Assembly: GCA_002591745.1 (NCBI GenBank)
Contig: PDLQ01000009.1
Coordinates: 62,001-126,000 of the forward strand
Reading direction: 5' to 3'
DNA: 64,000 bases
From: Lewinellaceae bacterium SD302
GTDB taxonomy: Bacteria > Bacteroidota > Bacteroidia > Chitinophagales > Saprospiraceae
Below are positions 1 through 64,000 of the stretch, in pieces (positions within the stretch are counted from its first letter, which is position 1; each line of letters starts with the position of its first letter). The notes under the pieces were generated by a model. That model saw only the letters and a list, made by a program, of their open reading frames with translations, was not told the origin of the DNA and did not search any database. The position numbers and the translations under genes are program-made.

Positions 1-1043
1 TGGCCCTGGTTGTTCCAACCGACGGTAAAGCGCTCACGGAACTGAGTCGTGCCCCAATCAGCAGCGGCAATTCCTTCCTGTGCGCTAACTAGTGCGTCAT
101 GAGTCCAAAAGGCTCTTGCGATGATTTCCGCACCAGAGGGCAATTGATGGCGTAGAGATAGATTAACATCAGCTAGTTCCGGCAGGATACCATTTTTTAA
201 ATTGTTTTTACTAAACAGACTGATTAGGCTTAAGGGCGCCGCCCGTAATCCAATGGCAACCGCCGTGCGCTCGCTTTTCCTCCACGGACCATTCATGTAA
301 AAGCCGGTGTTGATGGGGCCGATGCTCAATTTTTTATCCCTTTCCGTAAAGCTGGGCAATTTCGTCGTCGCATCCAGCAAGGCACTGATGCCACTGCCTT
401 TTTCCAAAGGGGCGGCAATTTTATGTACAGTGAAGCTTTTGAGTACATCGGCGTTGAATACGGAGAATAGCGGACCGACGTGGGTTTCATTATAAATGGG
501 TACGCCGTCTAACAGCGTCAGGTTTTCTCCAGGTAAGCCTCCTCTAATGTGAAGACGGCTGTTGGCTTCTCCCCCGCTTTCTACGCCTGCGATGCGTAAT
601 GCAGCCCGCAAAGGATCTGCTTCTCCAAAAAGTGCCGGAACTGATTTTATGTCACTTTCATCTAATGTGGCAATCGAACCACTCGTGCGACGCCGTTTGG
701 CCGTCACCGAAATAGTGGAAATGGCGTTGTTGGATGGAGCTAGATTAACCTCCCCATTTAACGGCAAGTCCTGTGCGAAGATAGTATCCTCTACGTAGGC
801 TACATGGCTAGTGATCCAATACCGTGATGTGTTTTCGGCCAGTTTAATTACACCTTGCTCATTGCTGAGGGAGACGATATTATTTTTCGCATCAAAAACA
901 TATACGTCAATTACTGGCAACAGCGTAACACTGTCCAATAGCTTCAATGTAATACTATCTGATTTTTGAGTTTGTAAGCTATTACAAACCAACAGAACTA
1001 AAACTAAAAAACAGAACTTCTTAAGAAAAGAATTCCTCTTCAT
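1..1043 (-). CDS. TonB-dependent receptor, N-terminal part (cut by window edge)
   Basis: The frame is open from the window edge back to an ATG at 1041-1043, giving the first 347 residues. Residues 1-24 form a basic start plus a hydrophobic core (signal peptide). Residues about 28-105 look like the carboxypeptidase-like regulatory domain often found in front of Bacteroidota receptors, and about 118-230 are the plug: it contains LHIRGG (165-169) and LLDGVPIYN (177-185), which match the plug signature of the family. Such proteins are 22-strand outer-membrane barrels that import ligands with TonB energy; the barrel lies outside the window, so the substrate cannot be inferred. No SusD-type partner is visible. 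A long hairpin lies just upstream of the start (1060-1126). Confidence 0.85.
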   Translation of the reverse strand, partial: MKRNSFLKKFCFLVLVLLVCNSLQTQKSDSITLKLLDSVTLLPVIDVYVFDAKNNIVSLSNEQGVIKLAENTSRYWITSHVAYVEDTIFAQDLPLNGEVNLAPSNNAISTISVTAKRRRTSGSIATLDESDIKSVPALFGEADPLRAALRIAGVESGGEANSRLHIRGGLPGENLTLLDGVPIYNETHVGPLFSVFNADVLKSFTVHKIAAPLEKGSGISALLDATTKLPSFTERDKKLSIGPINTGFYMNGPWRKSERTAVAIGLRAAPLSLISLFSKNNLKNGILPELADVNLSLRHQLPSGAEIIARAFWTHDALVSAQEGIAAADWGTTQFRERFTVGWNNQG

Positions 1044-1059
1044 CCAATAAATATTAAAC

Positions 1060-1126
1060 GGATTCTTTGCACAAGAAAGAAATTGACTTCCTATTATTTC
1101 TTCACGCAAAGAATCCGAAACTATTA
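1060..1126 (-). terminator. Long hairpin between the lipoprotein gene and the receptor start
   Basis: GGATTCTTTGC at 1060-1070 pairs perfectly with GCAAAGAATCC at 1116-1126, and the interior adds A/T-rich pairing (AGAAA with TTTCT). On the minus strand it lies directly after the stop of the lipoprotein gene and ends 16 nt before the receptor ATG. There is no clear U-tract after it, so it may be a terminator, an mRNA-end stabiliser or a leader element for the receptor. Confidence 0.5.
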
Positions 1127-1133
1127 AAAAGAT

Positions 1134-2269
1134 TTAAAAATCGTTATAGCCCAAACTCGAACAAGTATATGGACAACAGGCAAATACAAACATGCCGGAA
1201 AATTCGTCACTTCTCACTCCGCTAGTAATATATTCAGCGTCATAATCATAAATAGCATCAAGTGCACCAGATTGATAAAAACTCATGTAGAAGTAAGTAG
1301 TATTATATGGATTTGTAGTACTAGTTATAGTTCTAACATTATTACTACTCCAGCCAGTACCTCCAGTTGCATTTGCAATCTGTGATTGAATCCCCCAGCC
1401 AAAAGTAAAAGTCATATCGGTTTTCGCTCTGGTGCCTTGCCTCCAATTATTTCCAATACTTGCACGGGCCCATGATCTTTGTTCGCAGTGAGCACGATAC
1501 CAGTATTGATAATTTGTGGGTTGGCCAGTAACTTGATCAAAAAGTAATTTCACACCAACTCTAACACCACCAAGAGTTGTAACCTTATGGTCACTGATCT
1601 CCACGCTTTCGGCAAACCTTTGAATAGCATTTGGCTGACCCGAAGGACGCGAGCAAATAGATCGACCGGATCCTAGCTGCAGACTATTATAATTAATGAC
1701 AATTACGCCAGCTTCTTCGTCAGTTTCAATTGGAAGATTTAAATAGTCGACCTGAATACTTGACAAATAATGTATTTCACGGTCGGGTCTGTATACTATC
1801 TTATCATTTCCAATTACTACCGTCCCTCGCTCATTTAAGAGGGCTCTTTGAGTTCTATCAGCCAACTTAAAAAATGGAAGTTCGTTATCAAGATATAACC
1901 ATTCACTATTCTCCGTAACAATAACCCGAAGCGCTTCGTAGTTTATGCTTCCATCATGATATGGAACAAGTAATTCATTCAGTGAGCGTCTCAGGGAAAC
2001 GAAAGAAGATTTCTTTTCTATTTGGTCAAGTTGCTCTTCTGAAACTCTCCGATGCTCGGTAGACGTAACAGCCTCTTCCGTTGCGAGGTAAGTATCCAAG
2101 TCAGGGAAATGCAAAATTCCGTCAACGACTGGAATATCAATTTTGTCATTCAATATTTCGAAAGAAACTACTTCAGTTTTTTCGGCCGGGGGGGGGGGGG
2201 ACCCCATTCTTCTTTTTGGCATCCGGACAGCGCCAGAAGAAAAGTTGTAAAATAAATTAAATATCTCAT
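1134..2269 (-). CDS. Secreted lipoprotein, frameshifted at a poly-C tract
   Basis: The visible long frame starts at 2222 without a signal peptide, but an ATG at 2267-2269 in another frame encodes a clean lipoprotein signal with lipobox ALSGC followed by QKEEWGPPPP. That frame runs into 13 consecutive C (2188-2200 on the plus strand as G) and then stops; past the tract the other frame continues for about 350 residues. One extra C (14) or two fewer (11) would join them into a 378-residue lipoprotein. I do not recognise the mature protein; the C-terminal third is rich in Tyr, Thr and Asn, with a CC-x3-C cluster close to the end. It is encoded just upstream of the TonB receptor on the same strand. 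Either the gene is phase-variable, or broken, or the tract length is a sequencing error. Confidence 0.7.
2188..2200. repeat. 13-base homopolymer (G on plus, C in the coding sense)
   Basis: A run of 13 identical bases in a sequence of roughly balanced composition. It sits about 25 codons into the lipoprotein gene, right after the lipobox cysteine region, and it separates the signal-peptide frame from the body frame. This is the usual position and form of slippage tracts that switch surface proteins on and off. Confidence 0.9.
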
Positions 2270-2455
2270 GTGAAAATGGATTAGCGAAACTACACCTAAT
2301 GCTTACATATCATGTGAATTAAACGATCTAGGGTTTTAGTTTCAGGTTAAGAATATCTTACACGTATCTTGTTTCGTCTCATCTAATTGCCATACAATAT
2401 TAGGATATTCACCAAGGAAAATAAAATTTGCGGTCTATTGATATTTGTCAAAAAT

Positions 2456-2467
2456 GCGCGTACGCGC
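2456..2467. promoter_or_regulatory. Perfect 12-bp palindrome GCGCGTACGCGC
   Basis: Self-complementary over 12 bp in the 329-bp gene-free stretch 2270-2598, which is otherwise AT-rich and holds no credible gene. Purpose unknown; it could be an operator for the divergent lipoprotein and marC genes. Confidence 0.35.
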
Positions 2468-2524
2468 GAGATTATTTAACATAAAGTGTTTCCAACAATA
2501 AACAGCTAATTAACATTGATCTGG

Positions 2525-2541
2525 ATTTCACTAAGTGAAAT
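2525..2541. promoter_or_regulatory. Operator-like dyad ATTTCACT-A-AGTGAAAT
   Basis: Two perfect 8-bp arms around a single base, 58 bp before the marC start codon. The size and symmetry fit a dimeric transcription-factor site. No regulator gene is adjacent, so the ligand protein is unknown. Confidence 0.45.
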
Positions 2542-2598
2542 TCAAACTAGCAATCCTAATTTCATCTACTAATGCACTCTAATTAAGTATCAAATAAT

Positions 2599-3186
2599 AT
2601 GTCTATCCTCTCCACCGCTCTCCTGCTCTTCTTCATCCTGGACCCCTTGGGGAATGTCCCGCTGGTTTTAACCTTACTTAAGGATTATAGTAAGCAGCAA
2701 CGTCGCAAGATCGTTCTCCGTGAATGCCTGATCGGTCTGGTCATCCTCGTTTCCTTTCTATTCGGCGGCGAGGTTTTTCTGAACGTTTTTCACTTGGAAA
2801 CGGAGGCCGTGCGCATCGCCGGCGGCTTGATCTTCCTGCTCATAGGTTTGAAAATGGTATTTCCCAGTGCCGACGGTTCGCCGCTATTCCCGCCCGAAGA
2901 AGAGCCGCTGATCGTGCCGATAGCCTTACCCATGATCGCCGGCCCCAGCGCCCTGGCTACTTTGTTAGTCCTGAGCCATAATCATCCCGACGACCAAATG
3001 GGGCTGCTCTACGCTTTGCTCCTGGCCTGGTTGGTTTCCACCCTGATTCTCTTCGTTGCTCCGGTATTGTATAAAGTGCTGCGTAAAAAAGGACTCATTG
3101 CCCTGGAACGGTTGATGGGCATGCTACTACTGATCCTTTCCGTGCAAATGTTTATTGATGGAATTCGGGGAGTGTTGGGATCTTAA
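2599..3186 (+). CDS. MarC family integral membrane protein
   Basis: 195 residues, almost entirely hydrophobic, with six likely membrane helices. The DPLGNVP motif at residues 15-21 is the hallmark of the MarC / UPF0056 (YhgN) family, and a second half with PIALPMIAGPSA at about 106-117 repeats the family signature. Length is normal for the family (190-220). The transported substrate is not established for these proteins; the old link to multiple antibiotic resistance is not supported by later work. It is a stand-alone gene with a dyad upstream and simple repeats directly after its stop codon. Confidence 0.9.
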   Translation: MSILSTALLLFFILDPLGNVPLVLTLLKDYSKQQRRKIVLRECLIGLVILVSFLFGGEVFLNVFHLETEAVRIAGGLIFLLIGLKMVFPSADGSPLFPPEEEPLIVPIALPMIAGPSALATLLVLSHNHPDDQMGLLYALLLAWLVSTLILFVAPVLYKVLRKKGLIALERLMGMLLLILSVQMFIDGIRGVLGS

Positions 3187-3248
3187 TGATCTAATGAGAC
3201 AATGATCTAATGAGACAATGAGACAATGAGACAATGAGACAATGAGCT
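3185..3248. repeat. Tandem array of eight 8-bp units (AATGAGAC type)
   Basis: Eight consecutive 8-mers: five exact AATGAGAC, two AATGATCT and one AATGAGCT. The array begins inside the marC stop codon and lies between two convergent genes. The remaining gene-free stretch to 3413 shows nothing else. Confidence 0.9.
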
Positions 3249-3413
3249 ACTGATAAAATGATTTAATCGGGGCCAGCTTACTTCGTTTCAGGGAATCACC
3301 GTCTGCTTCTTGAATCATCATTCGCTAAGGATAACGTATCAAAGAGTAATTAAGATTGAAGCTCGTCGAAGCGCTCCACTAGATCATTACTCATTAGATC
3401 AAAATCATTTGAC

Positions 3414-4928
3414 TTAGGCCACGTAACGGCTATTCCCCCTACCCTTCTTCCTGCCGCGGTCACGATTTCCTCCTCGCCGCTTACCATTCTTGCTCCACTT
3501 TTCAGTGGGTACGATCGCTTTTGGGTAATGGCCGCCGATCTTGACGCCATATTCCTCCTGTACGTGAGGCGGCATCTGATCCGGCTTGTGAATCCACTCG
3601 GCGGGCAGAGTTGCCAGTTCGGGGCACCAGAGTTTGACGTACTCTCCCTTCGGATCATAGCGCTCCGCCTGGCTGAGAATGTTGAAATAGCGGTCTTCCC
3701 GCGGGTCGGATCCTATGCCGGCCACGTAATTCCAGTTGCACCAATTACTGGTCACGTCGTAATCGGTCAGCACACTTTCAAAGTATTCGGCCCCCATTTG
3801 CCAGTTGAGGTGCAGGTCTTTAACCAGAAAGCTGGCCACGTTCTGGCGACCACGATTACTCATAAAACCGGTAGCGGCAATTTCCCGCATATTAGCGTCG
3901 ATGAAGGGAATACCCGTTTGTCCTTCGATCCACTTGTCCAGCAAACGGCGATCGTTGTGCCATCGGGGATTAACCGCTTCTTTGGGGCCGCCCTTCAGGA
4001 AAATCTTTTCGTCATACTTTTTGCCCTGTAAGCGAAAAAACTCCCGCCAGAGCAATTCGAAGAAAACCCAGTAAGTACTGTCATTACTCACCACCTCATC
4101 TTCAAACTGTTTGAGTTCATGGTAGATTCGCTTTGGACTCAGGCAACCCTGGGCCAGCCAGGCACTGAACTTGGTACTGTAATTTTTGCCGATCAGTCCG
4201 TTACGGGTTTCCTTGTAGTTTGCTACGGCCTCCGTATCAAAGAAGTATTCGTTGAGACGCGCCAATCCTTCGCTTTCGCCACCGGCAAAATGAATGGCGG
4301 CGCGTTCGTCGTGGACCGGCTCAGAGATACCGAAATCACTCAATGTTGGTGGTTCTCCGTAATCGACGTTATCCTCGATCAGGCGGGGAATACGTACCGG
4401 CGTCGGCAACGGATCTCGGACGGGGGTGATTTTCTCTACCTCTTTGCGAAAATTGGTGAATACGTCGGGCGTATGGGTAACCGGAAAAGGAAGATCGGAA
4501 GTATAGTAAAGCATCTTTCCCCGGCTGTAGCGGATTTCGCGACCGATGGTCCAGAGTTGTTGCTCCACGGCATCCTGTACTTTCAACTCCTCCTCGGTAC
4601 GTTCGCGGTTGCAGAAAACCCAACTGGCCCGGACCTCCAGTGTAAGGTCACGCAATATTTCTTCCGGCTTACCGATACGGATCAGTAAATCGTTTCCGCG
4701 TGACCGCAGGTTTTTTTTCAGCTCTACAACACTTTCCAGGATAAACTTCGCGCGGTGGCTACCGGTTTTGGGAAAACCGAATTTACGGGTCTGAGCCCCA
4801 AAAGTACGGGGGTCAAAAATATAGACGGGCAGCACCTCCTGGGCGTGCTCCAGGGCCTCGGTCAGGGCTTCGTTATCGTGGAGGCGAAGGTCCTGGCGGA
4901 ACCATACAATTGCGGCGCGTCTTCCCAT
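3414..4928 (-). CDS. DASH-type cryptochrome / photolyase
   Basis: 504 residues. N-terminal photolyase domain (about 5-135, starting AAIVWFRQDLRLHDN) followed by the all-helical FAD-binding domain (about 200-430) with WREFFRLQG at 294-302, GQTGIPFIDANMRE at 336-349, GFMSNRGRQNVASF at 354-367 and DVTSNWCNWNYVAGIGSDPR at 391-410, which are diagnostic for Cry-DASH. These enzymes bind FAD and a pterin antenna and repair cyclobutane dimers in single-stranded DNA using blue light, and some act as light sensors. After about residue 475 there is an Arg/Gly/Lys-rich tail (KRRGGNRDRGRKKGRG) that is disordered-looking and probably binds nucleic acid. Convergent with marC; monocistronic. Confidence 0.93.
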   Translation of the reverse strand: MGRRAAIVWFRQDLRLHDNEALTEALEHAQEVLPVYIFDPRTFGAQTRKFGFPKTGSHRAKFILESVVELKKNLRSRGNDLLIRIGKPEEILRDLTLEVRASWVFCNRERTEEELKVQDAVEQQLWTIGREIRYSRGKMLYYTSDLPFPVTHTPDVFTNFRKEVEKITPVRDPLPTPVRIPRLIEDNVDYGEPPTLSDFGISEPVHDERAAIHFAGGESEGLARLNEYFFDTEAVANYKETRNGLIGKNYSTKFSAWLAQGCLSPKRIYHELKQFEDEVVSNDSTYWVFFELLWREFFRLQGKKYDEKIFLKGGPKEAVNPRWHNDRRLLDKWIEGQTGIPFIDANMREIAATGFMSNRGRQNVASFLVKDLHLNWQMGAEYFESVLTDYDVTSNWCNWNYVAGIGSDPREDRYFNILSQAERYDPKGEYVKLWCPELATLPAEWIHKPDQMPPHVQEEYGVKIGGHYPKAIVPTEKWSKNGKRRGGNRDRGRKKGRGNSRYVA

Positions 4929-5049
4929 GTTTGTCTATTGCGTTCGATTAGTTACAAACCTAACTGAACAGGGTTGAAAGGGTTGAGCCGCAGGGGTGGT
5001 TTTTAAGGGTCAGCCGGCAGATATGACAGTCAGGTGGAAATAGAGCAAT

Positions 5050-5167
5050 GCTACTTTGAAGACATAATTGAATACGGACCGCTGCTCTTTAGCGTTTACG
5101 AAAAGAATCGCATAAAAGCGGCAGCCTGCAGCCTATTCTATGCCTTTCTTTTTGACTTCAAAGTAGC
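5050..5167. repeat. Two facing copies of the dispersed GCTACTTTG motif
   Basis: GCTACTTTG at 5050-5058 (plus) and at 5159-5167 (minus), both followed by AAG and an A-rich run, facing one another across about 100 bp. The minus-strand copy points at the cryptochrome start 231 bp away. The rest of the 4929-5205 gap shows no gene. Confidence 0.7.
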
Positions 5168-5205
5168 AAGGTTATAAACCAGCTTTAAATCCCCGCTAAT
5201 GACTA

Positions 5206-6447
5206 CTAGCGCAAAACCGTCACGCTACCGGACTGGACCAACTCATCCTCCTCGCAACGGAAAACGACTTTCCAGAGGTAGACGCCGGGATTGACATCTT
5301 CGCCCTGAAAAGTGGCGTCCCAGCGGCCGAAGCGATCTGCGGTGGCGAACATGCGGCCACCCCAACGATTGTAGACCTCGAAACTGATCACCTCGGAAAC
5401 AGCGAAAGGGTTACTGATGCCGAAAGTTTCATTGGCGGCCGGGCCGATGCCATTGGGTGTAAAAGCTTTGGGCAAAAAGACCTGAGAACAGTCAAGGTCG
5501 TCCGGATCAATGACTTGCAGGATAATGCTGTCCGTGGCGATACAGCTACTTTCGGCATCCTGGATAAGGACCTGAAAAGCCTGATCACCAGCTACCGAAG
5601 GGGTAATCGTCGGCTCGGAGATGGAGGGATCACTGATGTTGTCTACGGGCGTCCAGTTGTAAATGACCCCACAGGTAGAGTTCATCTCGATATCGAGGCT
5701 TTCCCCCAGGAAGAGGCGTTGATCCGGGTTGACGATCATATCGGGCGACAAATAGAGTTCATTGCGCTCCGTATCGGTTAAGACGCGGTTATAGATCCGG
5801 ATCTCGTCCATCAGTCCGGTGAAGGCCGTTTCGTTGGCACCCAGGCAATTAGCGGAACCGAAAGTAAGCTCACCACTGTTAAAAATGTCGATCCGGGAGG
5901 TACTTCCCTGCTCTCCGGCGAATTCATTATTGACGTATAACCGAACCCGGCGATTGTCACGTTCCAGTACGATGTGTTGCCAACAGCTGCCGTTGACGAT
6001 GCGGTAATCAACCCGCACCTCCTGATTGCCCTGGCGCAAATAAGCCGAAAGGGTGCGGGTAGTAGGTGCGTAGCGGATGTAAAATAATTGCTCAAAATCG
6101 CAGGCCGTATCCCGCTTGCTGATCAGATACTGGGTACCGTTGACGCCCACCGGCTTGAAGTAGAAACTGAGGGTGAAGTCCTCGGTATCAAACTCCCGGT
6201 TGATATTGTTGGAAGTACCGCCGGGGATACGAATGAAATCGTTGCCACCAAAGAGCTGCATGGCCTGCCCGCTAACACCGCAGGCAAACTCCGGTACGCC
6301 GCTGGGGATGCCACCGTTGGCACTATTGCCGGTGAGGTCGGAGAAATTACCGTCGAAATTATAGTGAGCTACCAGGCCGACGGTCGTTTGGGCACCGAGG
6401 GTTGAAAGTAAGAGTACAGCGGCAAGTAAAGTGAGTATTTTTCGCAT
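5206..6447 (-). CDS. Secreted LamG-domain protein with T9SS type B (CHU_C) sorting domain
   Basis: 413 residues from the ATG at 6445-6447, chosen because it opens a signal peptide (MRKILTLLAAVLLLSTLGAQ). Residues about 25-235 form a concanavalin A / LamG-like beta-sandwich (VAHYNFDGNFSDLTGN near its start and MDEIRIYNRVLTDTE near its end), a fold that binds sugars or proteins. A short PKD-like stretch with NPDQRLFLGESLDI follows. The last ~90 residues (AFTPNGIGPAANETF, then VYNRWG and GVYLWKV) are the gliding-motility-associated CHU_C domain, which sends proteins through the type IX system. Likely a cell-surface or released adhesin-like protein; ligand unknown. Confidence 0.88.
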   Translation of the reverse strand: MRKILTLLAAVLLLSTLGAQTTVGLVAHYNFDGNFSDLTGNSANGGIPSGVPEFACGVSGQAMQLFGGNDFIRIPGGTSNNINREFDTEDFTLSFYFKPVGVNGTQYLISKRDTACDFEQLFYIRYAPTTRTLSAYLRQGNQEVRVDYRIVNGSCWQHIVLERDNRRVRLYVNNEFAGEQGSTSRIDIFNSGELTFGSANCLGANETAFTGLMDEIRIYNRVLTDTERNELYLSPDMIVNPDQRLFLGESLDIEMNSTCGVIYNWTPVDNISDPSISEPTITPSVAGDQAFQVLIQDAESSCIATDSIILQVIDPDDLDCSQVFLPKAFTPNGIGPAANETFGISNPFAVSEVISFEVYNRWGGRMFATADRFGRWDATFQGEDVNPGVYLWKVVFRCEEDELVQSGSVTVLR

Positions 6448-6527
6448 ATGGCTTGGGGGAGACCACGCCTTTTGGGCGGGCCATAGATTAGACGATCCGG
6501 GGGGCGGATTTAGTATGGGCCGCAAAG

Positions 6528-6938
6528 TTAATCCAAAAAACGTTCCTTCCATTCGGGGCGGGGTAACCAACATTCTTCGCTACGACCAAACCAGCGGTAG
6601 CGATTGCGGGCCACAAAATCGTAAACAGCGTTGCGGATGAAGGCAGGTACGACCTTAAAAACGTTCGCCACGCTGTAGATGCCGCCCATGCTGGCTGCGG
6701 TCTCCAGGGCAGCCGTACTTTTTTGGTAGGCCTGCTTATTTTTGACGAGGACGATACTATCCAATGCGGCCGGATCCAATTTGAACTGTTCCTGTAAGCG
6801 CTGTCCGACCTCAGATTGCAGGCTGGCGAATCGAATCACCCCTTCTTTATCACGGGCCAGCACCCACTGCACTGCTCCGTTGCAGAGATTGCAATGACCG
6901 TCGAATAATAGCACCGGATGTTGATCAGTGGAAGTCAT
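6528..6938 (-). CDS. DCC family thiol-disulfide oxidoreductase-like protein (DUF393)
   Basis: 136 residues from the ATG at 6936-6938, which leads directly into the family core LLFDGHCNLCNGAVQWVL. CNLC is the CxxC pair and DGxCxxC the family signature; the C-terminal half contains YDFVARNRYRWFGR, typical of DCC proteins. A redox function in thiol-disulfide exchange is assumed from the fold but not proven. It lies 80 bp upstream of the LamG gene on the same strand, and its promoter side faces the MITE at 7062. Confidence 0.88.
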   Translation of the reverse strand: MTSTDQHPVLLFDGHCNLCNGAVQWVLARDKEGVIRFASLQSEVGQRLQEQFKLDPAALDSIVLVKNKQAYQKSTAALETAASMGGIYSVANVFKVVPAFIRNAVYDFVARNRYRWFGRSEECWLPRPEWKERFLD

Positions 6939-7061
6939 ATTAGCAGAACATGCGGGTACGCTTATGGTTGAGTCGATTAGGGATGCCGTACAATTAATCA
7001 AGCAGTTTTGGAGCAAGTCTTTTAGCACCCAACATCTTCTCGGGTTTTTCGTTATTCTTCA

Positions 7062-7253
7062 AGAGCTTGTTGGGAATTCAAGATTTGGCCTGCATGCACC
7101 AAATTTAATCCTGAACTGCATCGTTCGGTCAGTTACGTAGCTCAGCGGCCTTTGGGGTAGGGACCCTAAAGGTTTAGCAGGCTCCATCCTCTCTCTTTGT
7201 TCAAACTTAAATTCGCAAGCACTCGGCTCAAACCAGAATCCCCAACAAGCTCT
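7062..7253. mobile_element. MITE-like element C (192 bp)
   Basis: Bounded by 18-bp terminal inverted repeats with one mismatch: AGAGCTTGTTGGGAATTC at 7062-7079 and its complement ending at 7253. Inside is a strong hairpin (7149-7172, CCTTTGGGGT paired with ACCCTAAAGG). It encodes nothing. The termini match those of the two 157-bp elements at 18927 and 39307, but the interior is different. No clear target duplication could be read. It fills most of the gap between two divergent genes. Confidence 0.75.
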
Positions 7254-7276
7254 AAATCCTCAAATCCCTATTCCTC

Positions 7277-8008
7277 TTGTTCAAGATCGCCCACATCACG
7301 GATCTTCACCTCGGTCGGCCGGGGGAGCAATACCTGGAGCTCGATCTGCGCGGTCGCTTCTCCGCCGTACTGGAGCGGGTAGTTGAAAAAGACAAACCGG
7401 ATTTACTGGTCTTGGGGGGTGACTATTCTCTTCATAACCCAGATGTGGAAGCCTGTAAGTGGTTGCGTGACCAATTAGCGGCTACAAAGATTCCCTACTT
7501 TATACTTTCCGGCAACCACGACAGCAGTGGCGACCTGATTGACGTTTTTGATCACTCCAGTCTGGGTTACGGCAAACTATATTTCAAATACTCGGCCGGC
7601 GGTTATGACCACCTGGTGCTGGATAGTTGCCTGGGGGAGATCGACCGGGAACAACTCAATTGGCTGGAAAAATCTCTGGCCCGGGCCGAACGCCCGCTAC
7701 TCTGGATGCACCACCCCCCGGACCTCATGGGCGCTCCGTTCATGGACGGTCGCCACGCGCTCAAACAGCGGGAACCGTTACTACAGATTTTACACGCTTA
7801 TCAGAAACCACTTGACGTATTTTGTGGCCATTATCACGCAGCCATGGTCTGCACCAGCAAAAACCTGACCATCCACGCCGCACCACCCACCAGTTTCTAT
7901 ATTTGCCCCGGCTCTACGGTCTTCAAACAAGAAGAATACCCCCCCGGATATCAATTGGTCTTGTTGGGAAAAGAGCGGACAGTAGTGGTACCCCGGTACG
8001 TTAGATAA
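7277..8008 (+). CDS. Calcineurin-like metallophosphoesterase
   Basis: 243 residues. All metal-site motifs of the class III cyclic nucleotide phosphodiesterase / CpdA-like group are present: DLH (9-11), GGD (47-49), GNHD (79-82), a later HH pair in WMHHPP, and GHYH in FCGHYHA. Substrate may be cAMP, other cyclic nucleotides or a phosphoester; the window also encodes an adenylate cyclase at 56830. The only in-frame start is TTG at 7277; a stop lies at 7253-7255, exactly at the edge of MITE C, so the insertion may have removed the original upstream region. Translation efficiency may therefore be changed. Confidence 0.85.
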   Translation: MFKIAHITDLHLGRPGEQYLELDLRGRFSAVLERVVEKDKPDLLVLGGDYSLHNPDVEACKWLRDQLAATKIPYFILSGNHDSSGDLIDVFDHSSLGYGKLYFKYSAGGYDHLVLDSCLGEIDREQLNWLEKSLARAERPLLWMHHPPDLMGAPFMDGRHALKQREPLLQILHAYQKPLDVFCGHYHAAMVCTSKNLTIHAAPPTSFYICPGSTVFKQEEYPPGYQLVLLGKERTVVVPRYVR

Positions 8009-8098
8009 CCCATCAGCAATGATCAGCCTGCGGGTGGCCTGAAAGTAAACGGACAGCGTCAAAGACCGCTTTCATCCGCGTCCCCGCAATCAGCGTTA

Positions 8099-8515
8099 TC
8101 AAAAATCATCCAGTAAGTCATCTTCCGGTTTTAATATTATCCGTTCAGGTCGCGCCCGGTCGAACACCAAAATCAGCACGTAGCAAATTGCCATCGTGAG
8201 GGAAGCGATTACCCCAAGGTATGTTTCGTCAATGCCTAGTTCCGGTGCCGTGAAGTAACCCGCTACGCAACCCACGTAATAAATCAGGAAAATTACGCTC
8301 GCCAGCAGATATCCCCCCTGTATCTTACTGCCGCGTACCAGCCCGGCCACCGCCGAAAGCAATTGAAACACTCCCAGAAAGAAGAGGCCGAGAAACGCCA
8401 GAATGAGCGTATCCGAATCTTCCGGATCAACGAAAGTGGCAAAGGCGATCGCTACGATCATTACCATGCTGATAACGATTGCCGCGATCCTTCGTTTTGA
8501 AATTTCAAGCCCCAT
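8099..8515 (-). CDS. Small four-helix membrane protein of unknown function
   Basis: 138 residues with four predicted membrane helices (about 10-28, 36-59, 68-88, 99-118) and an acidic cytoplasmic tail ending in EDDLLDDF. I do not recognise a family. It is convergent with the phosphoesterase and stands alone; 278 bp separate its start from the nitroreductase. Confidence 0.7.
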   Translation of the reverse strand: MGLEISKRRIAAIVISMVMIVAIAFATFVDPEDSDTLILAFLGLFFLGVFQLLSAVAGLVRGSKIQGGYLLASVIFLIYYVGCVAGYFTAPELGIDETYLGVIASLTMAICYVLILVFDRARPERIILKPEDDLLDDF

Positions 8516-8619
8516 ACTTAATTGTTTTTTAGGAACGTCAATTTAATGAGTCTCCGATTTGCGTCTTGCCCTCACTGCCCTGAATTTCTTGGCCGAAATC
8601 CTCATGTAGCTAGGTGGTG

Positions 8620-8639
8620 TCTGGGGTAGGGGCCCTAGA
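8620..8639. repeat. Hairpin related to the interior of MITE C
   Basis: TCTGGGG and CCCTAGA form a 7-bp stem (one G-T pair). The surrounding bases (GTAGCT before, GGGGTAGGG inside, TAGC after) resemble the hairpin region 7136-7178 of MITE C. No terminal inverted repeats were found, so this may be a decayed relative. Confidence 0.35.
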
Positions 8640-8793
8640 TACATAGCATAATCGTTTTCCACTAATCATTCAGAACTCTGATTACTGCGTCTCAATCAGG
8701 AAATTTATTAAATCGTCGTTCCTCACCAAATGTAAGCAAACGGTACAACTACCTTTACGGTGCCGCGTTAACATTTTAAATCATCAGACCAGC

Positions 8794-9375
8794 ATGAACC
8801 TCAACGAGCTTAACCAACTCATCCGTAAAGACCGCAAATCCGTCTTCCCTCAGTTTTTCACCGATAAACCCATCAGTCGGGAAACGCTGGAAATTTTGTT
8901 TGAAAATGCCAACTGGGCCCCTAACCATGCCCGCACGGAGCCCTGGCGCTGGGTGGTCTACCGGGGTGAGGGACGTCAGGAACTGGCCAAAGATATGGAG
9001 CGGACCTACCGCGATAACGTTGCCCCCGAAAAGCAGGACGACAAAAAGATCGCCAAGGTGACTGACAAGATCCTCAACGCGGATACCATTATCGGCATCG
9101 TCATGCACCGTGATGAAAAAGAACGCATCCCGGAGTGGGAGGAAGTAGCGGCCGTAGCCATGGCCGTACAGAACCTCTGGCTCAGTCTGGATACCTTGGG
9201 CATTGGTGGTTATTGGGCCAGCCCGGGCTATTTCACCCGCGACACTAAATCACTCAGCCGGATGGGTGAACGCGAGCGTTGTCTCGGTCTTTTCTTCCTG
9301 GGTCACCACGCAGCTCCGGAATTGCCAAGGGAAAGAGGTGACTGGCGAGAGAAGGTACAGTGGGTAGAAAACTAA
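8794..9375 (+). CDS. Nitroreductase family flavoprotein
   Basis: 193 residues, the usual length for the compact YdjA-like nitroreductases. RKDRKSVFPQ near residue 11 and ANWAPNHARTEPWRWVV at about 39-55 form the FMN phosphate and ring contacts; the C-terminal part has IGGYWASPG and LGLFFLGH, as in the family. These FMN-dependent NAD(P)H enzymes reduce nitro-aromatics or quinone-like compounds; physiological substrate unknown. The next gene begins 4 bp after its stop, so the two are co-transcribed. Confidence 0.9.
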   Translation: MNLNELNQLIRKDRKSVFPQFFTDKPISRETLEILFENANWAPNHARTEPWRWVVYRGEGRQELAKDMERTYRDNVAPEKQDDKKIAKVTDKILNADTIIGIVMHRDEKERIPEWEEVAAVAMAVQNLWLSLDTLGIGGYWASPGYFTRDTKSLSRMGERERCLGLFFLGHHAAPELPRERGDWREKVQWVEN

Positions 9376-9379
9376 CATT

Positions 9380-9955
9380 ATGCAAAGCCGACTTTTTAAT
9401 ATTGATACTGCCTTGCTCACCAGCCGGTGTGTCGTCCGCCGTTTTCGGGAGGGGGAAGGAGAAGCTGCCTACCATCTGCTGAGCGAGAACCGTTCCCACC
9501 TGGAGGATCATTTTTCCGGTTTGATCGAGTCCGTCGGCAATCCGGAGGAAGCGGAAGTCTTTTTGCGACGGCGCATTGCCGGCTGGCTGCTTCAGGAGGA
9601 ATATGCTTTCGGCATCTGGCTGACGGAAAGCAGTGAGCTGATCGGCTACGTCCACCTCTTCGAGATAGACTGGCATACGCCCAAGGCCGAAATCAATTAC
9701 TTCATCGACCGTGAGCAAACCCAGCAGGGTTTGATGACCGAAGTACTGGCGCGGGTTGTCCGTTTCGCCTTCAAGCAACTCGAACTGGAAAAGATCAGTT
9801 TACAGGTGCTCTCCGACAATTACCCCAGTCAGCGACTGGCGCGGCGCATCGGCTTCCAGCGGGAAGGGATGCTGCGTAATGAATTCAAACGCTCCGGCGG
9901 GCAGTTGGTAGACCTGATGCGGTTTGGTTTTGCGCGGGATACTTATGGGGAGTAG
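9380..9955 (+). CDS. GNAT N-acetyltransferase, RimJ/RimL type
   Basis: 191 residues. Typical course of the RimJ/RimL group: TSRCVVRRF at the start (L-R-L-R-x-F like strand), GYVHLF in strand 4, EINYFIDREQTQQGLMTEVL for the acetyl-CoA site, and LSDNYPSQRLARRIGFQREG near the C-terminus. Such enzymes acetylate ribosomal protein N-termini, antibiotics or small amines; no specificity can be read here. In operon with the nitroreductase. Confidence 0.9.
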   Translation: MQSRLFNIDTALLTSRCVVRRFREGEGEAAYHLLSENRSHLEDHFSGLIESVGNPEEAEVFLRRRIAGWLLQEEYAFGIWLTESSELIGYVHLFEIDWHTPKAEINYFIDREQTQQGLMTEVLARVVRFAFKQLELEKISLQVLSDNYPSQRLARRIGFQREGMLRNEFKRSGGQLVDLMRFGFARDTYGE

Positions 9956-9986
9956 ATAGTATGGTAGTTTGATAGTCTGGTAGTAG
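9955..9986. repeat. Two 16-bp tandem units
   Basis: GATAGTATGGTAGTTT followed by GATAGTCTGGTAGTAG, overlapping the stop codon of the GNAT gene. Simple-sequence tandem duplication comparable in place to the array after marC. Confidence 0.7.
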
Positions 9987-10035
9987 CCTAATCGTTCGAC
10001 AGAGGAGGCGGTCAGACGGCTATTGGACAAAAGCT

Positions 10036-11562
10036 TTATCGGTTCACAACTACCTTAACCGTCTCCCACTGGTGGTCTACATACCTTACCCTCAAGGAAT
10101 ACATACCGCCCTTTAGCTCACTAATGCTGACGTCAATTTTGTCTAAGCCTGGTGCCAAATTATCCACCATAAGCACCTTCCGTCCGAGTTGATCGAAAAT
10201 TTCCACCAGCGATATGCTCGTATGTCCGCTCATCGAGATTTGATTACTGGCAGGGTTGGGCCATATCGTCAGTTCTTCATCGCCTTCAACTATTTCATCC
10301 AACCCCACCAGCGGCTCCGCACATGGGCTTCCGGGATTATCAATGGGGCCAAGACGATAGTTGGGATAGTAGGGATGATCACGGAAAACGGGGTATGGCA
10401 TTTGCAAATAACCTTGCTCGAAATCGCATGCTAAACCCTGTTCATCGGGATTATGAATGACGTGATGTTCCCAGCCACTATTGCTAAAGGCATAGATTTT
10501 GCAATCCGGCCCCAATTGTAATGAAAAAGAAGAAGGCGGTATGAATAAACTATCCGTATTTAAAACCTCCCCTACTTTGATCACTGAATTTTCAATATCA
10601 GCGCTTTCAAAATCATACTGTAATATTTCTTCTCCATTTGTCACGTATAAAAAGCGCTCGGATGGTGACATGGCTACGCCACCTGCAGTAGTAAACCAAT
10701 CTACTTGAAATTCAATTGGCAATGGTAAAAATCGATAATTACTTCCTTCGCCAGTGATCCTGTCAAAATCCCAGTACTGTAACCCTTCGTACACATTAAA
10801 CCGGAAGTATTTATCCCCACTAGGGCTAAATCTAGATTGACCACTACCATCAGTTGAATCAGTATCAATAAAACCATCTGCAAAGTAACCATGATTGTAT
10901 ACCCCACTACTATCTAATAAGAATACTGCGTATTCATTACTATTATGCATAGGTGATATTATCCACCAATCCTCCCCATTTCCGTGACGAACAGTAGCAA
11001 TTGCTCCATTTTCGAAACTAGACAAATCGATAGCTACATTTTTTTCAATTATTTTTCTTGTGTTATCTACCGAGTCATAGATAATCTTAGAATAAAAAAG
11101 TCCGTCATTCCTAATATCAATAGCTTGCCCAGATTGGTTGTACTCATATTCAATTGGTTTATGCAATACAATAAAGTCGTTTTCGCTTTCAGGCTCTGGT
11201 AAAACTACAGTAGCTTGCCTCGCTGTAGGATATGCAGAATTCGAACAATATTCATTATGTATCTCACCTGGATTTATTCCACTCCCTCCAGGTAATAATT
11301 GATCATTGTTTCCATAAAACTGACAGCCATTCGTATATGAAATTAAATTTCCTGCTACGTCACTAATTACTGCAGAAGCTCCTCTCATAATAATTGGTAA
11401 TTCTTTGGAAAAAACTACTGGTATGCCTGAACTAAAATTGATTTCAACTCCACCGTTTACATCTGACATCAGCCAAACATTATCGTAATTCTGAGCAAGC
11501 AAAACGTAAGGAAAGATTGTAGTCCCCGCAAGGACTACAATCAGACTAATTAATTTGTGCAT
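10036..11562 (-). CDS. Secreted T9SS type A protein, probable beta-propeller
   Basis: 508 residues with an N-terminal signal peptide (hydrophobic 4-22, ending LLAQ). The C-terminal 75 residues have the type A sorting pattern: WPNPASNQI, then VEIFDQLGRKVL, and GGMYSLRVRY before a basic end. The body (about 25-420) alternates short strands with phrases such as RFSPSGDKYFRFN and VAMSPSERFLYVTNGEE, as in Bacteroidota proteins with WD40-like propellers, but no catalytic motif is seen. Upstream on the same strand lies the remnant of another sorting domain (11567-11653), so the site has seen gene loss or recombination. Confidence 0.85.
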   Translation of the reverse strand: MHKLISLIVVLAGTTIFPYVLLAQNYDNVWLMSDVNGGVEINFSSGIPVVFSKELPIIMRGASAVISDVAGNLISYTNGCQFYGNNDQLLPGGSGINPGEIHNEYCSNSAYPTARQATVVLPEPESENDFIVLHKPIEYEYNQSGQAIDIRNDGLFYSKIIYDSVDNTRKIIEKNVAIDLSSFENGAIATVRHGNGEDWWIISPMHNSNEYAVFLLDSSGVYNHGYFADGFIDTDSTDGSGQSRFSPSGDKYFRFNVYEGLQYWDFDRITGEGSNYRFLPLPIEFQVDWFTTAGGVAMSPSERFLYVTNGEEILQYDFESADIENSVIKVGEVLNTDSLFIPPSSFSLQLGPDCKIYAFSNSGWEHHVIHNPDEQGLACDFEQGYLQMPYPVFRDHPYYPNYRLGPIDNPGSPCAEPLVGLDEIVEGDEELTIWPNPASNQISMSGHTSISLVEIFDQLGRKVLMVDNLAPGLDKIDVSISELKGGMYSLRVRYVDHQWETVKVVVNR

Positions 11563-11566
11563 AGTA

Positions 11567-11653
11567 TTAATGAATTACGATTTTATGAACTTCGCTACTT
11601 TGCTCACCATAGCTGATGCGGAGAGTATAATATATAGTAACCCAGTTTATTCG
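11567..11653 (-). pseudogene. Remnant of a T9SS type A sorting domain
   Basis: A 28-codon open stretch closed by a stop on the upstream side encodes YYTLRISYGEQSSEVHKIVI and then a terminal His. This mirrors the end of the neighbouring gene (MYSLRVRYVDHQWETVKVVV). Only the last strand pair of the domain survives, with no start or body, so it is the tail of a lost T9SS gene. A GCTACTTTG motif (11594-11602, plus strand) lies inside it. Confidence 0.6.
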
Positions 11654-11779
11654 TCATCACATAAATAGATAACTTTTGTCGCTAGCATTGCAACTCACTT
11701 TGCTACTTTGTCAGCCAAAAGAAAAACCGACGTACCCAAAGGCACACCGGCTTCTCACGAACTTAATTATATCTGTGTT

Positions 11780-12916
11780 TTACAGCGTGCCTCTACGCTC
11801 CTGCTCCCGCTCAATGGCTTCAAACAAGGCCTTAAAATTACCTTTACCAAAGCTCGTTGCTCCTTTGCGCTGGATGATCTCGAAGAACATCGTCGGCCGG
11901 GGCTCGATCGGCTTGGTGAAGATCTGAAGCAAATAGCCTTCGTCGTCGCGGTCCACCAGGATACCCAGCTTGCGGAGTTGGGCGACATCCTCATCGATCT
12001 CGCCGACGCGGCCGTTCAACTCATCGTAATAGGTGTCCGGTACGGTGAGGAACTCAATGCCACGGGCCTGGAGTTCCTTGATGGTAGCAATGATGTCATC
12101 CGTCGCTACGGCAATGTGCTGGATACCGGGGCCTTCGTAGAAATCGAGGTACTCTTCGATCTGGGATTTCTTACGGCCGTCGGCCGGCTCGTTGATGGGG
12201 AACTTGATGCGGCCGTTGCCGTTACTCATCACTTTACTCATCAAAGCGGTGTACTCGGTACTGATGTCGGCATCGTCGAAACTGATGATCTGGGTGAAGC
12301 CCATCACGTTTTCGTACCATTTACACCAGTGGTTCATTTTACCCAGCTCTACGTTACCGACCATGTGATCGACGTATTTGAGGCCAACGGGAGCAGGTTG
12401 GTAATCCGGGTTCCAGGCTTCGTAGCCGGGTAGAAAAACACCGTTATACTTACTGCGTTCCACAAAGATGTGTACGGTTTCTCCGTAGGTGTGGATACCG
12501 GCAGTCACTACCTCGCCATTTTCGTCGCTATGAACTTTAGGCTCGTAGTAACTCTCGGCGCCGCGAGAGGTGGTGGCTTCGTAAGCGGCGCGGGCATCGT
12601 CTACCCAAATAGCAACAGTCTTCACCCCGTCCCCGTGCTTATCGATGTGGCGGCCGATCTCCGTACCACTCTTCAGCGGGGAGGTGAGCACGAGGCGGAT
12701 TTTGTCCTGGACCACGACGTATGATTCCCGGTCTTTCAGTCCCGTGGCCAAACCGGCGTAGGCCAGTGGCTGGAAACCGAAAGCGGTTTGGTAGAAGTAG
12801 GCGGCCTGGCGGGAATTACCGACGTAGAGTTCTACGTAGTCAGTACCGTTCAGGGGCAGAAAATCTTCCGTTGGTTGTGGTTGGTGGGCTGGGGCGGTAG
12901 CCGTGGTCGTGGACAT
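11780..12916 (-). CDS. hpd: 4-hydroxyphenylpyruvate dioxygenase
   Basis: 378 residues, normal for the enzyme. Two vicinal-oxygen-chelate halves; the iron ligands are H184 (VDHMVGNV), H267 (GIQHIAVATDDI) and E346 (FFEIIQR). The C-terminal GNFKALFEAIEREQ is the family end that closes the active site. The enzyme converts 4-hydroxyphenylpyruvate to homogentisate in tyrosine degradation; no homogentisate dioxygenase gene is in the window. A TANNTTTG box lies 26 bp upstream. Confidence 0.96.
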   Translation of the reverse strand: MSTTTATAPAHQPQPTEDFLPLNGTDYVELYVGNSRQAAYFYQTAFGFQPLAYAGLATGLKDRESYVVVQDKIRLVLTSPLKSGTEIGRHIDKHGDGVKTVAIWVDDARAAYEATTSRGAESYYEPKVHSDENGEVVTAGIHTYGETVHIFVERSKYNGVFLPGYEAWNPDYQPAPVGLKYVDHMVGNVELGKMNHWCKWYENVMGFTQIISFDDADISTEYTALMSKVMSNGNGRIKFPINEPADGRKKSQIEEYLDFYEGPGIQHIAVATDDIIATIKELQARGIEFLTVPDTYYDELNGRVGEIDEDVAQLRKLGILVDRDDEGYLLQIFTKPIEPRPTMFFEIIQRKGATSFGKGNFKALFEAIEREQERRGTL

Positions 12917-12942
12917 AGTTGCTGTAATTATTGTTGCCGTGG

Positions 12943-12950
12943 CAAATATA
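12943..12950 (-). promoter_or_regulatory. Bacteroidota -7 box (TATATTTG) before hpd
   Basis: On the minus strand TATATTTG fits TANNTTTG and would start a transcript about 20 nt before the hpd ATG. No TTG is found at the usual distance; the -33 area overlaps the arm of the terminator hairpin at 12957-12986. Confidence 0.4.
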
Positions 12951-12956
12951 TACTAA

Positions 12957-12986
12957 AATAGCTTGGACGCAGGCGTCCAAGCTATT
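12957..12986. terminator. Rho-independent terminator, 14-bp perfect stem
   Basis: AATAGCTTGGACGC (12957-12970) and GCGTCCAAGCTATT (12973-12986) are exact complements separated by AG. It lies after the stop of the lipoprotein gene at 13015 on the minus strand, with TTTTA following, and insulates it from hpd. Confidence 0.8.
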
Positions 12987-13014
12987 ATTTAAACGATTTG
13001 AATCTAATTTCAGT

Positions 13015-13599
13015 TTATGACTCGTAGATCACCTTACCGTCTTTCATCATATCCTTGATGTCACTCATGTTCTTGATATAGGTGTAACGACGGTTGAACT
13101 CGCCATCAGGGCGGTCGCCTACAATGTAGTAGCGCACGTCCATATCCGGGGAATTGACGATCACCTGGTCGCTGACCCGCATCATCTCACCGTCGGAGAG
13201 GACATCGCCGTCCTTATCCAACTCGGCCACCACGATGATACGATTACCGTTGGTGAAAATGGACTTTATATCCAGATCGGCATCGCGGTCTACATCGGCT
13301 TCCACCATAAAGGTGCGCTCTTCACGTTCGCCGGCGTCATCCGGCCAGTCAACGTCAATTACGGGCACCTCGATGGTTTCTTCTTCCATGACTACGCGAA
13401 CTTTAGGTACCTCGATGGTACGGGTTTCCATCCGGGTTTCTACCTCGGCCCAGTCTACGTCGAAAGCGGGCATCTGACCTGCTTCGGTAGTAACGTCTAC
13501 GTCAACTTCCGGCAGTTCGGCTTCACGGGTCTGGTCTACGTCACAATTCGTCAGAGCCGCACCCATAAAAAGGGCAGCGATTAAATACTTGAATTTCAT
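13015..13599 (-). CDS. Acidic lipoprotein of unknown function
   Basis: 194 residues with signal peptide and lipobox ALTNC (16-20). The mature protein is strongly acidic and built of short Asp/Glu-Val phrases that repeat loosely: PEVDVDV, PAFDVDW, IEVPKVRV, IEVPVIDVDW. No family recognised. Two near-identical blocks (TIEVPKVRVVMEE and TIEVPVIDVDWPD) suggest internal duplication. It has its own terminator. Confidence 0.75.
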   Translation of the reverse strand: MKFKYLIAALFMGAALTNCDVDQTREAELPEVDVDVTTEAGQMPAFDVDWAEVETRMETRTIEVPKVRVVMEEETIEVPVIDVDWPDDAGEREERTFMVEADVDRDADLDIKSIFTNGNRIIVVAELDKDGDVLSDGEMMRVSDQVIVNSPDMDVRYYIVGDRPDGEFNRRYTYIKNMSDIKDMMKDGKVIYES

Positions 13600-13699
13600 T
13601 TTTAGCTTGTTTCTGTTCTCAAAAAAAATCAGGACCGGGTTACATAAATCACCACCCAGCCTTCTTCTTTATAGCAACAGAACCCCCTCAAGTGTTCGA

Positions 13700-14632
13700 T
13701 CAACGCAACGCAGCAACCCGCCGCTCCAGCTCTTCGGCGGGAAACAACTGCCAGAATACGACCAGGTCAACGAACTTTCCCGGTGCTACCGTCTTGTAGT
13801 TTCCCTGTACTTCCAGTTCGGCAAAACCTTCTTCCGGAGCCAGGTAGATTTCCAGCGGTGCTTGCTCAGGAGCGACATTTGCCGGCAGACGCCAGCTTTT
13901 CAACAGCGCCAACCCATCGTTTACGTAAGCGTTGTAGATATAGCGTTTACCCGTATCCTTGGCTGGAGAATAATAGATTTTCTGCTTATTCGGCTGGGTA
14001 GACGCGTCGAGATCCAATACAACCGCCCCATCAGTTTCACGGGTTGTTACGATCAGCTCATCGTCACTAAAGCTCACTTCTCCTCCGGCCGGATAACTCG
14101 TTGTACCGGAAAAGGGCAAGCGTGTATTTTCCCATACGGCCACTTCTACTGGCGCACTGCCCCGGTTATAAACCTGATAACGTAGCGTTGCCAGTGGGCC
14201 TCTCGCCTCATCCACCGCCAGCCGAATACTTTTGATCACCTGCATGCCGGTTTCCTTATCAACTGGACTGTAAAAGTGCATCCGATTTTCCCCCGTTTGG
14301 CTGAACTCATATTCCGCCGTATCAAACATTGGCGGCGGCCAGTTCCAGTGGCTCTGCGGGCTGGTCCAAACCGTACTGCCCCACTGCCAGTTGTTTTCAT
14401 CCCGCTCGGTTTTCAGGATTTCCTTTCCCTCGTAAGTAAAAGAGGCAATGCGGGCACCTACTTTCGGGTCTACGTCCATCCGCAGCGGCCCGGCCGTCAA
14501 AGTCTGATAATGGAAGGTTGGATCGTCGGGGCTAAGTTGTCCTTTCCCTTTTTCCGGAATGGCTGTCGAGTCGTTCCCACAAGCGGTGAGTACGAAGGAC
14601 ATGATTCCACATATAATTATTTTGAGTCGCAT
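13700..14632 (-). CDS. Lipoprotein with DUF4380-like sugar-mutarotase-type domain
   Basis: 310 residues from the ATG at 14630-14632, selected because it starts a signal peptide with lipobox VLTAC. The body carries VGARIASFTYEGKEIL and WQWGSTVWTSPQSHWNWPPP, which I associate with the DUF4380 family, whose fold resembles galactose mutarotase (family assignment from memory). Function unknown, possibly carbohydrate binding in the periplasm. A GCTACTTTG motif points at this start from 22 bp upstream. Same strand as the flavoenzyme upstream (116-bp gap). Confidence 0.75.
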   Translation of the reverse strand: MRLKIIICGIMSFVLTACGNDSTAIPEKGKGQLSPDDPTFHYQTLTAGPLRMDVDPKVGARIASFTYEGKEILKTERDENNWQWGSTVWTSPQSHWNWPPPMFDTAEYEFSQTGENRMHFYSPVDKETGMQVIKSIRLAVDEARGPLATLRYQVYNRGSAPVEVAVWENTRLPFSGTTSYPAGGEVSFSDDELIVTTRETDGAVVLDLDASTQPNKQKIYYSPAKDTGKRYIYNAYVNDGLALLKSWRLPANVAPEQAPLEIYLAPEEGFAELEVQGNYKTVAPGKFVDLVVFWQLFPAEELERRVAALR

Positions 14633-14748
14633 CTTTACTACTATTTTGGCTGCCAAAGTAGCAAGGTTTACGGTAAACACCGGAGAAGTTAGGTGTCGGA
14701 GAAACAAATAATACTTCCCAGTACAGCGACGATGCGAAGAAGGTAAGC

Positions 14749-16788
14749 CTAGATGACTGCCACCAACTCACTGGCCTCCTTGATCGCCAATTTCGCATCC
14801 AGATTTTTGGCAATGTTGGCTCCGCCTACCAGGTGAACGCTCATACCCGCCGCGGCCAATTCATCGTACATGGCCCGGAAAGGCTCCTGGCCGGCGCAGA
14901 CTATTACATTATCCACTTCCAGCACTTTTGGCTCGCCAGCGACATTGATGTGCAGGCCCTGGTCGTCTACTTTCAGGTATTCAACTTCAGACAGCATTTT
15001 GACTTTTTTCATGGTCAGGCTGGCCCGGTGAATCCAGCCGGTGGTTTTGCCCAGATTCTTTCCGTGTTTCCCTTTGGAGCGTTTGAGCAGAAAGATATCC
15101 CGCGCCGGTGGAAGTGGGTCGGGAGCCACGGCCAATGAACCCGGCTTACTGTAATTCAGGTCGACGCCCCACTCTTTCATGTAGTCTTTGAAATCCAGAC
15201 TCGGCGAGGGGTGGTCGAAATCGTGGGCCAGAAATTCAGCCATGTCGAAACCAATCCCCCCGGAACCGATGATGGCTACGCTTTTACCCACCGGCTTTTT
15301 CTCATAGAGTACCTCGGCATAATCCAACACCTTCGAATGATCGGCTCCCTCAATGTCGATTCGGCGCGGGGTGACTCCGCTGGCCAGGATGACCTCATCG
15401 TAGCCACCGGCTTGCAACTGCTCAGCTGTAGCCCTGGTATTTAATCTCAGCTCTACTCCGTGTTTTTCGATCATGGTAGCGTAGTAACGCAGAGTCTGGG
15501 CGTATTCTTCCTTGCCAGGTATTTCCTTGGCCATATTGAACTGGCCGCCGATGATCGGTTCGGCTTCGAATAAAGTCACCTGGTGGCCACGTTCGGCGGC
15601 AATGGTAGAAGCAGCCAGTCCGGCCGGTCCGGCACCTACGACAGCAATTTTCTTTGGTTGGTTCGTCGGTGGGTAATTCAACTCTGTTTCGTGGCAGGCA
15701 CGGGGATTGACGATACAGGAAGACACCTGCATGGTGAAGGTGTGGTCCAAACAGGCTTGGTTACAGGCGATGCAGGTGTTGATCTCCTGGCTGCGACCTT
15801 GTTTTGCTTTTACCATTAAATCGGCGTCGGCCAAAAAGGGGCGGGCCATGGAAACCAGATCGGCACAGCCCTCCTGAAGTACCTCCTCGGCCACTCCGGG
15901 CATATTGATGCGGTTAGTGGTAATGAGCGGGATGTTCACCTCGCCCATCATCCTTTTGGTCACCCAGGCGAATCCGGCTCGGGGAACGACGGTCCCGATG
16001 GTCGGTACCCGGCTCTCGTGCCAACCGATACCGGTATTGATGATGGTAGCACCGGCGGCTTCTACGGCTTTAGCCAATTGCACTACTTCCTCCCAGCTAC
16101 TGCCGCCTTCCACCAGGTCCAGCATGGAGAGGCGGTAGATGATGATAAAGTCCTCCCCTACCGCTTCCCGGGTACGGCGGATGATCTCCAGTGGAAGCTT
16201 GATCCGGTTTTCGTAGGCTCCTCCCCATTCATCCGTCCGCCGGTTGGTCTTGGTAGCGATGAACTGATTGATCAGATAGCCTTCGGAGCCCATGATCTCT
16301 ACCCCGTCATAATTCGCCAGCCGTGCCATTTTAGCGCAATGAACGAAATCCTGGATAGTGGTTTCGATCTCTTCTACCGTCAGGGCCCGGGCTGGAAAAG
16401 GAGTAATGGGTGCCTTCGTATCCGAGGCGGAAACATTATCTTCTGAAAAGCCGTAGCGACCTACGTGCAGAATTTGCAAGCAAATTTTACCACCTTCTTC
16501 GTGAACGGCCGCGGTAATGGCCTGGTGCTGAACAGCCAGTTCCTCGTTATCAAAAGCATGACCGAAGGGAAGTGCCAATCCCTGTTTGTTTGGGGCGTGG
16601 CCACCGGTAACGATGAGTCCTACTTCTCCCTGAGCTCGTTCCCGATAAAAAGTCGTCATCCGTTCGATCCCGTCCGGCACATCCTCCAACATGGTGTGCA
16701 TAGACCCCATGATGGCCCGGTTTTTAAGCTGGGTGAATCCGAGATTCAGGGGCTGAAATAATAAGGGAAAGTGGGGATTGGTGGACAT
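14749..16788 (-). CDS. fadH: NADH:flavin oxidoreductase, 2,4-dienoyl-CoA reductase type
   Basis: 679 residues, the length of E. coli FadH. Domain order: Old Yellow Enzyme TIM barrel (about 5-335) with catalytic-type Y171 (GYLINQF) and H257; a 4Fe-4S site C339, C342, C346, C358 (CIACNQACLD); then an FAD/NAD(P)-binding half starting IAVVGAGPAGLAAS (381-394) with a second Rossmann motif AIIGSGGIGFDMAEF. FadH reduces 2,4-dienoyl-CoA during degradation of unsaturated fatty acids; relatives with the same layout act on trimethylamine or enoates, so the substrate is probable rather than certain. An AGCGAA-AA-TTCGCT dyad (16825-16838) lies 37 bp upstream. Confidence 0.88.
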   Translation of the reverse strand: MSTNPHFPLLFQPLNLGFTQLKNRAIMGSMHTMLEDVPDGIERMTTFYRERAQGEVGLIVTGGHAPNKQGLALPFGHAFDNEELAVQHQAITAAVHEEGGKICLQILHVGRYGFSEDNVSASDTKAPITPFPARALTVEEIETTIQDFVHCAKMARLANYDGVEIMGSEGYLINQFIATKTNRRTDEWGGAYENRIKLPLEIIRRTREAVGEDFIIIYRLSMLDLVEGGSSWEEVVQLAKAVEAAGATIINTGIGWHESRVPTIGTVVPRAGFAWVTKRMMGEVNIPLITTNRINMPGVAEEVLQEGCADLVSMARPFLADADLMVKAKQGRSQEINTCIACNQACLDHTFTMQVSSCIVNPRACHETELNYPPTNQPKKIAVVGAGPAGLAASTIAAERGHQVTLFEAEPIIGGQFNMAKEIPGKEEYAQTLRYYATMIEKHGVELRLNTRATAEQLQAGGYDEVILASGVTPRRIDIEGADHSKVLDYAEVLYEKKPVGKSVAIIGSGGIGFDMAEFLAHDFDHPSPSLDFKDYMKEWGVDLNYSKPGSLAVAPDPLPPARDIFLLKRSKGKHGKNLGKTTGWIHRASLTMKKVKMLSEVEYLKVDDQGLHINVAGEPKVLEVDNVIVCAGQEPFRAMYDELAAAGMSVHLVGGANIAKNLDAKLAIKEASELVAVI

Positions 16789-16848
16789 GGTCGCTTGCTT
16801 TAGATCGCCAAGTTAAAGAGTTTCAGCGAAAATTCGCTATTTTCACAC

Positions 16849-17080
16849 AGCTCGTCGGCCGAGGCGGACGGAACGGCCTGACTCGTCCGCCGAGCGGGTT
16901 CTGGAAAATAATAAAAACTGATCTCCGCTCGGCCGACGAACCAGCTACTAAGGTCGTGTCTTGGCGGACGAGCTCGCTATCACCCCCTGCTACTTTGAAG
17001 TCAAAACATATACCAGCACCAACAGCCCCTCCGCTCGGCCGACGAACCAGCACCTAACGTTGCGTTTCGGCGGACGAGCT
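16849..17080. repeat. Left REP repeat unit (232 bp)
   Basis: Contains REP stems GGCGGACG / CGTCCGCC, two copies of CCGCTCGGCCGACGAACCAG, and a central block with GCTACTTTG (16989-16997) followed by a copy of the last bases of the UbiA gene and its downstream sequence. Nearly identical to the unit at 17691-17921. Confidence 0.85.
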
Positions 17081-17088
17081 CAGACCGA

Positions 17089-17664
17089 CTATAAAATCTT
17101 CCTCTTAATGCCAATAAGTTTTTCTGCCAATTTGTAATTACAAATACCACTATCTCGATACCCTTCGTAATCAGCCAAGGAGGAATAGTTCCATTTTAAA
17201 GCATCATCAACGAGACCTGCTTCTTGCGGATTATCGTGGATGTAATCGAAACATATTTTAATGTAAGGAATGTATCTCGTGAAGGGTTCATCTTCATCCA
17301 ATTCCCACGATTCTGGTATAAAGTCTGAATAGGCAGGTTTGTATTTTGTTTTTGCCCTAAAAATACTGCCTCTCCGATCTCGTCGATCGTTAATGATTCG
17401 GGTATAACTACTCAGCATTATCCTGAATGCGGCGTGCAATTCTTGTTGTTTATTACTCTGCTTGAAATTCAAGCCTTCCAGTTTTGGAACAAGTTGAAGG
17501 TGAAAGTGTGTTGGCATCAGACAATAGCAAAGCACATCACAAACAGGGAGTAAATGTTTCTTTATTTTCTTTTCAAAGAACAAGTAGTCACTATCAGATT
17601 TGAAAAGTAGCTCTCGATTGATACTCTGGTTGTATACGTGATAAATCGTGTTTGCGTGATACAT
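17089..17664 (-). CDS. REP-associated tyrosine transposase (RAYT, Y1 family)
   Basis: 191 residues. The HUH metal-binding motif is THFHL (residues 52-56) after the typical CYCLMP lead-in; the nucleophile is the Tyr in SSYTRIIN; RRGSIFRAKTK and YIHDNPQEAGLV complete the RAYT signature. These single-strand nucleases cleave and join REP hairpins and are thought to spread them. Length is normal and the gene looks intact. It is flanked on both sides by its presumed substrates. Confidence 0.92.
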   Translation of the reverse strand: MYHANTIYHVYNQSINRELLFKSDSDYLFFEKKIKKHLLPVCDVLCYCLMPTHFHLQLVPKLEGLNFKQSNKQQELHAAFRIMLSSYTRIINDRRDRRGSIFRAKTKYKPAYSDFIPESWELDEDEPFTRYIPYIKICFDYIHDNPQEAGLVDDALKWNYSSLADYEGYRDSGICNYKLAEKLIGIKRKIL

Positions 17665-17690
17665 GCTTATAAGTTATAAAAATCGACCCA

Positions 17691-17921
17691 AGCTCGTCGG
17701 CCGAGGCGGACGGAACGGCCTGACTCGTCCGCCGAGCGAGTTCTGAAAAAAACAAAAACAAACTGATCTCCGCTCGGCCGACGAACCAGCTCCTAAAGTC
17801 GCGTTTCGGCGGACGAGCTTGCTATTACCCCTTGCTGCTTTGAAGTCAAAACCTACTACCAGCACCGACAGCCCCTCCGCTCGGCCGACGAACCAGCTAG
17901 TCGCGTTTCGGCGGACGAGCT
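17691..17921. repeat. Right REP repeat unit (231 bp)
   Basis: Second copy of the 16849-17080 unit, in the same orientation, differing at scattered positions (its central motif reads GCTGCTTTG at 17834). It is followed at 17922-17980 by a third partial repeat that overlaps the genuine 3' end of the UbiA gene. Confidence 0.85.
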
Positions 17922-17954
17922 TGCTATTACCCCTTGCTACTTTGAAGTCAAAAC

Positions 17955-18860
17955 CTATACCAGCACCAACAGCCCCAATCCGCCCAGTAGAAACAATTTT
18001 AGCTGCGTACTGATCCGGCCATAATCCCGGGCGTTACGGCTGCGGAGTAGTTGCCAGGCGAAGTAACAAAGTGCCAGACAAAGCAATACAACACAGATCA
18101 GAATTCCCGGTTTACGGAAGGCCGGCCACCCCAGCAATAGTGGAGCCAGTAATGCAAAAAGATTGAGTAAGGAAAGCAGGATGCCTAAACTGCGGCTATT
18201 GGAAATACCGAGAATAATGGGGATGGTACGACGGCCGATCAAGCGGTCACCGTTGATGTCTTCCATATCCTTGACCAGCTCACGGAGCCAGGTGGCGACG
18301 AAGGCGAAAATGCCGTAAATGAACAGGATTCTGATGGTGGCCGGCTCTGAAATGACCAATGAATTCAAGCCCTCCAACTCAGCCAGGGCGACCAGGGCAG
18401 GAACGCCGGCGCAGAAGGTAGCTACCAATAAATTGCCCGCCAAAGGTATAGGTTTCACGTAACGGGAATACAAGCTGAGCAGGCCTACGGCTACGGGATA
18501 TAGCCAGATCAAATGGCTTTTCCCGAGTGACAGTGCCAATTGCAGACTGATGCCGTATCCAATTAATATCAGGACAACAAAAAGCCAGCGACAGTTGGCC
18601 AGTCCGAGATCATCAACGTGGTTCCTTCCCGGCTTATTGACCGCGTCGGCTTTGGTATCCAAAATATCGTTAATAACATATCCGGCCGCCGTAACGATGG
18701 CACAGGCGATGACCAACAAAGCAAATTGAAGATGCGACAGTTGCGCATCGATCCCATTCCGCTCGAAGGCCGGTAAAATAAGACGGTAGAAAATCAGCGA
18801 CTGGGTAAGTGCTACCACCAATAGGTTGGGAAAGCGGACCAGTTGCAAATAGGGCAGCAT
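17955..18860 (-). CDS. UbiA-family prenyltransferase
   Basis: 301 residues from the ATG at 18858-18860, where the family's N-terminal LQLVRFPNLLVVALTQ begins. Eight or nine membrane helices. Both aspartate-rich motifs are present: NDILDTKAD (64-72) and DMEDINGD (198-205), which hold Mg2+ and the prenyl diphosphate. In Bacteroidota this branch is usually annotated as geranylgeranylglycerol-phosphate geranylgeranyltransferase-like; quinone or lipid product uncertain. A terminator-like hairpin lies only 18 bp before the start. Its last codons are copied in the RAYT repeats downstream. Confidence 0.88.
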   Translation of the reverse strand: MLPYLQLVRFPNLLVVALTQSLIFYRLILPAFERNGIDAQLSHLQFALLVIACAIVTAAGYVINDILDTKADAVNKPGRNHVDDLGLANCRWLFVVLILIGYGISLQLALSLGKSHLIWLYPVAVGLLSLYSRYVKPIPLAGNLLVATFCAGVPALVALAELEGLNSLVISEPATIRILFIYGIFAFVATWLRELVKDMEDINGDRLIGRRTIPIILGISNSRSLGILLSLLNLFALLAPLLLGWPAFRKPGILICVVLLCLALCYFAWQLLRSRNARDYGRISTQLKLFLLGGLGLLVLV

Positions 18861-18877
18861 GGATGAGTGGTCTAAAA

Positions 18878-18906
18878 AACCCGTCCGAAAGTTATTCGGA
18901 CGGGTT
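18878..18906 (-). terminator. Terminator-like hairpin directly before the UbiA start (possible attenuator)
   Basis: On the minus strand AACCCGTCCGAA pairs with TTCGGACGGGTT (12 bp, loop 5) and runs into TTTTTT, a canonical intrinsic terminator. The UbiA ATG follows within 18 bp, leaving no room for a separate promoter, so transcripts of UbiA must read through it. Confidence 0.75.
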
Positions 18907-18924
18907 CCTGATCTAACCGCAAAG

Positions 18925-19086
18925 TTAGAGCTTGTTTGGATTTCTATTTCCTGAAAAACAAGCATTTATGAACCTGGCGTCACCAAAAATAGATCGCTTG
19001 ACCCGCCAAGCTCACAATTTCATGGTATTGTCAGAACCATAAATCATTGTTTTTCAGTTCATAGCAATTCCCAAGCAAGCTCTAAG
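18925..19086. mobile_element. MITE-like element A (157-bp core)
   Basis: Core 18927-19083 begins AGAGCTTGTTTGG and ends with the complement of AGAGCTTGCTTGGG. The two ends stay similar for about 45 bp. It is the inverted copy of the element at 39307-39463, with about seven differences in 157 bp. No coding capacity. Confidence 0.85.
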
Positions 19087-19095
19087 TAGCTTATT

Positions 19096-20250
19096 TTATT
19101 TCAGCAGTTCGCGGCTGATCACTAGTTTCTGAATCTCACTGGTGCCCTCACCAATGGTACAGAGTTTGGAGTCGCGGTAGTATTTTTCTACGGGGTACTC
19201 CTTGGTGTAGCCATAGCCGCCAAAAATTTGTACGGCTTCGTTAGAAACCTTAACACAGGTTTCACTGGCGTACAGCTTGGCCATAGCACTAAGTCTGGTT
19301 ACCGGCAGGTGAGCATCCTTTAGTCGTCCGGCCTCACGGATGAGCAACTCGGAAGCTTCGATCTCCGTAGCCATATCGGCCAGTTTAAAGGCAATGGCCT
19401 GGAAGCGGCTGATGGCCTTGCCAAATTGCTCACGCTCTTTGCTGTACTTGAGTGCGTGACCGTAGGCTCCCTTAGCGATACCGAGGCTGAGGGCAGCGAT
19501 GCTGATGCGACCGCCGTCGAGAATCTTCATGCTCTGGATGAATCCTTCACCTACTTCACCGAGTACCTGGTCGGCTGGAATGTGACAATTTTCAAAGATC
19601 ATTTCAGCGGTTTCGCTGGCGCGCATACCGAGTTTGTCTTCTTTCTTACCGCCACGGAAGCCTTCCTGGCCCCGTTCAACGATAAAGGCCGTCATACCGT
19701 GGCTGTCCAGCAGTTCGCCGGTACGGGCAATCACTACCGCTACGTCGCCGGTGAGGCCGTGGGTAATGAAATTCTTGGCGCCGTTAAGGATGTAGCTACC
19801 GTCTTCCTGACGCTCGCCGATGGTACGCATCCGACCGGCGTCGCTTCCGGTGTTCGGCTCGGTTAGCCCCCAGGCACCGATCCACTGACCGGTAGCCAGT
19901 TTAGGCAGGTATTTTTTCTTTTGCTCTTCGTTACCGAACATCAGAATGTGGTTCGTACAGAGAGAGTTGTGGGCCGCGACGCTGAGGCCGATAGAGCCAC
20001 AAACCTGAGCGATCTCGTCAATGATGGTAATGTACTCGGCGTAGCCCAGTTCGCTACCATCGTATTCGCCCGGTACCAGTACCCCAAGGAATCCGTATTC
20101 TCCCATCTTGGTGAATAGATCGCGGGGGAAGATTTGGGCTTCATCCCACTTCATTACGTTGGGCAGGATTTCGGAGTGAGCGAAGTCGCGCGCACTCTGG
20201 CGGATCATTTCGAGTTGCTCTTCGGCGGCATTAGTTGCGGTGGTGACCAT
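19096..20250 (-). CDS. Acyl-CoA dehydrogenase
   Basis: 384 residues, standard for the family. Signatures in order: [15 protein letters not shown] (FAD/acyl binding), [12 protein letters not shown], and the C-terminal [20 protein letters not shown] with [16 protein letters not shown]. The Glu in the latter region type is the catalytic base in short/medium-chain enzymes. It oxidises acyl-CoA to enoyl-CoA with electron transfer to ETF; chain-length preference not readable. Fits with the fadH-type reductase in the same window. Stands alone, with MITE A just after its stop. Confidence 0.93.
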
Positions 20251-20524
20251 AAATAAGTTGATTATGAAGTGAGGCTGAATGCTTGGTTAGGCGGCTTACA
20301 GCCTGCTTGGAGACCGTAAAAATACCCCAAATTTTTGACTTTAATCAATGCTTGGCGGTCGTAAATAAACAAGCGGAATTTGAATTGGTTGCCCCCCTCT
20401 ATTTCGTTTACAAAAAAGGGACAAACCCCATATAAGCGAAATACAATTCCGTTTCAGATTTACTAAAATCATCAACCCAATATTAAATTTTACTTAGTGT
20501 AAAAAAGTATAAAACTATTGCCCG

Positions 20525-20532
20525 TAGCTTTG
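20525..20532 (+). promoter_or_regulatory. Bacteroidota -7 box TAGCTTTG
   Basis: TAGCTTTG fits TANNTTTG and lies 68 bp before the start at 20600, in the 349-bp divergent gap 20251-20599. The -33 TTG is poor (TAGTG about 25 bp upstream). The rest of the gap is AT-rich without a gene. Confidence 0.45.
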
Positions 20533-20599
20533 CATTGTATCTGGCAAATAGAGGATACCAAGAAAATGACCTTCGTCCAGCAATTAAAAGCCCTCAACT

Positions 20600-21745
20600 A
20601 TGAGGAATATAAATACAACCATTAGACGACAACTCTTTCTCTCTACGGTGTGGTTCATCAGCACACTCGGCTTCGTCGAACTTTCGGCCCAGCCAGACCG
20701 CAGCATCTTCGATCTGCTTTCCACTGATCCGTCCGCAGGGATTGAAATGGCCAAGCCAGTGATCTTGCGTTTGCCGGTCGACAGCATTTACGCCAAAACG
20801 CAGAATAAGCAACAAGCGGTGATCAGTTTCACCGATGACAATACGGGCCGCGAGTATCGCCGGCCCCTCCATGTAGAGGTGCGCGGCAAATTTCGCCGCC
20901 ACCTCTGCACCTTTCCTCCCTTAAAGCTGAACTTCTCCAAGAAGCAACTTAAAGCGGACGGGCTAAGCAAGCACGACAAGTTGAAACTGGTTACCCCCTG
21001 CTTCGATGATGATGTCGACGCACAAGCCCTGATTCTGAAGGAGTATTTGGCGTACAAGCTCTACGAGCAACTCAGCCCCCTGGCCTTTCGCACTCAATTA
21101 CTGGAAATCACCTACCGTGACATTCACGGACAACACCCCGACCGTACCGTATTGGCCTTCGTACTGGAGGACACTGATGAAATGGCCGAACGCCTGGGCG
21201 GCGTAGAACTGGAAAACGGACGCGGTCTCGCTCCGGACCGATTCGATCGCCGGGCTGAAACGACCCAGGCCCTTTTTTCCTACTTAATTGGCAACCTCGA
21301 CTGGAACCTATCCATGGCCCACAACCTGAAAATGGTCGAATTGACGGATGGTACAATTGTGCCCGTCCCTTACGATTTTGATTTTAGTGGTCTGGTTGCC
21401 GCGCCTTACGTCAGATTGAACAGCAATATTGGCCAGGAGTATGCCGGACAGCGCATTTACCTGGGCTTTGATTGTTCAGACTATCTCCTACAGGAAGTCT
21501 ACGCTCACTTTGAACTCAAACGCAAGGATCTACTAAAGACTGTTCGAGGTTTCACGATCTTACCCGGTCACCATAGATTCCCGGCCGCAGAATATATAAC
21601 GGGGTTTTACAGTGAATTTCGTCGCATTCTCCGCCTGCAACACCACCAGGGAATGGCGGAAACGCTCTACCAACTCATTCGGGCCGAGCAGCGGGGAATT
21701 GTACCTGCGGGGGGCAAGGCGATGTACTACGGTGTGTCAAAGTAA
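20600..21745 (+). CDS. Secreted protein with CotH / kinase-fold-like motifs
   Basis: 381 residues with an N-terminal signal peptide (residues 9-31, ending LSAQ). Conserved-looking blocks: VRGKFRRHLCTFPPLKLNF, KLKLVTPCFDD, YLIGNLDWNLSMAHNLK (about 225-241) and VPYDFDFSG (about 256-264). The DWN...HN and DFDFSG pair recalls the catalytic loop and metal loop of the CotH-type protein kinase fold; this is inference from pattern only. No family name is certain. It is monocistronic, divergent from the acyl-CoA dehydrogenase, and ends before ThiL on the opposite strand. Confidence 0.7.
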   Translation: MRNINTTIRRQLFLSTVWFISTLGFVELSAQPDRSIFDLLSTDPSAGIEMAKPVILRLPVDSIYAKTQNKQQAVISFTDDNTGREYRRPLHVEVRGKFRRHLCTFPPLKLNFSKKQLKADGLSKHDKLKLVTPCFDDDVDAQALILKEYLAYKLYEQLSPLAFRTQLLEITYRDIHGQHPDRTVLAFVLEDTDEMAERLGGVELENGRGLAPDRFDRRAETTQALFSYLIGNLDWNLSMAHNLKMVELTDGTIVPVPYDFDFSGLVAAPYVRLNSNIGQEYAGQRIYLGFDCSDYLLQEVYAHFELKRKDLLKTVRGFTILPGHHRFPAAEYITGFYSEFRRILRLQHHQGMAETLYQLIRAEQRGIVPAGGKAMYYGVSK

Positions 21746-21841
21746 ACCAACGGACCGTTCCGACTAAAGTCCGTGAACTTAGGGCGTAGAATATAAAGCT
21801 GCTCAGTTAGTACGTCAAAATGACGAATCCTAGGTTCACCA

Positions 21842-22876
21842 TCAAAAGTGATTCCATCCCTGCGCCTTCAGGGGGTGAATCTTTCCACCCTTCGAGTGTA
21901 GTTTTACCCCTTCGGAGGCTTCCGTCATTTCGCCACAGATGTAGATATCTGGCATAAAACGAACCTTGTCCAGGTCTTTAGGATCTACCGTAAAGAGTAA
22001 TTCGTAATCTTCTCCGCCACTTAAGGCACAGGTGATCGGGTCGATGTTAAACTCAAGAGCTTGTAGCTGAGCATCTTCGTGGATGGGCACGCCGGACTCT
22101 TCGACGATGGCCCCCAGTCCGGAAGATTTACAAAGGTGAAAGACCTCACTGGCCAGTCCGTCACTAACGTCGATCATCGCCGTAGGCACCAAATTGGCTT
22201 TGGCAAAGGCATCGACCATATCGGTTCTGGCCTCTGGTTTGAGTTGGCGCTCTAGCAAATACTTGCCACGCTCTCCCATATCGGGCTGCACACCGGGATT
22301 TTCTTCGTAAATCCGTTTTTCTCTTTCCAGGATCTGCAGCCCCAGGTAAGCCGCGCCCAGGTTGCCGGTAATACACATGATGTCGCCGGCTTTGGCACCG
22401 CTGCGGCGGGCAATTCGATCCTCCGGCGCGCGGCCGATAGCGGTGACGCTGATATACAGCCCTTTATTGCTGCTGGTGGTATCACCGCCAATCAGGTCCA
22501 CCCCATAATGCTGGCAAGCCAGGCGGATGCCCGCGTAAAACTCCTCCAGGGCCTCCACCGAGAAGCGGTTGCTAATAGCGATGCTGACGGTTACCTGCTG
22601 CGGCCGGCCGTTCATGGCGCAGATATCGGAAATATTGACCACCACGGATTTATAGCCCAGGTGCTTCAGCGGGGTATAGGCCAGGTCGAAATGAATCCCC
22701 TCCACCAGCATATCGGTGGAAACCAACAATTGTTCCGGTCCTCCGGTAGCGATGATCGCCGCATCGTCTCCAACCCCCAAAAGGGTCGTTTTCTGCTGGG
22801 TGGCAAAATCTTCGGTCAGTCGATCGATGAGGCCAAACTCGCCGAGGGAGTTGACGTTGGTGCGGGTGGTGGACAT
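21842..22876 (-). CDS. thiL: Thiamine-monophosphate kinase
   Basis: 344 residues from the ATG at 22874-22876, which precedes LGEFGLIDRL, the family N-terminus; longer starts add unrelated sequence. Motifs: LLGVGDDAAII (Mg-ATP), TDMLVEGIHF, VNISDICAMNGRPQ, DLIGGDTTSSN, MIDVSDGLASEV and SGGEDYELLFTV. The enzyme phosphorylates thiamine monophosphate to the pyrophosphate cofactor. It is downstream of the LytTR regulator on the same strand with a 146-bp gap that holds a GCTACTTTG motif (22944-22952). Confidence 0.95.
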   Translation of the reverse strand: MSTTRTNVNSLGEFGLIDRLTEDFATQQKTTLLGVGDDAAIIATGGPEQLLVSTDMLVEGIHFDLAYTPLKHLGYKSVVVNISDICAMNGRPQQVTVSIAISNRFSVEALEEFYAGIRLACQHYGVDLIGGDTTSSNKGLYISVTAIGRAPEDRIARRSGAKAGDIMCITGNLGAAYLGLQILEREKRIYEENPGVQPDMGERGKYLLERQLKPEARTDMVDAFAKANLVPTAMIDVSDGLASEVFHLCKSSGLGAIVEESGVPIHEDAQLQALEFNIDPITCALSGGEDYELLFTVDPKDLDKVRFMPDIYICGEMTEASEGVKLHSKGGKIHPLKAQGWNHF

Positions 22877-23022
22877 AAAGTGGTGGTTGGTTTCCTGAGA
22901 GAACGGATTGGGCAGGGGCTTAGTTTTCCAATTATGCAGCTCTGCTACTTTGAAGCCCAAATACTCCTGCCCCACCCGGCGGGTATTCAAATTGGTTCCG
23001 TAAAGCTACTACTTCTTCGCGT

Positions 23023-23775
23023 TTACCGTACCAGGTTCACCCGCTTCGCCAACTCTTCCCGATTATCACGGCTGACGGGGATGGCGGTTTCTCCGATCAC
23101 GAGGTACCCTTCGGCTACGGCATCAATGTGGTGCATGTTGACCAGGTAGGAGCGGTGGACCCGAAAAAAATTACCGGTGGGCAGTTGCTCAGCGAGTTTA
23201 CCCAAAGCGATACTGAGCATGTAGTCGGTCTTGACCGTCTTGATGTGGCAGTAAGCTCGCTCTGCCTGCACGTAGAGGATATCCCTGAGGAAGAGTTTGA
23301 TCATCTGATCCTTGTGGCGGACAAAAATTCGATCGCTCAGCAGGTAAGGCTCTTCCATACTGACCGGTTGGGGCGCCGGCGCCCCGGCGGTGGGATCGGC
23401 CCGTAGCTGCACCGCCAGGCTAATGGCCCGGTGGAGATCGGCTTTTTTATAGGGCTTGCCCAGGAAAGCATGGGGTCGTGTACGCCTCGCCCGCTCGAAG
23501 GTGTCGGGGTCGGTGTTGGCAGTCAGGTAAATGGTGGGAAGGTGGATCCCCTCCCGCTCCAGAATAGTGGCCGTCTCGATGCCGTCGATATTTCCTTTAA
23601 GTTGAACGTCCAGCAGGATGAGGTCTGGTGGAGATTTACGGCAGTGAAGCACTGCCTCCTCCCCCCTTGGCAGAATACCGGCAATGCCATAGCCCATTTG
23701 CTCCAGGTGGAGACTGATCTTGGCGGCGATGATCATTTCATCCTCAACGATGAGGACAGATACTGGCTGTGACAT
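23023..23775 (-). CDS. LytTR family response regulator
   Basis: 250 residues from the ATG at 23773-23775, which starts the receiver domain (VSVLIVEDEMIIAAKI). The phospho-acceptor Asp lies in DLILLDVQLKG, with the later T in YLTANTD and K in LGKPYKKAD. The C-terminal LytTR DNA-binding domain (about 145-250) shows DRIFVRHKDQMIKL, ILYVQAERAYCHIKT and FFRVHRSYLVNMHHIDAV. It binds DNA after phosphorylation, presumably by the kinase encoded two genes upstream. The upstream terminator at 23815-23842 would fall inside a longer reading, which supports this start. Confidence 0.93.
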   Translation of the reverse strand: MSQPVSVLIVEDEMIIAAKISLHLEQMGYGIAGILPRGEEAVLHCRKSPPDLILLDVQLKGNIDGIETATILEREGIHLPTIYLTANTDPDTFERARRTRPHAFLGKPYKKADLHRAISLAVQLRADPTAGAPAPQPVSMEEPYLLSDRIFVRHKDQMIKLFLRDILYVQAERAYCHIKTVKTDYMLSIALGKLAEQLPTGNFFRVHRSYLVNMHHIDAVAEGYLVIGETAIPVSRDNREELAKRVNLVR

Positions 23776-23814
23776 GGGCTGGCAGTCTGGTAATGATTTA
23801 CAAAATACGAAAAA

Positions 23815-23842
23815 GACTTTGCCGGCCGGTGCCGACAAAGTC
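23815..23842 (-). terminator. Rho-independent terminator
   Basis: On the minus strand GACTTTGTCGGC and GCCGGCAAAGTC form an 11-12 bp stem (one mismatch-type wobble) followed by TTTTT. It follows the small secreted protein gene and precedes the response regulator, so the regulator is reached by read-through or has its own promoter. Confidence 0.75.
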
Positions 23843-23862
23843 CCGTAAGTCTTGGGTACAAA

Positions 23863-24195
23863 TTATTGCTTATTCACCAACGTGCCGGCTAATGCACTTA
23901 AATCAATAACCACCCATTCTTTTGACTGACCGTGACGATTGCGGGAGCGTTTGCAGAGTTGCTCCAGTTCGTATAGCGGCAACCGCAGATAGGGGTAATC
24001 ACCGCCGGTAAGTACGAGCGTGTCCGGGGCGTAGCTAACGGCCCTGTGGGAGTTCATATTTTCCAGCCGATCCAGATTGCCGGTTTTTAATTCATCTTCG
24101 GTGATGATCGGCAAGTTGTCCGGAGAAGACTGGGCGGCGAGGCCCAGTGGAAGAAGCGAAATAGAAAAAAGGATGAAAATAAGTCGGTACTGCAT
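23863..24195 (-). CDS. Small secreted protein between sensor kinase and regulator
   Basis: 110 residues from the ATG at 24193-24195, which opens a signal peptide (LIFILFSISLLPLGLAAQ). Mature part has ITEDELKTGNLDRLENM and YPYLRLPLYELEQLCKRSRN; no cysteine pair, no known domain. Its place between a TPR histidine kinase and a LytTR regulator suggests a periplasmic accessory or a target of that system, but this is inference. Its promoter area resembles that of the SDR gene at 28042. Confidence 0.7.
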   Translation of the reverse strand: MQYRLIFILFSISLLPLGLAAQSSPDNLPIITEDELKTGNLDRLENMNSHRAVSYAPDTLVLTGGDYPYLRLPLYELEQLCKRSRNRHGQSKEWVVIDLSALAGTLVNKQ

Positions 24196-24219
24196 GGGTA
24201 GTGTTTTTTTGATGCCATA

Positions 24220-24291
24220 CAAACTTCGGTGCGGGGGCACGGTATTCACAGCCATCTTTTCCGAACCGCGGGATTTACTTTCCTAAAGGGT
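24220..24291 (-). promoter_or_regulatory. Core promoter plus upstream palindrome, shared with the 28042 promoter
   Basis: On the minus strand: TTTGTATGGCATCAAAAAA 25 bp before the start, and the palindrome-like TTTACTTTCCTAAAGGGT (plus-strand sense) at 24274-24291, reaching the last codons of the kinase. Both elements recur at matching distances upstream of the SDR gene (28065-28140). Confidence 0.55.
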
Positions 24292-24292
24292 T

Positions 24293-25924
24293 TTAAAAAT
24301 CAATCTCCGTCCTCAACCCACCGTTATCCTCTTCCCGCAGCGTTCCATTCAACTGAGTGGTCAGCAATCGCACCAGCCGGGTACCGAAGCCCGTACCCTG
24401 ATGGCCGACAGCGGCCTTCCCCACTCCATTATCACTCACCAGCAGGCGGAGTTTACCATTTTCTGGGGTTAATGCAACGGTAATCTGCGGGTGGATGGCC
24501 GCGCCGGGAGCGAAAGCGTATTTCAGGGAGTTAGTGACCAACTCATTAACGATAAGACCGACGGGCACGGCTCGATCCACGTCAAGTTCCAGTACCGTAG
24601 GCACCTCAATGCTGAAATTGACCTCTTTCTCCACTTCGTAGGTTTCGGCAATGGCGTCGGTAAGATCCTCCAGATAACCATACATATTTACCGTGGCCAG
24701 ATCATGACCCTGATACAGTTTCTGGTGGAGTAAGCCCATACTGGCAACCCGGCTCTGGCCAGCCAGCATGGCATCACGAGCATCACCTTCGGCCAGGGTG
24801 GCGGACTGTAGTTCCAGCAGACTGGAGACAATTTCCAGATTGTTCTTCACCCGGTGGTGGATCTCCTTGAGGAGGGTCTCGTTTTCCTGGTTCTTTGCAG
24901 CGAGTTGGGCGTTTTTACGACGGTTGATACGAAGACCCAGGAACAGACCAACCGCGCCGAGTAAAAAGAGTACGGCGATTCCCAGAATGAGTTGCTGGTT
25001 TCTTTCCTGGGTACTGATCCGGGCGAGTTGCGCCTGGATCAGGTCGTCCTGATCGTGTAACTCATCGCGCATGGCCAGTCCATCCATTGTGGTGGCCGCT
25101 TCGTTCAGGACGTTCTTGATGCGCATTTCGTAGCCTCGCCGCAACTGGGTAATACCTGCTTCGTAATTACCCGTTTTCTCGTAGGCCAGAGCCAATTGGA
25201 TGATGTCGTCGTAGAGAGTGGTCGAGTCGTTGAGGTTTTCCGGGTGGAAGACGAAGGCTTCAAAATAAGGAATCGCCTCGGCGTATCTGCCGAGGTAATT
25301 GAGTTCCCAGCCAATGTTCACCATCAGCTCTCGGCGTTCGTATTCGGGAACCGATCCATCCTGGTTATAGCTTAGTGCCTGTTTATAGGCGTCGATGGCG
25401 TCCTGGTGGCGTCCCGAATTGTTATGGTAGTATCCGTGCTGCTCATAATAATGGACAAAATCGATGTCCCTTACTTCATCGGGGTGGTCGTACAGGAAAG
25501 TTTTCCACTCTCTGGCCAGCTGCTCGGCTTCCGCGTAGCGCTCGTTTACGCCATACCCCATGTACAAACGCTCAAAACTGTCGGTTTGGTGAGGAAGACT
25601 CAAATCCTTACTCAGTTCATGAGCCAATTCAGCGAATCGTAACATTTGCCGGTTGTCTTGCAAATTCTGGTAGAGGTCATTCAAATATCGGTAAGCCCTG
25701 TATGTCTCGGTGGGTGGCCCGTAAAAGCGCACTGTATCGAGCGCACGAAAAAAGTACATCTGGGCAGTTCGGTAATCCCCCTCGTTCAAGTGCCGATAGC
25801 CTTCATCCAGGTCGAAGCTGGCATCGTAGGCAGTGTCCCGGGGTAATGGCGAAAGGGAAAGTGCCAGGCCCGGCAAAACCAACAGAAGCGGTAAAAGCAG
25901 ACAACGTATCGTGCAGCTGATCAT
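24293..25924 (-). CDS. TPR-containing HisKA_2 sensor histidine kinase
   Basis: 543 residues from the ATG at 25922-25924 (signal peptide MISCTIRCLLLPLLLVLPG). The periplasmic part (about 30-305) is made of TPR-like helical repeats, e.g. GRHQDAIDAYKQAL, GRYAEAIPYFEAFV and GNYEAGITQLRRGY. One membrane helix at 312-332 is followed by a short coiled coil and the H-box LLKEIHHRVKNNLEIV with H356 / H357, the HisKA_2 type, then HATPase_c with VNELVTNSLKYAF (459-471) and VSDNGVG (496-502). It signals to the LytTR regulator at 23023. The stimulus is unknown; TPR sensors of this kind usually recognise proteins. Confidence 0.92.
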   Translation of the reverse strand: MISCTIRCLLLPLLLVLPGLALSLSPLPRDTAYDASFDLDEGYRHLNEGDYRTAQMYFFRALDTVRFYGPPTETYRAYRYLNDLYQNLQDNRQMLRFAELAHELSKDLSLPHQTDSFERLYMGYGVNERYAEAEQLAREWKTFLYDHPDEVRDIDFVHYYEQHGYYHNNSGRHQDAIDAYKQALSYNQDGSVPEYERRELMVNIGWELNYLGRYAEAIPYFEAFVFHPENLNDSTTLYDDIIQLALAYEKTGNYEAGITQLRRGYEMRIKNVLNEAATTMDGLAMRDELHDQDDLIQAQLARISTQERNQQLILGIAVLFLLGAVGLFLGLRINRRKNAQLAAKNQENETLLKEIHHRVKNNLEIVSSLLELQSATLAEGDARDAMLAGQSRVASMGLLHQKLYQGHDLATVNMYGYLEDLTDAIAETYEVEKEVNFSIEVPTVLELDVDRAVPVGLIVNELVTNSLKYAFAPGAAIHPQITVALTPENGKLRLLVSDNGVGKAAVGHQGTGFGTRLVRLLTTQLNGTLREEDNGGLRTEIDF

Positions 25925-26199
25925 AGAGACGGTTATTATACTTCCCTCGGCCACACCAAGTGATTTTTGACGGCCGCTTTTCTCGCCGAGTTTCACCGCC
26001 AAGCCATAGCCGTAGCCATGGCTATACCTACATCTCGCCGGTTTGCCGGCCGAAAAAACCAACTCGCCAAATTTTCACCTCTTGTGACCGAGGGGAGTTC
26101 AATTAAAGATACTGCTTTAGAATAGTGCACTGCACCTGCCTCGGCACAAAAATTCTTATGGGTGCGGAAGCAGGTACAGCAACTATTGACCCACAACTG

Positions 26200-27072
26200 C
26201 TATTGAGCCAGGGTCGCCAGCTGCCGGGTATCGGCATACTGCTGGAAGGCAATGATCTTGCCTTCGCGGAGGCTCCACAGATGAGCGGCCTGTACATTAC
26301 CTATCCGACCGGTCCTGGTCTTGCTGTCATAGCGCAGTGTAGCCAACACCTGATTGCCGTCCATGGCGTGGAGTTTCACGTCGGTCAGTTTGAAGTATTC
26401 ATTGTCCGCCCCGATACGGGAGAAAACACCTTTCAGCACCGCTTCCGGGCCAACGTAGGGGTTTCCGTCGGCCAACGGATTACCTTCCGCTTCTTGCCAG
26501 ACGATCTCCTCATCCATTGCGGCGAGTACATCTGGCATATTTCCCTCTGAGAAGTTGTCGTACAACTCGCTAACGATGGCAACATTATCCGACGCGGAAA
26601 GTATCCCCAGCTGTTGTAGCAGAATCGTTTGATCCATAAAGTCCTGTTCCAGCGTGATGCGTCCGTTTTCAATCCGTCCGATGGTCGAGCCTTCCACATT
26701 TACGCGCTTCCCGGTTGCGGGGATACCGAAAAAAGTACCGGTATGCTTTCCTTCGAAACGCCAGTGTTTGGCAAAATGGTCACCTTTGCTGAAAATGTTC
26801 TCTACCGAAAATTTTCGATCGGAAAACCCGGTAATGAATTCCCGGTAATAATCCCGAAAGGCCTCCACCCCCACCAGGTTGTCCGGCCTAAGTACCATAG
26901 TCACCTCTTCGGCGAAGTGGTCGGTATTGAATAGTTCCAGATTACCGTCGTTGATGATCTCGTGCCAAAGGCTTTCGTAGGCGGCCACATCCGCGTCTTG
27001 TCCCGTACAATTGGTGAAGGTAAGCGTAGCAAATATCGCCAACAGGGCGAGAGGAAGAAATTGGGTTTTCAT
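26200..27072 (-). CDS. Lipoprotein with two SnoaL / NTF2-like domains
   Basis: 290 residues, lipobox TFTNC. Residues about 28-150 and 160-288 each have the SnoaL-like ester-cyclase layout (YESLWHEIINDGNLELF, HWRFEGKHTGTFFGIPATGK; and VSELYDNFSEGNMPDVLAAM, VWQEAEGNPLADG). Such folds bind small hydrophobic compounds and act as isomerases, cyclases or hydrolases; substrate unknown. It follows the SDR gene by 64 bp on the same strand and is probably in its operon. Confidence 0.85.
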   Translation of the reverse strand: MKTQFLPLALLAIFATLTFTNCTGQDADVAAYESLWHEIINDGNLELFNTDHFAEEVTMVLRPDNLVGVEAFRDYYREFITGFSDRKFSVENIFSKGDHFAKHWRFEGKHTGTFFGIPATGKRVNVEGSTIGRIENGRITLEQDFMDQTILLQQLGILSASDNVAIVSELYDNFSEGNMPDVLAAMDEEIVWQEAEGNPLADGNPYVGPEAVLKGVFSRIGADNEYFKLTDVKLHAMDGNQVLATLRYDSKTRTGRIGNVQAAHLWSLREGKIIAFQQYADTRQLATLAQ

Positions 27073-27136
27073 AATCGTTGTTGTTTATTGGTGATGATGG
27101 ATAAATGGTGTCACGTTTTTTGTAAAGTCCACGGGT

Positions 27137-28042
27137 CTAGCCCAGAAAACTTACGGCAGGGGTATAAGTGAGCCCGAGATCCCGTTCGCTCGCTCCCGCA
27201 TCGTACACGGTAATGCCCTTATTGAGGGGCGTCTTCCCGTTCAGCATCCGCCCGATATCTGATACCCGATGGCTCTCCGCCGACAGTAAATAGTGTCGGC
27301 CGTGCAGCCCGGTGCGGGTGGCCGCTTCAACGATGCCGGCAGCTACGTCGCGCACGTCCACCACCGCAAAGTGAAGGTCGGTATCGTACATCATCTGCAC
27401 GAAATCATCCGGCGCGATACGATTTTTGAAAAGGTGCTGCATACCGACCGAAGTGGAATCTTCCCGGTCAGACAAGGCCTTACCGAACACCCCTACGGGA
27501 CATACGCTAACGAGTTCACAATCGCCAGTGTACGTATCCACAAACTCCCGCACCAATTGGTCCGCGAGGTACTTAGCCTGAGCGTAAGGATGGTCGTCGG
27601 GGGAAAAATAAGTCTCAGTGGATTCGTCGATCTGGCCGTTGCAGGATGGCGGATTCTGGGGAAAATGGGTATTGAGGGCAGCTACCGAGGCAACTACTAC
27701 CAGCTTTTTCACTCCCGCATTGTCAGCCACCGCTTTCAGCAGATGCTTGGTACCATTTACCGTCGGTTCAATCAACTCTTTCACCGGGTTGCCAAAGGCT
27801 AGCTGAAAGGGTGTACCGGAATGAACAACAACTTCGCAGCCGGCAATAAAGGGGGGAATCGTATCTGGCTGTAATAAGTTGAGCGGGACGAGTTCCACCC
27901 CGGCTAAGCCAGCCAAGTGGGCATAACGTGCCGTGTCCTCCGGCTTACTGGCCGATATGCGGACCTGATGGCCGGCAGCCACTAGTTGTTGGCTAACGTG
28001 GCTGCCGATAAATCCGGCTCCACCGATGATTGCAATTCGCAT
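27137..28042 (-). CDS. NAD-dependent epimerase/dehydratase (extended SDR)
   Basis: 301 residues. N-terminal dinucleotide motif GGAGFIGSH (8-16), then VVHSGTPFQ at about 71-79, and the active-site YAQAK (YxxxK) in HPYAQAKYLADQLVREF. The overall pattern is that of dihydroflavonol-reductase-like SDRs that reduce ketones or aldehydes. Encoded upstream of the double SnoaL lipoprotein and downstream of the cupin-CMD gene. Promoter shared in form with 24195. Confidence 0.9.
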   Translation of the reverse strand: MRIAIIGGAGFIGSHVSQQLVAAGHQVRISASKPEDTARYAHLAGLAGVELVPLNLLQPDTIPPFIAGCEVVVHSGTPFQLAFGNPVKELIEPTVNGTKHLLKAVADNAGVKKLVVVASVAALNTHFPQNPPSCNGQIDESTETYFSPDDHPYAQAKYLADQLVREFVDTYTGDCELVSVCPVGVFGKALSDREDSTSVGMQHLFKNRIAPDDFVQMMYDTDLHFAVVDVRDVAAGIVEAATRTGLHGRHYLLSAESHRVSDIGRMLNGKTPLNKGITVYDAGASERDLGLTYTPAVSFLG

Positions 28043-28064
28043 GGGTCATGTTTTTGATGCCCTG

Positions 28065-28140
28065 CAAATAACGAGTATGCAATACGACCGGAAAGGGGTT
28101 CCTTTCCCAGTGGTAAGTTTTACTTTCCGGAAGGGTAAAA
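28065..28140 (-). promoter_or_regulatory. Core promoter and palindromic operator of the SDR gene
   Basis: On the minus strand TTTGCAGGGCATCAAAAA lies 23-40 bp before the ATG. Upstream are a GGAAAGG-GGTT-CCTTTCC hairpin (28090-28107) and an imperfect 23-bp palindrome at 28118-28140 (TTTTAC ... GTAAAA around TTCCGGAA). The rest of the 331-bp gap 28043-28373 holds a GCTACTTTG motif (28249, minus) and no credible gene. Confidence 0.55.
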
Positions 28141-28373
28141 GCCGACCTTACGTTTCAGTTCCCGGAAGAAAGGGCGTGTGGCCAACGTGCTTATTTTTGG
28201 GCATCCGACTCTGGTGAACCACCCTGGCATCGGGCATATTGTGGCTAACAAAGTAGCAAAGTCGATGTAGGACCGATACCTGTGTCTGCGGAATTGGTGA
28301 CCGGCCCATGTTTCGGAAGCATTTAATTGCCTTGAAAAGCTTGACATCAACTAACGCTCATCGACGATCAATT

Positions 28374-29438
28374 TTAATGCGCGCGCATAATCATTCTCAA
28401 ATCGGCCGCACTCACGCCCTGGCGGCGGGCTATCATGGAATGACCACGCAGCATCGGTTCTACTCCTTCCCCCAGAGTGGCAAGTACGGCCACGGTGACC
28501 ACCTCCCGGTCGGCGTAACTGAGGGTTACGTCTTCAAAAACGTCGGCAAAAAGATGTTCCTTTAAGAAGGTGTCTATTCGGGGAGCGAATTTACCGTAGT
28601 CGGCAGGTTCAGCCCAGTTTCGACCGGTGAGTTGTTCCAGATTTTTTAGTCCTTGTTCGTAACGGCTTGCATTGTCCTGCGGGGCCATTGGCACTGCTAC
28701 TTTGCCAGCCATAAAATCAACCGCGATTCCACGCTCCCGACGAGTTTCGATAGTGGCCATCAACATTTTCAGCCCTTGAATACTACGTGGAAAACCGGCG
28801 TAGGCGTAAAGATGAACGATGGCTTCGCGCAATTCTTCAACTTTAAGACCGAAGTTCAGGGATGCATCCAAGGCAATCTGCAACTTTTCCAACTCACCCG
28901 AAGTGGTCAGTGCAGCCACGCGGGAAAGATGATAATAGCGCAAAGATTTTCCCTCGGCTTTAAGTCCCGCATGATATTGCTCGTCCGTGACTGGCTTGCC
29001 CCAGATAACACGGCCGGCGGGATGTTCCTTGGTCAGCGCCAGTTGTACGAACCAGTGGTCGTTAGCTGCCCCGTGCCAGTGTTCCACGCCGGGCGGGCAC
29101 TGAACTTTATCGCCCTTACGAAGCACTTGCACCGTTTCTCCTGCCTCTTGGTAATAGCCGACGCCATCCAGTACAAGCAGCGTCTGCCCGGCCGCATGAT
29201 GATGCCAGTTACTCCGCGACTCAGGCGGAAAAGTGACGTTGCCAATCGGCACCGGCTGTTCGTCGTCTTCGATGACGAGCATACGCTCTACCCAAACCGG
29301 ACCGGTGAAGTTGGGGCTTTCAATCCGTTGGCCGGGACCGAAAATGACGTTAAGGGAATCCGGAATACCCTGGCTGGTAATTGACGACAGACATACCCCG
29401 ACCAGCGGCAGGAATAGTAACCGGAGGAAGTAATGCAT
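28374..29438 (-). CDS. Secreted fusion of a cupin and two carboxymuconolactone-decarboxylase domains
   Basis: 354 residues with a signal peptide (1-23). Cupin at about 50-140: SNWHHHAAGQTLLVLDGVGYY and CPPGVEHWHGA carry the metal-binding His residues (HHH ... E/Q ... H). Two CMD / AhpD-type domains follow, about 150-255 (LREAIVHLYAYAGFP) and 265-352 (LSYADREVVTVAVLATLG), but no CxxC is visible, so AhpD-like peroxidase activity is unlikely. Such fusions are common near AraC regulators and SDR enzymes and may isomerise or decarboxylate lactone-type substrates. Divergent from the AraC gene. Confidence 0.88.
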   Translation of the reverse strand: MHYFLRLLFLPLVGVCLSSITSQGIPDSLNVIFGPGQRIESPNFTGPVWVERMLVIEDDEQPVPIGNVTFPPESRSNWHHHAAGQTLLVLDGVGYYQEAGETVQVLRKGDKVQCPPGVEHWHGAANDHWFVQLALTKEHPAGRVIWGKPVTDEQYHAGLKAEGKSLRYYHLSRVAALTTSGELEKLQIALDASLNFGLKVEELREAIVHLYAYAGFPRSIQGLKMLMATIETRRERGIAVDFMAGKVAVPMAPQDNASRYEQGLKNLEQLTGRNWAEPADYGKFAPRIDTFLKEHLFADVFEDVTLSYADREVVTVAVLATLGEGVEPMLRGHSMIARRQGVSAADLRMIMRAH

Positions 29439-29605
29439 GGAAATCAGTTTTAATTTTTTGGCTAGTAACTTTCAGGAGCAGCAGCGTCTCTATTCGTCTT
29501 TTGACTAGCAAAGTAGCCATGTTGATTCAAGCTAAGCACCCATGACAACTGCGATGATCACCGCAGCTAAAGTAACAAGGCTGGTTAAGGATTTCAGCAA
29601 CCCTA

Positions 29606-29633
29606 ATTACGGTTTGACTGCCCCGGATTACGG
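29606..29633. promoter_or_regulatory. Two direct ATTACGG repeats, 21 bp apart (AraC-type operator)
   Basis: ATTACGGTTTGA starts at 29606 and ATTACGGAATTGA at 29627. A 21-bp period (two helical turns) is the normal arrangement for AraC-family binding sites. They lie in the divergent gap between the cupin-CMD gene and the AraC gene, about 65-90 bp before the latter. Confidence 0.55.
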
Positions 29634-29697
29634 AATTGAAATGTATCCGCCGGGGATACTGACAATTAGTAGTTATTTTAACTATTCAAAATAGCAA

Positions 29698-30591
29698 ATG
29701 TCCATAATAACTACATTTGACACCATCAAGCAGTACTGTGCCTTCAACAAGCAAGGCATCTTACACCCGCATATTGCGCTAATTGACCTCTCGCTGGCCG
29801 ACCCGCGCAAACTGCAGCGTATGCAATTCAACTTCTACCTCATCTTTCTCAAGGAGATCAGGTGTGGCGATCTGCGTTACGGCTGCAACACCTATGATTA
29901 CGACGAGGGAACACTGGTTTTCCTGGCTCCTGGTCAGCTAATCGGTCAGGCGGGTGATGAGGTTTACCAGCCCAAAGGACGAGCGTTGGCTTTTCATCCC
30001 GACTTCTTATTGGGTACCGACTTGGCCGGCAAGATGGATGAGTACTCATTTTTCACTTACGAGGCCAGCGAGGCCTTGCACCTGGCCGAAAAAGAACGAG
30101 ATTTGATCGAAGACCTTTTCCGCAAGATTACGAATGAGCTGAATCAGTCCATCGACAAGTATAGCAAGCGGTTATTGATTAACAACTTACAGCTCTTCCT
30201 TAACTACTGCATCCGCTTTTACGACCGGCAGTTCATCACCCGGAACAGTGAAAACAGAAGTGTAGTGGTTAAATTCGAGACCTTGCTCAACAACTATTTC
30301 CGCTCCGTTCCGGGAGAACAAGAAGGCCTGCCTTCGGTAGCCTACTTTGCCGATCGTTTGCATCTCTCCCCCAACTATTTTGGTGATCTGATCAAAAAGG
30401 AAACGGGAAAATCACCTCAGGAACACCTGCAACTGAAGCTGATTGCAGTAGCCAAGGAGCGGCTATTCGATCCCTCCAGGTCCATTAGTGAAATTGCCTA
30501 CAGCTTAGGTTTTAAGCACCCCCAACACTTTAGCCGGTTATTCAAGAAAGTGGAGGGCGTTTCGCCGGGCAGTTTTCGGAGAGCGGGTTGA
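29698..30591 (+). CDS. AraC family transcriptional regulator
   Basis: 297 residues. N-terminal cupin-like sensor (about 20-150, with YDEGTLVFLAPGQ) and C-terminal double helix-turn-helix at about 205-297: VAYFADRLHLSPNYFGDLIKK in the first and SISEIAYSLGFKHPQHFSRL with FKKVEGVSPGSFR in the second. It probably controls the divergent cupin-CMD gene and the SDR/SnoaL genes behind it. Its own start lies right after an AT-rich promoter area. Confidence 0.93.
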   Translation: MSIITTFDTIKQYCAFNKQGILHPHIALIDLSLADPRKLQRMQFNFYLIFLKEIRCGDLRYGCNTYDYDEGTLVFLAPGQLIGQAGDEVYQPKGRALAFHPDFLLGTDLAGKMDEYSFFTYEASEALHLAEKERDLIEDLFRKITNELNQSIDKYSKRLLINNLQLFLNYCIRFYDRQFITRNSENRSVVVKFETLLNNYFRSVPGEQEGLPSVAYFADRLHLSPNYFGDLIKKETGKSPQEHLQLKLIAVAKERLFDPSRSISEIAYSLGFKHPQHFSRLFKKVEGVSPGSFRRAG

Positions 30592-30638
30592 TTACTACCT
30601 AAATCACCAATCATCACTTTAACTAAAGTCTAAATCAC

Positions 30639-31136
30639 ATGCATTTGCGCTTTTCAATTTACGCCTTCGCCCTTTTGCTATTCCTGGGTCTGTTCTCCTG
30701 TGGCACAACCAAGCAAACGGCAGGCCAGCTAGTTTCAGCCGAAGAGCGAGCGACTACCGAACAATACATTCGCCAACTCTCCGCCGATAAATGGCAGTGG
30801 ATGGCCGACAAAGATGTTGATAAGCTAGCCGATCTATTCGACGACTCCGCCAAATTCGTGCACATGAGTGGCAGCTGGAAAAAAGAACGGGAACTCGAAA
30901 TCATCGAAACCGGTAGCATCTGGTATAAGAGCACCAAAATACACGACGTTGCCGTAGAAGTGACTGGCAAAGTAGCAGTGCTTTGGAATCGCATTACACT
31001 GGAGGCGGAAGTACGTGGAGATACTGTCTCTAATGAATTTACCGTTACGGAAGTCTACCAAAAACGGGGCGAATCCTGGAAAATGATGGCTTTCACCTTC
31101 AGTAAAGTGAGAGATACCCACGAGATCGTCCATTAG
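30639..31136 (+). CDS. DUF4440 / SnoaL-like lipoprotein
   Basis: 165 residues, lipobox LFSC (residues 18-21). The rest is a single NTF2-like fold: LSADKWQWMADKDVDKLADL, FVHMSGSW, VAVEVTGKVAVLWNRIT and VTEVYQKRGESWKMMAF. Members of DUF4440 are often secreted and of unknown function. It follows the AraC gene by 47 bp and may belong to the same transcript; the next gene begins 47 bp after it. Confidence 0.85.
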   Translation: MHLRFSIYAFALLLFLGLFSCGTTKQTAGQLVSAEERATTEQYIRQLSADKWQWMADKDVDKLADLFDDSAKFVHMSGSWKKERELEIIETGSIWYKSTKIHDVAVEVTGKVAVLWNRITLEAEVRGDTVSNEFTVTEVYQKRGESWKMMAFTFSKVRDTHEIVH

Positions 31137-31183
31137 CGTAAATCCTTACGATTTCCCGTATTTTCACAAAAATCCCTCTAGAC

Positions 31184-31642
31184 ATGACTAGTTATCAAAT
31201 AGAAGTAAACGGAAAAGCCCGTCAAGTCAACGCCGATCCCGACACTCCTTTACTCTGGGTGCTACGCGACAATCTTCAACTCGTTGGCACGAAATACGGG
31301 TGTGGTGTTGGTTCCTGCGGAGCCTGTACCGTCCACGTAGATGGATTTGCCATGCGATCCTGTCAGTTGCCGTTGGATCAGGTAGGAGAACAGTCCATCA
31401 CCACCATTGAGGGGTTGTCCGAGCATGGTAACCATCCCGTGCAGCGCGCCTGGCTGGACCACGATGTCGCTCAGTGCGGCTACTGTCAGGCGGGACAAAT
31501 CATGACCGTCTCCGCCCTGTTGAACCATTCGCCAAATCCCGACGATGCGGAGATCGAGGCAACCATGAGTGGCAACATTTGTCGCTGCGGCACCTATACC
31601 CGGATCAAGGCTGCCATTAAATCGATTGACTCGGTTGGCTAG
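31184..31642 (+). CDS. [2Fe-2S] subunit of a molybdopterin oxidoreductase (IorA type)
   Basis: 152 residues with two iron-sulfur centres: plant-type ferredoxin cluster C40, C45, C48, C60 ([11 protein letters not shown]) and the second cluster C98, C101, C133, C135 ([18 protein letters not shown]). Same size and layout as the small subunit of isoquinoline 1-oxidoreductase. It passes electrons from the molybdenum site encoded 219 bp downstream; there is no FAD subunit gene, so the acceptor is probably a cytochrome or quinone. Confidence 0.94.
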
Positions 31643-31861
31643 CAGCTCTGTTACCTCCTTCAAAGCAATTAAGCGCCGTCTACTCATAACCCGTGAAAGA
31701 TCATTGTCCGCTAATTTCAAGTTCTGTTAATCTGGCTACGCTGATCGTCACCGGCAAATAAAGTTCTTGCTGTTCGTTCAGCCTGCTACTTTGAAGCCGC
31801 AAAAACGACTAATTTTAAAGATACTCCTCGGAGTTAAAGTCCAAATTTAAATTTCTGCCCC

Positions 31862-34129
31862 ATGTCAACTCATTCCGAAATCAATCAGCGACGTCGTTTT
31901 CTAAAAACCGGCTTACTCGGCAGCGGGGGATTGCTTCTGGGCTTCAACTGGCTGACGGGTTGTACGAATAATACTGCCGGCCACGTCGATGCAGACTCTG
32001 GCCCCGAGTTGCCGGATACCTGGCAGGACATTAACGCCTACCTCAAAATCGGAAACAACGGCACGGTAACTATTTACACTCCTAACCCGGAATTCGGACA
32101 GGGCGTAATGACTGCCATGCCAATGATTCTGGCCGAGGAATTGGATGTAGACTGGAAAGACGTGATCTCCGAACAAGCGCCCTTCAACGCCGAAAAATTT
32201 GGCTTTCAGTTCACGGGAGGTAGTCGGGGCATTATGTCACGCTGGGCCGGGTTACGGCAGGCCGGAGCCACTGCTCGTCAGATGTTGATTACCGCCGCTG
32301 CCCAACAGTGGGAGGTACCAGTAAACGAGGTTAGCACGAAGGCCGGCCGACTCTTTCATTCGGCAAGTGACCGTTCCGCAGGTTACGGTGAGGTAGCCAC
32401 GATTGCCGCAACCCTGCCGATGCCCGAAGAAGTTCCGCTGAAAGAGATTAAAGATTTTAGCATCATCGGGAACTCGAAAAAGAATGTACAGGGCCGTCAG
32501 ATTGTAACGGGGCATCCGCTGTTTGGGATTGATTATCGTAAGGAAGGAATGCTTACGGCGATGATCGTTCATCCCCCTTCCTTCGGACAAAAATTTCATC
32601 GTATCCGTAACCTCGATGAGGTCAAGGGCATGCCGGGAATCCGTGACGTATTTCATTTTCAAACCTACAAAGACGGTTTTGAAAAAGGCGGCTTCGACAC
32701 CAATGCCTTCCCTGAACTGGTAGCTATCGTCGGCGACTCGACCTGGCCGGTGATGAAAGCAAAAAAGGCCCTGCTGGTAGATTGGCAAGAACAGGAAGCT
32801 TTCGTGGAAAGCATCAACGGTTTTCGTGGCAAAACGACCCGAAACGTACCCACCGGATTGGAAAATTCAACTGACCATGAGTCGCGGATGAAAGAAATGG
32901 CTGCCATCCCCGGCCGGGAGGTTCGTAAAGACGGTGACCCGGAACGCGCTTTCCAATCAGCAACAAAAGTACTGGAGCGTAGCTACTCGGCCCCATTTTT
33001 GGCCCACAATTGCATGGAGCCCATGAATGCATTTGCGCACGTAGAGGGGGACAAAGTATGGATTGCGGGGCCGCTCCAGGCCCCGGGGATGATCGAACCG
33101 ACCATTGCCGCACGAATGGATATCCCCGTAGAGAACATCGATATTGAAATGACGCGCATGGGCGGAGGGTTTGGCCGCCGGGCTTATTCCCACTACATGT
33201 TGGAAGCCGCCCTGATCAGCCAACAGGTGAAGGCACCGGTGCAACTGATTTACAGCCGTGAGGACGACATGACCAATGGCATCTACCGTCCCGCTTATCA
33301 CGCTACCTACCGGGCCGCAATCGATGAGAACGGACAATTGACCGCCCTGCACATCAAAGCCGGCGGCGTACCGGAAAGCCCATTGTTTGCCAACCGCTTC
33401 CCGGCAGGATCAGTGGACAATTACCTGGCCGAAGAATGGTCGATCGATTCTAACATCACCATCGGGGCCTTCCGCGCCCCACGTTCCAACTTCATGGCCG
33501 GAGCGGAACAGGCTTTTCTGGATGAACTGGCCGAAGAGCTGGGCAAAGACCCGATCGATTTCCGCCTGGAATTACTGGACCGGGCCAAAGAAAACCCCGT
33601 GGGTGAGCAAAATGATTACGACCCAGAGCGTTACGCCGGAGTACTGAAACTGGTACGGAAAAAATCCGGCTGGGGCGAAGGAGATCAGGATTTACAACGT
33701 GGCGTCTCCGCTTATTTCTGTCATAACTCCTACGCCGCCCACGTGCTGGATTTGAAGATCGAAGATGGGAAACCGGTAGTTCAAAAAGTAACCTGTGCCA
33801 TTGACTGCGGTATCGTGGTTAACCCGGACGCGGCTGCGAATATGGCCGAGGGAGGTATCGTCGACGGCGTAGGGAATGCCCTCTACGGAGAATTGACCTT
33901 TACCGATGGTAAACCCGACAAAAACAATTTCGACACCTACCGGATGATCCGAATGAATGAAGCCCCGAAGGAGATCGACGTTCACTTCGTCCCGAGCGAA
34001 ATAGATCCGACGGGGCTGGGGGAACCTCCCTTCCCACCTGTATTCGGGGCGATGGCGAACGCGATTTACAAAGCTACGGGTGAGCGGCGGTATCGGCAGC
34101 CGTTTTGGGGAGAGGGGCTGAAGGGGTAA
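31862..34129 (+). CDS. Molybdopterin-binding subunit, isoquinoline 1-oxidoreductase / aldehyde oxidase type
   Basis: 755 residues. Tat signal RRRFLKT (10-16) followed by a hydrophobic stretch and a Cys (LTGC), so it is exported folded with cofactor and perhaps lipidated. Two-domain molybdenum hydroxylase: substrate entry region FGQGVMTAMPMILAEEL, RMGGGFGRRAYSHYMLEA for cofactor binding, and DPTGLGEPPFPPVFGAMANA near the end, whose Glu in GEPP is the catalytic residue of the family. It hydroxylates aldehydes or N-heterocycles using water. Preceded by a gap with a GCTACTTTG motif. Confidence 0.93.
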   Translation: MSTHSEINQRRRFLKTGLLGSGGLLLGFNWLTGCTNNTAGHVDADSGPELPDTWQDINAYLKIGNNGTVTIYTPNPEFGQGVMTAMPMILAEELDVDWKDVISEQAPFNAEKFGFQFTGGSRGIMSRWAGLRQAGATARQMLITAAAQQWEVPVNEVSTKAGRLFHSASDRSAGYGEVATIAATLPMPEEVPLKEIKDFSIIGNSKKNVQGRQIVTGHPLFGIDYRKEGMLTAMIVHPPSFGQKFHRIRNLDEVKGMPGIRDVFHFQTYKDGFEKGGFDTNAFPELVAIVGDSTWPVMKAKKALLVDWQEQEAFVESINGFRGKTTRNVPTGLENSTDHESRMKEMAAIPGREVRKDGDPERAFQSATKVLERSYSAPFLAHNCMEPMNAFAHVEGDKVWIAGPLQAPGMIEPTIAARMDIPVENIDIEMTRMGGGFGRRAYSHYMLEAALISQQVKAPVQLIYSREDDMTNGIYRPAYHATYRAAIDENGQLTALHIKAGGVPESPLFANRFPAGSVDNYLAEEWSIDSNITIGAFRAPRSNFMAGAEQAFLDELAEELGKDPIDFRLELLDRAKENPVGEQNDYDPERYAGVLKLVRKKSGWGEGDQDLQRGVSAYFCHNSYAAHVLDLKIEDGKPVVQKVTCAIDCGIVVNPDAAANMAEGGIVDGVGNALYGELTFTDGKPDKNNFDTYRMIRMNEAPKEIDVHFVPSEIDPTGLGEPPFPPVFGAMANAIYKATGERRYRQPFWGEGLKG

Positions 34130-34175
34130 ACCTGAGTGCATAGTGAGCAGTCAGGTCCTGAGAATGTGTGATCCG

Positions 34176-36338
34176 CTACCTGTAATGCGGATATACTTCA
34201 CGGTTTAGGAAGTCCCGCATTCTATTTCGCTTGGTTTCATCGACGAAACGACTGAGAACCCAGTCATAATCTTCCGGGATATCGACCCGATAATTCATCG
34301 ACGGGGGGGCGATCTCAGCACAGAAAAGGCTATGGATCGTCAGGCTCCAGGCAAGTTTATCGTGGCTCAATTTACAAACGGGCCCCGCGGCCAGTTTAGC
34401 GGCGTCAAACAGGTAGAGTTGTCTGCTGTAACCGGAATCAAGGTCTTCGGGATCCGCTACCATAAATAGTGCGGCGATGTATCCGTCCGTATCCCGCTCC
34501 GGTCCTTCCAGGGGGTCGACCCGTTGGCGCGGGACAAACTGCAGACTTTGCAAATTTTCGTGCGGGCCGGCGAGATAGTAATCGGCCAGTTCCATCGTTT
34601 CGGTGTCGATACGGCAGAGACAACCCGGAATACCGAAACGGTGGTATTCCAAAATTTTATTAGCTGGGATGAGCCCGTACTTCTCGTTGTAACTTTTGTA
34701 AAGCTGATAAATGAACTGAGTTAGGGCATCAGCATCGAGCCCGTCGAATTGTTGGTAGATCTGTCGAATGCGTGCCGGTCTTTCGGCTACGGAGTATTGT
34801 TCACGGAAGGTGGACAAACCAGCTCCCCAGGTGTGCGGACCAGTCAGTTCAGCTATCCGATCATCTCCGAAGCCTTTATGGTGGATGACTTGCGACTCCA
34901 GTAGCTCCCCATCCACCCCGTTGATCACATGCTTACCTACCCGGCTGATGTCCATTACCGAAGTGGCCATGGTTCCGATGCGGCCAGGGGCAGGGCTTTG
35001 TTCGGGGTCAACCGCCAGTCGATCATAGGGCCGCACCCATTCACCACCACAGATGGCGGAATTATGTCCCGCGTAAAGCGTGATGCGCCCTTCGGGATTA
35101 AGGTAGTCTAACGAAAAATGAATTGTTTCGTGGGGTAGTTCGAAGCGAACGGCTTGCACCTCTTTCTTACCTTCCGTTAAGTCGGCCCGGCGAACGATGT
35201 AACACTTTGTCGTTGGAGATATGGTATGGGTCGTAATTCGACGGAGTAAACTATTGAGGCGATCGTTGTGACCAAAAGGTAGGGACATCAGCATATCCAT
35301 CGCGAATTTCAAGGTGGAATCGCTGAGGACGATATAGTCTTCCGTTAAATCCATCTGATGCATTGTCTGGCTAATGGAGATATTGAGGCCGTCGGCATCA
35401 ACTACGGTCCAACTGTTCATCTTTCCTCCTTTCCAATGTACCAGACGCAGCTCGCTGGTTACCGGCGGTGTATTGGGGATAGTATAATGATCACTGAATT
35501 CCTTTTTATGATTGGTTACGTGCTTATCGTTTAAGAAGGGTACAAACTCCCTTATTGCATCTACGAGATCCCCGGGAGAGAGTTGCTTGCCCAAAATCCA
35601 GTTGGCAAAATTTTCCAATTCGGTAAGAACGAAGTTTGCGGCTTTCATCAGTCGGCGATCCCATTCAATGTTGGTAATGAGATTCACCAGACTTTTCTGA
35701 TAATTTACGGCGTAATAGTCGAAAGTATACGGGTCAAAACAGGGATGAGCGGTGGCATAGATCATGGGAAAGACCTGTTGCATCTCGTCCGGAAAATTTT
35801 GCAACCACTCCGGCTGCTTACCGATGGGAGTTACGATCTCCATACTTACCGGATCGATCACGTGGGGCCGGCCGGCATCAAAGGTTACGCTCAGGTGAGT
35901 TGGATCCTCGGGTCGAAAGCGAAAGGGAACGATGGCCGTATTAACCTGATTACGAGTGCCCAGGTCATTATGGGTCCTCGATAAACCTTTGCTGGCGAAA
36001 TGAAGGCCATTACTGTAGTAGTCCGTACCGTATCGTGTGGCGGCATCAGCATAATAGCAAGCAGTCTTGAGTATTTTACTTTTCAGTTTCACCTTAGCGC
36101 GCTCAGAAAAATCGAAGCGGTAAAGGAGGCCATCCCCGTTTAAAACGGTTGCCCCGTATTCATCGCAGGGGCTACCGTCGGGCCAGTTTTCGGGAGGCGG
36201 CGTCGCGTAATTGACGGTACCTGCCACTGAATTGACAAATAAATACCCCCCCAGGTCAGTAGGTAACCTCCCATCAATTACTTCCAGTTCCAGGTCCAAT
36301 TCTTCGCGGGAACCAAAATTAAGGGGATAATATTGCAT
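34176..36338 (-). CDS. Carotenoid cleavage oxygenase
   Basis: 720 residues from the ATG at 36336-36338; a GTG at 36381-36383 would add 15 residues. Related to RPE65 / 9-cis-epoxycarotenoid dioxygenases, longer than most bacterial members (450-500). The N-terminal LPTDLGGYLFVNSVAGTVN and NGDGLLYRF match the family. Iron-binding His candidates are in YATAHPCFDP, QTMHQMDL, PHETIHFSLD and TIHSLF. It cleaves carotenoids or stilbenes with O2. Convergent with the molybdenum enzyme; same strand as the isomerase and esterase genes upstream. Confidence 0.88.
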   Translation of the reverse strand: MQYYPLNFGSREELDLELEVIDGRLPTDLGGYLFVNSVAGTVNYATPPPENWPDGSPCDEYGATVLNGDGLLYRFDFSERAKVKLKSKILKTACYYADAATRYGTDYYSNGLHFASKGLSRTHNDLGTRNQVNTAIVPFRFRPEDPTHLSVTFDAGRPHVIDPVSMEIVTPIGKQPEWLQNFPDEMQQVFPMIYATAHPCFDPYTFDYYAVNYQKSLVNLITNIEWDRRLMKAANFVLTELENFANWILGKQLSPGDLVDAIREFVPFLNDKHVTNHKKEFSDHYTIPNTPPVTSELRLVHWKGGKMNSWTVVDADGLNISISQTMHQMDLTEDYIVLSDSTLKFAMDMLMSLPFGHNDRLNSLLRRITTHTISPTTKCYIVRRADLTEGKKEVQAVRFELPHETIHFSLDYLNPEGRITLYAGHNSAICGGEWVRPYDRLAVDPEQSPAPGRIGTMATSVMDISRVGKHVINGVDGELLESQVIHHKGFGDDRIAELTGPHTWGAGLSTFREQYSVAERPARIRQIYQQFDGLDADALTQFIYQLYKSYNEKYGLIPANKILEYHRFGIPGCLCRIDTETMELADYYLAGPHENLQSLQFVPRQRVDPLEGPERDTDGYIAALFMVADPEDLDSGYSRQLYLFDAAKLAAGPVCKLSHDKLAWSLTIHSLFCAEIAPPSMNYRVDIPEDYDWVLSRFVDETKRNRMRDFLNREVYPHYR

Positions 36339-36482
36339 CGATTGCTTGAGGGTGGATCGAAAAGATAACGTGTTAATAGCCACGGTGTTTGCACTGTTCG
36401 ACTAAGATCTATCCATCAGCACCTAGAATTCCGACCTGCACAGTTTAGGCTTGTTTCCGTTTGGATCACAACCTGCGGCGCA

Positions 36483-37448
36483 TCATTTCATTCCGACGAG
36501 GTTTCCGAAACTATTCCGCAGGGTATTCTCCGGCTCCGGTTCCACGTCTCTTTCCAGATAAAAGTGCTCAACTCCACTCAATTCGGCGGCAGCAAGGATA
36601 GCCTGAATATTGTAAACCCCGTCACCGGGATCGGCCATAAGCGGGAAGCCTGCGAACCATTGATCCGGGGTCTGCCCATCGCCCGAGAAGCGGAAAGGCC
36701 GGGTGGCATCCTTGAGGTGGAGCATTTTGAAGCGGCCGGGATATTTCTGCAGGTAGGTAACCGGATCGGCTCCGGCTGCCTGCATCCAGAAAATGTCGAG
36801 TTCGAAGGCGACGTACTCAGGGTTCGTATTTTTGATTAAGTAGTCCAGCGGGACTTCACCATCCATAGGCAAATGTTCATAGCCGTGGTTATGGTATCCG
36901 AATTTCATGCCAAAGTCCGACAGTTGTTTCCCAATTTTATTGAAGCTGTCGGCCAACCGCTTGTAATCGTCGAGTTTAGTTCTTAGCGGCTGGTCTATTG
37001 CCGGAACAACGATATAAGTCGGCTTCAGAGGAGCAATACCACGGGCGAAGCCGACGGCGTTCTCCCGCAAACTAAGCAGGTCAGCGTGGACGCTGGGTAC
37101 ATTCAATTTGTAATCGTTCAGTATTGCCGCTACTTCTTCGGCAGTATGGCCGTAAAAGGCGTTGTTGCTCAACCCGATCATACCCTTAACGGCTTCCCAT
37201 CCCTTTTTGGTGGCTTCAGCGCTGAATGGATAGGGACCGAAGAACTCTACTTCACGGTAGCCAATTTCACCAAGTAAGGCGAGCGTACCGGGCAAGTCAG
37301 CCTCTACCATTTTGGGGATGGTAAAGAGTTGAACTCCGTAGGGATGTTTATTACCGCCGAGGTCCTTCCGCTTGACGGCGCAAGCGGGAAGTAAGCCGCT
37401 GCCTACCAGAAAAGCAGCGGAATTTTTAAGAAGGGTCCTTCTTTGCAT
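36483..37448 (-). CDS. Sugar phosphate isomerase/epimerase family protein (exported TIM barrel)
   Basis: 321 residues. N-terminus QRRTLLKNSAAFLVGSGLLP is a Tat-like signal ending in lipobox PAC. Residues about 35-318 form an AP-endonuclease-2 / xylose-isomerase-like barrel: VQLFTIPKM, YREVEFFGPY, VPSVHADL, KFGYHNHGYEH, FELDIFWMQAAG and MLHLKD. Metal ligands are the Glu/His/Asp residues in these strands. Substrate unknown, possibly a sugar derivative in the periplasm. The esterase gene lies 30 bp upstream in the same operon. Confidence 0.88.
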   Translation of the reverse strand: MQRRTLLKNSAAFLVGSGLLPACAVKRKDLGGNKHPYGVQLFTIPKMVEADLPGTLALLGEIGYREVEFFGPYPFSAEATKKGWEAVKGMIGLSNNAFYGHTAEEVAAILNDYKLNVPSVHADLLSLRENAVGFARGIAPLKPTYIVVPAIDQPLRTKLDDYKRLADSFNKIGKQLSDFGMKFGYHNHGYEHLPMDGEVPLDYLIKNTNPEYVAFELDIFWMQAAGADPVTYLQKYPGRFKMLHLKDATRPFRFSGDGQTPDQWFAGFPLMADPGDGVYNIQAILAAAELSGVEHFYLERDVEPEPENTLRNSFGNLVGMK

Positions 37449-37478
37449 GACATTTTTTTAAAAAACAGGAGAATCAAT

Positions 37479-38513
37479 TTAAAGCACTCCTTCAAGATAC
37501 GCTAACATATAATCCAGAGCGGGTACGGCATCCTTACTGAATTCAATTCCCAAAAACTCATTGCTGCCGGAATCAAGGAAAGCGTGGGAGCGTCCTTCGT
37601 GGACCCAATAGGTTAGATCTTCGTGACCAGCCATCTCAAGTTTCCCGATGTATGACCGGATGGAGGCGGGAGTGGTAAGATCGTCTTCCGAACCAACGGT
37701 AAACAACATTGGAGGATAGGAAATTTCTTCAGCATCATTCACCTGATAAACGGGGGAAATTGACTGATAGGCAGAAGGGTTATCTTGTGGTGTATAATCA
37801 CCGCCGAGGATACTGCGGGGTGTGGCTCCTCCCATCTGCCAGAAGACATTGCCCGCCGATTCAAAACCGTTGCTCGCAGACTTGTAAAGATTGAAAGCCC
37901 CATAACTGATCATTGCGGCAGTAATGGAAATGCCATCCGCTGGCAAACCGTTAGCGGGTACGAAAGAAGGACGGAAGCAAAAGTCCGGCGAAGTAAAATC
38001 ACGGTTGCATAATCGGTGCCCCTGCGTAGCCACCATGGTTGCCAGGTGCCCGCCGGCACTGTCTCCGGTGACGATCAGCTTTTGGGGGTCGCCCTGATAT
38101 TTCACTATGTTTTCCTTCACCCAAAGTGCTGCCCCGAAAGCGTCGCCTATGATCTCATTCATGGTGACGGTATTATCGAGGTCGCCGAGTAACCGATAAT
38201 TGACATTACAGACTACGTACTCGCCGTGGCTGGCCAAGTAGGCTGCCCCTTCATCCATAATACTTTTATTATTGATCAGCCATCCCCCGCCGTGATACAT
38301 GATGATGACGGGGTAGGACTTTTTACCGGTATCGGGCGTATAAATATCCATCGTCAGGTCGAAGCCGCGGGGGCTGGCCCAGTTTACGTCGGCCGCTTTG
38401 CTAAAGTCATGAGGGGCAGCATTAGCTGAAGCTGGCTTTGTCGTTTTACAACTGACTGCAAGCTGAAGGAAAAAGAGCATAATCAGGTAAATTCTTGCTG
38501 GCATGATTTTCAT
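37479..38513 (-). CDS. Alpha/beta hydrolase, HSL-type esterase lipoprotein
   Basis: 344 residues, signal peptide with lipobox AVSC (residues 19-22). Oxyanion motif HGGGW (74-78), nucleophile elbow GDSAGG (S152), acid D277 or D278 (SEDD) and H310 (GRSHAF). This is the hormone-sensitive-lipase-like carboxylesterase pattern; it probably hydrolyses short acyl or aryl esters at the inner face of the outer membrane. Transcribed with the TIM-barrel isomerase. Confidence 0.9.
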   Translation of the reverse strand: MKIMPARIYLIMLFFLQLAVSCKTTKPASANAAPHDFSKAADVNWASPRGFDLTMDIYTPDTGKKSYPVIIMYHGGGWLINNKSIMDEGAAYLASHGEYVVCNVNYRLLGDLDNTVTMNEIIGDAFGAALWVKENIVKYQGDPQKLIVTGDSAGGHLATMVATQGHRLCNRDFTSPDFCFRPSFVPANGLPADGISITAAMISYGAFNLYKSASNGFESAGNVFWQMGGATPRSILGGDYTPQDNPSAYQSISPVYQVNDAEEISYPPMLFTVGSEDDLTTPASIRSYIGKLEMAGHEDLTYWVHEGRSHAFLDSGSNEFLGIEFSKDAVPALDYMLAYLEGVL

Positions 38514-38729
38514 TTTACGTGTGAATTGGATTGGGCATCAGGAACCACTTCGGTATTTTTCTCAATGCACCAAATTACTGCGGTCGGTGATCGCTTTTGT
38601 TCCCAGTTAGTATTGATCACGATAATTGTCCATCGCCCACAGCATTGCTACTTTGTCAACCAAAAAGACGAATCACCTTCTTATCGGCTTTCGGAGTTTG
38701 AGGTTAAAATAAGTTATAACAACTAAACG

Positions 38730-39248
38730 CTACACGAATAGCATGATCAGCGTCAACACCACGCCTCCGAGCGTGAACCACAAGCCTTTGCGTAGAATCG
38801 GACCGCCGGGCAGGTACATCCAGAAAGCGGAAATGACGAAAAACAGCAGGGAGAGACCGAAGAAAATATTGAGGAAGTACAGCGGATCGTTGGTAGTTGC
38901 TTTGTGCAGGTGGGTTATCTTATCCAGAACAAAGGGTAACTTCTTACTCACGTAACTGACTTGCCCCGTTGCGGTATTGTAGGTACCGTCTTCGAAATAC
39001 GCCAGGTCGCCTTCCGTTTTTTCGAACCTTAGCCGTCGGATACGAAGTTCCCGGCCTAGTGCTTCGGCGTCGAGATCAGCGGCGACGGTTTGCTCGATCG
39101 GTTCGACGATTTTAAACAGATCAGTATTGCGAAAGACCAGGGTAATGCCGCTGATGGCGTACATAGCCATGATGCCGGCCAGGAAGAACCCGAGGTAACG
39201 ATGAATGATACGGGCTTTGAGCGCGCCGGTGGATTTTGGAGTAGCCAT
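38730..39248 (-). CDS. PepSY-associated transmembrane protein
   Basis: 172 residues with three membrane helices (about 17-36, 120-142, 152-170). The start ARIIHRYLGFFLAGIMAMYAISG and the extracytoplasmic PepSY part (RFEKTEGDLAYFEDGTYN, YVSKKLPFVLDKITHLHK) fit single-unit PepSY_TM proteins, which often work in iron or heme reduction. It stands alone here; MITE B lies 58 bp upstream of its start. Confidence 0.85.
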   Translation of the reverse strand: MATPKSTGALKARIIHRYLGFFLAGIMAMYAISGITLVFRNTDLFKIVEPIEQTVAADLDAEALGRELRIRRLRFEKTEGDLAYFEDGTYNTATGQVSYVSKKLPFVLDKITHLHKATTNDPLYFLNIFFGLSLLFFVISAFWMYLPGGPILRKGLWFTLGGVVLTLIMLFV

Positions 39249-39306
39249 AAGTATAGTTATGAAAAAGGTAAGGGGAATCGTTTGAGATCGTCGAAATTGA
39301 AAGCTT

Positions 39307-39463
39307 AGAGCTTGTTTGGGAATTGCTATGAACTGAAAAACAATGATTTATGATTCTGACTATACCATAAAATTGTGAGCTTGGCGGGTCAAGCGATCTA
39401 TTTTTGGTGACGCCAGGTTCATAAAGGCTTGTTTTTCAGGAAATAGAAATCCAACCGAGCTCT
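39307..39463. mobile_element. MITE-like element B (157 bp)
   Basis: Inverted copy of element A at 18927-19083, with about seven differences. Ends AGAGCTTGTTTGGGAATT on the left and the complement of AGAGCTCGGTTGG on the right. It occupies nearly half of the 363-bp divergent gap 39249-39611; the remainder shows no gene. Confidence 0.85.
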
Positions 39464-39611
39464 TAGGTGCCGGATTAACGCTCGCCGTCATTGCTGAGGG
39501 AACCGAACAAATAGTCGTGTTTTCGGGTAGTCAGGTATATTGTTCTTTCAGGACGGTCAAGTACCGGGCCAAAACTAATGTACTATTTCAAACTATCATG
39601 CTTCATCTGCA

Positions 39612-40790
39612 ATGAATATTCGCTCCTTATTTATACTGCTGCTTTTCACTGCTCTCCCAACCATCCTGACGGCCCAAACGACGGACCCTGAACTCACCAA
39701 GCCGAATCTGATCGATAAGGTGGTGAACCTCATGGACATTCCACTGGGCCAACCGCCGAAGGACAGCAACAGTTTCCAGCCCCGGCTCGTTTTCGCGCCG
39801 ATCTTATATTTCGAGCCCAATACCAGTCTGGGTTTTGGGTTTGGAGCGCGCTTGCTTTTCAAGACCAAGGGGTCGGGGCCGGAAACCAGAACATCCAACA
39901 TTCCCATCGGCATCAGCTATACCCTCAACAACCAGGTATTCTTTACTTCCGGTTATACGATCTTCTTTCCCGAGGAAAAGTGGCTCGTACGCGGCAACCT
40001 GAACTACACGGATTTCCCCCAAACTTATTACGGAGTGGGCAACGGCACCCGCGACGAGGACGGCATCGAGATCACCTTTCAGCAAATCCTCATCGAGCCG
40101 ATCCTCTTGCGGCAAGTCGTTTCAAACGTTTTCGTGGGCGGAGGGCTGCGCTACAACCGCTATTACAACAACGAACTGTTGGAAGATACCGGAGACCTGC
40201 TCGCGGGTGCGAGTCTGGAAGACACTCTGGGCAGTACCAGTGCCGGCCTTGAACTAGCCGCCAGTTTCGATAATCGTGACAACGTCGTTAACGCTACCCG
40301 AGGCATCTTCGCCGAATTCACCCAAGGATTCTACGGTGAGGCACTTGGCGGCACCAATGTTTTCCGGCTCAGCAAACTGGATTTGCGTACCTACGCCCGC
40401 ACCGGAGAACGCTCCGTAGTTGGCGGGCAGTTTTTCCTCCGCCATTCCACTCCCGGCGCACCGGTACAGGAACTTAGCGCACTCGGTGGTCAGGACCTTC
40501 TGCGTGGTTTTCCCGAGTTCCGGTTTCGAGACAACCTGGCCGCTTATGCGCAAGTAGAATACCGTTGGCAAACCTGGAAAAACGTCGGTTTTGTCGCCTT
40601 TACCGGAGCAGGACAGGTGGGCAGCAGCTCCAGCCGCCTGGCCTTGGGCCAAATGCGCTACAATGTGGGCGGAGGGCTGCGTGTGCTCATCATTCCCCAG
40701 GAAAACATCAATCTGCGGGTAGACTATGGCTACGGTTTCGGGGCCAGTACGGGAACGGGCTTTTATTTGGGACTGGGAGAGGCGTTTTAG
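39612..40790 (+). CDS. BamA/TamA-type outer-membrane beta-barrel protein
   Basis: 392 residues with signal peptide (1-21, ending LTAQ). No POTRA repeats; the barrel begins at once. C-terminal part has the Omp85 marks LRGFPEFRFRDNLAAYAQVE (the L-R-G-F/Y motif of loop 6) and ends in the outer-membrane signature Phe. Small Bacteroidota members are annotated as surface antigen / Bac_surface_Ag proteins. Likely a porin or assembly-related channel. Convergent with the rhomboid gene. Confidence 0.85.
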   Translation: MNIRSLFILLLFTALPTILTAQTTDPELTKPNLIDKVVNLMDIPLGQPPKDSNSFQPRLVFAPILYFEPNTSLGFGFGARLLFKTKGSGPETRTSNIPIGISYTLNNQVFFTSGYTIFFPEEKWLVRGNLNYTDFPQTYYGVGNGTRDEDGIEITFQQILIEPILLRQVVSNVFVGGGLRYNRYYNNELLEDTGDLLAGASLEDTLGSTSAGLELAASFDNRDNVVNATRGIFAEFTQGFYGEALGGTNVFRLSKLDLRTYARTGERSVVGGQFFLRHSTPGAPVQELSALGGQDLLRGFPEFRFRDNLAAYAQVEYRWQTWKNVGFVAFTGAGQVGSSSSRLALGQMRYNVGGGLRVLIIPQENINLRVDYGYGFGASTGTGFYLGLGEAF

Positions 40791-40823
40791 AGAAGGGATG
40801 GCCGGAAGGATTGAAATGGTCCA

Positions 40824-41492
40824 TTACCCCACCTTCGGCATCACGTAATTACTCTTGAACCAAAAGCCCCCGATCACCCCGAATACGAAGCCACCGATGT
40901 GGGCCCACCAGGCCACTCCCCCACCCTGAGCCATACTCGTTTCCGGACCCAGGGAAGCATAACCACTAAATGCCTGCTGGGCGAACCAGAACAGGAGGAA
41001 GAAGATGGCGGGGATAGTAATGCGGAAAAAGAATAGATAACCACGGATCCGTGACTTGGGAAACATGACCAGGTAAGCCCCCATCACCGCACTGAGGGCA
41101 CCGCTGGCCCCCACGGTCGGGATTACGCTGCCGGGGTTGAAGTAAATGTGGCCAAAGTGTGCCGCCAGACCACCCAGCAAATAAAAGATAAGAAATACGC
41201 CACTGCCAACCGTAGCCTCAATATTATCCGCAAAGATCCAGAGGTAAAGCATATTGCCGATCAAGTGCATCCAGCCTCCGTGGAGGAACATGCTACTCAG
41301 TAGTGTATAATAGTCTTCACCGGCCTGAATTTCGGCGGGAATGGAACCGTATTCGTTGACGAAGTCCACCTGCATTTGCGGGACAAGCGTAACCTGATAA
41401 ATAAAGATGGCTACGTTGAGCGCAATGAAACCGTAAGCGAAATAAGGCCGATGGCCACCCGCCACCTGGTCGTCTCCTAGGGGTAAGAACAT
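40824..41492 (-). CDS. Rhomboid family intramembrane serine protease
   Basis: 222 residues, six helices. Catalytic dyad S130 (GASGA) and H198 (WWAHIGG); HGGWMHLIGNM at 71-81 supplies the oxyanion-site His/Asn. The enzyme cleaves membrane-anchored proteins inside the bilayer. The upstream lipoprotein gene is 9 bp away on the same strand, so the two are co-expressed. Confidence 0.95.
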   Translation of the reverse strand: MFLPLGDDQVAGGHRPYFAYGFIALNVAIFIYQVTLVPQMQVDFVNEYGSIPAEIQAGEDYYTLLSSMFLHGGWMHLIGNMLYLWIFADNIEATVGSGVFLIFYLLGGLAAHFGHIYFNPGSVIPTVGASGALSAVMGAYLVMFPKSRIRGYLFFFRITIPAIFFLLFWFAQQAFSGYASLGPETSMAQGGGVAWWAHIGGFVFGVIGGFWFKSNYVMPKVG

Positions 41493-41501
41493 GTTTTGGT
41501 T

Positions 41502-41936
41502 TTACTTCATCTTGGGGTTACCCTCCATCAACATAATGGTCAGCGAATAATCCTCCTGCTTGATCGCCCCCTGGCCGTTTACCGGATAAGGGTCTACCGA
41601 AAGCACCTTTACTTTGGCTCCTTCAATGTCGAAAATCTTACCGCTGCGGGCAATATCCGCCGGAATATTCACTTGTTGTGATTTGGCATTCATTTCCTCC
41701 ACCAAAATCGTAACCGAACCAGCCTGAATACAATTCACGCCCTTAGGACAACGGCTATCATTCTCTACGCTACTGAAACGAAAGCCGTCTTTAGTCGAGC
41801 CTTCTACGTGCAGCATCTCCCCTATTTTCAGGGTCGCTTTTTCGCCGATGGTTACGGTAGTCACATCTTTCATTTCTTTATCGCCACAGCCTTTGGCAGC
41901 CACCAGGAAGAGGGAAAAGAGTAGCAGGTATTTCAT
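41502..41936 (-). CDS. Small lipoprotein with a DSRCP-x-x-V-x-C motif
   Basis: 144 residues. Signal peptide with Cys at residue 17. The centre NDSRCPKGVNCIQAG is a pattern I know from small secreted proteins of many Gram-negatives (DSRCP..V.C.W.G); the two cysteines probably bond. A beta-rich fold with C-terminal LSVDPYPVNGQG fits that group. Function unknown. In operon with the rhomboid protease. A GCTACTTTG motif (42025, minus) points at its start from 89 bp upstream. Confidence 0.8.
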   Translation of the reverse strand: MKYLLLFSLFLVAAKGCGDKEMKDVTTVTIGEKATLKIGEMLHVEGSTKDGFRFSSVENDSRCPKGVNCIQAGSVTILVEEMNAKSQQVNIPADIARSGKIFDIEGAKVKVLSVDPYPVNGQGAIKQEDYSLTIMLMEGNPKMK

Positions 41937-42098
41937 TGCTGAATTAATTATTAAGGCCCTAAGTTAGCTTTTTTTGGCTGGCAACTCCGAGGAGCGACAT
42001 TACAATTATTCGGGTTCGGACTAACAAAGTAGCAAAGTTCGTTCAGAGCGTGTATAATACCTGCCGGCGGCGATCACTAAAGTTAAAACTAGTTGGCT

Positions 42099-42188
42099 CT
42101 CGTCTGCACCGTCGAGGAACGGGCGGGGCTGACGAGTAGAAGGTCTAAATAATCGTCAGGCCACCTTCTTCGCCGAGCGGACAGACGA
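42099..42188. repeat. Possible decayed REP element
   Basis: The stretch has CTCGTC ... GAGGAACGGG ... CTGACGAG and then CGTCAGGCC ... CGCCGAGCGGACAGACGA, in the same order as the REP arms at the RAYT locus (CTCGTCGGCCGAG, GGAACGGCC, CTGACTCGTC, CGCCGAGCGG). Similarity is partial. Confidence 0.45.
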
Positions 42189-42199
42189 CTTCTCACCAC

Positions 42200-43636
42200 C
42201 TAGTACGTCAAAGTCACCAACCGCAAACGATTCCGCCGCTCACTAGGAATGACCACCTCGTTGGCCGCCACCTGAACTCCGTCCCGAAAACGGAGTTTGA
42301 GTTCCAGGTCACGGGTATGAAACAGGCTGTTGCGGTCGAACTCTCCCCGGCCGTTCAGCACGTATTCACTGACCGTATTCTCAAAGCGAATCTCATCGTT
42401 GAACAAAAAGCGGAGGCGGCGTGGGCTTTCCATCATCAGATAACTACTGTAGACACCGCCGTCATCCTGGCTGTATTGTTTCTTGTGGAGAATTGAATTC
42501 CAATGAGCTGTACCGTCCGGATCGACACTGAAGACGATCATTTCATCATAGTAAAAATCGACCAGTGAGCGGTTATTAAAGTTGTTCAATACTTGTACCT
42601 GATTGGCCGTCGAGCGACGTTCAAGTTGCCGGTTTCTTTCAGTGATCAGCAATAGTCCACCGTCTCGCCGCAGCGTGATATCACGGACGCTGAGTTCGTC
42701 CAATCCCCGGTTCTGCTTTTCCTTCAGTTTTTTGCCAATTACATTCTCCACCAGAGAATGGGGAAAGGGGTGAAAATCAAGGTGATAATCCCCCGTCAGT
42801 TCAGGGTCTACCGCACAGTAAAAGTAACCTTGGGCTCTCACTAAATCCCGAACGGAATAAAGTCCGCCACCTTTCAAACGCTGATTCTGATTATCGTAAC
42901 GAAAGTAGGCATCGTAAGTTAGGCTATCTCCCATAGTGATCTCGAATACCGAGAACTCGCGATCAGCTGCTTTGAGATGATGGACCTCGAAAACATGGTC
43001 TTTTCGGCGACTGGAGAAGTTGTTTTTTTCCAGAATCACGAAGCCATCTCCTTCATTGGTAACTTCGGTTTGCAGGTAGTTCTCGTTAAAATAAAAGTCT
43101 TCCGGTTTCAGCTCCAGGTTATACAGAAGTTTGAGGCTGTCCAGGTCGATTGATAGACAGTTGAATCGCTGCTGGGCTTCATTAATTACCAGCATTGCCT
43201 TGCTGCGGTCTTGAGATAGCGTCAGTTCATAATCCGGTGAGCCCAGGAAGCTGCCCAAATTTTCCAGGGTCGCACTGTCGCGCAGATTGGCCGCCGGATC
43301 GTAGGCATCCAATTGCAAGAAGTTGCGTCCTCCCTGGCGAAACAGGTAAATCAGCCGAAAACCCTGGTTGTGCTCCACGGCCTCGATGATGCGGATATTG
43401 CGTCCCCTTAGTTCCAGTTCCTTTTCCCAGCTTTCTTTCATCCGGCGGTCGAAGGCGGTTATAAAGTGCCTGTTGCCGCGATCCTGCAAAAGCATGGTTT
43501 TCCCACCCAGCTTACCGATCAAACGATAGTCCGTATCCGCCCGCATGGGCATCTCTTCGCTGACGGTGAGTACCTGGGCGGAGAGGCTAGACAGAGAACA
43601 GAAAGCAAGCAGGAGTAATAATTGGTAAAGACGCAT
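42200..43636 (-). CDS. Secreted protein of unknown function
   Basis: 478 residues, signal peptide 1-20 (LLLLLAFCSLSSLSAQ). No domain recognised. The sequence alternates strands and charged turns with phrases such as LIGKLGGKTMLLQDRGNRHF, LTLSQDRSKAMLVINEAQQ and VFSVDPDGTAHWNSILHKKQ, which suggests a propeller or beta-helix with WD-like spacing. No C-terminal sorting domain, so it is probably periplasmic. Monocistronic. Confidence 0.7.
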   Translation of the reverse strand: MRLYQLLLLLAFCSLSSLSAQVLTVSEEMPMRADTDYRLIGKLGGKTMLLQDRGNRHFITAFDRRMKESWEKELELRGRNIRIIEAVEHNQGFRLIYLFRQGGRNFLQLDAYDPAANLRDSATLENLGSFLGSPDYELTLSQDRSKAMLVINEAQQRFNCLSIDLDSLKLLYNLELKPEDFYFNENYLQTEVTNEGDGFVILEKNNFSSRRKDHVFEVHHLKAADREFSVFEITMGDSLTYDAYFRYDNQNQRLKGGGLYSVRDLVRAQGYFYCAVDPELTGDYHLDFHPFPHSLVENVIGKKLKEKQNRGLDELSVRDITLRRDGGLLLITERNRQLERRSTANQVQVLNNFNNRSLVDFYYDEMIVFSVDPDGTAHWNSILHKKQYSQDDGGVYSSYLMMESPRRLRFLFNDEIRFENTVSEYVLNGRGEFDRNSLFHTRDLELKLRFRDGVQVAANEVVIPSERRNRLRLVTLTY

Positions 43637-43661
43637 AGAATATTAGTTTTCCCGGGGTCGA

Positions 43662-43720
43662 GGACCTCCGGTCCGAGGCACTCGTGAGGGCGGCCAAAGC
43701 GACACTCGGACCAGAGGTCC
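43662..43720. repeat. Large inverted repeat, 16-bp arms
   Basis: GGACCTCCGGTCCGAG (43662-43677) pairs with CTCGGACCAGAGGTCC (43705-43720) with one mismatch around a 27-base loop. It sits upstream of the 42200 gene and about 75 bp from the terminator of the metalloprotease. It may be a REP-like or protein-binding element. Confidence 0.6.
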
Positions 43721-43794
43721 GAAGCCCTGGGTTATACCAATTAACTTTCCTGGGTTCCTCCTTGTTGCAAACCACTGCCCACAAAAACACAAAA

Positions 43795-43820
43795 AGCCCC
43801 CCGGATGACACCGGAGGGCT
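43795..43820 (-). terminator. Rho-independent terminator of the metalloprotease gene
   Basis: On the minus strand AGCCCTCCGG and CCGGGGGGCT form a 10-bp stem (one mismatch) with a 6-base loop, followed by TTTTTG. It lies 36 bp after the stop codon. Confidence 0.8.
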
Positions 43821-43856
43821 CTTTGCCAGCGATTTTCATCACCTGTATTCAAAAAA

Positions 43857-46505
43857 CTATTGCTTCACGAAGCGTTGCGGACGCTGCTCGCCGTTTACGT
43901 TTACCATCAGGTAGTAAACGCCGGGCTTGAGGTCAGCTACATTGATGGCCGTTTGGTCAGCATCTACTTTCAGCGTGCTGACTACCTGGCCGGTAGCATT
44001 CACTATGCGGATCACACTCATCATCTCGCCAGAGCGTACCTGAAGCATATCGGTAGCCGGGTTCGGGAAGAGGAGAACGTCGTTGTCCAAAGCTTCAACA
44101 CTGCTACTTTGGTAGCCAATATCCTCCAAGCTAACGGTTGGAGTAACACCGGTTTCCAGTTCAGTGATGGTCATCGTTGGAGCATCCGGATCGATCAGCG
44201 CACCAGTTACACCGGTAATGGTGATGGCATCCATGTAAATCTGGTCGCCATTGGCACTGGCGTCACACTGGAAGCGGAAGCTGGTGTTGCTACCCAACTG
44301 ACTGCCCGTCAGCGTCACCGTAGAGGTGTAGTAGGTATTGTTGTTGAAATTCGTTCCGGCGGCGTAGGCGGCCACGGTCTGCCAGCTACCACTACCCTGG
44401 CGAATCCGGAACCAGAAGTCCTCACCGTTCTCCATACTGTAAGGGTAGAAGAAGAAAGTTACTTCCACAGCATCGTAGCCGGAGATATTGTAACCGCTGG
44501 TGCTCATGGATGAAGCATTACCGGAATTGTCGCGCAGGCGGATGCTGTAGTTGCCTTCGTAGGAGCGGCTATCGTTGTCGCGGTAACAGTCGCTACCACC
44601 GTCTTGCCAGCCATCCCAGCCGGTTTCAAAGTAAGAACCGAGGATTTCAGTCGTACCGCTGGGTTGACATGGGATACAGTCAGGGCCACCACAGTCTACT
44701 CCGGTCTCCTGACCGTTCTGGATACCGTCATTACAGCTGTAGCACGGAGCACAGGGTCCACCACAATCGATACCTTCTTCGCCCTGGTTCTGGATACCAT
44801 CATTACAGGTTGGGGCCGGGCCGCCACCGAGACAGAAGTTGGTCGTCTCACTGGAACCGAACTGGCCGCCGGAAGCGAGCGTCGTGCCGCCAGAGGATAC
44901 GTTGTAGTTACCCACACCATAAGAACAGCAAATACCGTCACCGTAGCTGTCGTTGATCCGGAAGTCGAAGCAACCGTCTACGATACATACCGTTTCGCTG
45001 TACTGGGTATTGGAAGAAGCGTAAGGACCACCGCTGGCCACTACGCTGCCGCTACTGTTGGTGATCGTCCAGGTAGTTTCGCCGGGGTAATTGTCGGTCA
45101 GAATAGCAACGACAACCTCGTTATCGGTACACGGTACCGGACAAGGGTCACAGTCGCCACCACAGTCCACGCCGGTTTCGTTACCGTTCTGGATACCGTC
45201 GAAACAGTTAGGACCAACCGCACCACAAGGAGAGGTACAGTTTGAGTTAGCGATGGTGTTGCGGACCACGTTACCTGGCTGAGGGCCGAAGCCCTGAGTG
45301 AAGTCGATACCCGTAGTCAGGTGACAATAGCTCATGATGGTACCACCGGAAGATGGGCTACCGGGTAGTGAACAGGATCCTTCCGTCTGGCCGGCACAGC
45401 CGTCGATGGCCGTATTGTTGCCGTTCCACACACAAGCGTGGGTGTGGCGAGAGCCGATCAGGTGACCCATTTCGTGGGTAACAACCATTACGGAGAAAGA
45501 GTAAACCGGTACTTGGCTGTAGCTGCTGCTGATGCTGCTGAAACACTTACTGTTATCCGGATTGGAGTTACAGATTCCGGAGAAACCGGCGGCTATACCA
45601 CCACTGGCCTGGTAAGAAACAAGGTGAGCCAGGTCGCCGTTGAAGCTGCCAGTAGCGTTCTGGAAGTCAGAAAGCATTCCGGAAGAAGAACTGCTGCTGT
45701 AGGGAGAAGTGCTCGACCAGGCAAACATTTCGGAAATCTGCATGGCCAGGTTTTCGTTGGCGTACAGAGTAATGGACTCGTTGAAGAGACCAGTTACGTA
45801 GTTGACCGCGTTGGTAACGCCGCCTTTCTGAACGACGATGTCATTGTCGACTTCCACATAAACGCGGATACAGTCACCTACGTCTTCGGCATTAGTCGGC
45901 TCGGCCAGTTCTTCGGCGCTGTAGCCGCGGCCGTCGTCTTCGGTACCACAGTCCAGGTCGAAAGACATGTTGTTATCATTGTAGATGATGTGGGTCAGCT
46001 TGTCGCTACCCTCCAGCAAACCAACCACGAAGTTCCCTTCGCTGGTGCTGATTACCCCGTGCAATTCATTATCGAATACACTGAGGGCGACCAAAGAGGT
46101 CGGGTCGTCGAGCAAGGTACCGTAGTAGTAAAGTCCCGGTTGGTAGTCCACTACCCCGCCCTCGGAGTCGCGCAGCACGAAATCATCGGCTAATACCTGG
46201 TTGGGAATCAGGGCGAGTTGTTTGTCGCCCAGGCCTGGAAGCTGGAGGCTGAGTTCCAGGTATTCCGGAGCGGCCTTTTGCAGGTCGCGGATACCCGACA
46301 GATCGGGGGTGAAGAGAATACCTTCGGTGATGTTGGCAGTGGTTACGTTCTCAGACTGCAAATTGGTGTTGTAGTCTTTGGCAATAGTGAAAGCCTCCTG
46401 GGCTTTTTTAGCTCCGGCCTTTTGAATTTTGGCGGAGATGGCCCCTTGGCCAAAAGCCAGCATTGGGCATAAGAGTAACAAGAATAGTAGATTGGCTATT
46501 CGCAT
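43857..46505 (-). CDS. Secreted M12-type zinc metalloprotease with T9SS type A sorting domain
   Basis: 882 residues with signal peptide (1-19). Propeptide-like region to about 205, then a reprolysin-type catalytic domain: HEMGHLIGSRHTH (H344, E345, H348, H354) and Met-turn IMSYC (390-394). Three cysteine-rich modules follow (CxDGIQNGxETGVDCGG type, at about 437, 575 and 592), then a galactose-binding-like or MAM-like domain, and the type A sorting domain (about 800-882, VLLFPNPATDMLQV, GVYYLMV). Secreted through the T9SS, it should degrade proteins outside the cell. The linker before the sorting domain reads GYQSSSV and includes a GCTACTTTG motif. Confidence 0.93.
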   Translation of the reverse strand: MRIANLLFLLLLCPMLAFGQGAISAKIQKAGAKKAQEAFTIAKDYNTNLQSENVTTANITEGILFTPDLSGIRDLQKAAPEYLELSLQLPGLGDKQLALIPNQVLADDFVLRDSEGGVVDYQPGLYYYGTLLDDPTSLVALSVFDNELHGVISTSEGNFVVGLLEGSDKLTHIIYNDNNMSFDLDCGTEDDGRGYSAEELAEPTNAEDVGDCIRVYVEVDNDIVVQKGGVTNAVNYVTGLFNESITLYANENLAMQISEMFAWSSTSPYSSSSSSGMLSDFQNATGSFNGDLAHLVSYQASGGIAAGFSGICNSNPDNSKCFSSISSSYSQVPVYSFSVMVVTHEMGHLIGSRHTHACVWNGNNTAIDGCAGQTEGSCSLPGSPSSGGTIMSYCHLTTGIDFTQGFGPQPGNVVRNTIANSNCTSPCGAVGPNCFDGIQNGNETGVDCGGDCDPCPVPCTDNEVVVAILTDNYPGETTWTITNSSGSVVASGGPYASSNTQYSETVCIVDGCFDFRINDSYGDGICCSYGVGNYNVSSGGTTLASGGQFGSSETTNFCLGGGPAPTCNDGIQNQGEEGIDCGGPCAPCYSCNDGIQNGQETGVDCGGPDCIPCQPSGTTEILGSYFETGWDGWQDGGSDCYRDNDSRSYEGNYSIRLRDNSGNASSMSTSGYNISGYDAVEVTFFFYPYSMENGEDFWFRIRQGSGSWQTVAAYAAGTNFNNNTYYTSTVTLTGSQLGSNTSFRFQCDASANGDQIYMDAITITGVTGALIDPDAPTMTITELETGVTPTVSLEDIGYQSSSVEALDNDVLLFPNPATDMLQVRSGEMMSVIRIVNATGQVVSTLKVDADQTAINVADLKPGVYYLMVNVNGEQRPQRFVKQ

Positions 46506-46776
46506 ATGGCAGTTCTAGTTTAGCGTTATTATGAAAAATATGTGATAATTATATTCGCTGAGAATCCAGTAAAATAATTCAAGTTCGACGTGAATCTAGG
46601 AAATTTGTTCGATACCCTGTTAATGCATTTTAAACAAATGTAAAAATTAGCTGTTCGAGTCATTTTTACACTAATTTCTCATTTCAACCAAATAATATTT
46701 GGACCAAACCAATCCGCTCAGGCCCGCAATATTTGTTACTTAAAAAAATCCACCGCCATTCTTTTTAAATTTGTGC

Positions 46777-47508
46777 ATGGCTACCCGAAATAAACTGCAA
46801 AAGTTCGCCGAGCTGTTACGTATGCCCAATGTATACGAATGCTTCGATTTCATGGATCCTGAGCTTACCGGCCTAAATGGCACGATAGTCGATCTGAAAG
46901 GACGCTGGGCCGAAAAGCACTTTGGTAATCAACACCCCATCACCCTGGAATTAGCCTGTGGCCGGGGAGAGTACACCGTTGATCTGGCACGGCAGTACCC
47001 TGATCGTAATTTCATCGGCGTAGATATTAAAGGAGCCCGTATCTGGAAAGGAGCCGGTATCGCCCTGGAAGAAAAACTGGACAATGCTGCTTTTTTACGT
47101 ACCCGCATCGAAGCTATCCAACAATTTTTCGCAGCAGGTGAAGTAGCTGAGATTTGGATAACTTTTCCCGATCCCTTTCGCAAAAAAGCCAATCGCCGCC
47201 TCACCGCTCCCCTATTCCTGGAGCGTTACCAACGCATCCTCGCACCGGGCGGCAAAATTCACCTGAAGACGGACAGCCGGGAACTGCACGACTGGTCTAA
47301 AGACATCCTGGCCAGCCAGCCGGCGGTCACCATGGAGTACGTCGACCACGATATCTACGCCAAGCCACTGCCGCTACCCGAGCTGGCCACCGAAACCTAT
47401 TACGAGCGGATGCACAAAAATCTGGGAAAGACGATCACCTACCTGCGCTTCACCATCGATCCTGATGGAAAGATCGAGCCGAGAAGACCTTTTGAAACGG
47501 ATTTCTGA
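46777..47508 (+). CDS. trmB: tRNA (guanosine(46)-N7)-methyltransferase
   Basis: 243 residues from the ATG at 46777; a TTG two codons earlier is less likely. SAM-binding motif LELACGRGEYTVDLA (about 56-70), FIGVDIKGARIWKG, and the TrmB signature ITFPDPFRKKANRRLT with TDSRELHDW further on. It methylates G46 of the tRNA variable loop. Stand-alone gene. Confidence 0.95.
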   Translation: MATRNKLQKFAELLRMPNVYECFDFMDPELTGLNGTIVDLKGRWAEKHFGNQHPITLELACGRGEYTVDLARQYPDRNFIGVDIKGARIWKGAGIALEEKLDNAAFLRTRIEAIQQFFAAGEVAEIWITFPDPFRKKANRRLTAPLFLERYQRILAPGGKIHLKTDSRELHDWSKDILASQPAVTMEYVDHDIYAKPLPLPELATETYYERMHKNLGKTITYLRFTIDPDGKIEPRRPFETDF

Positions 47509-47750
47509 TTTTTTGGCTGACAAACCCGCTTGGCTAGACGCCAGGTCGGACGGGGTAGCAGCGCTCAATGATCGAAGAGGGCAGGTTGGAAGCTAGAAGT
47601 GAAGTTTATTGATATTAACTTTCAACTACTCTTTCCTTCGGTTTTTCAGCCTCTCGCCATTCAAATAACCTTGCTACTTTGTAGACCAAAGATAAACCAA
47701 AGCTGATCTCCCCGATCCAAGTCAGGACCTTTGCCGTAAATACCCCTCAT

Positions 47751-49133
47751 ATGCTTCGTCGTATTCTTGTCGTAATGTCTTTACCCCTAGCTTGTTTTCT
47801 AATGTCTAGCACCATCGACCTGAACGACCTATTCAACTACGCTGATCAACCCATCCCCGAATATATTCAACGAGACAATACGGTAGACAATGCAATTACC
47901 GATGCCGGTGCTACGCTGGGCAGGGTCCTTTTCTATGATAAAAACCTCTCCGCCAACCTAAGTGTGAGCTGCTCCAGCTGCCACCTACAAACGTTTGGCT
48001 TCGGCGACCCACTGGTACAAAGTATTGGGTTTGACGGAGGACTCACCGGTCGCCACAGTATGCGGCTGATCAACACTCGTTTCGGGACCGAGGGGCGTTT
48101 CTTCTGGGATAAGCGTGCCAACTCCTTAGAGGAACAAGTAACCCGCCCCATTCAGGATCACATTGAAATGGGTTTCAGCGGCGCCGAGGGCACCCTTGAC
48201 TTCGACGATCTGATCGAAAGGCTGGAAGGATTAACCTACTACCAGGACCTTTTTACTTTCGTTTACGGAGATGCGGAAGTTACCGAAGAGAGGATACAGC
48301 TTGCTTTGGCGCAATTCATTCGTAGCATCCAGTCGTTTGATTCCCGCTTTGACGAGGGCCGTGCCCAGGCTAACAATAACGCCCAGCCTTTTGCGAATTT
48401 CACTCCCCAGGAAAACCTGGGAAAGCAATTGTTTCTGGCTCCTACCCAAAACGGCGGCGGCGGTTGCGCCAACTGTCACCAACCACCAGAATTTTCAATC
48501 AACAACAACTCCCGTAACAACGGTATTATCGGCGTAATCGGTAGTGACGACGAAACTGACCTTAGCAATACCCGTGCGCCCTCCCTGCGCGATTTGGTTA
48601 ATCCGATGGGCGTACTCAACGGCCCTCTAATGCACACCGGTGAATTCAACAGCCTATTGGAAGTTATCGAGCATTACGACAATGGCATCGAACTCAACGA
48701 AGAAATAGACAATCGCCTGCTTGGCCCCGATGGTGCGCCCCAGCAACTCGGATTCACGACCAATGAAAAAGCCGCTTTGGTTGCTTTCCTCGAAAGCTTA
48801 ACCGGTACAACCGTTTACTCTGACGAGCGCTGGAGCGACCCCTTCGGCCCTAATGGCGAGCTGGACGTACTGAGTGGCCCGGTAGCCAACGAGGAGCCGG
48901 CTATTGATAACGACGACTTGGTTGTTTTCCCGAACCCGGCCAGCGATCAACTCAATATCCGGGTAGAAGGGGAGTACCGGGCCTATCTTATGGATGCCAA
49001 CGGTCGCCAGCTGCGACAACAATGGTTCCGTGGGCAGACAGTCATTGATGTTTCCGACCTCTCTGCTGGTTTGTATTTGCTACGCTGTGAAGGAGATAAC
49101 GGGGATTTGGTAAAGCGGGTAGTGCTTCAATAG
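47751..49133 (+). CDS. Di-heme cytochrome c peroxidase (MauG/CcpA type) with T9SS type A sorting domain
   Basis: 460 residues with signal peptide (about 1-20). Two heme c sites: CSSCH (C74, C77, H78) and CANCH (C239, C242, H243). MauG-like landmarks are LGRVLFYDKNLSANLSVSC, FWDKRANSLEEQVTRPIQ and RAPSLRDLVNPMGVLNGPLM. The enzyme would reduce H2O2 or oxidise a partner protein. Residues about 385-460 (VVFPNPASDQLNI, AGLYLLRCEG) are a T9SS domain, which sends this periplasmic-type enzyme to the cell surface. A GCTACTTTG motif is 70 bp upstream, pointing at the gene. Confidence 0.93.
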   Translation: MLRRILVVMSLPLACFLMSSTIDLNDLFNYADQPIPEYIQRDNTVDNAITDAGATLGRVLFYDKNLSANLSVSCSSCHLQTFGFGDPLVQSIGFDGGLTGRHSMRLINTRFGTEGRFFWDKRANSLEEQVTRPIQDHIEMGFSGAEGTLDFDDLIERLEGLTYYQDLFTFVYGDAEVTEERIQLALAQFIRSIQSFDSRFDEGRAQANNNAQPFANFTPQENLGKQLFLAPTQNGGGGCANCHQPPEFSINNNSRNNGIIGVIGSDDETDLSNTRAPSLRDLVNPMGVLNGPLMHTGEFNSLLEVIEHYDNGIELNEEIDNRLLGPDGAPQQLGFTTNEKAALVAFLESLTGTTVYSDERWSDPFGPNGELDVLSGPVANEEPAIDNDDLVVFPNPASDQLNIRVEGEYRAYLMDANGRQLRQQWFRGQTVIDVSDLSAGLYLLRCEGDNGDLVKRVVLQ

Positions 49134-49195
49134 CTTTCCCCAAAGCTCCTAAGAGGACTCGCGCATATATAAACTCAATCAATACCCACGCTCGT

Positions 49196-49226
49196 TTGCA
49201 AGGCTCCCAAATAAATCGTACCTTTG
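49196..49226 (+). promoter_or_regulatory. Bacteroidota promoter TTG-N20-TACCTTTG
   Basis: TTG at 49196-49198 and TACCTTTG at 49219-49226 with a 20-nt spacer fit the known consensus for the primary sigma factor of this phylum. It would give a leader of more than 200 nt before the helicase start. Confidence 0.7.
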
Positions 49227-49264
49227 TGCCGAATTTAAACTAAGCCTGGTTTCAGGCTGGTATA

Positions 49265-49300
49265 AGAGTGACGGCAGCGACAGTTTACCGTCTCCACTCT
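49265..49300 (+). other. Stem-loop in the helicase leader
   Basis: AGAGTG-ACGG (49265-49273) pairs with CCGTctCACTCT (49289-49300), a leader stem within the ~220-nt 5' untranslated region. Cold-shock RNA helicase genes in other bacteria have long structured leaders. Confidence 0.4.
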
Positions 49301-49447
49301 AACTTAACGGGTGATTTTTCCCGGACACAATCAGGACGCAACCTTTCGGTTAGGCGTTTTATTCCATCGAGCCGCTTTCGGCAACTTTGTGGTGTCCATT
49401 TTCACTCGATTGATCATCGCGGGGGTTGCTCCGCACAATCCGGTGAA

Positions 49448-51187
49448 ATGGATAATTTTAAAGACAGCGGCCTCGGCGAGGCCGTATTGAAAGCTGTTGC
49501 CGATCTCGGTTATGAATCTCCCACTCCTGTACAGGCGCAGACACTGCCACTGACTTTGGCGGAAGGCAACCGTGACCTCATTGCCCTGGCCCGCACGGGT
49601 ACTGGTAAAACAGCTGGCTTCGGCCTTCCATTGGTTGATGGTGTAGACCCGGAGACCGAAGGTGTTCAGGCCCTGATCCTCTGCCCTACCCGCGAACTTT
49701 GCTTGCAAATTGCCCGAGATTTGGGCGACTTTGCCAAATACCGCAAAGACGTGAACGTAACCGCCGTTTACGGTGGCTCCAATATCATGGATCAGATCCG
49801 CGCCATCCGTAATGGTGCCAACATTGTAGTAGGTACCCCGGGCCGTACACTGGACCTGATTAACCGCAAGAAGCTGAAAGTAGACAACATCCGCCGCCTC
49901 GTCCTTGACGAAGCTGACGAGATGCTAAACATGGGTTTCCAGGAAGAACTGGACGCCATCCTGAGTGCGACGCCAGACGATAAGCAAACCTTACTTTTCA
50001 GTGCGACCATGCCCAAAGAGGCCCGGCAGATTTCTGAAAAATACATGACCGATCCAAACGAGATCAGCGCCGGACACTCCGATGCCGGTGTCTCCAAGAT
50101 TGATCATAAGTTTTTCAAGGTCCGCTCCTCCGAACGCTTCCGCCTGCTGAAGATGCTCATCGAAATGGATCCGGACATGTACGGAGTCATCTTCTGCCGT
50201 ACCCGCCGCGAGGTGGACGGTATTGCCGATGACCTGCGTACTGCTGGCCTTAACGCCGGTGCGCTACACGGTGATATGAGCCAAGCCGCTCGTGACGACG
50301 TGATGCGTCGCTTCCGCCGTAAGCAATACAGCCTGCTGGTGGCTACCGATGTTGCCGCCCGCGGACTGGACGTGAAAGAGCTCACCCACGTCATCAATTA
50401 CAACCTGCCAGACGCTCCCGAAGTTTATATCCATCGCAGTGGCCGGACCGGTCGTGCCGGCAGTGAAGGCCTGGCCTTTAGTCTGGTAACCGGTCGCGAA
50501 ATGCGCAAACTTCGCGCCATTGAGAAGTACGGTAAGATCACTTTTGAGGAAGGTGAATTGCCTACCCCGGATAAAGTCTACGAAATGCAGGTGCTGCGCT
50601 ACCTCGAGAAAGTGGAAGGCACCAGCGTAGAAGATCCCAAATTGCAGAAGCTGCTGGAATCTACCGTTTTCGATCGCCTCAAAGACCTGAGCCGTGAAGA
50701 GTTGATCTCCAAGTTCCTCGGAACCGCTTTGCACAGTCTGAGTAGCCGCTACCAGGATGCTACACCTTTCCAACAGGAACGTGAACGCCCCGAGCGCGAA
50801 AAGAAAAGCCGCGACCGCAACATCGATTATACCCGCCTTTGCATTCGTGCCGGCAAGGCCCATGGTATGAATCCGGCCCAGCTCATCGGTATGCTAAACC
50901 GTCGGGTGCCCAAAAAACGAGTTGCGATCGGCAAGGTGGATGTACAGCGTAATCTCACTTTCTTCGACGTAGATACCAAAGAATCTAATGCCGTAGTGAG
51001 CGCCCTGACCGGCGTAGTTGACAAAGGTGTTGCCCTGGAAGTACAAGTGTACGGCCCAGGTGAAGCAGCCGGACGATCTGGTGGAGGCGGTGGAGGCTTC
51101 AAGAAGAAATTCAATAAAGGAGGTAAGAAGGATAACTTCAAAAAAGAGTACGGCTTCAAGAAGAAAAAACACCGTAAAGGGGTTTAA
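49448..51187 (+). CDS. DEAD-box RNA helicase with DbpA RNA-binding domain
   Basis: 579 residues from the ATG at 49448; it starts the Q-motif region DSGLGEAVLKAVADLGYESP. Motifs: ARTGTGKT (48-55), PTRELCLQ, GTPGRTLDL, LDEADEML, SATMP, and RSGRTGRAG. Residues about 455-525 (DYTRLCIRAGKAHGMNPAQL, RNLTFFDVD) are a DbpA / CsdA-type RRM. The end is a Gly-rich and Lys-rich tail. Such DeaD / CsdA proteins open RNA structures in ribosome assembly and mRNA decay, especially in the cold. Strong terminator after the gene. Confidence 0.95.
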   Translation: MDNFKDSGLGEAVLKAVADLGYESPTPVQAQTLPLTLAEGNRDLIALARTGTGKTAGFGLPLVDGVDPETEGVQALILCPTRELCLQIARDLGDFAKYRKDVNVTAVYGGSNIMDQIRAIRNGANIVVGTPGRTLDLINRKKLKVDNIRRLVLDEADEMLNMGFQEELDAILSATPDDKQTLLFSATMPKEARQISEKYMTDPNEISAGHSDAGVSKIDHKFFKVRSSERFRLLKMLIEMDPDMYGVIFCRTRREVDGIADDLRTAGLNAGALHGDMSQAARDDVMRRFRRKQYSLLVATDVAARGLDVKELTHVINYNLPDAPEVYIHRSGRTGRAGSEGLAFSLVTGREMRKLRAIEKYGKITFEEGELPTPDKVYEMQVLRYLEKVEGTSVEDPKLQKLLESTVFDRLKDLSREELISKFLGTALHSLSSRYQDATPFQQERERPEREKKSRDRNIDYTRLCIRAGKAHGMNPAQLIGMLNRRVPKKRVAIGKVDVQRNLTFFDVDTKESNAVVSALTGVVDKGVALEVQVYGPGEAAGRSGGGGGGFKKKFNKGGKKDNFKKEYGFKKKKHRKGV

Positions 51188-51235
51188 GAACCAAGTACAT
51201 TAAGAAGCACAGAGCTTCACAAAAACATTATTGCG

Positions 51236-51272
51236 ATGAGCACTAAATAATATATTTAGTGCTCATTTTTTT
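51236..51272 (+). terminator. Rho-independent terminator of the helicase gene
   Basis: ATGAGCACTAAAT (51236-51248) and ATTTAGTGCTCAT (51254-51266) are perfect 13-bp arms around AATAT, followed by seven T (51266-51272). Confidence 0.92.
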
Positions 51273-51296
51273 GGTGTTTACCCGATGTCCTTCCTG

Positions 51297-52580
51297 CTAA
51301 AACGCTGCTATAAGGCCCAGCCCTGCGTAATCTCCCCGCTCAACTGGTCCTTCCAATCCGACTTGCCGGAAGTAGTTGTTGTTTACGTTCTCCCGTTCCA
51401 GGTCACCCGGATCGCCATCGCGAAAAGTATAGTGTAGCGAGAGTGTAAGTTGTGGGTTGAAATGGTAGTTAAGCCCAATGTCGATGGCACTGTCGTTACC
51501 GGAAAAGAAGCCCATACGATCAGCCGCTTCTTGTTCATTTTGCTGGGTAGATCCATTTAACCACCAGTACATGATCGTAGGGTTCAGGCTACCTCCCTTT
51601 CTGTTATCAATATTGAATCCGGCGCGCAGGTAACCGGTGTTGCCATCCGCTACGTCGCCAGTCGCGGGATCTTCGGCCCGGAGATAATGCATATCTCCGT
51701 CAAAATGAAACTGATTGCGGTTGAAAAGGAAATCACCTCCATACGCCCGGGCTGCGTATGAATTTGCGGTGGATCCTCGCTGAGCGGCAGAAATTGCAAA
51801 GGTCCAGCCATTGCGCCGGCCAAAGTAATTGACTTTATGGCTTGTGGAATAGTTATCCCATTCCGGATCGGCAACGTGTATGGCAATGCGGCCGGTTACC
51901 AAGGGCTTAAATTCAACGCTTGGCTCAAGCAAAGTTCCTACGTATCGAAACATACCAAAGTCATAGCTGACGTGAGTGTAATTCTTTGGTCCGCCAGTCA
52001 TGCCGCCCAGATTAAAGCCTACTGCCCGCCCCGGCCCCGTACCGACCAGGTGACGCCGTAAATAATTCTGCGACCAGGCTTTTTCAAAAGAAGGAACCGC
52101 CAGTGCCGGCGTCATGCTTTCCCGGCCAATATTCGGAACCATGTAGCCGCTAGTGATGTGAAGAGCGTCGGATTTACTACTCAGTCGCCATTGCACGAAG
52201 GCATTCCAGATCCGGAAACGCGGAGAGGCCCCATTATTATTTCCCGCCTCGGTACTGGAAAAAAGGTCGCGCCCAACGAAATCCACGGCTGCAGTCACGT
52301 TAAACCTCAATCCGGAATAGGGCTCGCCTTTAATTGTGAACCGGCTGCGGCGAAATTGCAGGTCCAGTCGATCGTCTACGTCACCAAAGCGACCGGTTTC
52401 CGGATCAATCGCTTTGAAACCGTTACTGTAGGCAGCCCACAACTGAACTCCTGCGGAAAACTGAATCTTATATTCAGCCAGTTTCTTAGCCAGATAAGAG
52501 GTATCGGATTGAGCGGCTAAACTGCAAGCCAGCAGCAAAAGAGTACATAAGAACGTTAAACGGACGTAGCGCTTAAACAT
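51297..52580 (-). CDS. Outer-membrane porin, phosphate-selective (OprO/OprP-like)
   Basis: 427 residues from the ATG at 52578-52580, which starts the signal peptide (LTFLCTLLLLACSLAAQ). The remainder is a beta-barrel pattern with LDLQFRRSRFTIKGEPYSGL (as in the phosphate-selective porin family), VNYFGRRNGWTFAISAAQ, and a closing YAGLGLIAAF that ends in Phe, the outer-membrane assembly signal. Solute unknown. Convergent with the helicase. Confidence 0.85.
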   Translation of the reverse strand: MFKRYVRLTFLCTLLLLACSLAAQSDTSYLAKKLAEYKIQFSAGVQLWAAYSNGFKAIDPETGRFGDVDDRLDLQFRRSRFTIKGEPYSGLRFNVTAAVDFVGRDLFSSTEAGNNNGASPRFRIWNAFVQWRLSSKSDALHITSGYMVPNIGRESMTPALAVPSFEKAWSQNYLRRHLVGTGPGRAVGFNLGGMTGGPKNYTHVSYDFGMFRYVGTLLEPSVEFKPLVTGRIAIHVADPEWDNYSTSHKVNYFGRRNGWTFAISAAQRGSTANSYAARAYGGDFLFNRNQFHFDGDMHYLRAEDPATGDVADGNTGYLRAGFNIDNRKGGSLNPTIMYWWLNGSTQQNEQEAADRMGFFSGNDSAIDIGLNYHFNPQLTLSLHYTFRDGDPGDLERENVNNNYFRQVGLEGPVERGDYAGLGLIAAF

Positions 52581-52844
52581 GGTCGGGGATTTAGCGGGAG
52601 TAATAGTAGCCAAGCTAATTAACCAGACGCTACTATACTAATTAACGTTAGTCGGCTGGCTGGCGAAAATCAGATTTGATTAGCGGCCTTTAGATCGTTC
52701 CGTATTTAGGACTCGGATCAACGCGGATTTTCCAATTTGACGTGAACCTATGGCATTGAGCACGGCGTAGCCGATATTTGGAAATCCGCGTCCTGAATTC
52801 TACTCACGGCGAAGCCGTTATCAACTGTCTGTATTTAAAATCAG

Positions 52845-52862
52845 AGCGACCGGGAGGTCGCT
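52845..52862 (-). terminator. Hairpin after purA
   Basis: AGCGACC and GGTCGCT form a 7-bp stem with a 4-base loop, nine bases after the purA stop, followed on the minus strand by CTGATTTTAA. The same gap (52581-52871) also has an imperfect inverted repeat around GCGGATTT (52713 and 52785 area) and a small CGGC-GAA-GCCG hairpin. No gene is present. Confidence 0.55.
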
Positions 52863-52871
52863 AGCCAATTT

Positions 52872-54140
52872 TTACCGCATCACCAACTCCTCACGATCCG
52901 GGCCGGTAGAGATCATACTCACTCGCGTTCCCAATCGATCCTCGAGGTAAGTAGCGTAATCCAAGGCTGCCTGAGGCAGATCAGCTTCCGTATTAACGCT
53001 GGTCAGATCGCTGTTCCAGCCCGGCACCTCGCTGTAGATGGGCTCGTAGTTATCGTTGCAGAGATCGTAGGGCAACTCACTCACTTCACGGCCGTCCAGC
53101 AGATAGGCGTCGGCGGCTTTGAGGGTTTCGAAGTTGTTTAGTACGTCCACCTTGGTAACAACCAGCTGGGTCACGCCGTTGAGCATGATGGTATAGCGGA
53201 GTTGTACCAGATCAATCCAGCCACAGCGGCGGGGGCGGCCGGTAGTCGCACCGAACTCAGCGCCTTCCTTTCGCAGAAATTCTCCGGTTTCTCCGTGCAG
53301 CTCGGTCGGAAAGGGGCCACTGCCCACACGGGTACAATAAGCTTTGGTAATACCGATCACCTCACCGATCTTTTGAGGAGCAACCCCCAGGCCGGTGCAA
53401 ACGCCGGCGGTGATGGTATTGGAAGAAGTAACGAAGGGGTAAGTACCGAAATCGATGTCGAGCATACTTCCCTGGGCACCTTCGGCCAGGATCTTTTTGC
53501 CGTCGTTGATGGCTTGGTTGATCCAGAACTCGCCGTCGACAAAAGGAAGTTTACGCAGTCGCTCCACGGCGGTGAACCAGGCTTCCTCTTCCGCTTCCAG
53601 GTCGAAATCGACTTCGGGGTAGAGAGTTACCAGTTGTAAGTGCTTGGCCTTTAGCTCGTCGTATTTTTTGCGGAATTCCGGATGCTCCAGATCACCTACC
53701 CGCATACCATTGCGGCCGGTTTTGTCCATGTAGGTCGGGCCGATACCTTTGAGGGTGGAGCCGATCTTTTTCTTGCCCTTGGCGTTCTCGCTGGCGGCAT
53801 CCAGCAGCCGGTGAGTGGGTAGGATAAGGTGGGCCTTGCGGGCCACGAAAAGTCGCTCGGCGTAGGCAACCCCGGCTTCGTCCAACTTATCGAGCTCTTT
53901 ACCCAGCGTGATCGGGTCGATGACCACTCCGTTGCCGATAAGATTGAGTTGTTCGGTACGGAAAATGCCCGAAGGAATGGTATGAAGGACAAATTTTTTC
54001 CCGTCGAAGATCAAGGTATGCCCGGCGTTGGGGCCTCCCTGAAAACGGGCGATGATGTCGTAACGCGGGGCGAGCACGTCAACAATTTTTCCTTTGCCTT
54101 CGTCTCCCCACTGGAGACCGAGTAGTACGTCTACGGCCAT
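52872..54140 (-). CDS. purA: Adenylosuccinate synthase
   Basis: 422 residues, normal length. GLQWGDEGKGKIVD (8-21) is the GTP-binding start; PNAGHTLIF, GIGPTYMDKTGRNGMRV, EGAQGSMLDIDFGTYPFVTS (IMP and catalysis) and GRPRRCGWID are the family signatures. It forms adenylosuccinate from IMP, aspartate and GTP. A GCTACTTTG motif (54201, minus) is 61 bp upstream and points at the start. Confidence 0.97.
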   Translation of the reverse strand: MAVDVLLGLQWGDEGKGKIVDVLAPRYDIIARFQGGPNAGHTLIFDGKKFVLHTIPSGIFRTEQLNLIGNGVVIDPITLGKELDKLDEAGVAYAERLFVARKAHLILPTHRLLDAASENAKGKKKIGSTLKGIGPTYMDKTGRNGMRVGDLEHPEFRKKYDELKAKHLQLVTLYPEVDFDLEAEEEAWFTAVERLRKLPFVDGEFWINQAINDGKKILAEGAQGSMLDIDFGTYPFVTSSNTITAGVCTGLGVAPQKIGEVIGITKAYCTRVGSGPFPTELHGETGEFLRKEGAEFGATTGRPRRCGWIDLVQLRYTIMLNGVTQLVVTKVDVLNNFETLKAADAYLLDGREVSELPYDLCNDNYEPIYSEVPGWNSDLTSVNTEADLPQAALDYATYLEDRLGTRVSMISTGPDREELVMR

Positions 54141-54200
54141 AATTTGTAGCTAATGTTTAGCGACGGCGAAGGTACCTAAAATCAAAGGTATTATGGCTAA

Positions 54201-54329
54201 CAAAGTAGCAAAGTTGGTGATTGGCCGGGGGAATAGAGATTCGAGGAGGAAGAAGGGCTTCATCTGAGCTTCCACTCTGTTACTCTTCTGGCTTCCGTTC
54301 TCCGGTTTTTCAAAAGCACTGCTACTTTG
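54201..54329. repeat. Divergent pair of GCTACTTTG motifs
   Basis: One copy (54201-54209, minus) points to purA at 61 bp, the other (54321-54329, plus) to the T9SS gene at 110 bp. Both continue as TTAGCC, and the plus copy then has CAAAA, which matches the extended form of the motif. This arrangement is what two divergent promoter-linked elements would give. Confidence 0.7.
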
Positions 54330-54438
54330 TTAGCCCAAAAAACCTCAACGACCGTAACGAAAATAAAATCAGTGGCATCAAGCAGCGAACCCAAACTAAA
54401 GAAACACACCTTTTTTCATCCCTATAACTTAGTTCGCA

Positions 54439-56094
54439 ATGAAATCCATTTTTACTTTTTCACTTCTGCTTTTCACTTCTTTCCTGCTGGCTTCGGCCGA
54501 CATCTGTGACATCGATCTGACCGCTGGTTACCACGGTGCCTTCGCCCACGGAGAACGGGCCGAATTTGAATTCTACTACTCTACTGATGAGGCCGCCGGC
54601 GTGCGCATCTTTGGTCGGCCCTTTACCAACGGTGCCCTGACCCCGGGATTCGGTGCCCACGGTTCCGGCCTGAACTTTGACGAAGGTACTTTCGAGGGCT
54701 GGTTCACCATTAACTCGGGCGACGTGGTGGTCGATGAGATCCGCGTGACCATAGTCAATGACGACCAGAGCGAAATCCTGCGCGAGTTTTACATCCCGGT
54801 GGAATACCACTTCGGGGTCAATGGTGTGCATGATTTCAGTTTTTCCCAAAACGAGCAACTCGCTTCCATGCTGCACAACGAAGACGCGGTCATCAATTTC
54901 GATTACGACATCAATCATCCCGGCGGGGCACGGATTTTCCTGCGCCCGTTCACCGATGGTGGACTTACGCCCGGCTACGCCGCTTCCGGCTCTCCGGTCT
55001 ACGAGGGCGAAGGCAGCGCAATGACAAGTTTCACCATTACCAGTGGTCTTAACGTAAAGGTCGACCAAATACGGGTGTTAGTAACCAACGCCGACCAAAG
55101 TGAGACCCTCGAAGAGTTCTACCTGCCGGTCAACTGGTACTGGAGTAATGTCAAACTGACTAACCTATACATCAGCGGGCCGATCTTCCCGGAGAACGGG
55201 ACGGAAATCACGGTGAATTTCGCTTACGAGGTCAACCAGGCTGGTGGTGCCCGCATCTTCCCCCGCCCGGTGACCAACGGTGACCTTTCTCCGAACTACG
55301 GAGCCTGCGTGTCCCCGACTTATTCAGGTATCGGAACTGGCGAGTGTGACTTCACCATCACCGCTGGCAATCACCGGGTAGACCACATTCGACTAACTGC
55401 TCTGAGCAACGACCAAAGCACTACCCTGTTGCAGATATATATGCCGGTTAATGAATTTTTCGGCGTCTTCCCCATCACCAATCAGTACAGCTGCCCACCA
55501 GCCCCGGCCCGTTTGTTTCCAGGTGAACCGATTAACCTGAATTTTAGCTACGACAACGAAACCGGTGCCGGCGCCCGCATCTTCGCCCGTCCATTTACCG
55601 ACGGCGACTTCAGTCCCGGCTATAGCGCGTCTGGCTCCCCCGCCTATGCTACTGGCAATGGTACAGGTAGTAGCTTTTTCACCCTGAATCAGCCGGGCGA
55701 AGTAGATCAAATTCGCTTTTCGCTGACCAATGAGAGCCAGACTATCGATCACGCCGCTTACCTTTTTGATGCGGATTACACCTTCGGTGATGGAGTGGTT
55801 TCTTCGGTCAACTCTACCAAGGCAACGGCTCAGCTAGACTGGTCGGTAGGGCCTAACCCCATGAACGAACGTGCCACCGTAAGGCTTAGCGCCCAGGCCC
55901 GGCAAACCGTCTACCTCAGCCTGATCGATGCCCTGGGGCGGGTCGTACGCCAGTGGCCTGCCTATGAACTGGGTTCCGGTATCAGCCAGACCATTGAGCT
56001 CGACCGCAAGGAATTACGCCTGACTAACGGTATGTACTTTCTAAGGCTACGTGGTGCAGATTATGTGCTGACGGAGCAGGTGGTGGTACAGTAA
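54439..56094 (+). CDS. Secreted four-repeat protein with T9SS type A sorting domain
   Basis: 551 residues with signal peptide (1-20). Four tandem modules of about 105 residues (24-126, 131-236, 239-342, 345-450) share GARIFxRPFTDGxxSPGY, a middle SFTI-type strand, VDQIRVxVTNxDQSETL and a closing LPVxxxF. They read as beta-sandwich repeats of an adhesin-like or stalk protein; I do not know a name for them. The last 85 residues (WSVGPNPMNERATV, GMYFLRLRG) are a T9SS type A domain. Repeats 1, 2 and 4 are closest to each other. Confidence 0.82.
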   Translation: MKSIFTFSLLLFTSFLLASADICDIDLTAGYHGAFAHGERAEFEFYYSTDEAAGVRIFGRPFTNGALTPGFGAHGSGLNFDEGTFEGWFTINSGDVVVDEIRVTIVNDDQSEILREFYIPVEYHFGVNGVHDFSFSQNEQLASMLHNEDAVINFDYDINHPGGARIFLRPFTDGGLTPGYAASGSPVYEGEGSAMTSFTITSGLNVKVDQIRVLVTNADQSETLEEFYLPVNWYWSNVKLTNLYISGPIFPENGTEITVNFAYEVNQAGGARIFPRPVTNGDLSPNYGACVSPTYSGIGTGECDFTITAGNHRVDHIRLTALSNDQSTTLLQIYMPVNEFFGVFPITNQYSCPPAPARLFPGEPINLNFSYDNETGAGARIFARPFTDGDFSPGYSASGSPAYATGNGTGSSFFTLNQPGEVDQIRFSLTNESQTIDHAAYLFDADYTFGDGVVSSVNSTKATAQLDWSVGPNPMNERATVRLSAQARQTVYLSLIDALGRVVRQWPAYELGSGISQTIELDRKELRLTNGMYFLRLRGADYVLTEQVVVQ

Positions 56095-56216
56095 ATTGAC
56101 TGGACCACAAGCGCTACCAAGAAGCACAATTTTGCACAGTGAGGCCTTACCATCAAGGTTTTCTGGTGTAATCCGGTGCTCCTTGGTGGCTTTTTGGTTT
56201 TTAGTCCTTCTTTTTT

Positions 56217-56819
56217 TTACAACCCGACCCCCAACAGCGCCAACACCCCCAGGTAATCACTCAGTTCTACCCGGAGAGTCTTAAGTGCCTTCGTCATCTG
56301 ATTTTCCACCGTCTTGACGGAGATATCCAGTTGTTCGGCGATCTCGCGGTTGCTCAGCTCCTCGTAGCGGCTCAGCTCGAAGACCAAGCGGCAACGGGCC
56401 GGCAATTTGGCCACGGCAGTATTGATGCGCCCCTGGAGTTCGTTAACGCCCAGTTGCTCATCGGCGTCGGCGGCTACGTGGCCGGGAAGGTGGATGGGTA
56501 ATTCATCGGCCTGAAAACGGGTCTTCTTGCGCAGGTAGCCCAAGGCTTCATTGACCCCCATACGGCGCAGGTAAGCTCCGAGATTACTGGAGACCTCGAT
56601 TCGCTCGCGTTTTTGCCAGAACCGGACAAAAACTTCCTGGCCGAGATCTTCGGTCAGTCCGGGATCGGCAATGTAGCGGTGGATCGTTCGGCAGACGTCG
56701 GGATAATGGGCTTTGAACAGACCACGGAAAGCCAGGCGGTCACCGGAGCGAACGCGCTCCAGGAGCAATAAGGTATCGTCGGTGGCAGTCACTTTACGAA
56801 TGGGCGGATCTGTTTGCAA
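56217..56819 (-). CDS. ECF RNA polymerase sigma factor (Bacteroidota type)
   Basis: 200 residues. Region 2 (about 20-90): RVRSGDRLAFRGLFKAHYPD and LTEDLGQEVFVRFWQKR. Region 4 (about 130-185): KLPARCRLVFELSRYEELSN with the helix-turn-helix REIAEQLDISVKTVENQMTKAL. No anti-sigma (FecR) gene is adjacent, unlike most sigma factors of this group. Only 10 bp separate its start from the divergent cyclase receptor. The longest reading starts with TTG at 56817-56819; a GTG nine codons later is an alternative. Confidence 0.9.
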   Translation of the reverse strand: MQTDPPIRKVTATDDTLLLLERVRSGDRLAFRGLFKAHYPDVCRTIHRYIADPGLTEDLGQEVFVRFWQKRERIEVSSNLGAYLRRMGVNEALGYLRKKTRFQADELPIHLPGHVAADADEQLGVNELQGRINTAVAKLPARCRLVFELSRYEELSNREIAEQLDISVKTVENQMTKALKTLRVELSDYLGVLALLGVGL

Positions 56820-56829
56820 GCCCTAAGTT

Positions 56830-59800
56830 ATGAATTGTTACTTTTACCGTATGTTCCGTCACTGGCTTATTCTACTATTGTTGTTCTGCGCGGGTTGGAC
56901 GTGGCCAGGTAGCAGACTAACGGCCCAGTACACCGAGACGGACATCAAGATCTATAACTTCACCGACGGACTGAGCCACCGTAATGTCTTCGCCATCGAA
57001 CAGGACGCCGGTGGACTCATCTGGCTGGCTACCATCAATGGCCTCAACAGTTTCGACGGCTACGGCTTTCAACATTTCGATCAGCAGGAGGCTTACGCCG
57101 GATTGGAAATGATCAATGAACTTGAACTGGATGAAGACAGCCTACTATACGCTACCTCCCCGGATTATTTCATCTCTCACAACTTACAAACCGGCCGGGC
57201 CCGACGCTTTCAGATCAAAGCCGGGGAAATCCGCCGCCGCGAAAGTGTAGTACCTACTGCAGCCACCTCCGGCGCGAACGGTGGCGTGTTCATGGTCCTC
57301 CAGGAAGAACGCAGCGGTCGCCTTAGTCTGAACCATTATCGGCCTGGCAAGGACAAACTGCCCGTACGTATCGCTGAACTGGACGGTCAGTATAATCAGC
57401 GGCCGCTGGTTCACCGTGGCGATACTATTTACTGCGGCGCTTACCAATCTGAGCTCTGGTTACTGGATGCCCTCACCGGTAGCCGGATCGCCAGTCACCA
57501 ACTCCCCCCGACCCCAGCCGGCGAAACCAGCCGGATCAGTGATCTCCACGCCCGCCCGGATGCCCTATGGATATTATTGGAGGACGGCCGTGTTTTCAGC
57601 CACCACTATGGCAGCACGGATTTTACGCTGTTTCCCGCCGCCACCCCCGCTACCGGTAACAGCCCACTACAAAGCCTGCACGTGGCAGAAAACGGGGATA
57701 TCTACGTCGGTGGTTTTGGCAGTCTATTTGTATACGATCACTGGAAACGGGAGTGGGAGGATCTGGATGCGCCCATTCGTCAGCTCGTCAAAAACACCTG
57801 TACTTACCGAGATATTCTGGTCGACATCTCCGGTACCGCCTGGGTAGCCAGCGATTTCGGGGCTATTCGCATCACCCGCAACGACCGGTTATTCACCCAG
57901 TATCTCAGCGGCGGATCGGAGTATTGCAGCAATGTCTATTGCAGTACTCGTGGCATTACCGAGGACGAAAACGGCATCGTTTACATCAGCTACTACAACA
58001 GTATTCACCGGTTGGACCCGGTCACCAACGACCTGAGGCCACTTTTTCCCAGCAACGACTATTTCAATTATCCCTACGGTCTTCATTATTACAATGACCA
58101 TTTGTACACCGGAGACGGGGCACGGATTAACCTCAAGGATCTCCGGGTAGAACAACTGTTTGCCGACGATGGTGAAAGCGAAGGTGCCATTACCCAGTCC
58201 GCCACCGACAGTATCATCTGGTATGGTTACGATCAGCAATTGCTTTTCCACGACCCCCGTACGGACAGTACCAGTATTTACCGTGATGACCGGGGCCGTA
58301 GCTGGAATCAACTAACCAATGGCAGCACCATCACTTACTTACTCCATCGGCCCGGCAAGCTATTTGTGGGTACAAAAGATGCTGGTCTTTACGAACTCAG
58401 TCTGGCCAAAGGCCAACTACGGCAATGGCAAAAGGACTCTACCCAGTTTGGTCTGGCTTCCAATCGTATCAACGCCATTCACTTTCGGGCTGGGGGTGGC
58501 TATCAAAGTAGCAATGTTACTAAAAAAACGAGGCGCAACGATTCCGGCGACGAGCGAAACAGCCAGTCAAACAATCGTATTCAGCCCGCTTCCAGCCCTA
58601 CTGAAGGTCAGCTGTTCCTGGCGACGGCCAAGGGCATTCACCGCGTCGATCTGCCCAGCGGACTGGTGACTGCCTACATCAGCGAAAACGGGGCAGAATT
58701 ACCCAATGATTTTATTAATGGAATTCTCCCGGAAGGAGATTCCGTCATCTGGGTCAGTACCGACCACGGGCTCTGCCGGTTTTCTCTGGAAAATGTAAAA
58801 TGCGCCAACTTCTTCACTACTGACGGACTGAGTTCCGATGAATTCAATCGCATCAGTTTCTTCCGTTCCCGCAACGGGCGGATGTACTTCGGTGGCCTCA
58901 ACGGTATTAATGCTTTTCGACCCGAACCCCGCTTCCTGGAAGAACGGCGCGAGCGCAGTCAGGTACCACTGATGATCACGGATTTCACCTACGTTGACGG
59001 CCGCCTGGACAGTATCTTCGCTATGGATCCTACGGAGATCAACGAACGTGGACGGATTGAACTGAGTCATCGCGACCGCCAATTCAATTTCAGTTTTTCC
59101 CTGGCGGACTATCGCTCTCCCAACCAAAACCGATACAGTTATTTCCTGGAAGGGTACGACCAGGGCTGGAGTGGCGAAAGTACCGACTACAATCTGCGTT
59201 TTACCGATCTGCCACCGGGCGATTATATCCTCCACGTCAAGGCCCGCGTTGCTCAGGAAGACTGGATGGATCGCCAGCTATCCATTCCACTGATTATCGA
59301 GCAGCCCTATTATTACAATTGGTGGTTCTGGGTTTCAGTCATTGGCGTTATTGTGTTGGTTGGATTCGGACTACTCCGTTACCGTATTCACCTGACCGAG
59401 CAGCAGCGGCTGGCGCTGGAGAAAACCGTCAAGGAAAGGACCGCTGAACTGGCTGCGGAGAAGCAGAAAAGCGAAGAGTTACTACTCAATATCCTTCCGG
59501 CTCAAACCGCCCGGGAACTGATGGCCAATGGTCACGCCAATGCCTACCGTCACGAACGGGTAACCGTATTTTTCAGTGACTTCGTTTCCTTCACCGCCAT
59601 TGCCAGCAAACTGGAACCGGAGGTACTGGTTCGGGAACTAGACCTCTGTTTTCGCACTTTTGATGAGATCGTGGCCAACTACGGACTGGAAAAAATCAAG
59701 ACCATCGGTGACGCCTATCTCTTCATCGGCGGTCACGATACCGACGAAACCGGTTTGGCCGCCATTAACTGCGTAAGGGCGGCTCGCGATATCCAGGCTT

Positions 59801-60096
59801 TTTTGAAAAGTCACCACGCTTCGGCCAAAGCTCAGCAGCGACCGGCTTTCAAGGCTCGAATCGGCATGCATACCGGCCCCATCGTAGCCGGAGTAGTGGG
59901 TACCCATAAGTTCGCCTACGATATTTGGGGAGAAACTGTCAATATTGCCGCCCGGATGGAAAGTAATGGGGTAGCCGAAGGAATCGTCGTTTCAGAATCT
60001 ACTTATAAGCTGATTCGTAGTGAGTTTGCCTGCCGGCCCTACAAGACTTTTGAGGAACACGAACGGCAGGTAGAAATGTGGGAGGTTCTGGGGTAA
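56830..60096 (+). CDS. Propeller-type sensor with class III adenylate cyclase output
   Basis: 1088 residues. Signal peptide (about 8-33), then a two-component-regulator-type propeller (about 35-700; e.g. FTDGLSHRNVFAIEQDAGGLIWLAT), a Y_Y_Y domain (about 735-822; FSLADYRSPNQNRYSYFLEG), one membrane helix (828-852), a coiled coil, and a cyclase domain. The cyclase has both metal Asp (D917 in FFSDF, D961 in IGDAY), a Lys at 957 and D1031 in YDIWGETVNIAARM; Lys/Asp at the base positions predicts ATP as substrate. The usual output of this receptor class is a histidine kinase. A polar stretch (about 555-590) contains a GCTACTTTG motif. A second start is ATG at 56851. Confidence 0.92.
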   Translation: MNCYFYRMFRHWLILLLLFCAGWTWPGSRLTAQYTETDIKIYNFTDGLSHRNVFAIEQDAGGLIWLATINGLNSFDGYGFQHFDQQEAYAGLEMINELELDEDSLLYATSPDYFISHNLQTGRARRFQIKAGEIRRRESVVPTAATSGANGGVFMVLQEERSGRLSLNHYRPGKDKLPVRIAELDGQYNQRPLVHRGDTIYCGAYQSELWLLDALTGSRIASHQLPPTPAGETSRISDLHARPDALWILLEDGRVFSHHYGSTDFTLFPAATPATGNSPLQSLHVAENGDIYVGGFGSLFVYDHWKREWEDLDAPIRQLVKNTCTYRDILVDISGTAWVASDFGAIRITRNDRLFTQYLSGGSEYCSNVYCSTRGITEDENGIVYISYYNSIHRLDPVTNDLRPLFPSNDYFNYPYGLHYYNDHLYTGDGARINLKDLRVEQLFADDGESEGAITQSATDSIIWYGYDQQLLFHDPRTDSTSIYRDDRGRSWNQLTNGSTITYLLHRPGKLFVGTKDAGLYELSLAKGQLRQWQKDSTQFGLASNRINAIHFRAGGGYQSSNVTKKTRRNDSGDERNSQSNNRIQPASSPTEGQLFLATAKGIHRVDLPSGLVTAYISENGAELPNDFINGILPEGDSVIWVSTDHGLCRFSLENVKCANFFTTDGLSSDEFNRISFFRSRNGRMYFGGLNGINAFRPEPRFLEERRERSQVPLMITDFTYVDGRLDSIFAMDPTEINERGRIELSHRDRQFNFSFSLADYRSPNQNRYSYFLEGYDQGWSGESTDYNLRFTDLPPGDYILHVKARVAQEDWMDRQLSIPLIIEQPYYYNWWFWVSVIGVIVLVGFGLLRYRIHLTEQQRLALEKTVKERTAELAAEKQKSEELLLNILPAQTARELMANGHANAYRHERVTVFFSDFVSFTAIASKLEPEVLVRELDLCFRTFDEIVANYGLEKIKTIGDAYLFIGGHDTDETGLAAINCVRAARDIQAFLKSHHASAKAQQRPAFKARIGMHTGPIVAGVVGTHKFAYDIWGETVNIAARMESNGVAEGIVVSESTYKLIRSEFACRPYKTFEEHERQVEMWEVLG

Positions 60097-60167
60097 GCTG
60101 CTTTGCCTCACCTGCTCACTCTTGTCTTTTACTTTATCACTTACAGGGGCGGTCGGTAGGGTTATTT

Positions 60168-60593
60168 CTACTTCTTGCTAATCAGAAATAGTGGTAAGGC
60201 TATACCTAATTTAAGCAAGAGATAAACATAAGGCAGGAGGTAGATGAAGATTTCCATCACTGCCCCCTTTCCAGAATTGTAGCTGGCACTAGGACTTATT
60301 GGCTGATCCGGAACACCCGCCAGATAAAATTCCAAGCCAACAGAAATCAAATAGGCAGCAAAGATTAGGCGGTTGATCTCTCGGTTTCGCCAGTCATAAG
60401 TCACCATCAACGTAATAACTACCGAGGCGGCAAACAATGAATGAATAACATTACCATCCTGGATCATACTCCCGGGATCGGCCATCAGCATCAGGATTGC
60501 CGCCATTACACAAATTACTGGAAGCGACCAGAGCCCCCTTTTTCTATCCTGGAATTTGTACTCGGTGATCAGGTTGGCGGTTGAAGTTTTCAT
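60168..60593 (-). CDS. Small membrane protein of unknown function
   Basis: 141 residues from the ATG at 60591-60593; four likely helices (about 20-38, 52-70, 76-94, 115-138). The segment GVPDQPISPSASYNSGKG is a loop. No family recognised. Convergent with the cyclase receptor. Longer starts add only a charged stretch without a clear signal. Confidence 0.65.
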   Translation of the reverse strand: MKTSTANLITEYKFQDRKRGLWSLPVICVMAAILMLMADPGSMIQDGNVIHSLFAASVVITLMVTYDWRNREINRLIFAAYLISVGLEFYLAGVPDQPISPSASYNSGKGAVMEIFIYLLPYVYLLLKLGIALPLFLISKK

Positions 60594-60868
60594 GGCTCGT
60601 TTTGTCCTATATTCTATCTCCTTTCTGGTTTTTTTGGTATTACTTTCGACTAATTGAATACATAATCCGGCCAATATTACTAGTGTACATTACTTTAGGC
60701 GATTGAAAAATCAATACACGGTAACCAGCATTGAGCTAGTTAAAAATATCACGTTAACTATTTACACAATTAATTTCCCTTGGGGGATCGTCCTTTCGGT
60801 CCTGGAAGTTATTGGTCCGAAAACGACTCCAGCCTGATTTCCGCCTTGAAGTTGTAGCCAAAGAATAT

Positions 60869-61363
60869 ATGATCCGAAAACTTACACCCGCCGACGCCCC
60901 GGAATTTATGCGACTCCGCCGTGAAAGTTTCAGAAAAGCCCCGCTCTCCTTCGAGCAGACCGGTGACATTATTCTTCAGCCCAGCGTCATCCTGGAGCAA
61001 TTACGGATTACCGACCACCAGTTCGTACTGGGATATTTTTCTAAAACCGGTCGACTATCGGGTATCATGGCGCTCAATCGATACGAGCCTGTCAAACGAC
61101 GGCACCGCAGTTATCTGTGGGGCGTTTACCTGAGTGAGGAAGTCCGCGGCCAGGGTATCGCAAAGCAATTACTTAGTGAAATCATTGCCGAAGCCCGGGC
61201 TATGGAAGGACTGGAAAGAATAATTCTCACGGTATCCAACCACGCTGAGGGAGCGTTAAAGCTTTATAAAAAAGCCGGCTTTACTGAATTCGGTCGGGAG
61301 CCGGGTGCCGCGCGTACCGGCGACATTCAGATGGATGAAATTTACATGCTGCTAGATTTATAA
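60869..61363 (+). CDS. GNAT N-acetyltransferase
   Basis: 164 residues from the ATG at 60869 (MIRKLTPADAPEFMRLRRES), the usual family N-terminus. SYLWGVYLSEEVRGQGIAKQ is the acetyl-CoA motif (R/QxxGxG/A) and ILTVSNHAEGALKLYKKAGF the substrate half. Substrate unknown. Its end overlaps the convergent GluRS-like gene by 22 bp. Confidence 0.9.
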   Translation: MIRKLTPADAPEFMRLRRESFRKAPLSFEQTGDIILQPSVILEQLRITDHQFVLGYFSKTGRLSGIMALNRYEPVKRRHRSYLWGVYLSEEVRGQGIAKQLLSEIIAEARAMEGLERIILTVSNHAEGALKLYKKAGFTEFGREPGAARTGDIQMDEIYMLLDL

Positions 61364-62196
61364 GCGAGAGTTCTCAAACAAAAATTGACCGCCCCCTTCA
61401 GCTCTTCGAGTTCTGAATGGGGTATTCCTGTTTTTCCAGTGGCAATCGCTTCCGCGCCGGCACTTTTGGACAACTTCTCCCCCGCTTTATTCAACAATAA
61501 GGAATGGTGCAACAAATGTAATTCACCAAGCCAATGATTGACTCCAATCAACTCTGCCAGCCATAGTTGAGCCGCACTACTCTCCAGTAAATCTTCACCA
61601 CGTACAATCAGAGAGATACCAAAATTAACATCGTCCGTTAAGGAACAAACTTGATAGGCCGGGTTCCCGTCCTTTTTGCGGATCACAAAGTCGCCCATTT
61701 GCTGCGCCAAATCAACGGATCTTTGCTTTTCAATTTCCATCCAGGTAATCGGTTTTATTCCTCTGGTATCAATTCTCCAGGCTACGCCTTCTTGCTCTAA
61801 TGGTAAATTTCGCTTCCTGCACCGCCCGCCGTAAAGTCCATTTATGGCGTCCTTTGCTACTTGTTTACGACTACAATCACAGCCGTAGACTAAGCCGGTT
61901 TGCCGCAATTGTACCAGCCTTTCATTGTATGCCTCCAGACGATGTTTTTGCGACCAAATGTCCTCCAGTTCCTGGATCGAACTCGGCCCCTCATCGTAGT
62001 GAATGCCCAACTGTTTGATCGTTAAAAAGACATGTTCCAGGTATTCTGGCCGGATGCGGCCGCTATCCATATCGTCGATCCTGAGGAGCAAGCTCCCTTG
62101 CTCTCTCTTGACCAGGGCATCCGTCAGCAAAAAATTAAAAGCGTTACCCCGGTGAAGAAAACCCGAAGGCGTTGGCGCGATTCTGCTTTTGATCAT
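61342..62196 (-). CDS. Truncated glutamyl-tRNA synthetase-like protein (GluQ-RS type)
   Basis: 284 residues, catalytic core only. SRIAPTPSGFLHRGNAFNFL has the HIGH-equivalent HRGN; RIDDMDSGRI, VIRKKDGNPAYQVCSLTDDV and GEKLSKSAGA (KMSKS-like) complete the site. The Cys in CDCSRKQV and GRCRKR may hold zinc. GluQ-RS enzymes add glutamate to queuosine of tRNA-Asp; without the anticodon domain this is the likely role, but HRGN departs from the usual HxGH/HFGS. Confidence 0.85.
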   Translation of the reverse strand: MIKSRIAPTPSGFLHRGNAFNFLLTDALVKREQGSLLLRIDDMDSGRIRPEYLEHVFLTIKQLGIHYDEGPSSIQELEDIWSQKHRLEAYNERLVQLRQTGLVYGCDCSRKQVAKDAINGLYGGRCRKRNLPLEQEGVAWRIDTRGIKPITWMEIEKQRSVDLAQQMGDFVIRKKDGNPAYQVCSLTDDVNFGISLIVRGEDLLESSAAQLWLAELIGVNHWLGELHLLHHSLLLNKAGEKLSKSAGAEAIATGKTGIPHSELEELKGAVNFCLRTLAYKSSSM

Positions 62197-62337
62197 GGTT
62201 TAGCCCGTTTTCAAGCCAGTAAATGACAGCAACATAAGAAATCCTGACCGACCGACGTTGAATCCACACCCTTTCACTTCTATTAAGGCTGATCATGATT
62301 TTATTTCCTGGTCGGCCACAAAGCAACTCAACTCGGT

Positions 62338-63162
62338 ATGTCCAGCTTTTCCCCCTCCTGCTTATTATCCATTTTTCTGCTAGTGTTTTTGGGTCTTACC
62401 ACTCCGCTGTTTGCTCAAACGCCCTACGGATCCCCCAAGGCAAACGAAAAAATGCTTGGCCTGGAAGACGTCAACCTGATCGATCAGATGATGGTTTATA
62501 TTCCTGGCGTAGGCTCCCCCAGTCGTGAAGCACTGGAAAGGCAAAATATCAAAGCCTACATGATGCCCATCCGGCAATGCTCCGACCTGAATTTGGAGTG
62601 GGCCTACGCGCTCACTAGTGGGGTTGAGTATTACGTCAACCTGAATAACAACTACAAGGACAATCTCAGCCCGGATTACCTCGCCCTGAGTCTGGCCGGA
62701 CAGGGAACCCGCCCTAACCTGATCGATGGTTTTAAATTCCTGGTGGAAAACGGTACCGTTTCCGCCAGTATCGTCCCGTTTGGCAGCCAGACCATTCCCA
62801 GAGCCGTATTTAACGTTCCCCGGTTCACCATCACCAATTACGCCTATCTCTTCCGTCCTACTACCCGGGAACGCAACCGTATTTTTGAACTGCGCAAAGC
62901 ATTGTCCCGCGGCAATCCCGTTATCGTAGAACTCAGCACCGCCGCTGACTTCAGTACCCTTAAGTCGCCCATCTATCAGATCAACCAACCTCCAACGGAA
63001 ACCCATTACCTCACCATCGTGGGTTACGATGAATCCGAAAAGACTTTTGAGTTACGTTCGAGCTTTGGTCGTCACTGGGCGGATGCCGGGTACGTAAGAA
63101 TCTCTTACGATGATCTGGCACGCTATGCGAATAACGGGTACGTGATTATTCCTAAGCAGTAG
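62338..63162 (+). CDS. Secreted papain-fold (C1-like) protein without catalytic cysteine
   Basis: 274 residues with signal peptide (1-27, ending LFAQ). The C-terminal half has the C1A order: RNRIFELRKALSRGNPVIVEL, then THYLTIVGYDESEKTFELRS (H223) and SFGRHWADAGYVRISYDDL, matching the H-x-V-x-x-V-G-Y and N-S-W-G-x-x-W-G-x-x-G-Y blocks of papain. The N-terminal block QCSDLNLEWAYAL corresponds to QxxCGSCWAFA, where E87 stands for the nucleophile and S241 for the Asn. A binding or inhibitor role is more likely than proteolysis. Stands alone; SSB genes converge on it. Confidence 0.75.
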   Translation: MSSFSPSCLLSIFLLVFLGLTTPLFAQTPYGSPKANEKMLGLEDVNLIDQMMVYIPGVGSPSREALERQNIKAYMMPIRQCSDLNLEWAYALTSGVEYYVNLNNNYKDNLSPDYLALSLAGQGTRPNLIDGFKFLVENGTVSASIVPFGSQTIPRAVFNVPRFTITNYAYLFRPTTRERNRIFELRKALSRGNPVIVELSTAADFSTLKSPIYQINQPPTETHYLTIVGYDESEKTFELRSSFGRHWADAGYVRISYDDLARYANNGYVIIPKQ

Positions 63163-63163
63163 T

Positions 63164-63478
63164 TCAATCCCCCAGGAAGGTAAACTGATCTACCCGAATT
63201 TCCGGTGTAATCACCTGCTCGCCCAGGCTGTTTTCAAACTGATGGTAGCTCAACTTGCCCCGTAGCGCAATCTGGCTCCCCCGTTTCAAGTAAGTGTGTA
63301 ATTGCAGACCGATTGGCCCCCAGGCTAGACACTGATGGGTATCCGGCTCGTGGTTCTCATTCGGCGTGGCTACTTTGAAGCGTATCAAATCTGCCGCCGC
63401 CCTTTCTGTAGTAGTATAGAATATGTGATCCACTACCCTTCCAATCAGGTTGACCCGATTCAGATTCAGACCTGTCAT
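63164..63478 (-). CDS. Single-stranded DNA-binding protein, short form
   Basis: 104 residues, one OB fold: NRVNLIGRVVD at the start, LIRFKVATPNEN, HQCLAWGPIGLQLHTYLKRG and IALRGKLSYHQFE. The acidic C-terminal tip (DDDIPF) that normally recruits repair proteins is missing. Start codon overlaps the stop of the preceding SSB gene by 4 bp (ATGA), so they are translationally coupled. Confidence 0.85.
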   Translation of the reverse strand: MTGLNLNRVNLIGRVVDHIFYTTTERAAADLIRFKVATPNENHEPDTHQCLAWGPIGLQLHTYLKRGSQIALRGKLSYHQFENSLGEQVITPEIRVDQFTFLGD

Positions 63479-63837
63479 ATCGCTTCGTTTAGTTGGTTCC
63501 CGAATACTGCCGCGGGTTTGGGTCTGGCCAGGGCCAAAAACTCGTAGACGTGTATTTCCGTACGATAGTAACGCTCACCGTTACGTTGGTGCAAACGATT
63601 GCGTAGTTCCCCCCTTACGTAGACCTCACTACCCTTTTTAAAGTTGCGGTCGATCTCGCGGGCGATCGTACGCCAGGCCGTGAGGTTAAAATATTGGTTG
63701 CCATCCTGCTCCCCGCTTTCTCCCCTGAAGGTCCGTAGTCTGAAATTGGCTACGTAAGTTCCGTCGGAGAGCATTCTCAATTCAGGGTCCGCAGCCAGAG
63801 AGCCGGCCAGCTGAACCGAATTATTCATCATGCGCAT
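63475..63837 (-). CDS. ssb: Single-stranded DNA-binding protein
   Basis: 120 residues from the ATG at 63835-63837 (further ATG codons at 63831 and 63828). OB fold with NNSVQLAGSLAADPELRMLS, YVANFRLRTFRGE, YFNLTAWRTIAREIDRNFKK and VYVRGELRNRLHQRNGERYY. It also ends without an acidic tail (GNQLNEAI). The pair may form a hetero-oligomer or work in uptake and recombination rather than replication. Three TAAACG direct repeats lie upstream. Confidence 0.88.
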   Translation of the reverse strand: MRMMNNSVQLAGSLAADPELRMLSDGTYVANFRLRTFRGESGEQDGNQYFNLTAWRTIAREIDRNFKKGSEVYVRGELRNRLHQRNGERYYRTEIHVYEFLALARPKPAAVFGNQLNEAI

Positions 63838-63900
63838 AGATCTATTGTTTGGTAATTGATGCACCAAACATCGGACCGCTTTGCACGACTACTCGTGTAT

Positions 63901-63940
63901 TAAACGATTATTTACGTTTTTAAACGATTATAAACGCTTA
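63901..63940. promoter_or_regulatory. Three direct TAAACGNTTA repeats upstream of the SSB pair
   Basis: TAAACGATTA at 63901 and 63921 and TAAACGCTTA at 63931, spaced 20 and 10 bp, on one face of the helix. They lie 64-103 bp before the ssb start, in the promoter area, and could be an operator. Confidence 0.5.
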
Positions 63941-64000
63941 GTCATTTCCATCCCAGAAGAAGCTTCCTGCTCCTACATTTGTCAATTCTATTTCCACCAG
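63938..64000 (-). CDS. C-terminal end of a gene cut by the window edge
   Basis: On the minus strand 20 codons are open from the edge to a stop at 63938-63940, reading LVEIELTNVGAGSFFWDGND. Codon choice is ordinary for the window. Too short to identify. Confidence 0.35.
   Translation of the reverse strand: MVEIELTNVGAGSFFWDGND

What the first reader, a model, noticed from the sequence alone, without database searches (positions are those of the whole stretch)
2956..63377. Dispersed GCTACTTTG motif, about 45-fold over expectation
Exact copies (first base; strand): 2956+, 5050+, 5159-, 11594+, 11702+, 14654-, 16989+, 17936+, 22944+, 28249-, 28696+, 29509-, 30968-, 31785+, 38647+, 42025-, 44103+, 47673+, 54201-, 54321+, 58504-, 63369+. 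With equal base use a 9-mer is expected about 0.5 times on both strands of 64 kb. Sixteen copies are intergenic. They extend to TTGCTACTTTG, four free bases, then CCAAAA. Nine lie upstream of a gene on the same strand (22-231 bp) and point at it; others (11702, 16989, 22944, 38647) do not face any gene. It contains TA-C-TTTG, one base short of the -7 box TANNTTTG, and the form GCTA-CTTTGT-TAGC is an inverted repeat. It may be a promoter variant, a global regulator site or a small mobile repeat.
Basis: partly seen in the sequence, partly recalled or inferred. Interest (0 to 1): 0.8.

Follow-up and report, generated by a model that had tools for sequence, protein, structure and literature searches.

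The report
Strand-spaced self-recognition DNA motif in Neolewinella
A marine bacterium carries about 1,500 copies of one short DNA word, spaced out separately on each strand, where close relatives carry a different word at similar density; it behaves like a species "password" in the DNA, most likely one used when cells take up DNA from their own kind.

Summary
In detail: 22 copies (0.6 expected), 16 intergenic. Genome-wide there are 1,533 copies, 280 per Mb; 59 related genomes have at most 30 per Mb. But 12 of 20 congeners carry another 9-mer with the same frame (GC-xx-CT-xx-G), GCACCTGCG, at 138-257 per Mb; it is at background in the window's species. A one-gene tree places this species among bearers of that word, so the word was probably switched. 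In 464 kb, 67 of 137 copies lie inside genes, in both orientations; 8 of 9 comparable ones show no gap against homologues. Same-strand copies avoid each other within 2-3 kb while opposite-strand copies do not, in both species measured. E. coli Chi, measured the same way, clusters instead. This argues against promoter, mobile repeat and Chi. It resembles the dialects of DNA uptake sequences, but no type IV pilin was detected in the genus, and strand matters. The switched species alone among 21 genus genomes has a barrel plus DUF5689 lipoprotein pair laid out like Riemerella's transformation genes. That link is only suggestive: a more distant carrier showed no such word in 40 kb. No function was tested.

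The parts
2956..2964 (+). core copy, inside gene 2599..3186+, sense
5050..5058 (+). core copy, intergenic
5159..5167 (-). core copy, intergenic
11594..11602 (+). core copy, intergenic
11702..11710 (+). core copy with extended form, intergenic
14654..14662 (-). core copy with extended form, intergenic
16989..16997 (+). core copy in a local duplication, intergenic
17936..17944 (+). core copy in a local duplication, intergenic
22944..22952 (+). core copy inside gene 21842..22990-, antisense
28249..28257 (-). core copy, intergenic
28696..28704 (+). core copy inside gene 28374..29438-, antisense; 24 of 25 consensus positions
29509..29517 (-). core copy, intergenic
30968..30976 (-). core copy inside conserved gene 30639..31136+ (DUF4440), antisense; homologues align without a gap
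31785..31793 (+). core copy, intergenic
38647..38655 (+). core copy with extended form, intergenic
42025..42033 (-). core copy, intergenic
44103..44111 (+). core copy inside gene 43857..46463-, antisense
47673..47681 (+). core copy, intergenic
54201..54209 (-). core copy, divergent intergenic pair, left member
54321..54329 (+). core copy, divergent intergenic pair, right member
58504..58512 (-). core copy inside gene 56830..60096+, antisense
63369..63377 (+). core copy, intergenic

Best explanation
GCTACTTTG with its flanks is a species-specific self-recognition word that works like a DNA uptake sequence. I infer that a DNA-handling machine, most likely the type-IV-pilus-free natural transformation system of Bacteroidota, prefers DNA that carries the word on the strand it acts on. 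Preferred uptake and recombination of such DNA, or selection for it, would create and keep copies by point mutation until each strand has one every few kb. A second copy on the same strand within about 2-3 kb would add nothing, whereas a copy on the other strand would serve the other strand; this would give two spaced-out sets. In the window's species the word was probably changed from the genus word (TTTGCACCTGCG followed by GCGCC) to TTGCTACTTTG followed by GCCAAAA. A change of surface receptor, possibly the barrel plus triple-DUF5689 lipoprotein found only in this species of its genus, is my candidate cause. Shown here: copy numbers, two dialects with a shared frame, in-place origin of several in-gene copies, same-strand exclusion, no detected type IV pilin, one-species presence of the barrel/DUF5689 pair. 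Inferred: that the process is DNA uptake, that action is strand-specific or directional, and that the receptor pair set the new word.
For: Density: 1,533 copies and, for the relatives' word, 1,337 in G002, 1,478 in G005, 1,491 in G006 and 1,374 in G014, each against 22-64 for the reversed word. The own genome has 37 against 38 of the relatives' word, and a weight-matrix scan finds no excess of remnants (4 against 13 in reversed sequence). Shared anatomy: C-x-Y-T-GC-xx-CT-xx-G, then GCC and an A-rich tail; core position 5 is the most tolerant in both species. Of 9 own in-gene copies with a homologue across the site 8 show no gap, and of 5 G002 copies 3. Flanks are conserved inside genes as well as between them. 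Same-strand pair correlation is 0.16-0.21 below 2 kb and 0.44 at 2-3 kb in own, 0.08-0.19 and 0.40 in G002, then 0.69-1.25; opposite-strand values are 0.54-1.22 beyond 300 bp. Neighbours alternate, 98 to 36 and 99 to 36. Natural transformation without known pilus parts exists in Bacteroidota, and R. columbina prefers its own DNA (PMC8459023 passages; PMC7965970 section 16). DUF5689 is in 1 of 21 genus genomes, the switched one, and its partner barrel likewise. Dialects of uptake sequences are known in Neisseriaceae (PMC3630211 abstract).
Against: No function was measured. In H. influenzae the orientation of the uptake sequence has no effect on uptake (PMC1939737 passages), so strand-specific exclusion is not a described property of that class. 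G033, which has a 45% identical DUF5689 homologue, shows no dense 9-mer in 40 kb, and relatives of the lipoprotein occur in 11 of 16 sampled other genera of the family, none of which I know to carry a word, so the pair does not by itself imply a motif. Apart from core position 5, one-mismatch variants are little in excess (own 142 in all against 107.6 expected), fewer than I would expect from a leaky drive. ComEC is in 21 of 21 genus genomes including G001, which has neither word, so it does not track the motif. The receptor for the genus word was not found. The receptor association rests on one event, with three families (PF07963, PF18942, PF03772) looked for across the genus. Nucleotide alignments have small gaps at or beside 2 of 3 own in-gene copies, and one G002 copy has a 9-residue gap beside it.
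Confidence: 0.5

Rival explanations
1. A directional genome-maintenance site, Chi-like: a recombination or repair enzyme moving along DNA responds to the word in one orientation, so each strand needs one every few kb.
For: Strand-specific exclusion is what a directional reader would favour; copies are tolerated in genes and on both strands.
Against: E. coli Chi, measured the same way on 400 kb, is clustered on the same strand (62 pairs below 2 kb against 29.7 expected under uniform placement and 46.0 with orientations shuffled; own motif 8 against 41.2 and 24.3), has same-strand CV 1.23 and is oriented 67 of 105 on one strand. The word here is balanced (770/763), prefers intergenic DNA (1,122 against 167 per Mb) and has conserved flanks of about 25 bp in all; known Chi sites are 5-8 bp (recalled).
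Confidence: 0.2
2. A binding site of an abundant nucleoid-organising or global regulatory protein whose specificity changed in this species.
For: Intergenic preference; a site with a shared frame in two species; close divergent pairs in G002 at 51-85 bp.
Against: No relation to gene orientation and scattered start distances. Same-strand copies exclude each other over 2-3 kb while opposite-strand copies do not, which ordinary protein binding to double-stranded DNA does not predict.
Confidence: 0.17
3. A small mobile repeat (REP or MITE type) that spread independently in each species.
For: Species-specific sequence; a partial inverted repeat in 34 of 137 copies; excess of close divergent pairs.
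Against: 8 of 9 comparable own in-gene copies have no gap against homologues; 67 of 137 copies lie in genes; kb-scale same-strand spacing is not expected of transposition; only about 25 bp are conserved. In the G002 comparison 2 of 5 had a gap nearby, so insertion of some copies is not excluded.
Confidence: 0.06
4. A promoter element, a variant of the Bacteroidota -33/-7 promoter.
For: TACTTTG resembles TANNTTTG; in the window nine of sixteen intergenic copies face a same-strand gene.
Against: Orientation to genes is random over 464 kb (23 and 20 in tandem regions; 30 sense and 37 antisense in genes); start distances are scattered; no -33 element.
Confidence: 0.03

Closest known systems
DNA uptake sequences of Neisseriaceae (DUS and its dialects)
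   Same: Short word in very many genomic copies; dialects conserved within a species and different between relatives; constant and variable core positions.
   Different: No type IV pilin N-terminus (PF07963) was detected in 21 of 21 genus genomes (other pilus parts not searched), so a pilin receptor is not expected; copies show same-strand exclusion; different phylum. Uptake not tested.
Uptake signal sequences of Pasteurellaceae (USS)
   Same: 9-bp core plus weaker flanks, about 1,500 copies, in and between genes, no net strand bias, fairly even spacing (passages seen).
   Different: The literature reports no effect of orientation on uptake; here the spacing rule depends on strand. Density is about 280 per Mb, against a spacing of about 1 kb in H. 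influenzae. Sequence unrelated.
Chi recombination sites (E. coli GCTGGTGG)
   Same: Dispersed, over-represented oligonucleotide whose orientation matters.
   Different: Chi clusters on one strand and is oriented; the motif here is spaced out and balanced.
Riemerella transformation pair RA0C_RS04915/RA0C_RS04920
   Same: Outer-membrane barrel with a carboxypeptidase-regulatory-like domain beside a DUF5689 surface protein.
   Different: Only layout and domain were compared; sequences were not aligned. The NCBIfam M949_1556 lipoprotein family is hit at 118.6 bits, below its cut-off of 475. No uptake word is known to me for Riemerella; the published k-mer table lists A-rich words.

Membership tests
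DNA uptake sequence (DUS/USS) | Large genome-wide excess of a short word in one lineage | tested here: met
   1,533 against 80; genus word up to 1,491 against 64
DNA uptake sequence (DUS/USS) | Lineage-specific dialects sharing core positions | tested here: met
   GC-xx-CT-xx-G shared by two words; each at background in the other species (G000 and G002)
DNA uptake sequence (DUS/USS) | Copies arise by substitution, in and between genes | tested here: met
   67 of 137 in genes; 8 of 9 comparable own copies and 3 of 5 G002 copies without a gap. Small sample, in-gene copies only.
DNA uptake sequence (DUS/USS) | Orientation makes no difference | tested here: not met
   Exclusion on the same strand only; tested on genome distribution, not on uptake
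DNA uptake sequence (DUS/USS) | Type IV pilus uptake machine | tested here: not met
   PF07963 in 0 of 21 genus genomes at E <= 0.001; rings in 8 of 14 control genomes. Only this family was searched.
DNA uptake sequence (DUS/USS) | DNA carrying the word is taken up preferentially | not testable with these tools
   needs an uptake assay
Chi site | Orientation bias along a replichore | tested here: not met
   360 kb of contig C1 56+/45-, whole genome 770/763; E. coli Chi 67 of 105 on one strand. Replication origin not located.
Chi site | Modulates a RecBCD or AddAB enzyme | not testable with these tools
   -
REP/MITE mobile repeat | Copies are insertions | tested here: not met
   8 of 9 comparable own in-gene copies without a gap; G002 3 of 5
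REP/MITE mobile repeat | Dedicated transposase (RAYT or IS) | not tested
Bacteroidota -7/-33 promoter | Fixed orientation and distance to genes, -33 element | tested here: not met

The most novel reading that the evidence does not exclude
Neolewinella has a type-IV-pilus-free DNA self-recognition code that is read one strand at a time: a word whose copies are needed on each strand separately, with a second copy redundant within 2-3 kb. One species rewrote the whole code, losing detectable excess of GCACCTGCG and gaining about 1,500 copies of GCTACTTTG, when it acquired a different outer-membrane barrel plus DUF5689 receptor pair. To my knowledge this would be the first uptake-sequence system in Bacteroidota and the first with strand-specific reading (searches listed nothing on it).
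Probability: 0.35. Interest if true: 0.93.

Novelty: new variant of a known kind. Interest (0 to 1): 0.8.

Why it matters
Genome-wide uptake words are described for Pasteurellaceae and Neisseriaceae (PMC7811141 summary), which use type IV pili (PMC7965970 passage). A comparable word system in Bacteroidota without detected type IV pilins, with a whole-genome change of word between close species, would make two open questions testable: how these bacteria choose DNA, and how a receptor and 1,500 genomic sites change together. The same-strand exclusion of 2-3 kb gives a length scale and a strand rule that any mechanism must explain. The same statistic could be used to look for such words in other genomes.

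Tried and rejected
Promoter, inverted repeat, mobile repeat and Chi were each tested and set aside (see rivals). Rfam gave no match above gathering scores and no tRNA was found in the window. Nucleotide alignment of own against G002 covered 21 kb in 37 pieces; 3 own copies and no G002 copy fell inside it, and 2 of the 3 have small gaps at or beside the site, so orthologous-site turnover could not be followed. Protein alignments gave 9 informative own copies of 67 (1 with a gap nearby) and 5 of 73 for G002 (2 with a gap nearby, one of 9 residues). GCACCTGCG was not among the nine best words in the 40-120 kb samples of G001, G004, G007, G009, G012, G016, G017, G019 and G020, although whole-genome counts show it in several of them. 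Candidate words of G001 and G009 turned out to look like codon repeats. G033 showed no word in 40 kb. ComEC presence did not separate species with and without the word. A PDB sequence search with the DUF5689 protein found nothing. Structure prediction of that protein was not attempted because its locus came from a source the tool does not list. G168, which stood out, shows what looks like a different, longer repeat in the 20 kb seen.

What the counts leave out: the reversed word is a rough control; several genomes of other genera also exceed 3-fold for GCACCTGCG, at low counts (for example 43 against 4 in G047 and 20 against 1 in G028), so I compare densities. In the G002 spacing analyses only the four contigs of 30 kb or more were used (139 of 193 copies); the lag and gap table used all contigs. 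The own sample is 464 kb of 5.48 Mb. In fifteen other genus genomes with 37-120 kb each, adjacent copies of GCACCTGCG were 34 same and 57 opposite, summed by me. Genes were called by a home-made hexamer scorer, not a standard caller.

Papers: passages only of PMC1939737, PMC7811141, PMC8459023 and PMC8383284; passages and section 16 of PMC7965970; abstract and outline of PMC3630211; the rest only as listings. Searches for a Bacteroidota or Lewinella uptake word listed nothing relevant; some searches gave background; on Chi in Bacteroidetes listed one unrelated paper. The library holds open-licence PMC papers only.
Full report
Check of the observation. My gene calls put 16 of 22 between genes. 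In the whole genome (5.48 Mb, 147 contigs; the window is C137:62001-126000) the 9-mer occurs 1,533 times against 80 for the reversed word, and the extended form 81 times against 0. So the excess is genome-wide, about 280 per Mb and balanced between strands.

Organism. The best match of a window protein in a named species is Neolewinella agarilytica DSM 24740, 85% identity.

Relatives. The extended form is in 0 of 59 related genomes. For the 9-mer those 59 reach at most about 30 per Mb (127 copies against 27 reversed in G056; also 72/23 in G028 and 179/66 in G033, all outside the genus). An unbiased k-mer count in about 180 kb of G002 gave GCACCTGCG as its top 9-mer; it, or a 9-mer overlapping it, is the top word in samples of G006, G015, G005, G018 and G014 and the third in G013, and it is not among the best nine in the samples of nine other congeners. 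Whole-genome counts against the reversed word are 1,337/27 in G002, 1,478/29 in G005, 1,491/64 in G006, 1,374/22 in G014 and 949/15 in G003. By density (counts over the rounded genome sizes it prints) 12 of 20 congeners have 138-257 per Mb, four (G012, G017, G019, G020) 60-108, three (G004, G007, G016) 32-57 and G001 13, against at most 23 per Mb in the 39 genomes of other genera. The window's own genome has 37 copies against 38 reversed, plain background. In a sample of 298 genomes of the family scanned for TGCWMCTKYG, which covers both words, three genomes outside the genus reach 75-78 per Mb (G168 558/75, G241 577/77, both genus g43, and G321 193/26), against 273 in own and 203 in G002; the 20 kb of G168 that I read suggests a different, longer repeat.

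Anatomy. Own: [AG][AG]CA[CT]TGCTACTTTG, then YYAGCCAAAA. G002: C[CT][CT]TGCACCTGCG, then about three bases, GCGCC and an A/C-rich tail, plus GCTC starting 17-22 bases upstream in 75 of 193 copies. The cores share GC-xx-CT-xx-G. One-base variants of the core are close to expectation except at core position 5, the most tolerant in both species (own T to A 13 against 2.2; G002 T to C 32 against 6.2). A weight matrix of the G002 word finds no excess in the own sequence. A tree of one protein puts the window's species with G002 and G018 (100/100) inside a clade with G005, G015 and G006, all bearers of GCACCTGCG, so a change of word on this branch is the simplest reading; one gene with paralogues is thin evidence for a species tree.

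Where the copies lie. In 464 kb of own sequence 67 of 137 are inside called genes (30 sense, 37 antisense) and 70 between genes; in tandem intergenic regions 23 point with the genes and 20 against. Density is 1,122 per Mb between genes and 167 inside. Flanks are conserved inside genes as well as outside. Of 9 own in-gene copies with a homologue across the site, 8 align without a gap near it; the clearest is window 30968, where a conserved stretch reads VEVTGKVAVLWNRITL against VEVSGNVAVLWNRITL. Of 5 G002 copies 3 align without a gap and one has a 9-residue gap beside it. Several of these lie in poorly conserved signal-peptide-like or linker regions, where a gap could be misplaced, and nucleotide alignments show small gaps at or beside 2 of 3 own copies.

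The strand rule. Neighbouring copies alternate in orientation, 98 opposite to 36 same in own and 99 to 36 in G002 (P about 8e-8 for own, and 2e-9 for the larger G002 set of 127 to 48). Forty-four other frequent words in own show 1,342 opposite to 1,430 same. The cause is exclusion on the same strand: the pair correlation for same-strand copies is 0.16, 0.21, 0.20 and 0.44 in the bins 0-0.3, 0.3-1, 1-2 and 2-3 kb in own, and 0.19, 0.08, 0.11 and 0.40 in G002, then 0.69-1.25; opposite-strand copies show about 3-fold enrichment below 300 bp and values of 0.54-1.22 beyond. Same-strand spacing has CV 0.56 and 0.62 against 0.85 and 0.86 after shuffling orientations with positions kept, 0 of 500 shuffles as low. 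In fifteen other genus genomes, with little sequence each, neighbours are 57 opposite to 34 same (summed). E. coli Chi, run through the same script on 400 kb, does the reverse: 62 same-strand pairs below 2 kb where 29.7 are expected under uniform placement and 46.0 with orientations shuffled, CV 1.23, and 67 of 105 on one strand; the own motif has 8 where 41.2 and 24.3 are expected, and G002's 4 where 35.2 and 23.1 are.

What it most likely is. A word that is created by mutation, tolerated in genes, different as a whole between sister species, and kept spaced out is what the literature describes for DNA uptake sequences. Two features do not fit the known systems: the type IV pilin family was not detected in 21 of 21 genus genomes, and strand matters here, whereas orientation has no effect on uptake in Haemophilus. 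Bacteroidota do transform without known pilus parts: in Riemerella anatipestifer a barrel-type protein with a carboxypeptidase-regulatory domain and a DUF5689 protein beside it are reported among the proteins essential for transformation, together with ComEC and DprA, and R. columbina prefers its own DNA.

The receptor lead. DUF5689 occurs in 1 of 21 genus genomes, the window's own, as a 675-residue protein with three tandem domains and a lipoprotein-like start read by eye (G000:C115:8574-10598). It follows directly on a 933-residue protein with carboxypeptidase-regulatory and plug domains, both below Pfam's cut-offs (C115:5673-8471), which is the Riemerella layout. In the other 20 genus genomes the barrel matches only over stretches of up to about 220 residues, and the lipoprotein not at all. 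The lipoprotein has relatives in 11 of 16 genomes sampled from other genera of the family and 8 of 23 from other families of the order, so it was either gained here or lost in the others. The switched species and the pair coincide, 1 of 21 each, and the family was chosen beforehand from the Riemerella paper; but G033, with a 45% identical relative, shows no dense word in 40 kb. I treat this as a lead and not as proof.

Limits. No function was measured. Strand statistics rest on 464 kb of the own genome and four contigs (550 kb) of G002. I could not run the same statistic on a genome with a proven uptake sequence, which is the most useful missing control.

Noticed in passing
L081 (Flavilitoribacter nigricans, 22 kb): Overlapping 9-mers that chain into CCAGAGTTGCAAACTCTG, a near-palindrome, 5-7 copies in 22 kb; looks like a REP-type repeat.
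   Followed up: no
L343 (G168, genus g43) 3114, 3520, 8205: Three copies of a longer repeat containing GCTGCTACTTCGTGGT; G168 and G241 stand out in the family scan (558/75 and 577/77). Possibly a different repeat family that shares part of the core.
   Followed up: partly
G321 (genus g48), whole genome: 193 matches of TGCWMCTKYG against 26 reversed in about 2.5 Mb, as dense as G168; not looked at further.
   Followed up: no
window 16930-17990: Two copies of the core sit in a local duplication with near-identical neighbouring sequence; CGGCCGACG is among the most frequent 9-mers of the window, 9 copies.
   Followed up: no
G002 (N. agarilytica) C58 18370, 34106 and 34148: Some GCACCTGCG copies continue into a longer, loosely shared tail like GCGCCTGATCTTGCCGAAGG, perhaps a longer repeat that includes the word.
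   Followed up: no
G002, divergent copy pairs: Twelve divergent pairs with 51-85 bp between the two core starts, plus one at 174 bp; in a pair read by eye the GCTC-type blocks lie between the cores.
   Followed up: partly
G002 C58 23469 and position 24309's C34 stretch (C34 about 104309); G000 C1 144217 and C2 22118: Some in-gene copies fall in N-terminal stretches that look like signal peptides, in more than one reading frame.
   Followed up: no
G000:C59:85070-85090: An extended copy lies about 50 bp from the ComEC domain match at 85144-85959; with a copy every 3.6 kb this may be chance.
   Followed up: no
G006 L204: ATCTGACA occurs 8 times in 20 kb against 0.27 expected; it was not among the nine best 8-mers of the 120 kb sample, so probably a local repeat.
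   Followed up: no
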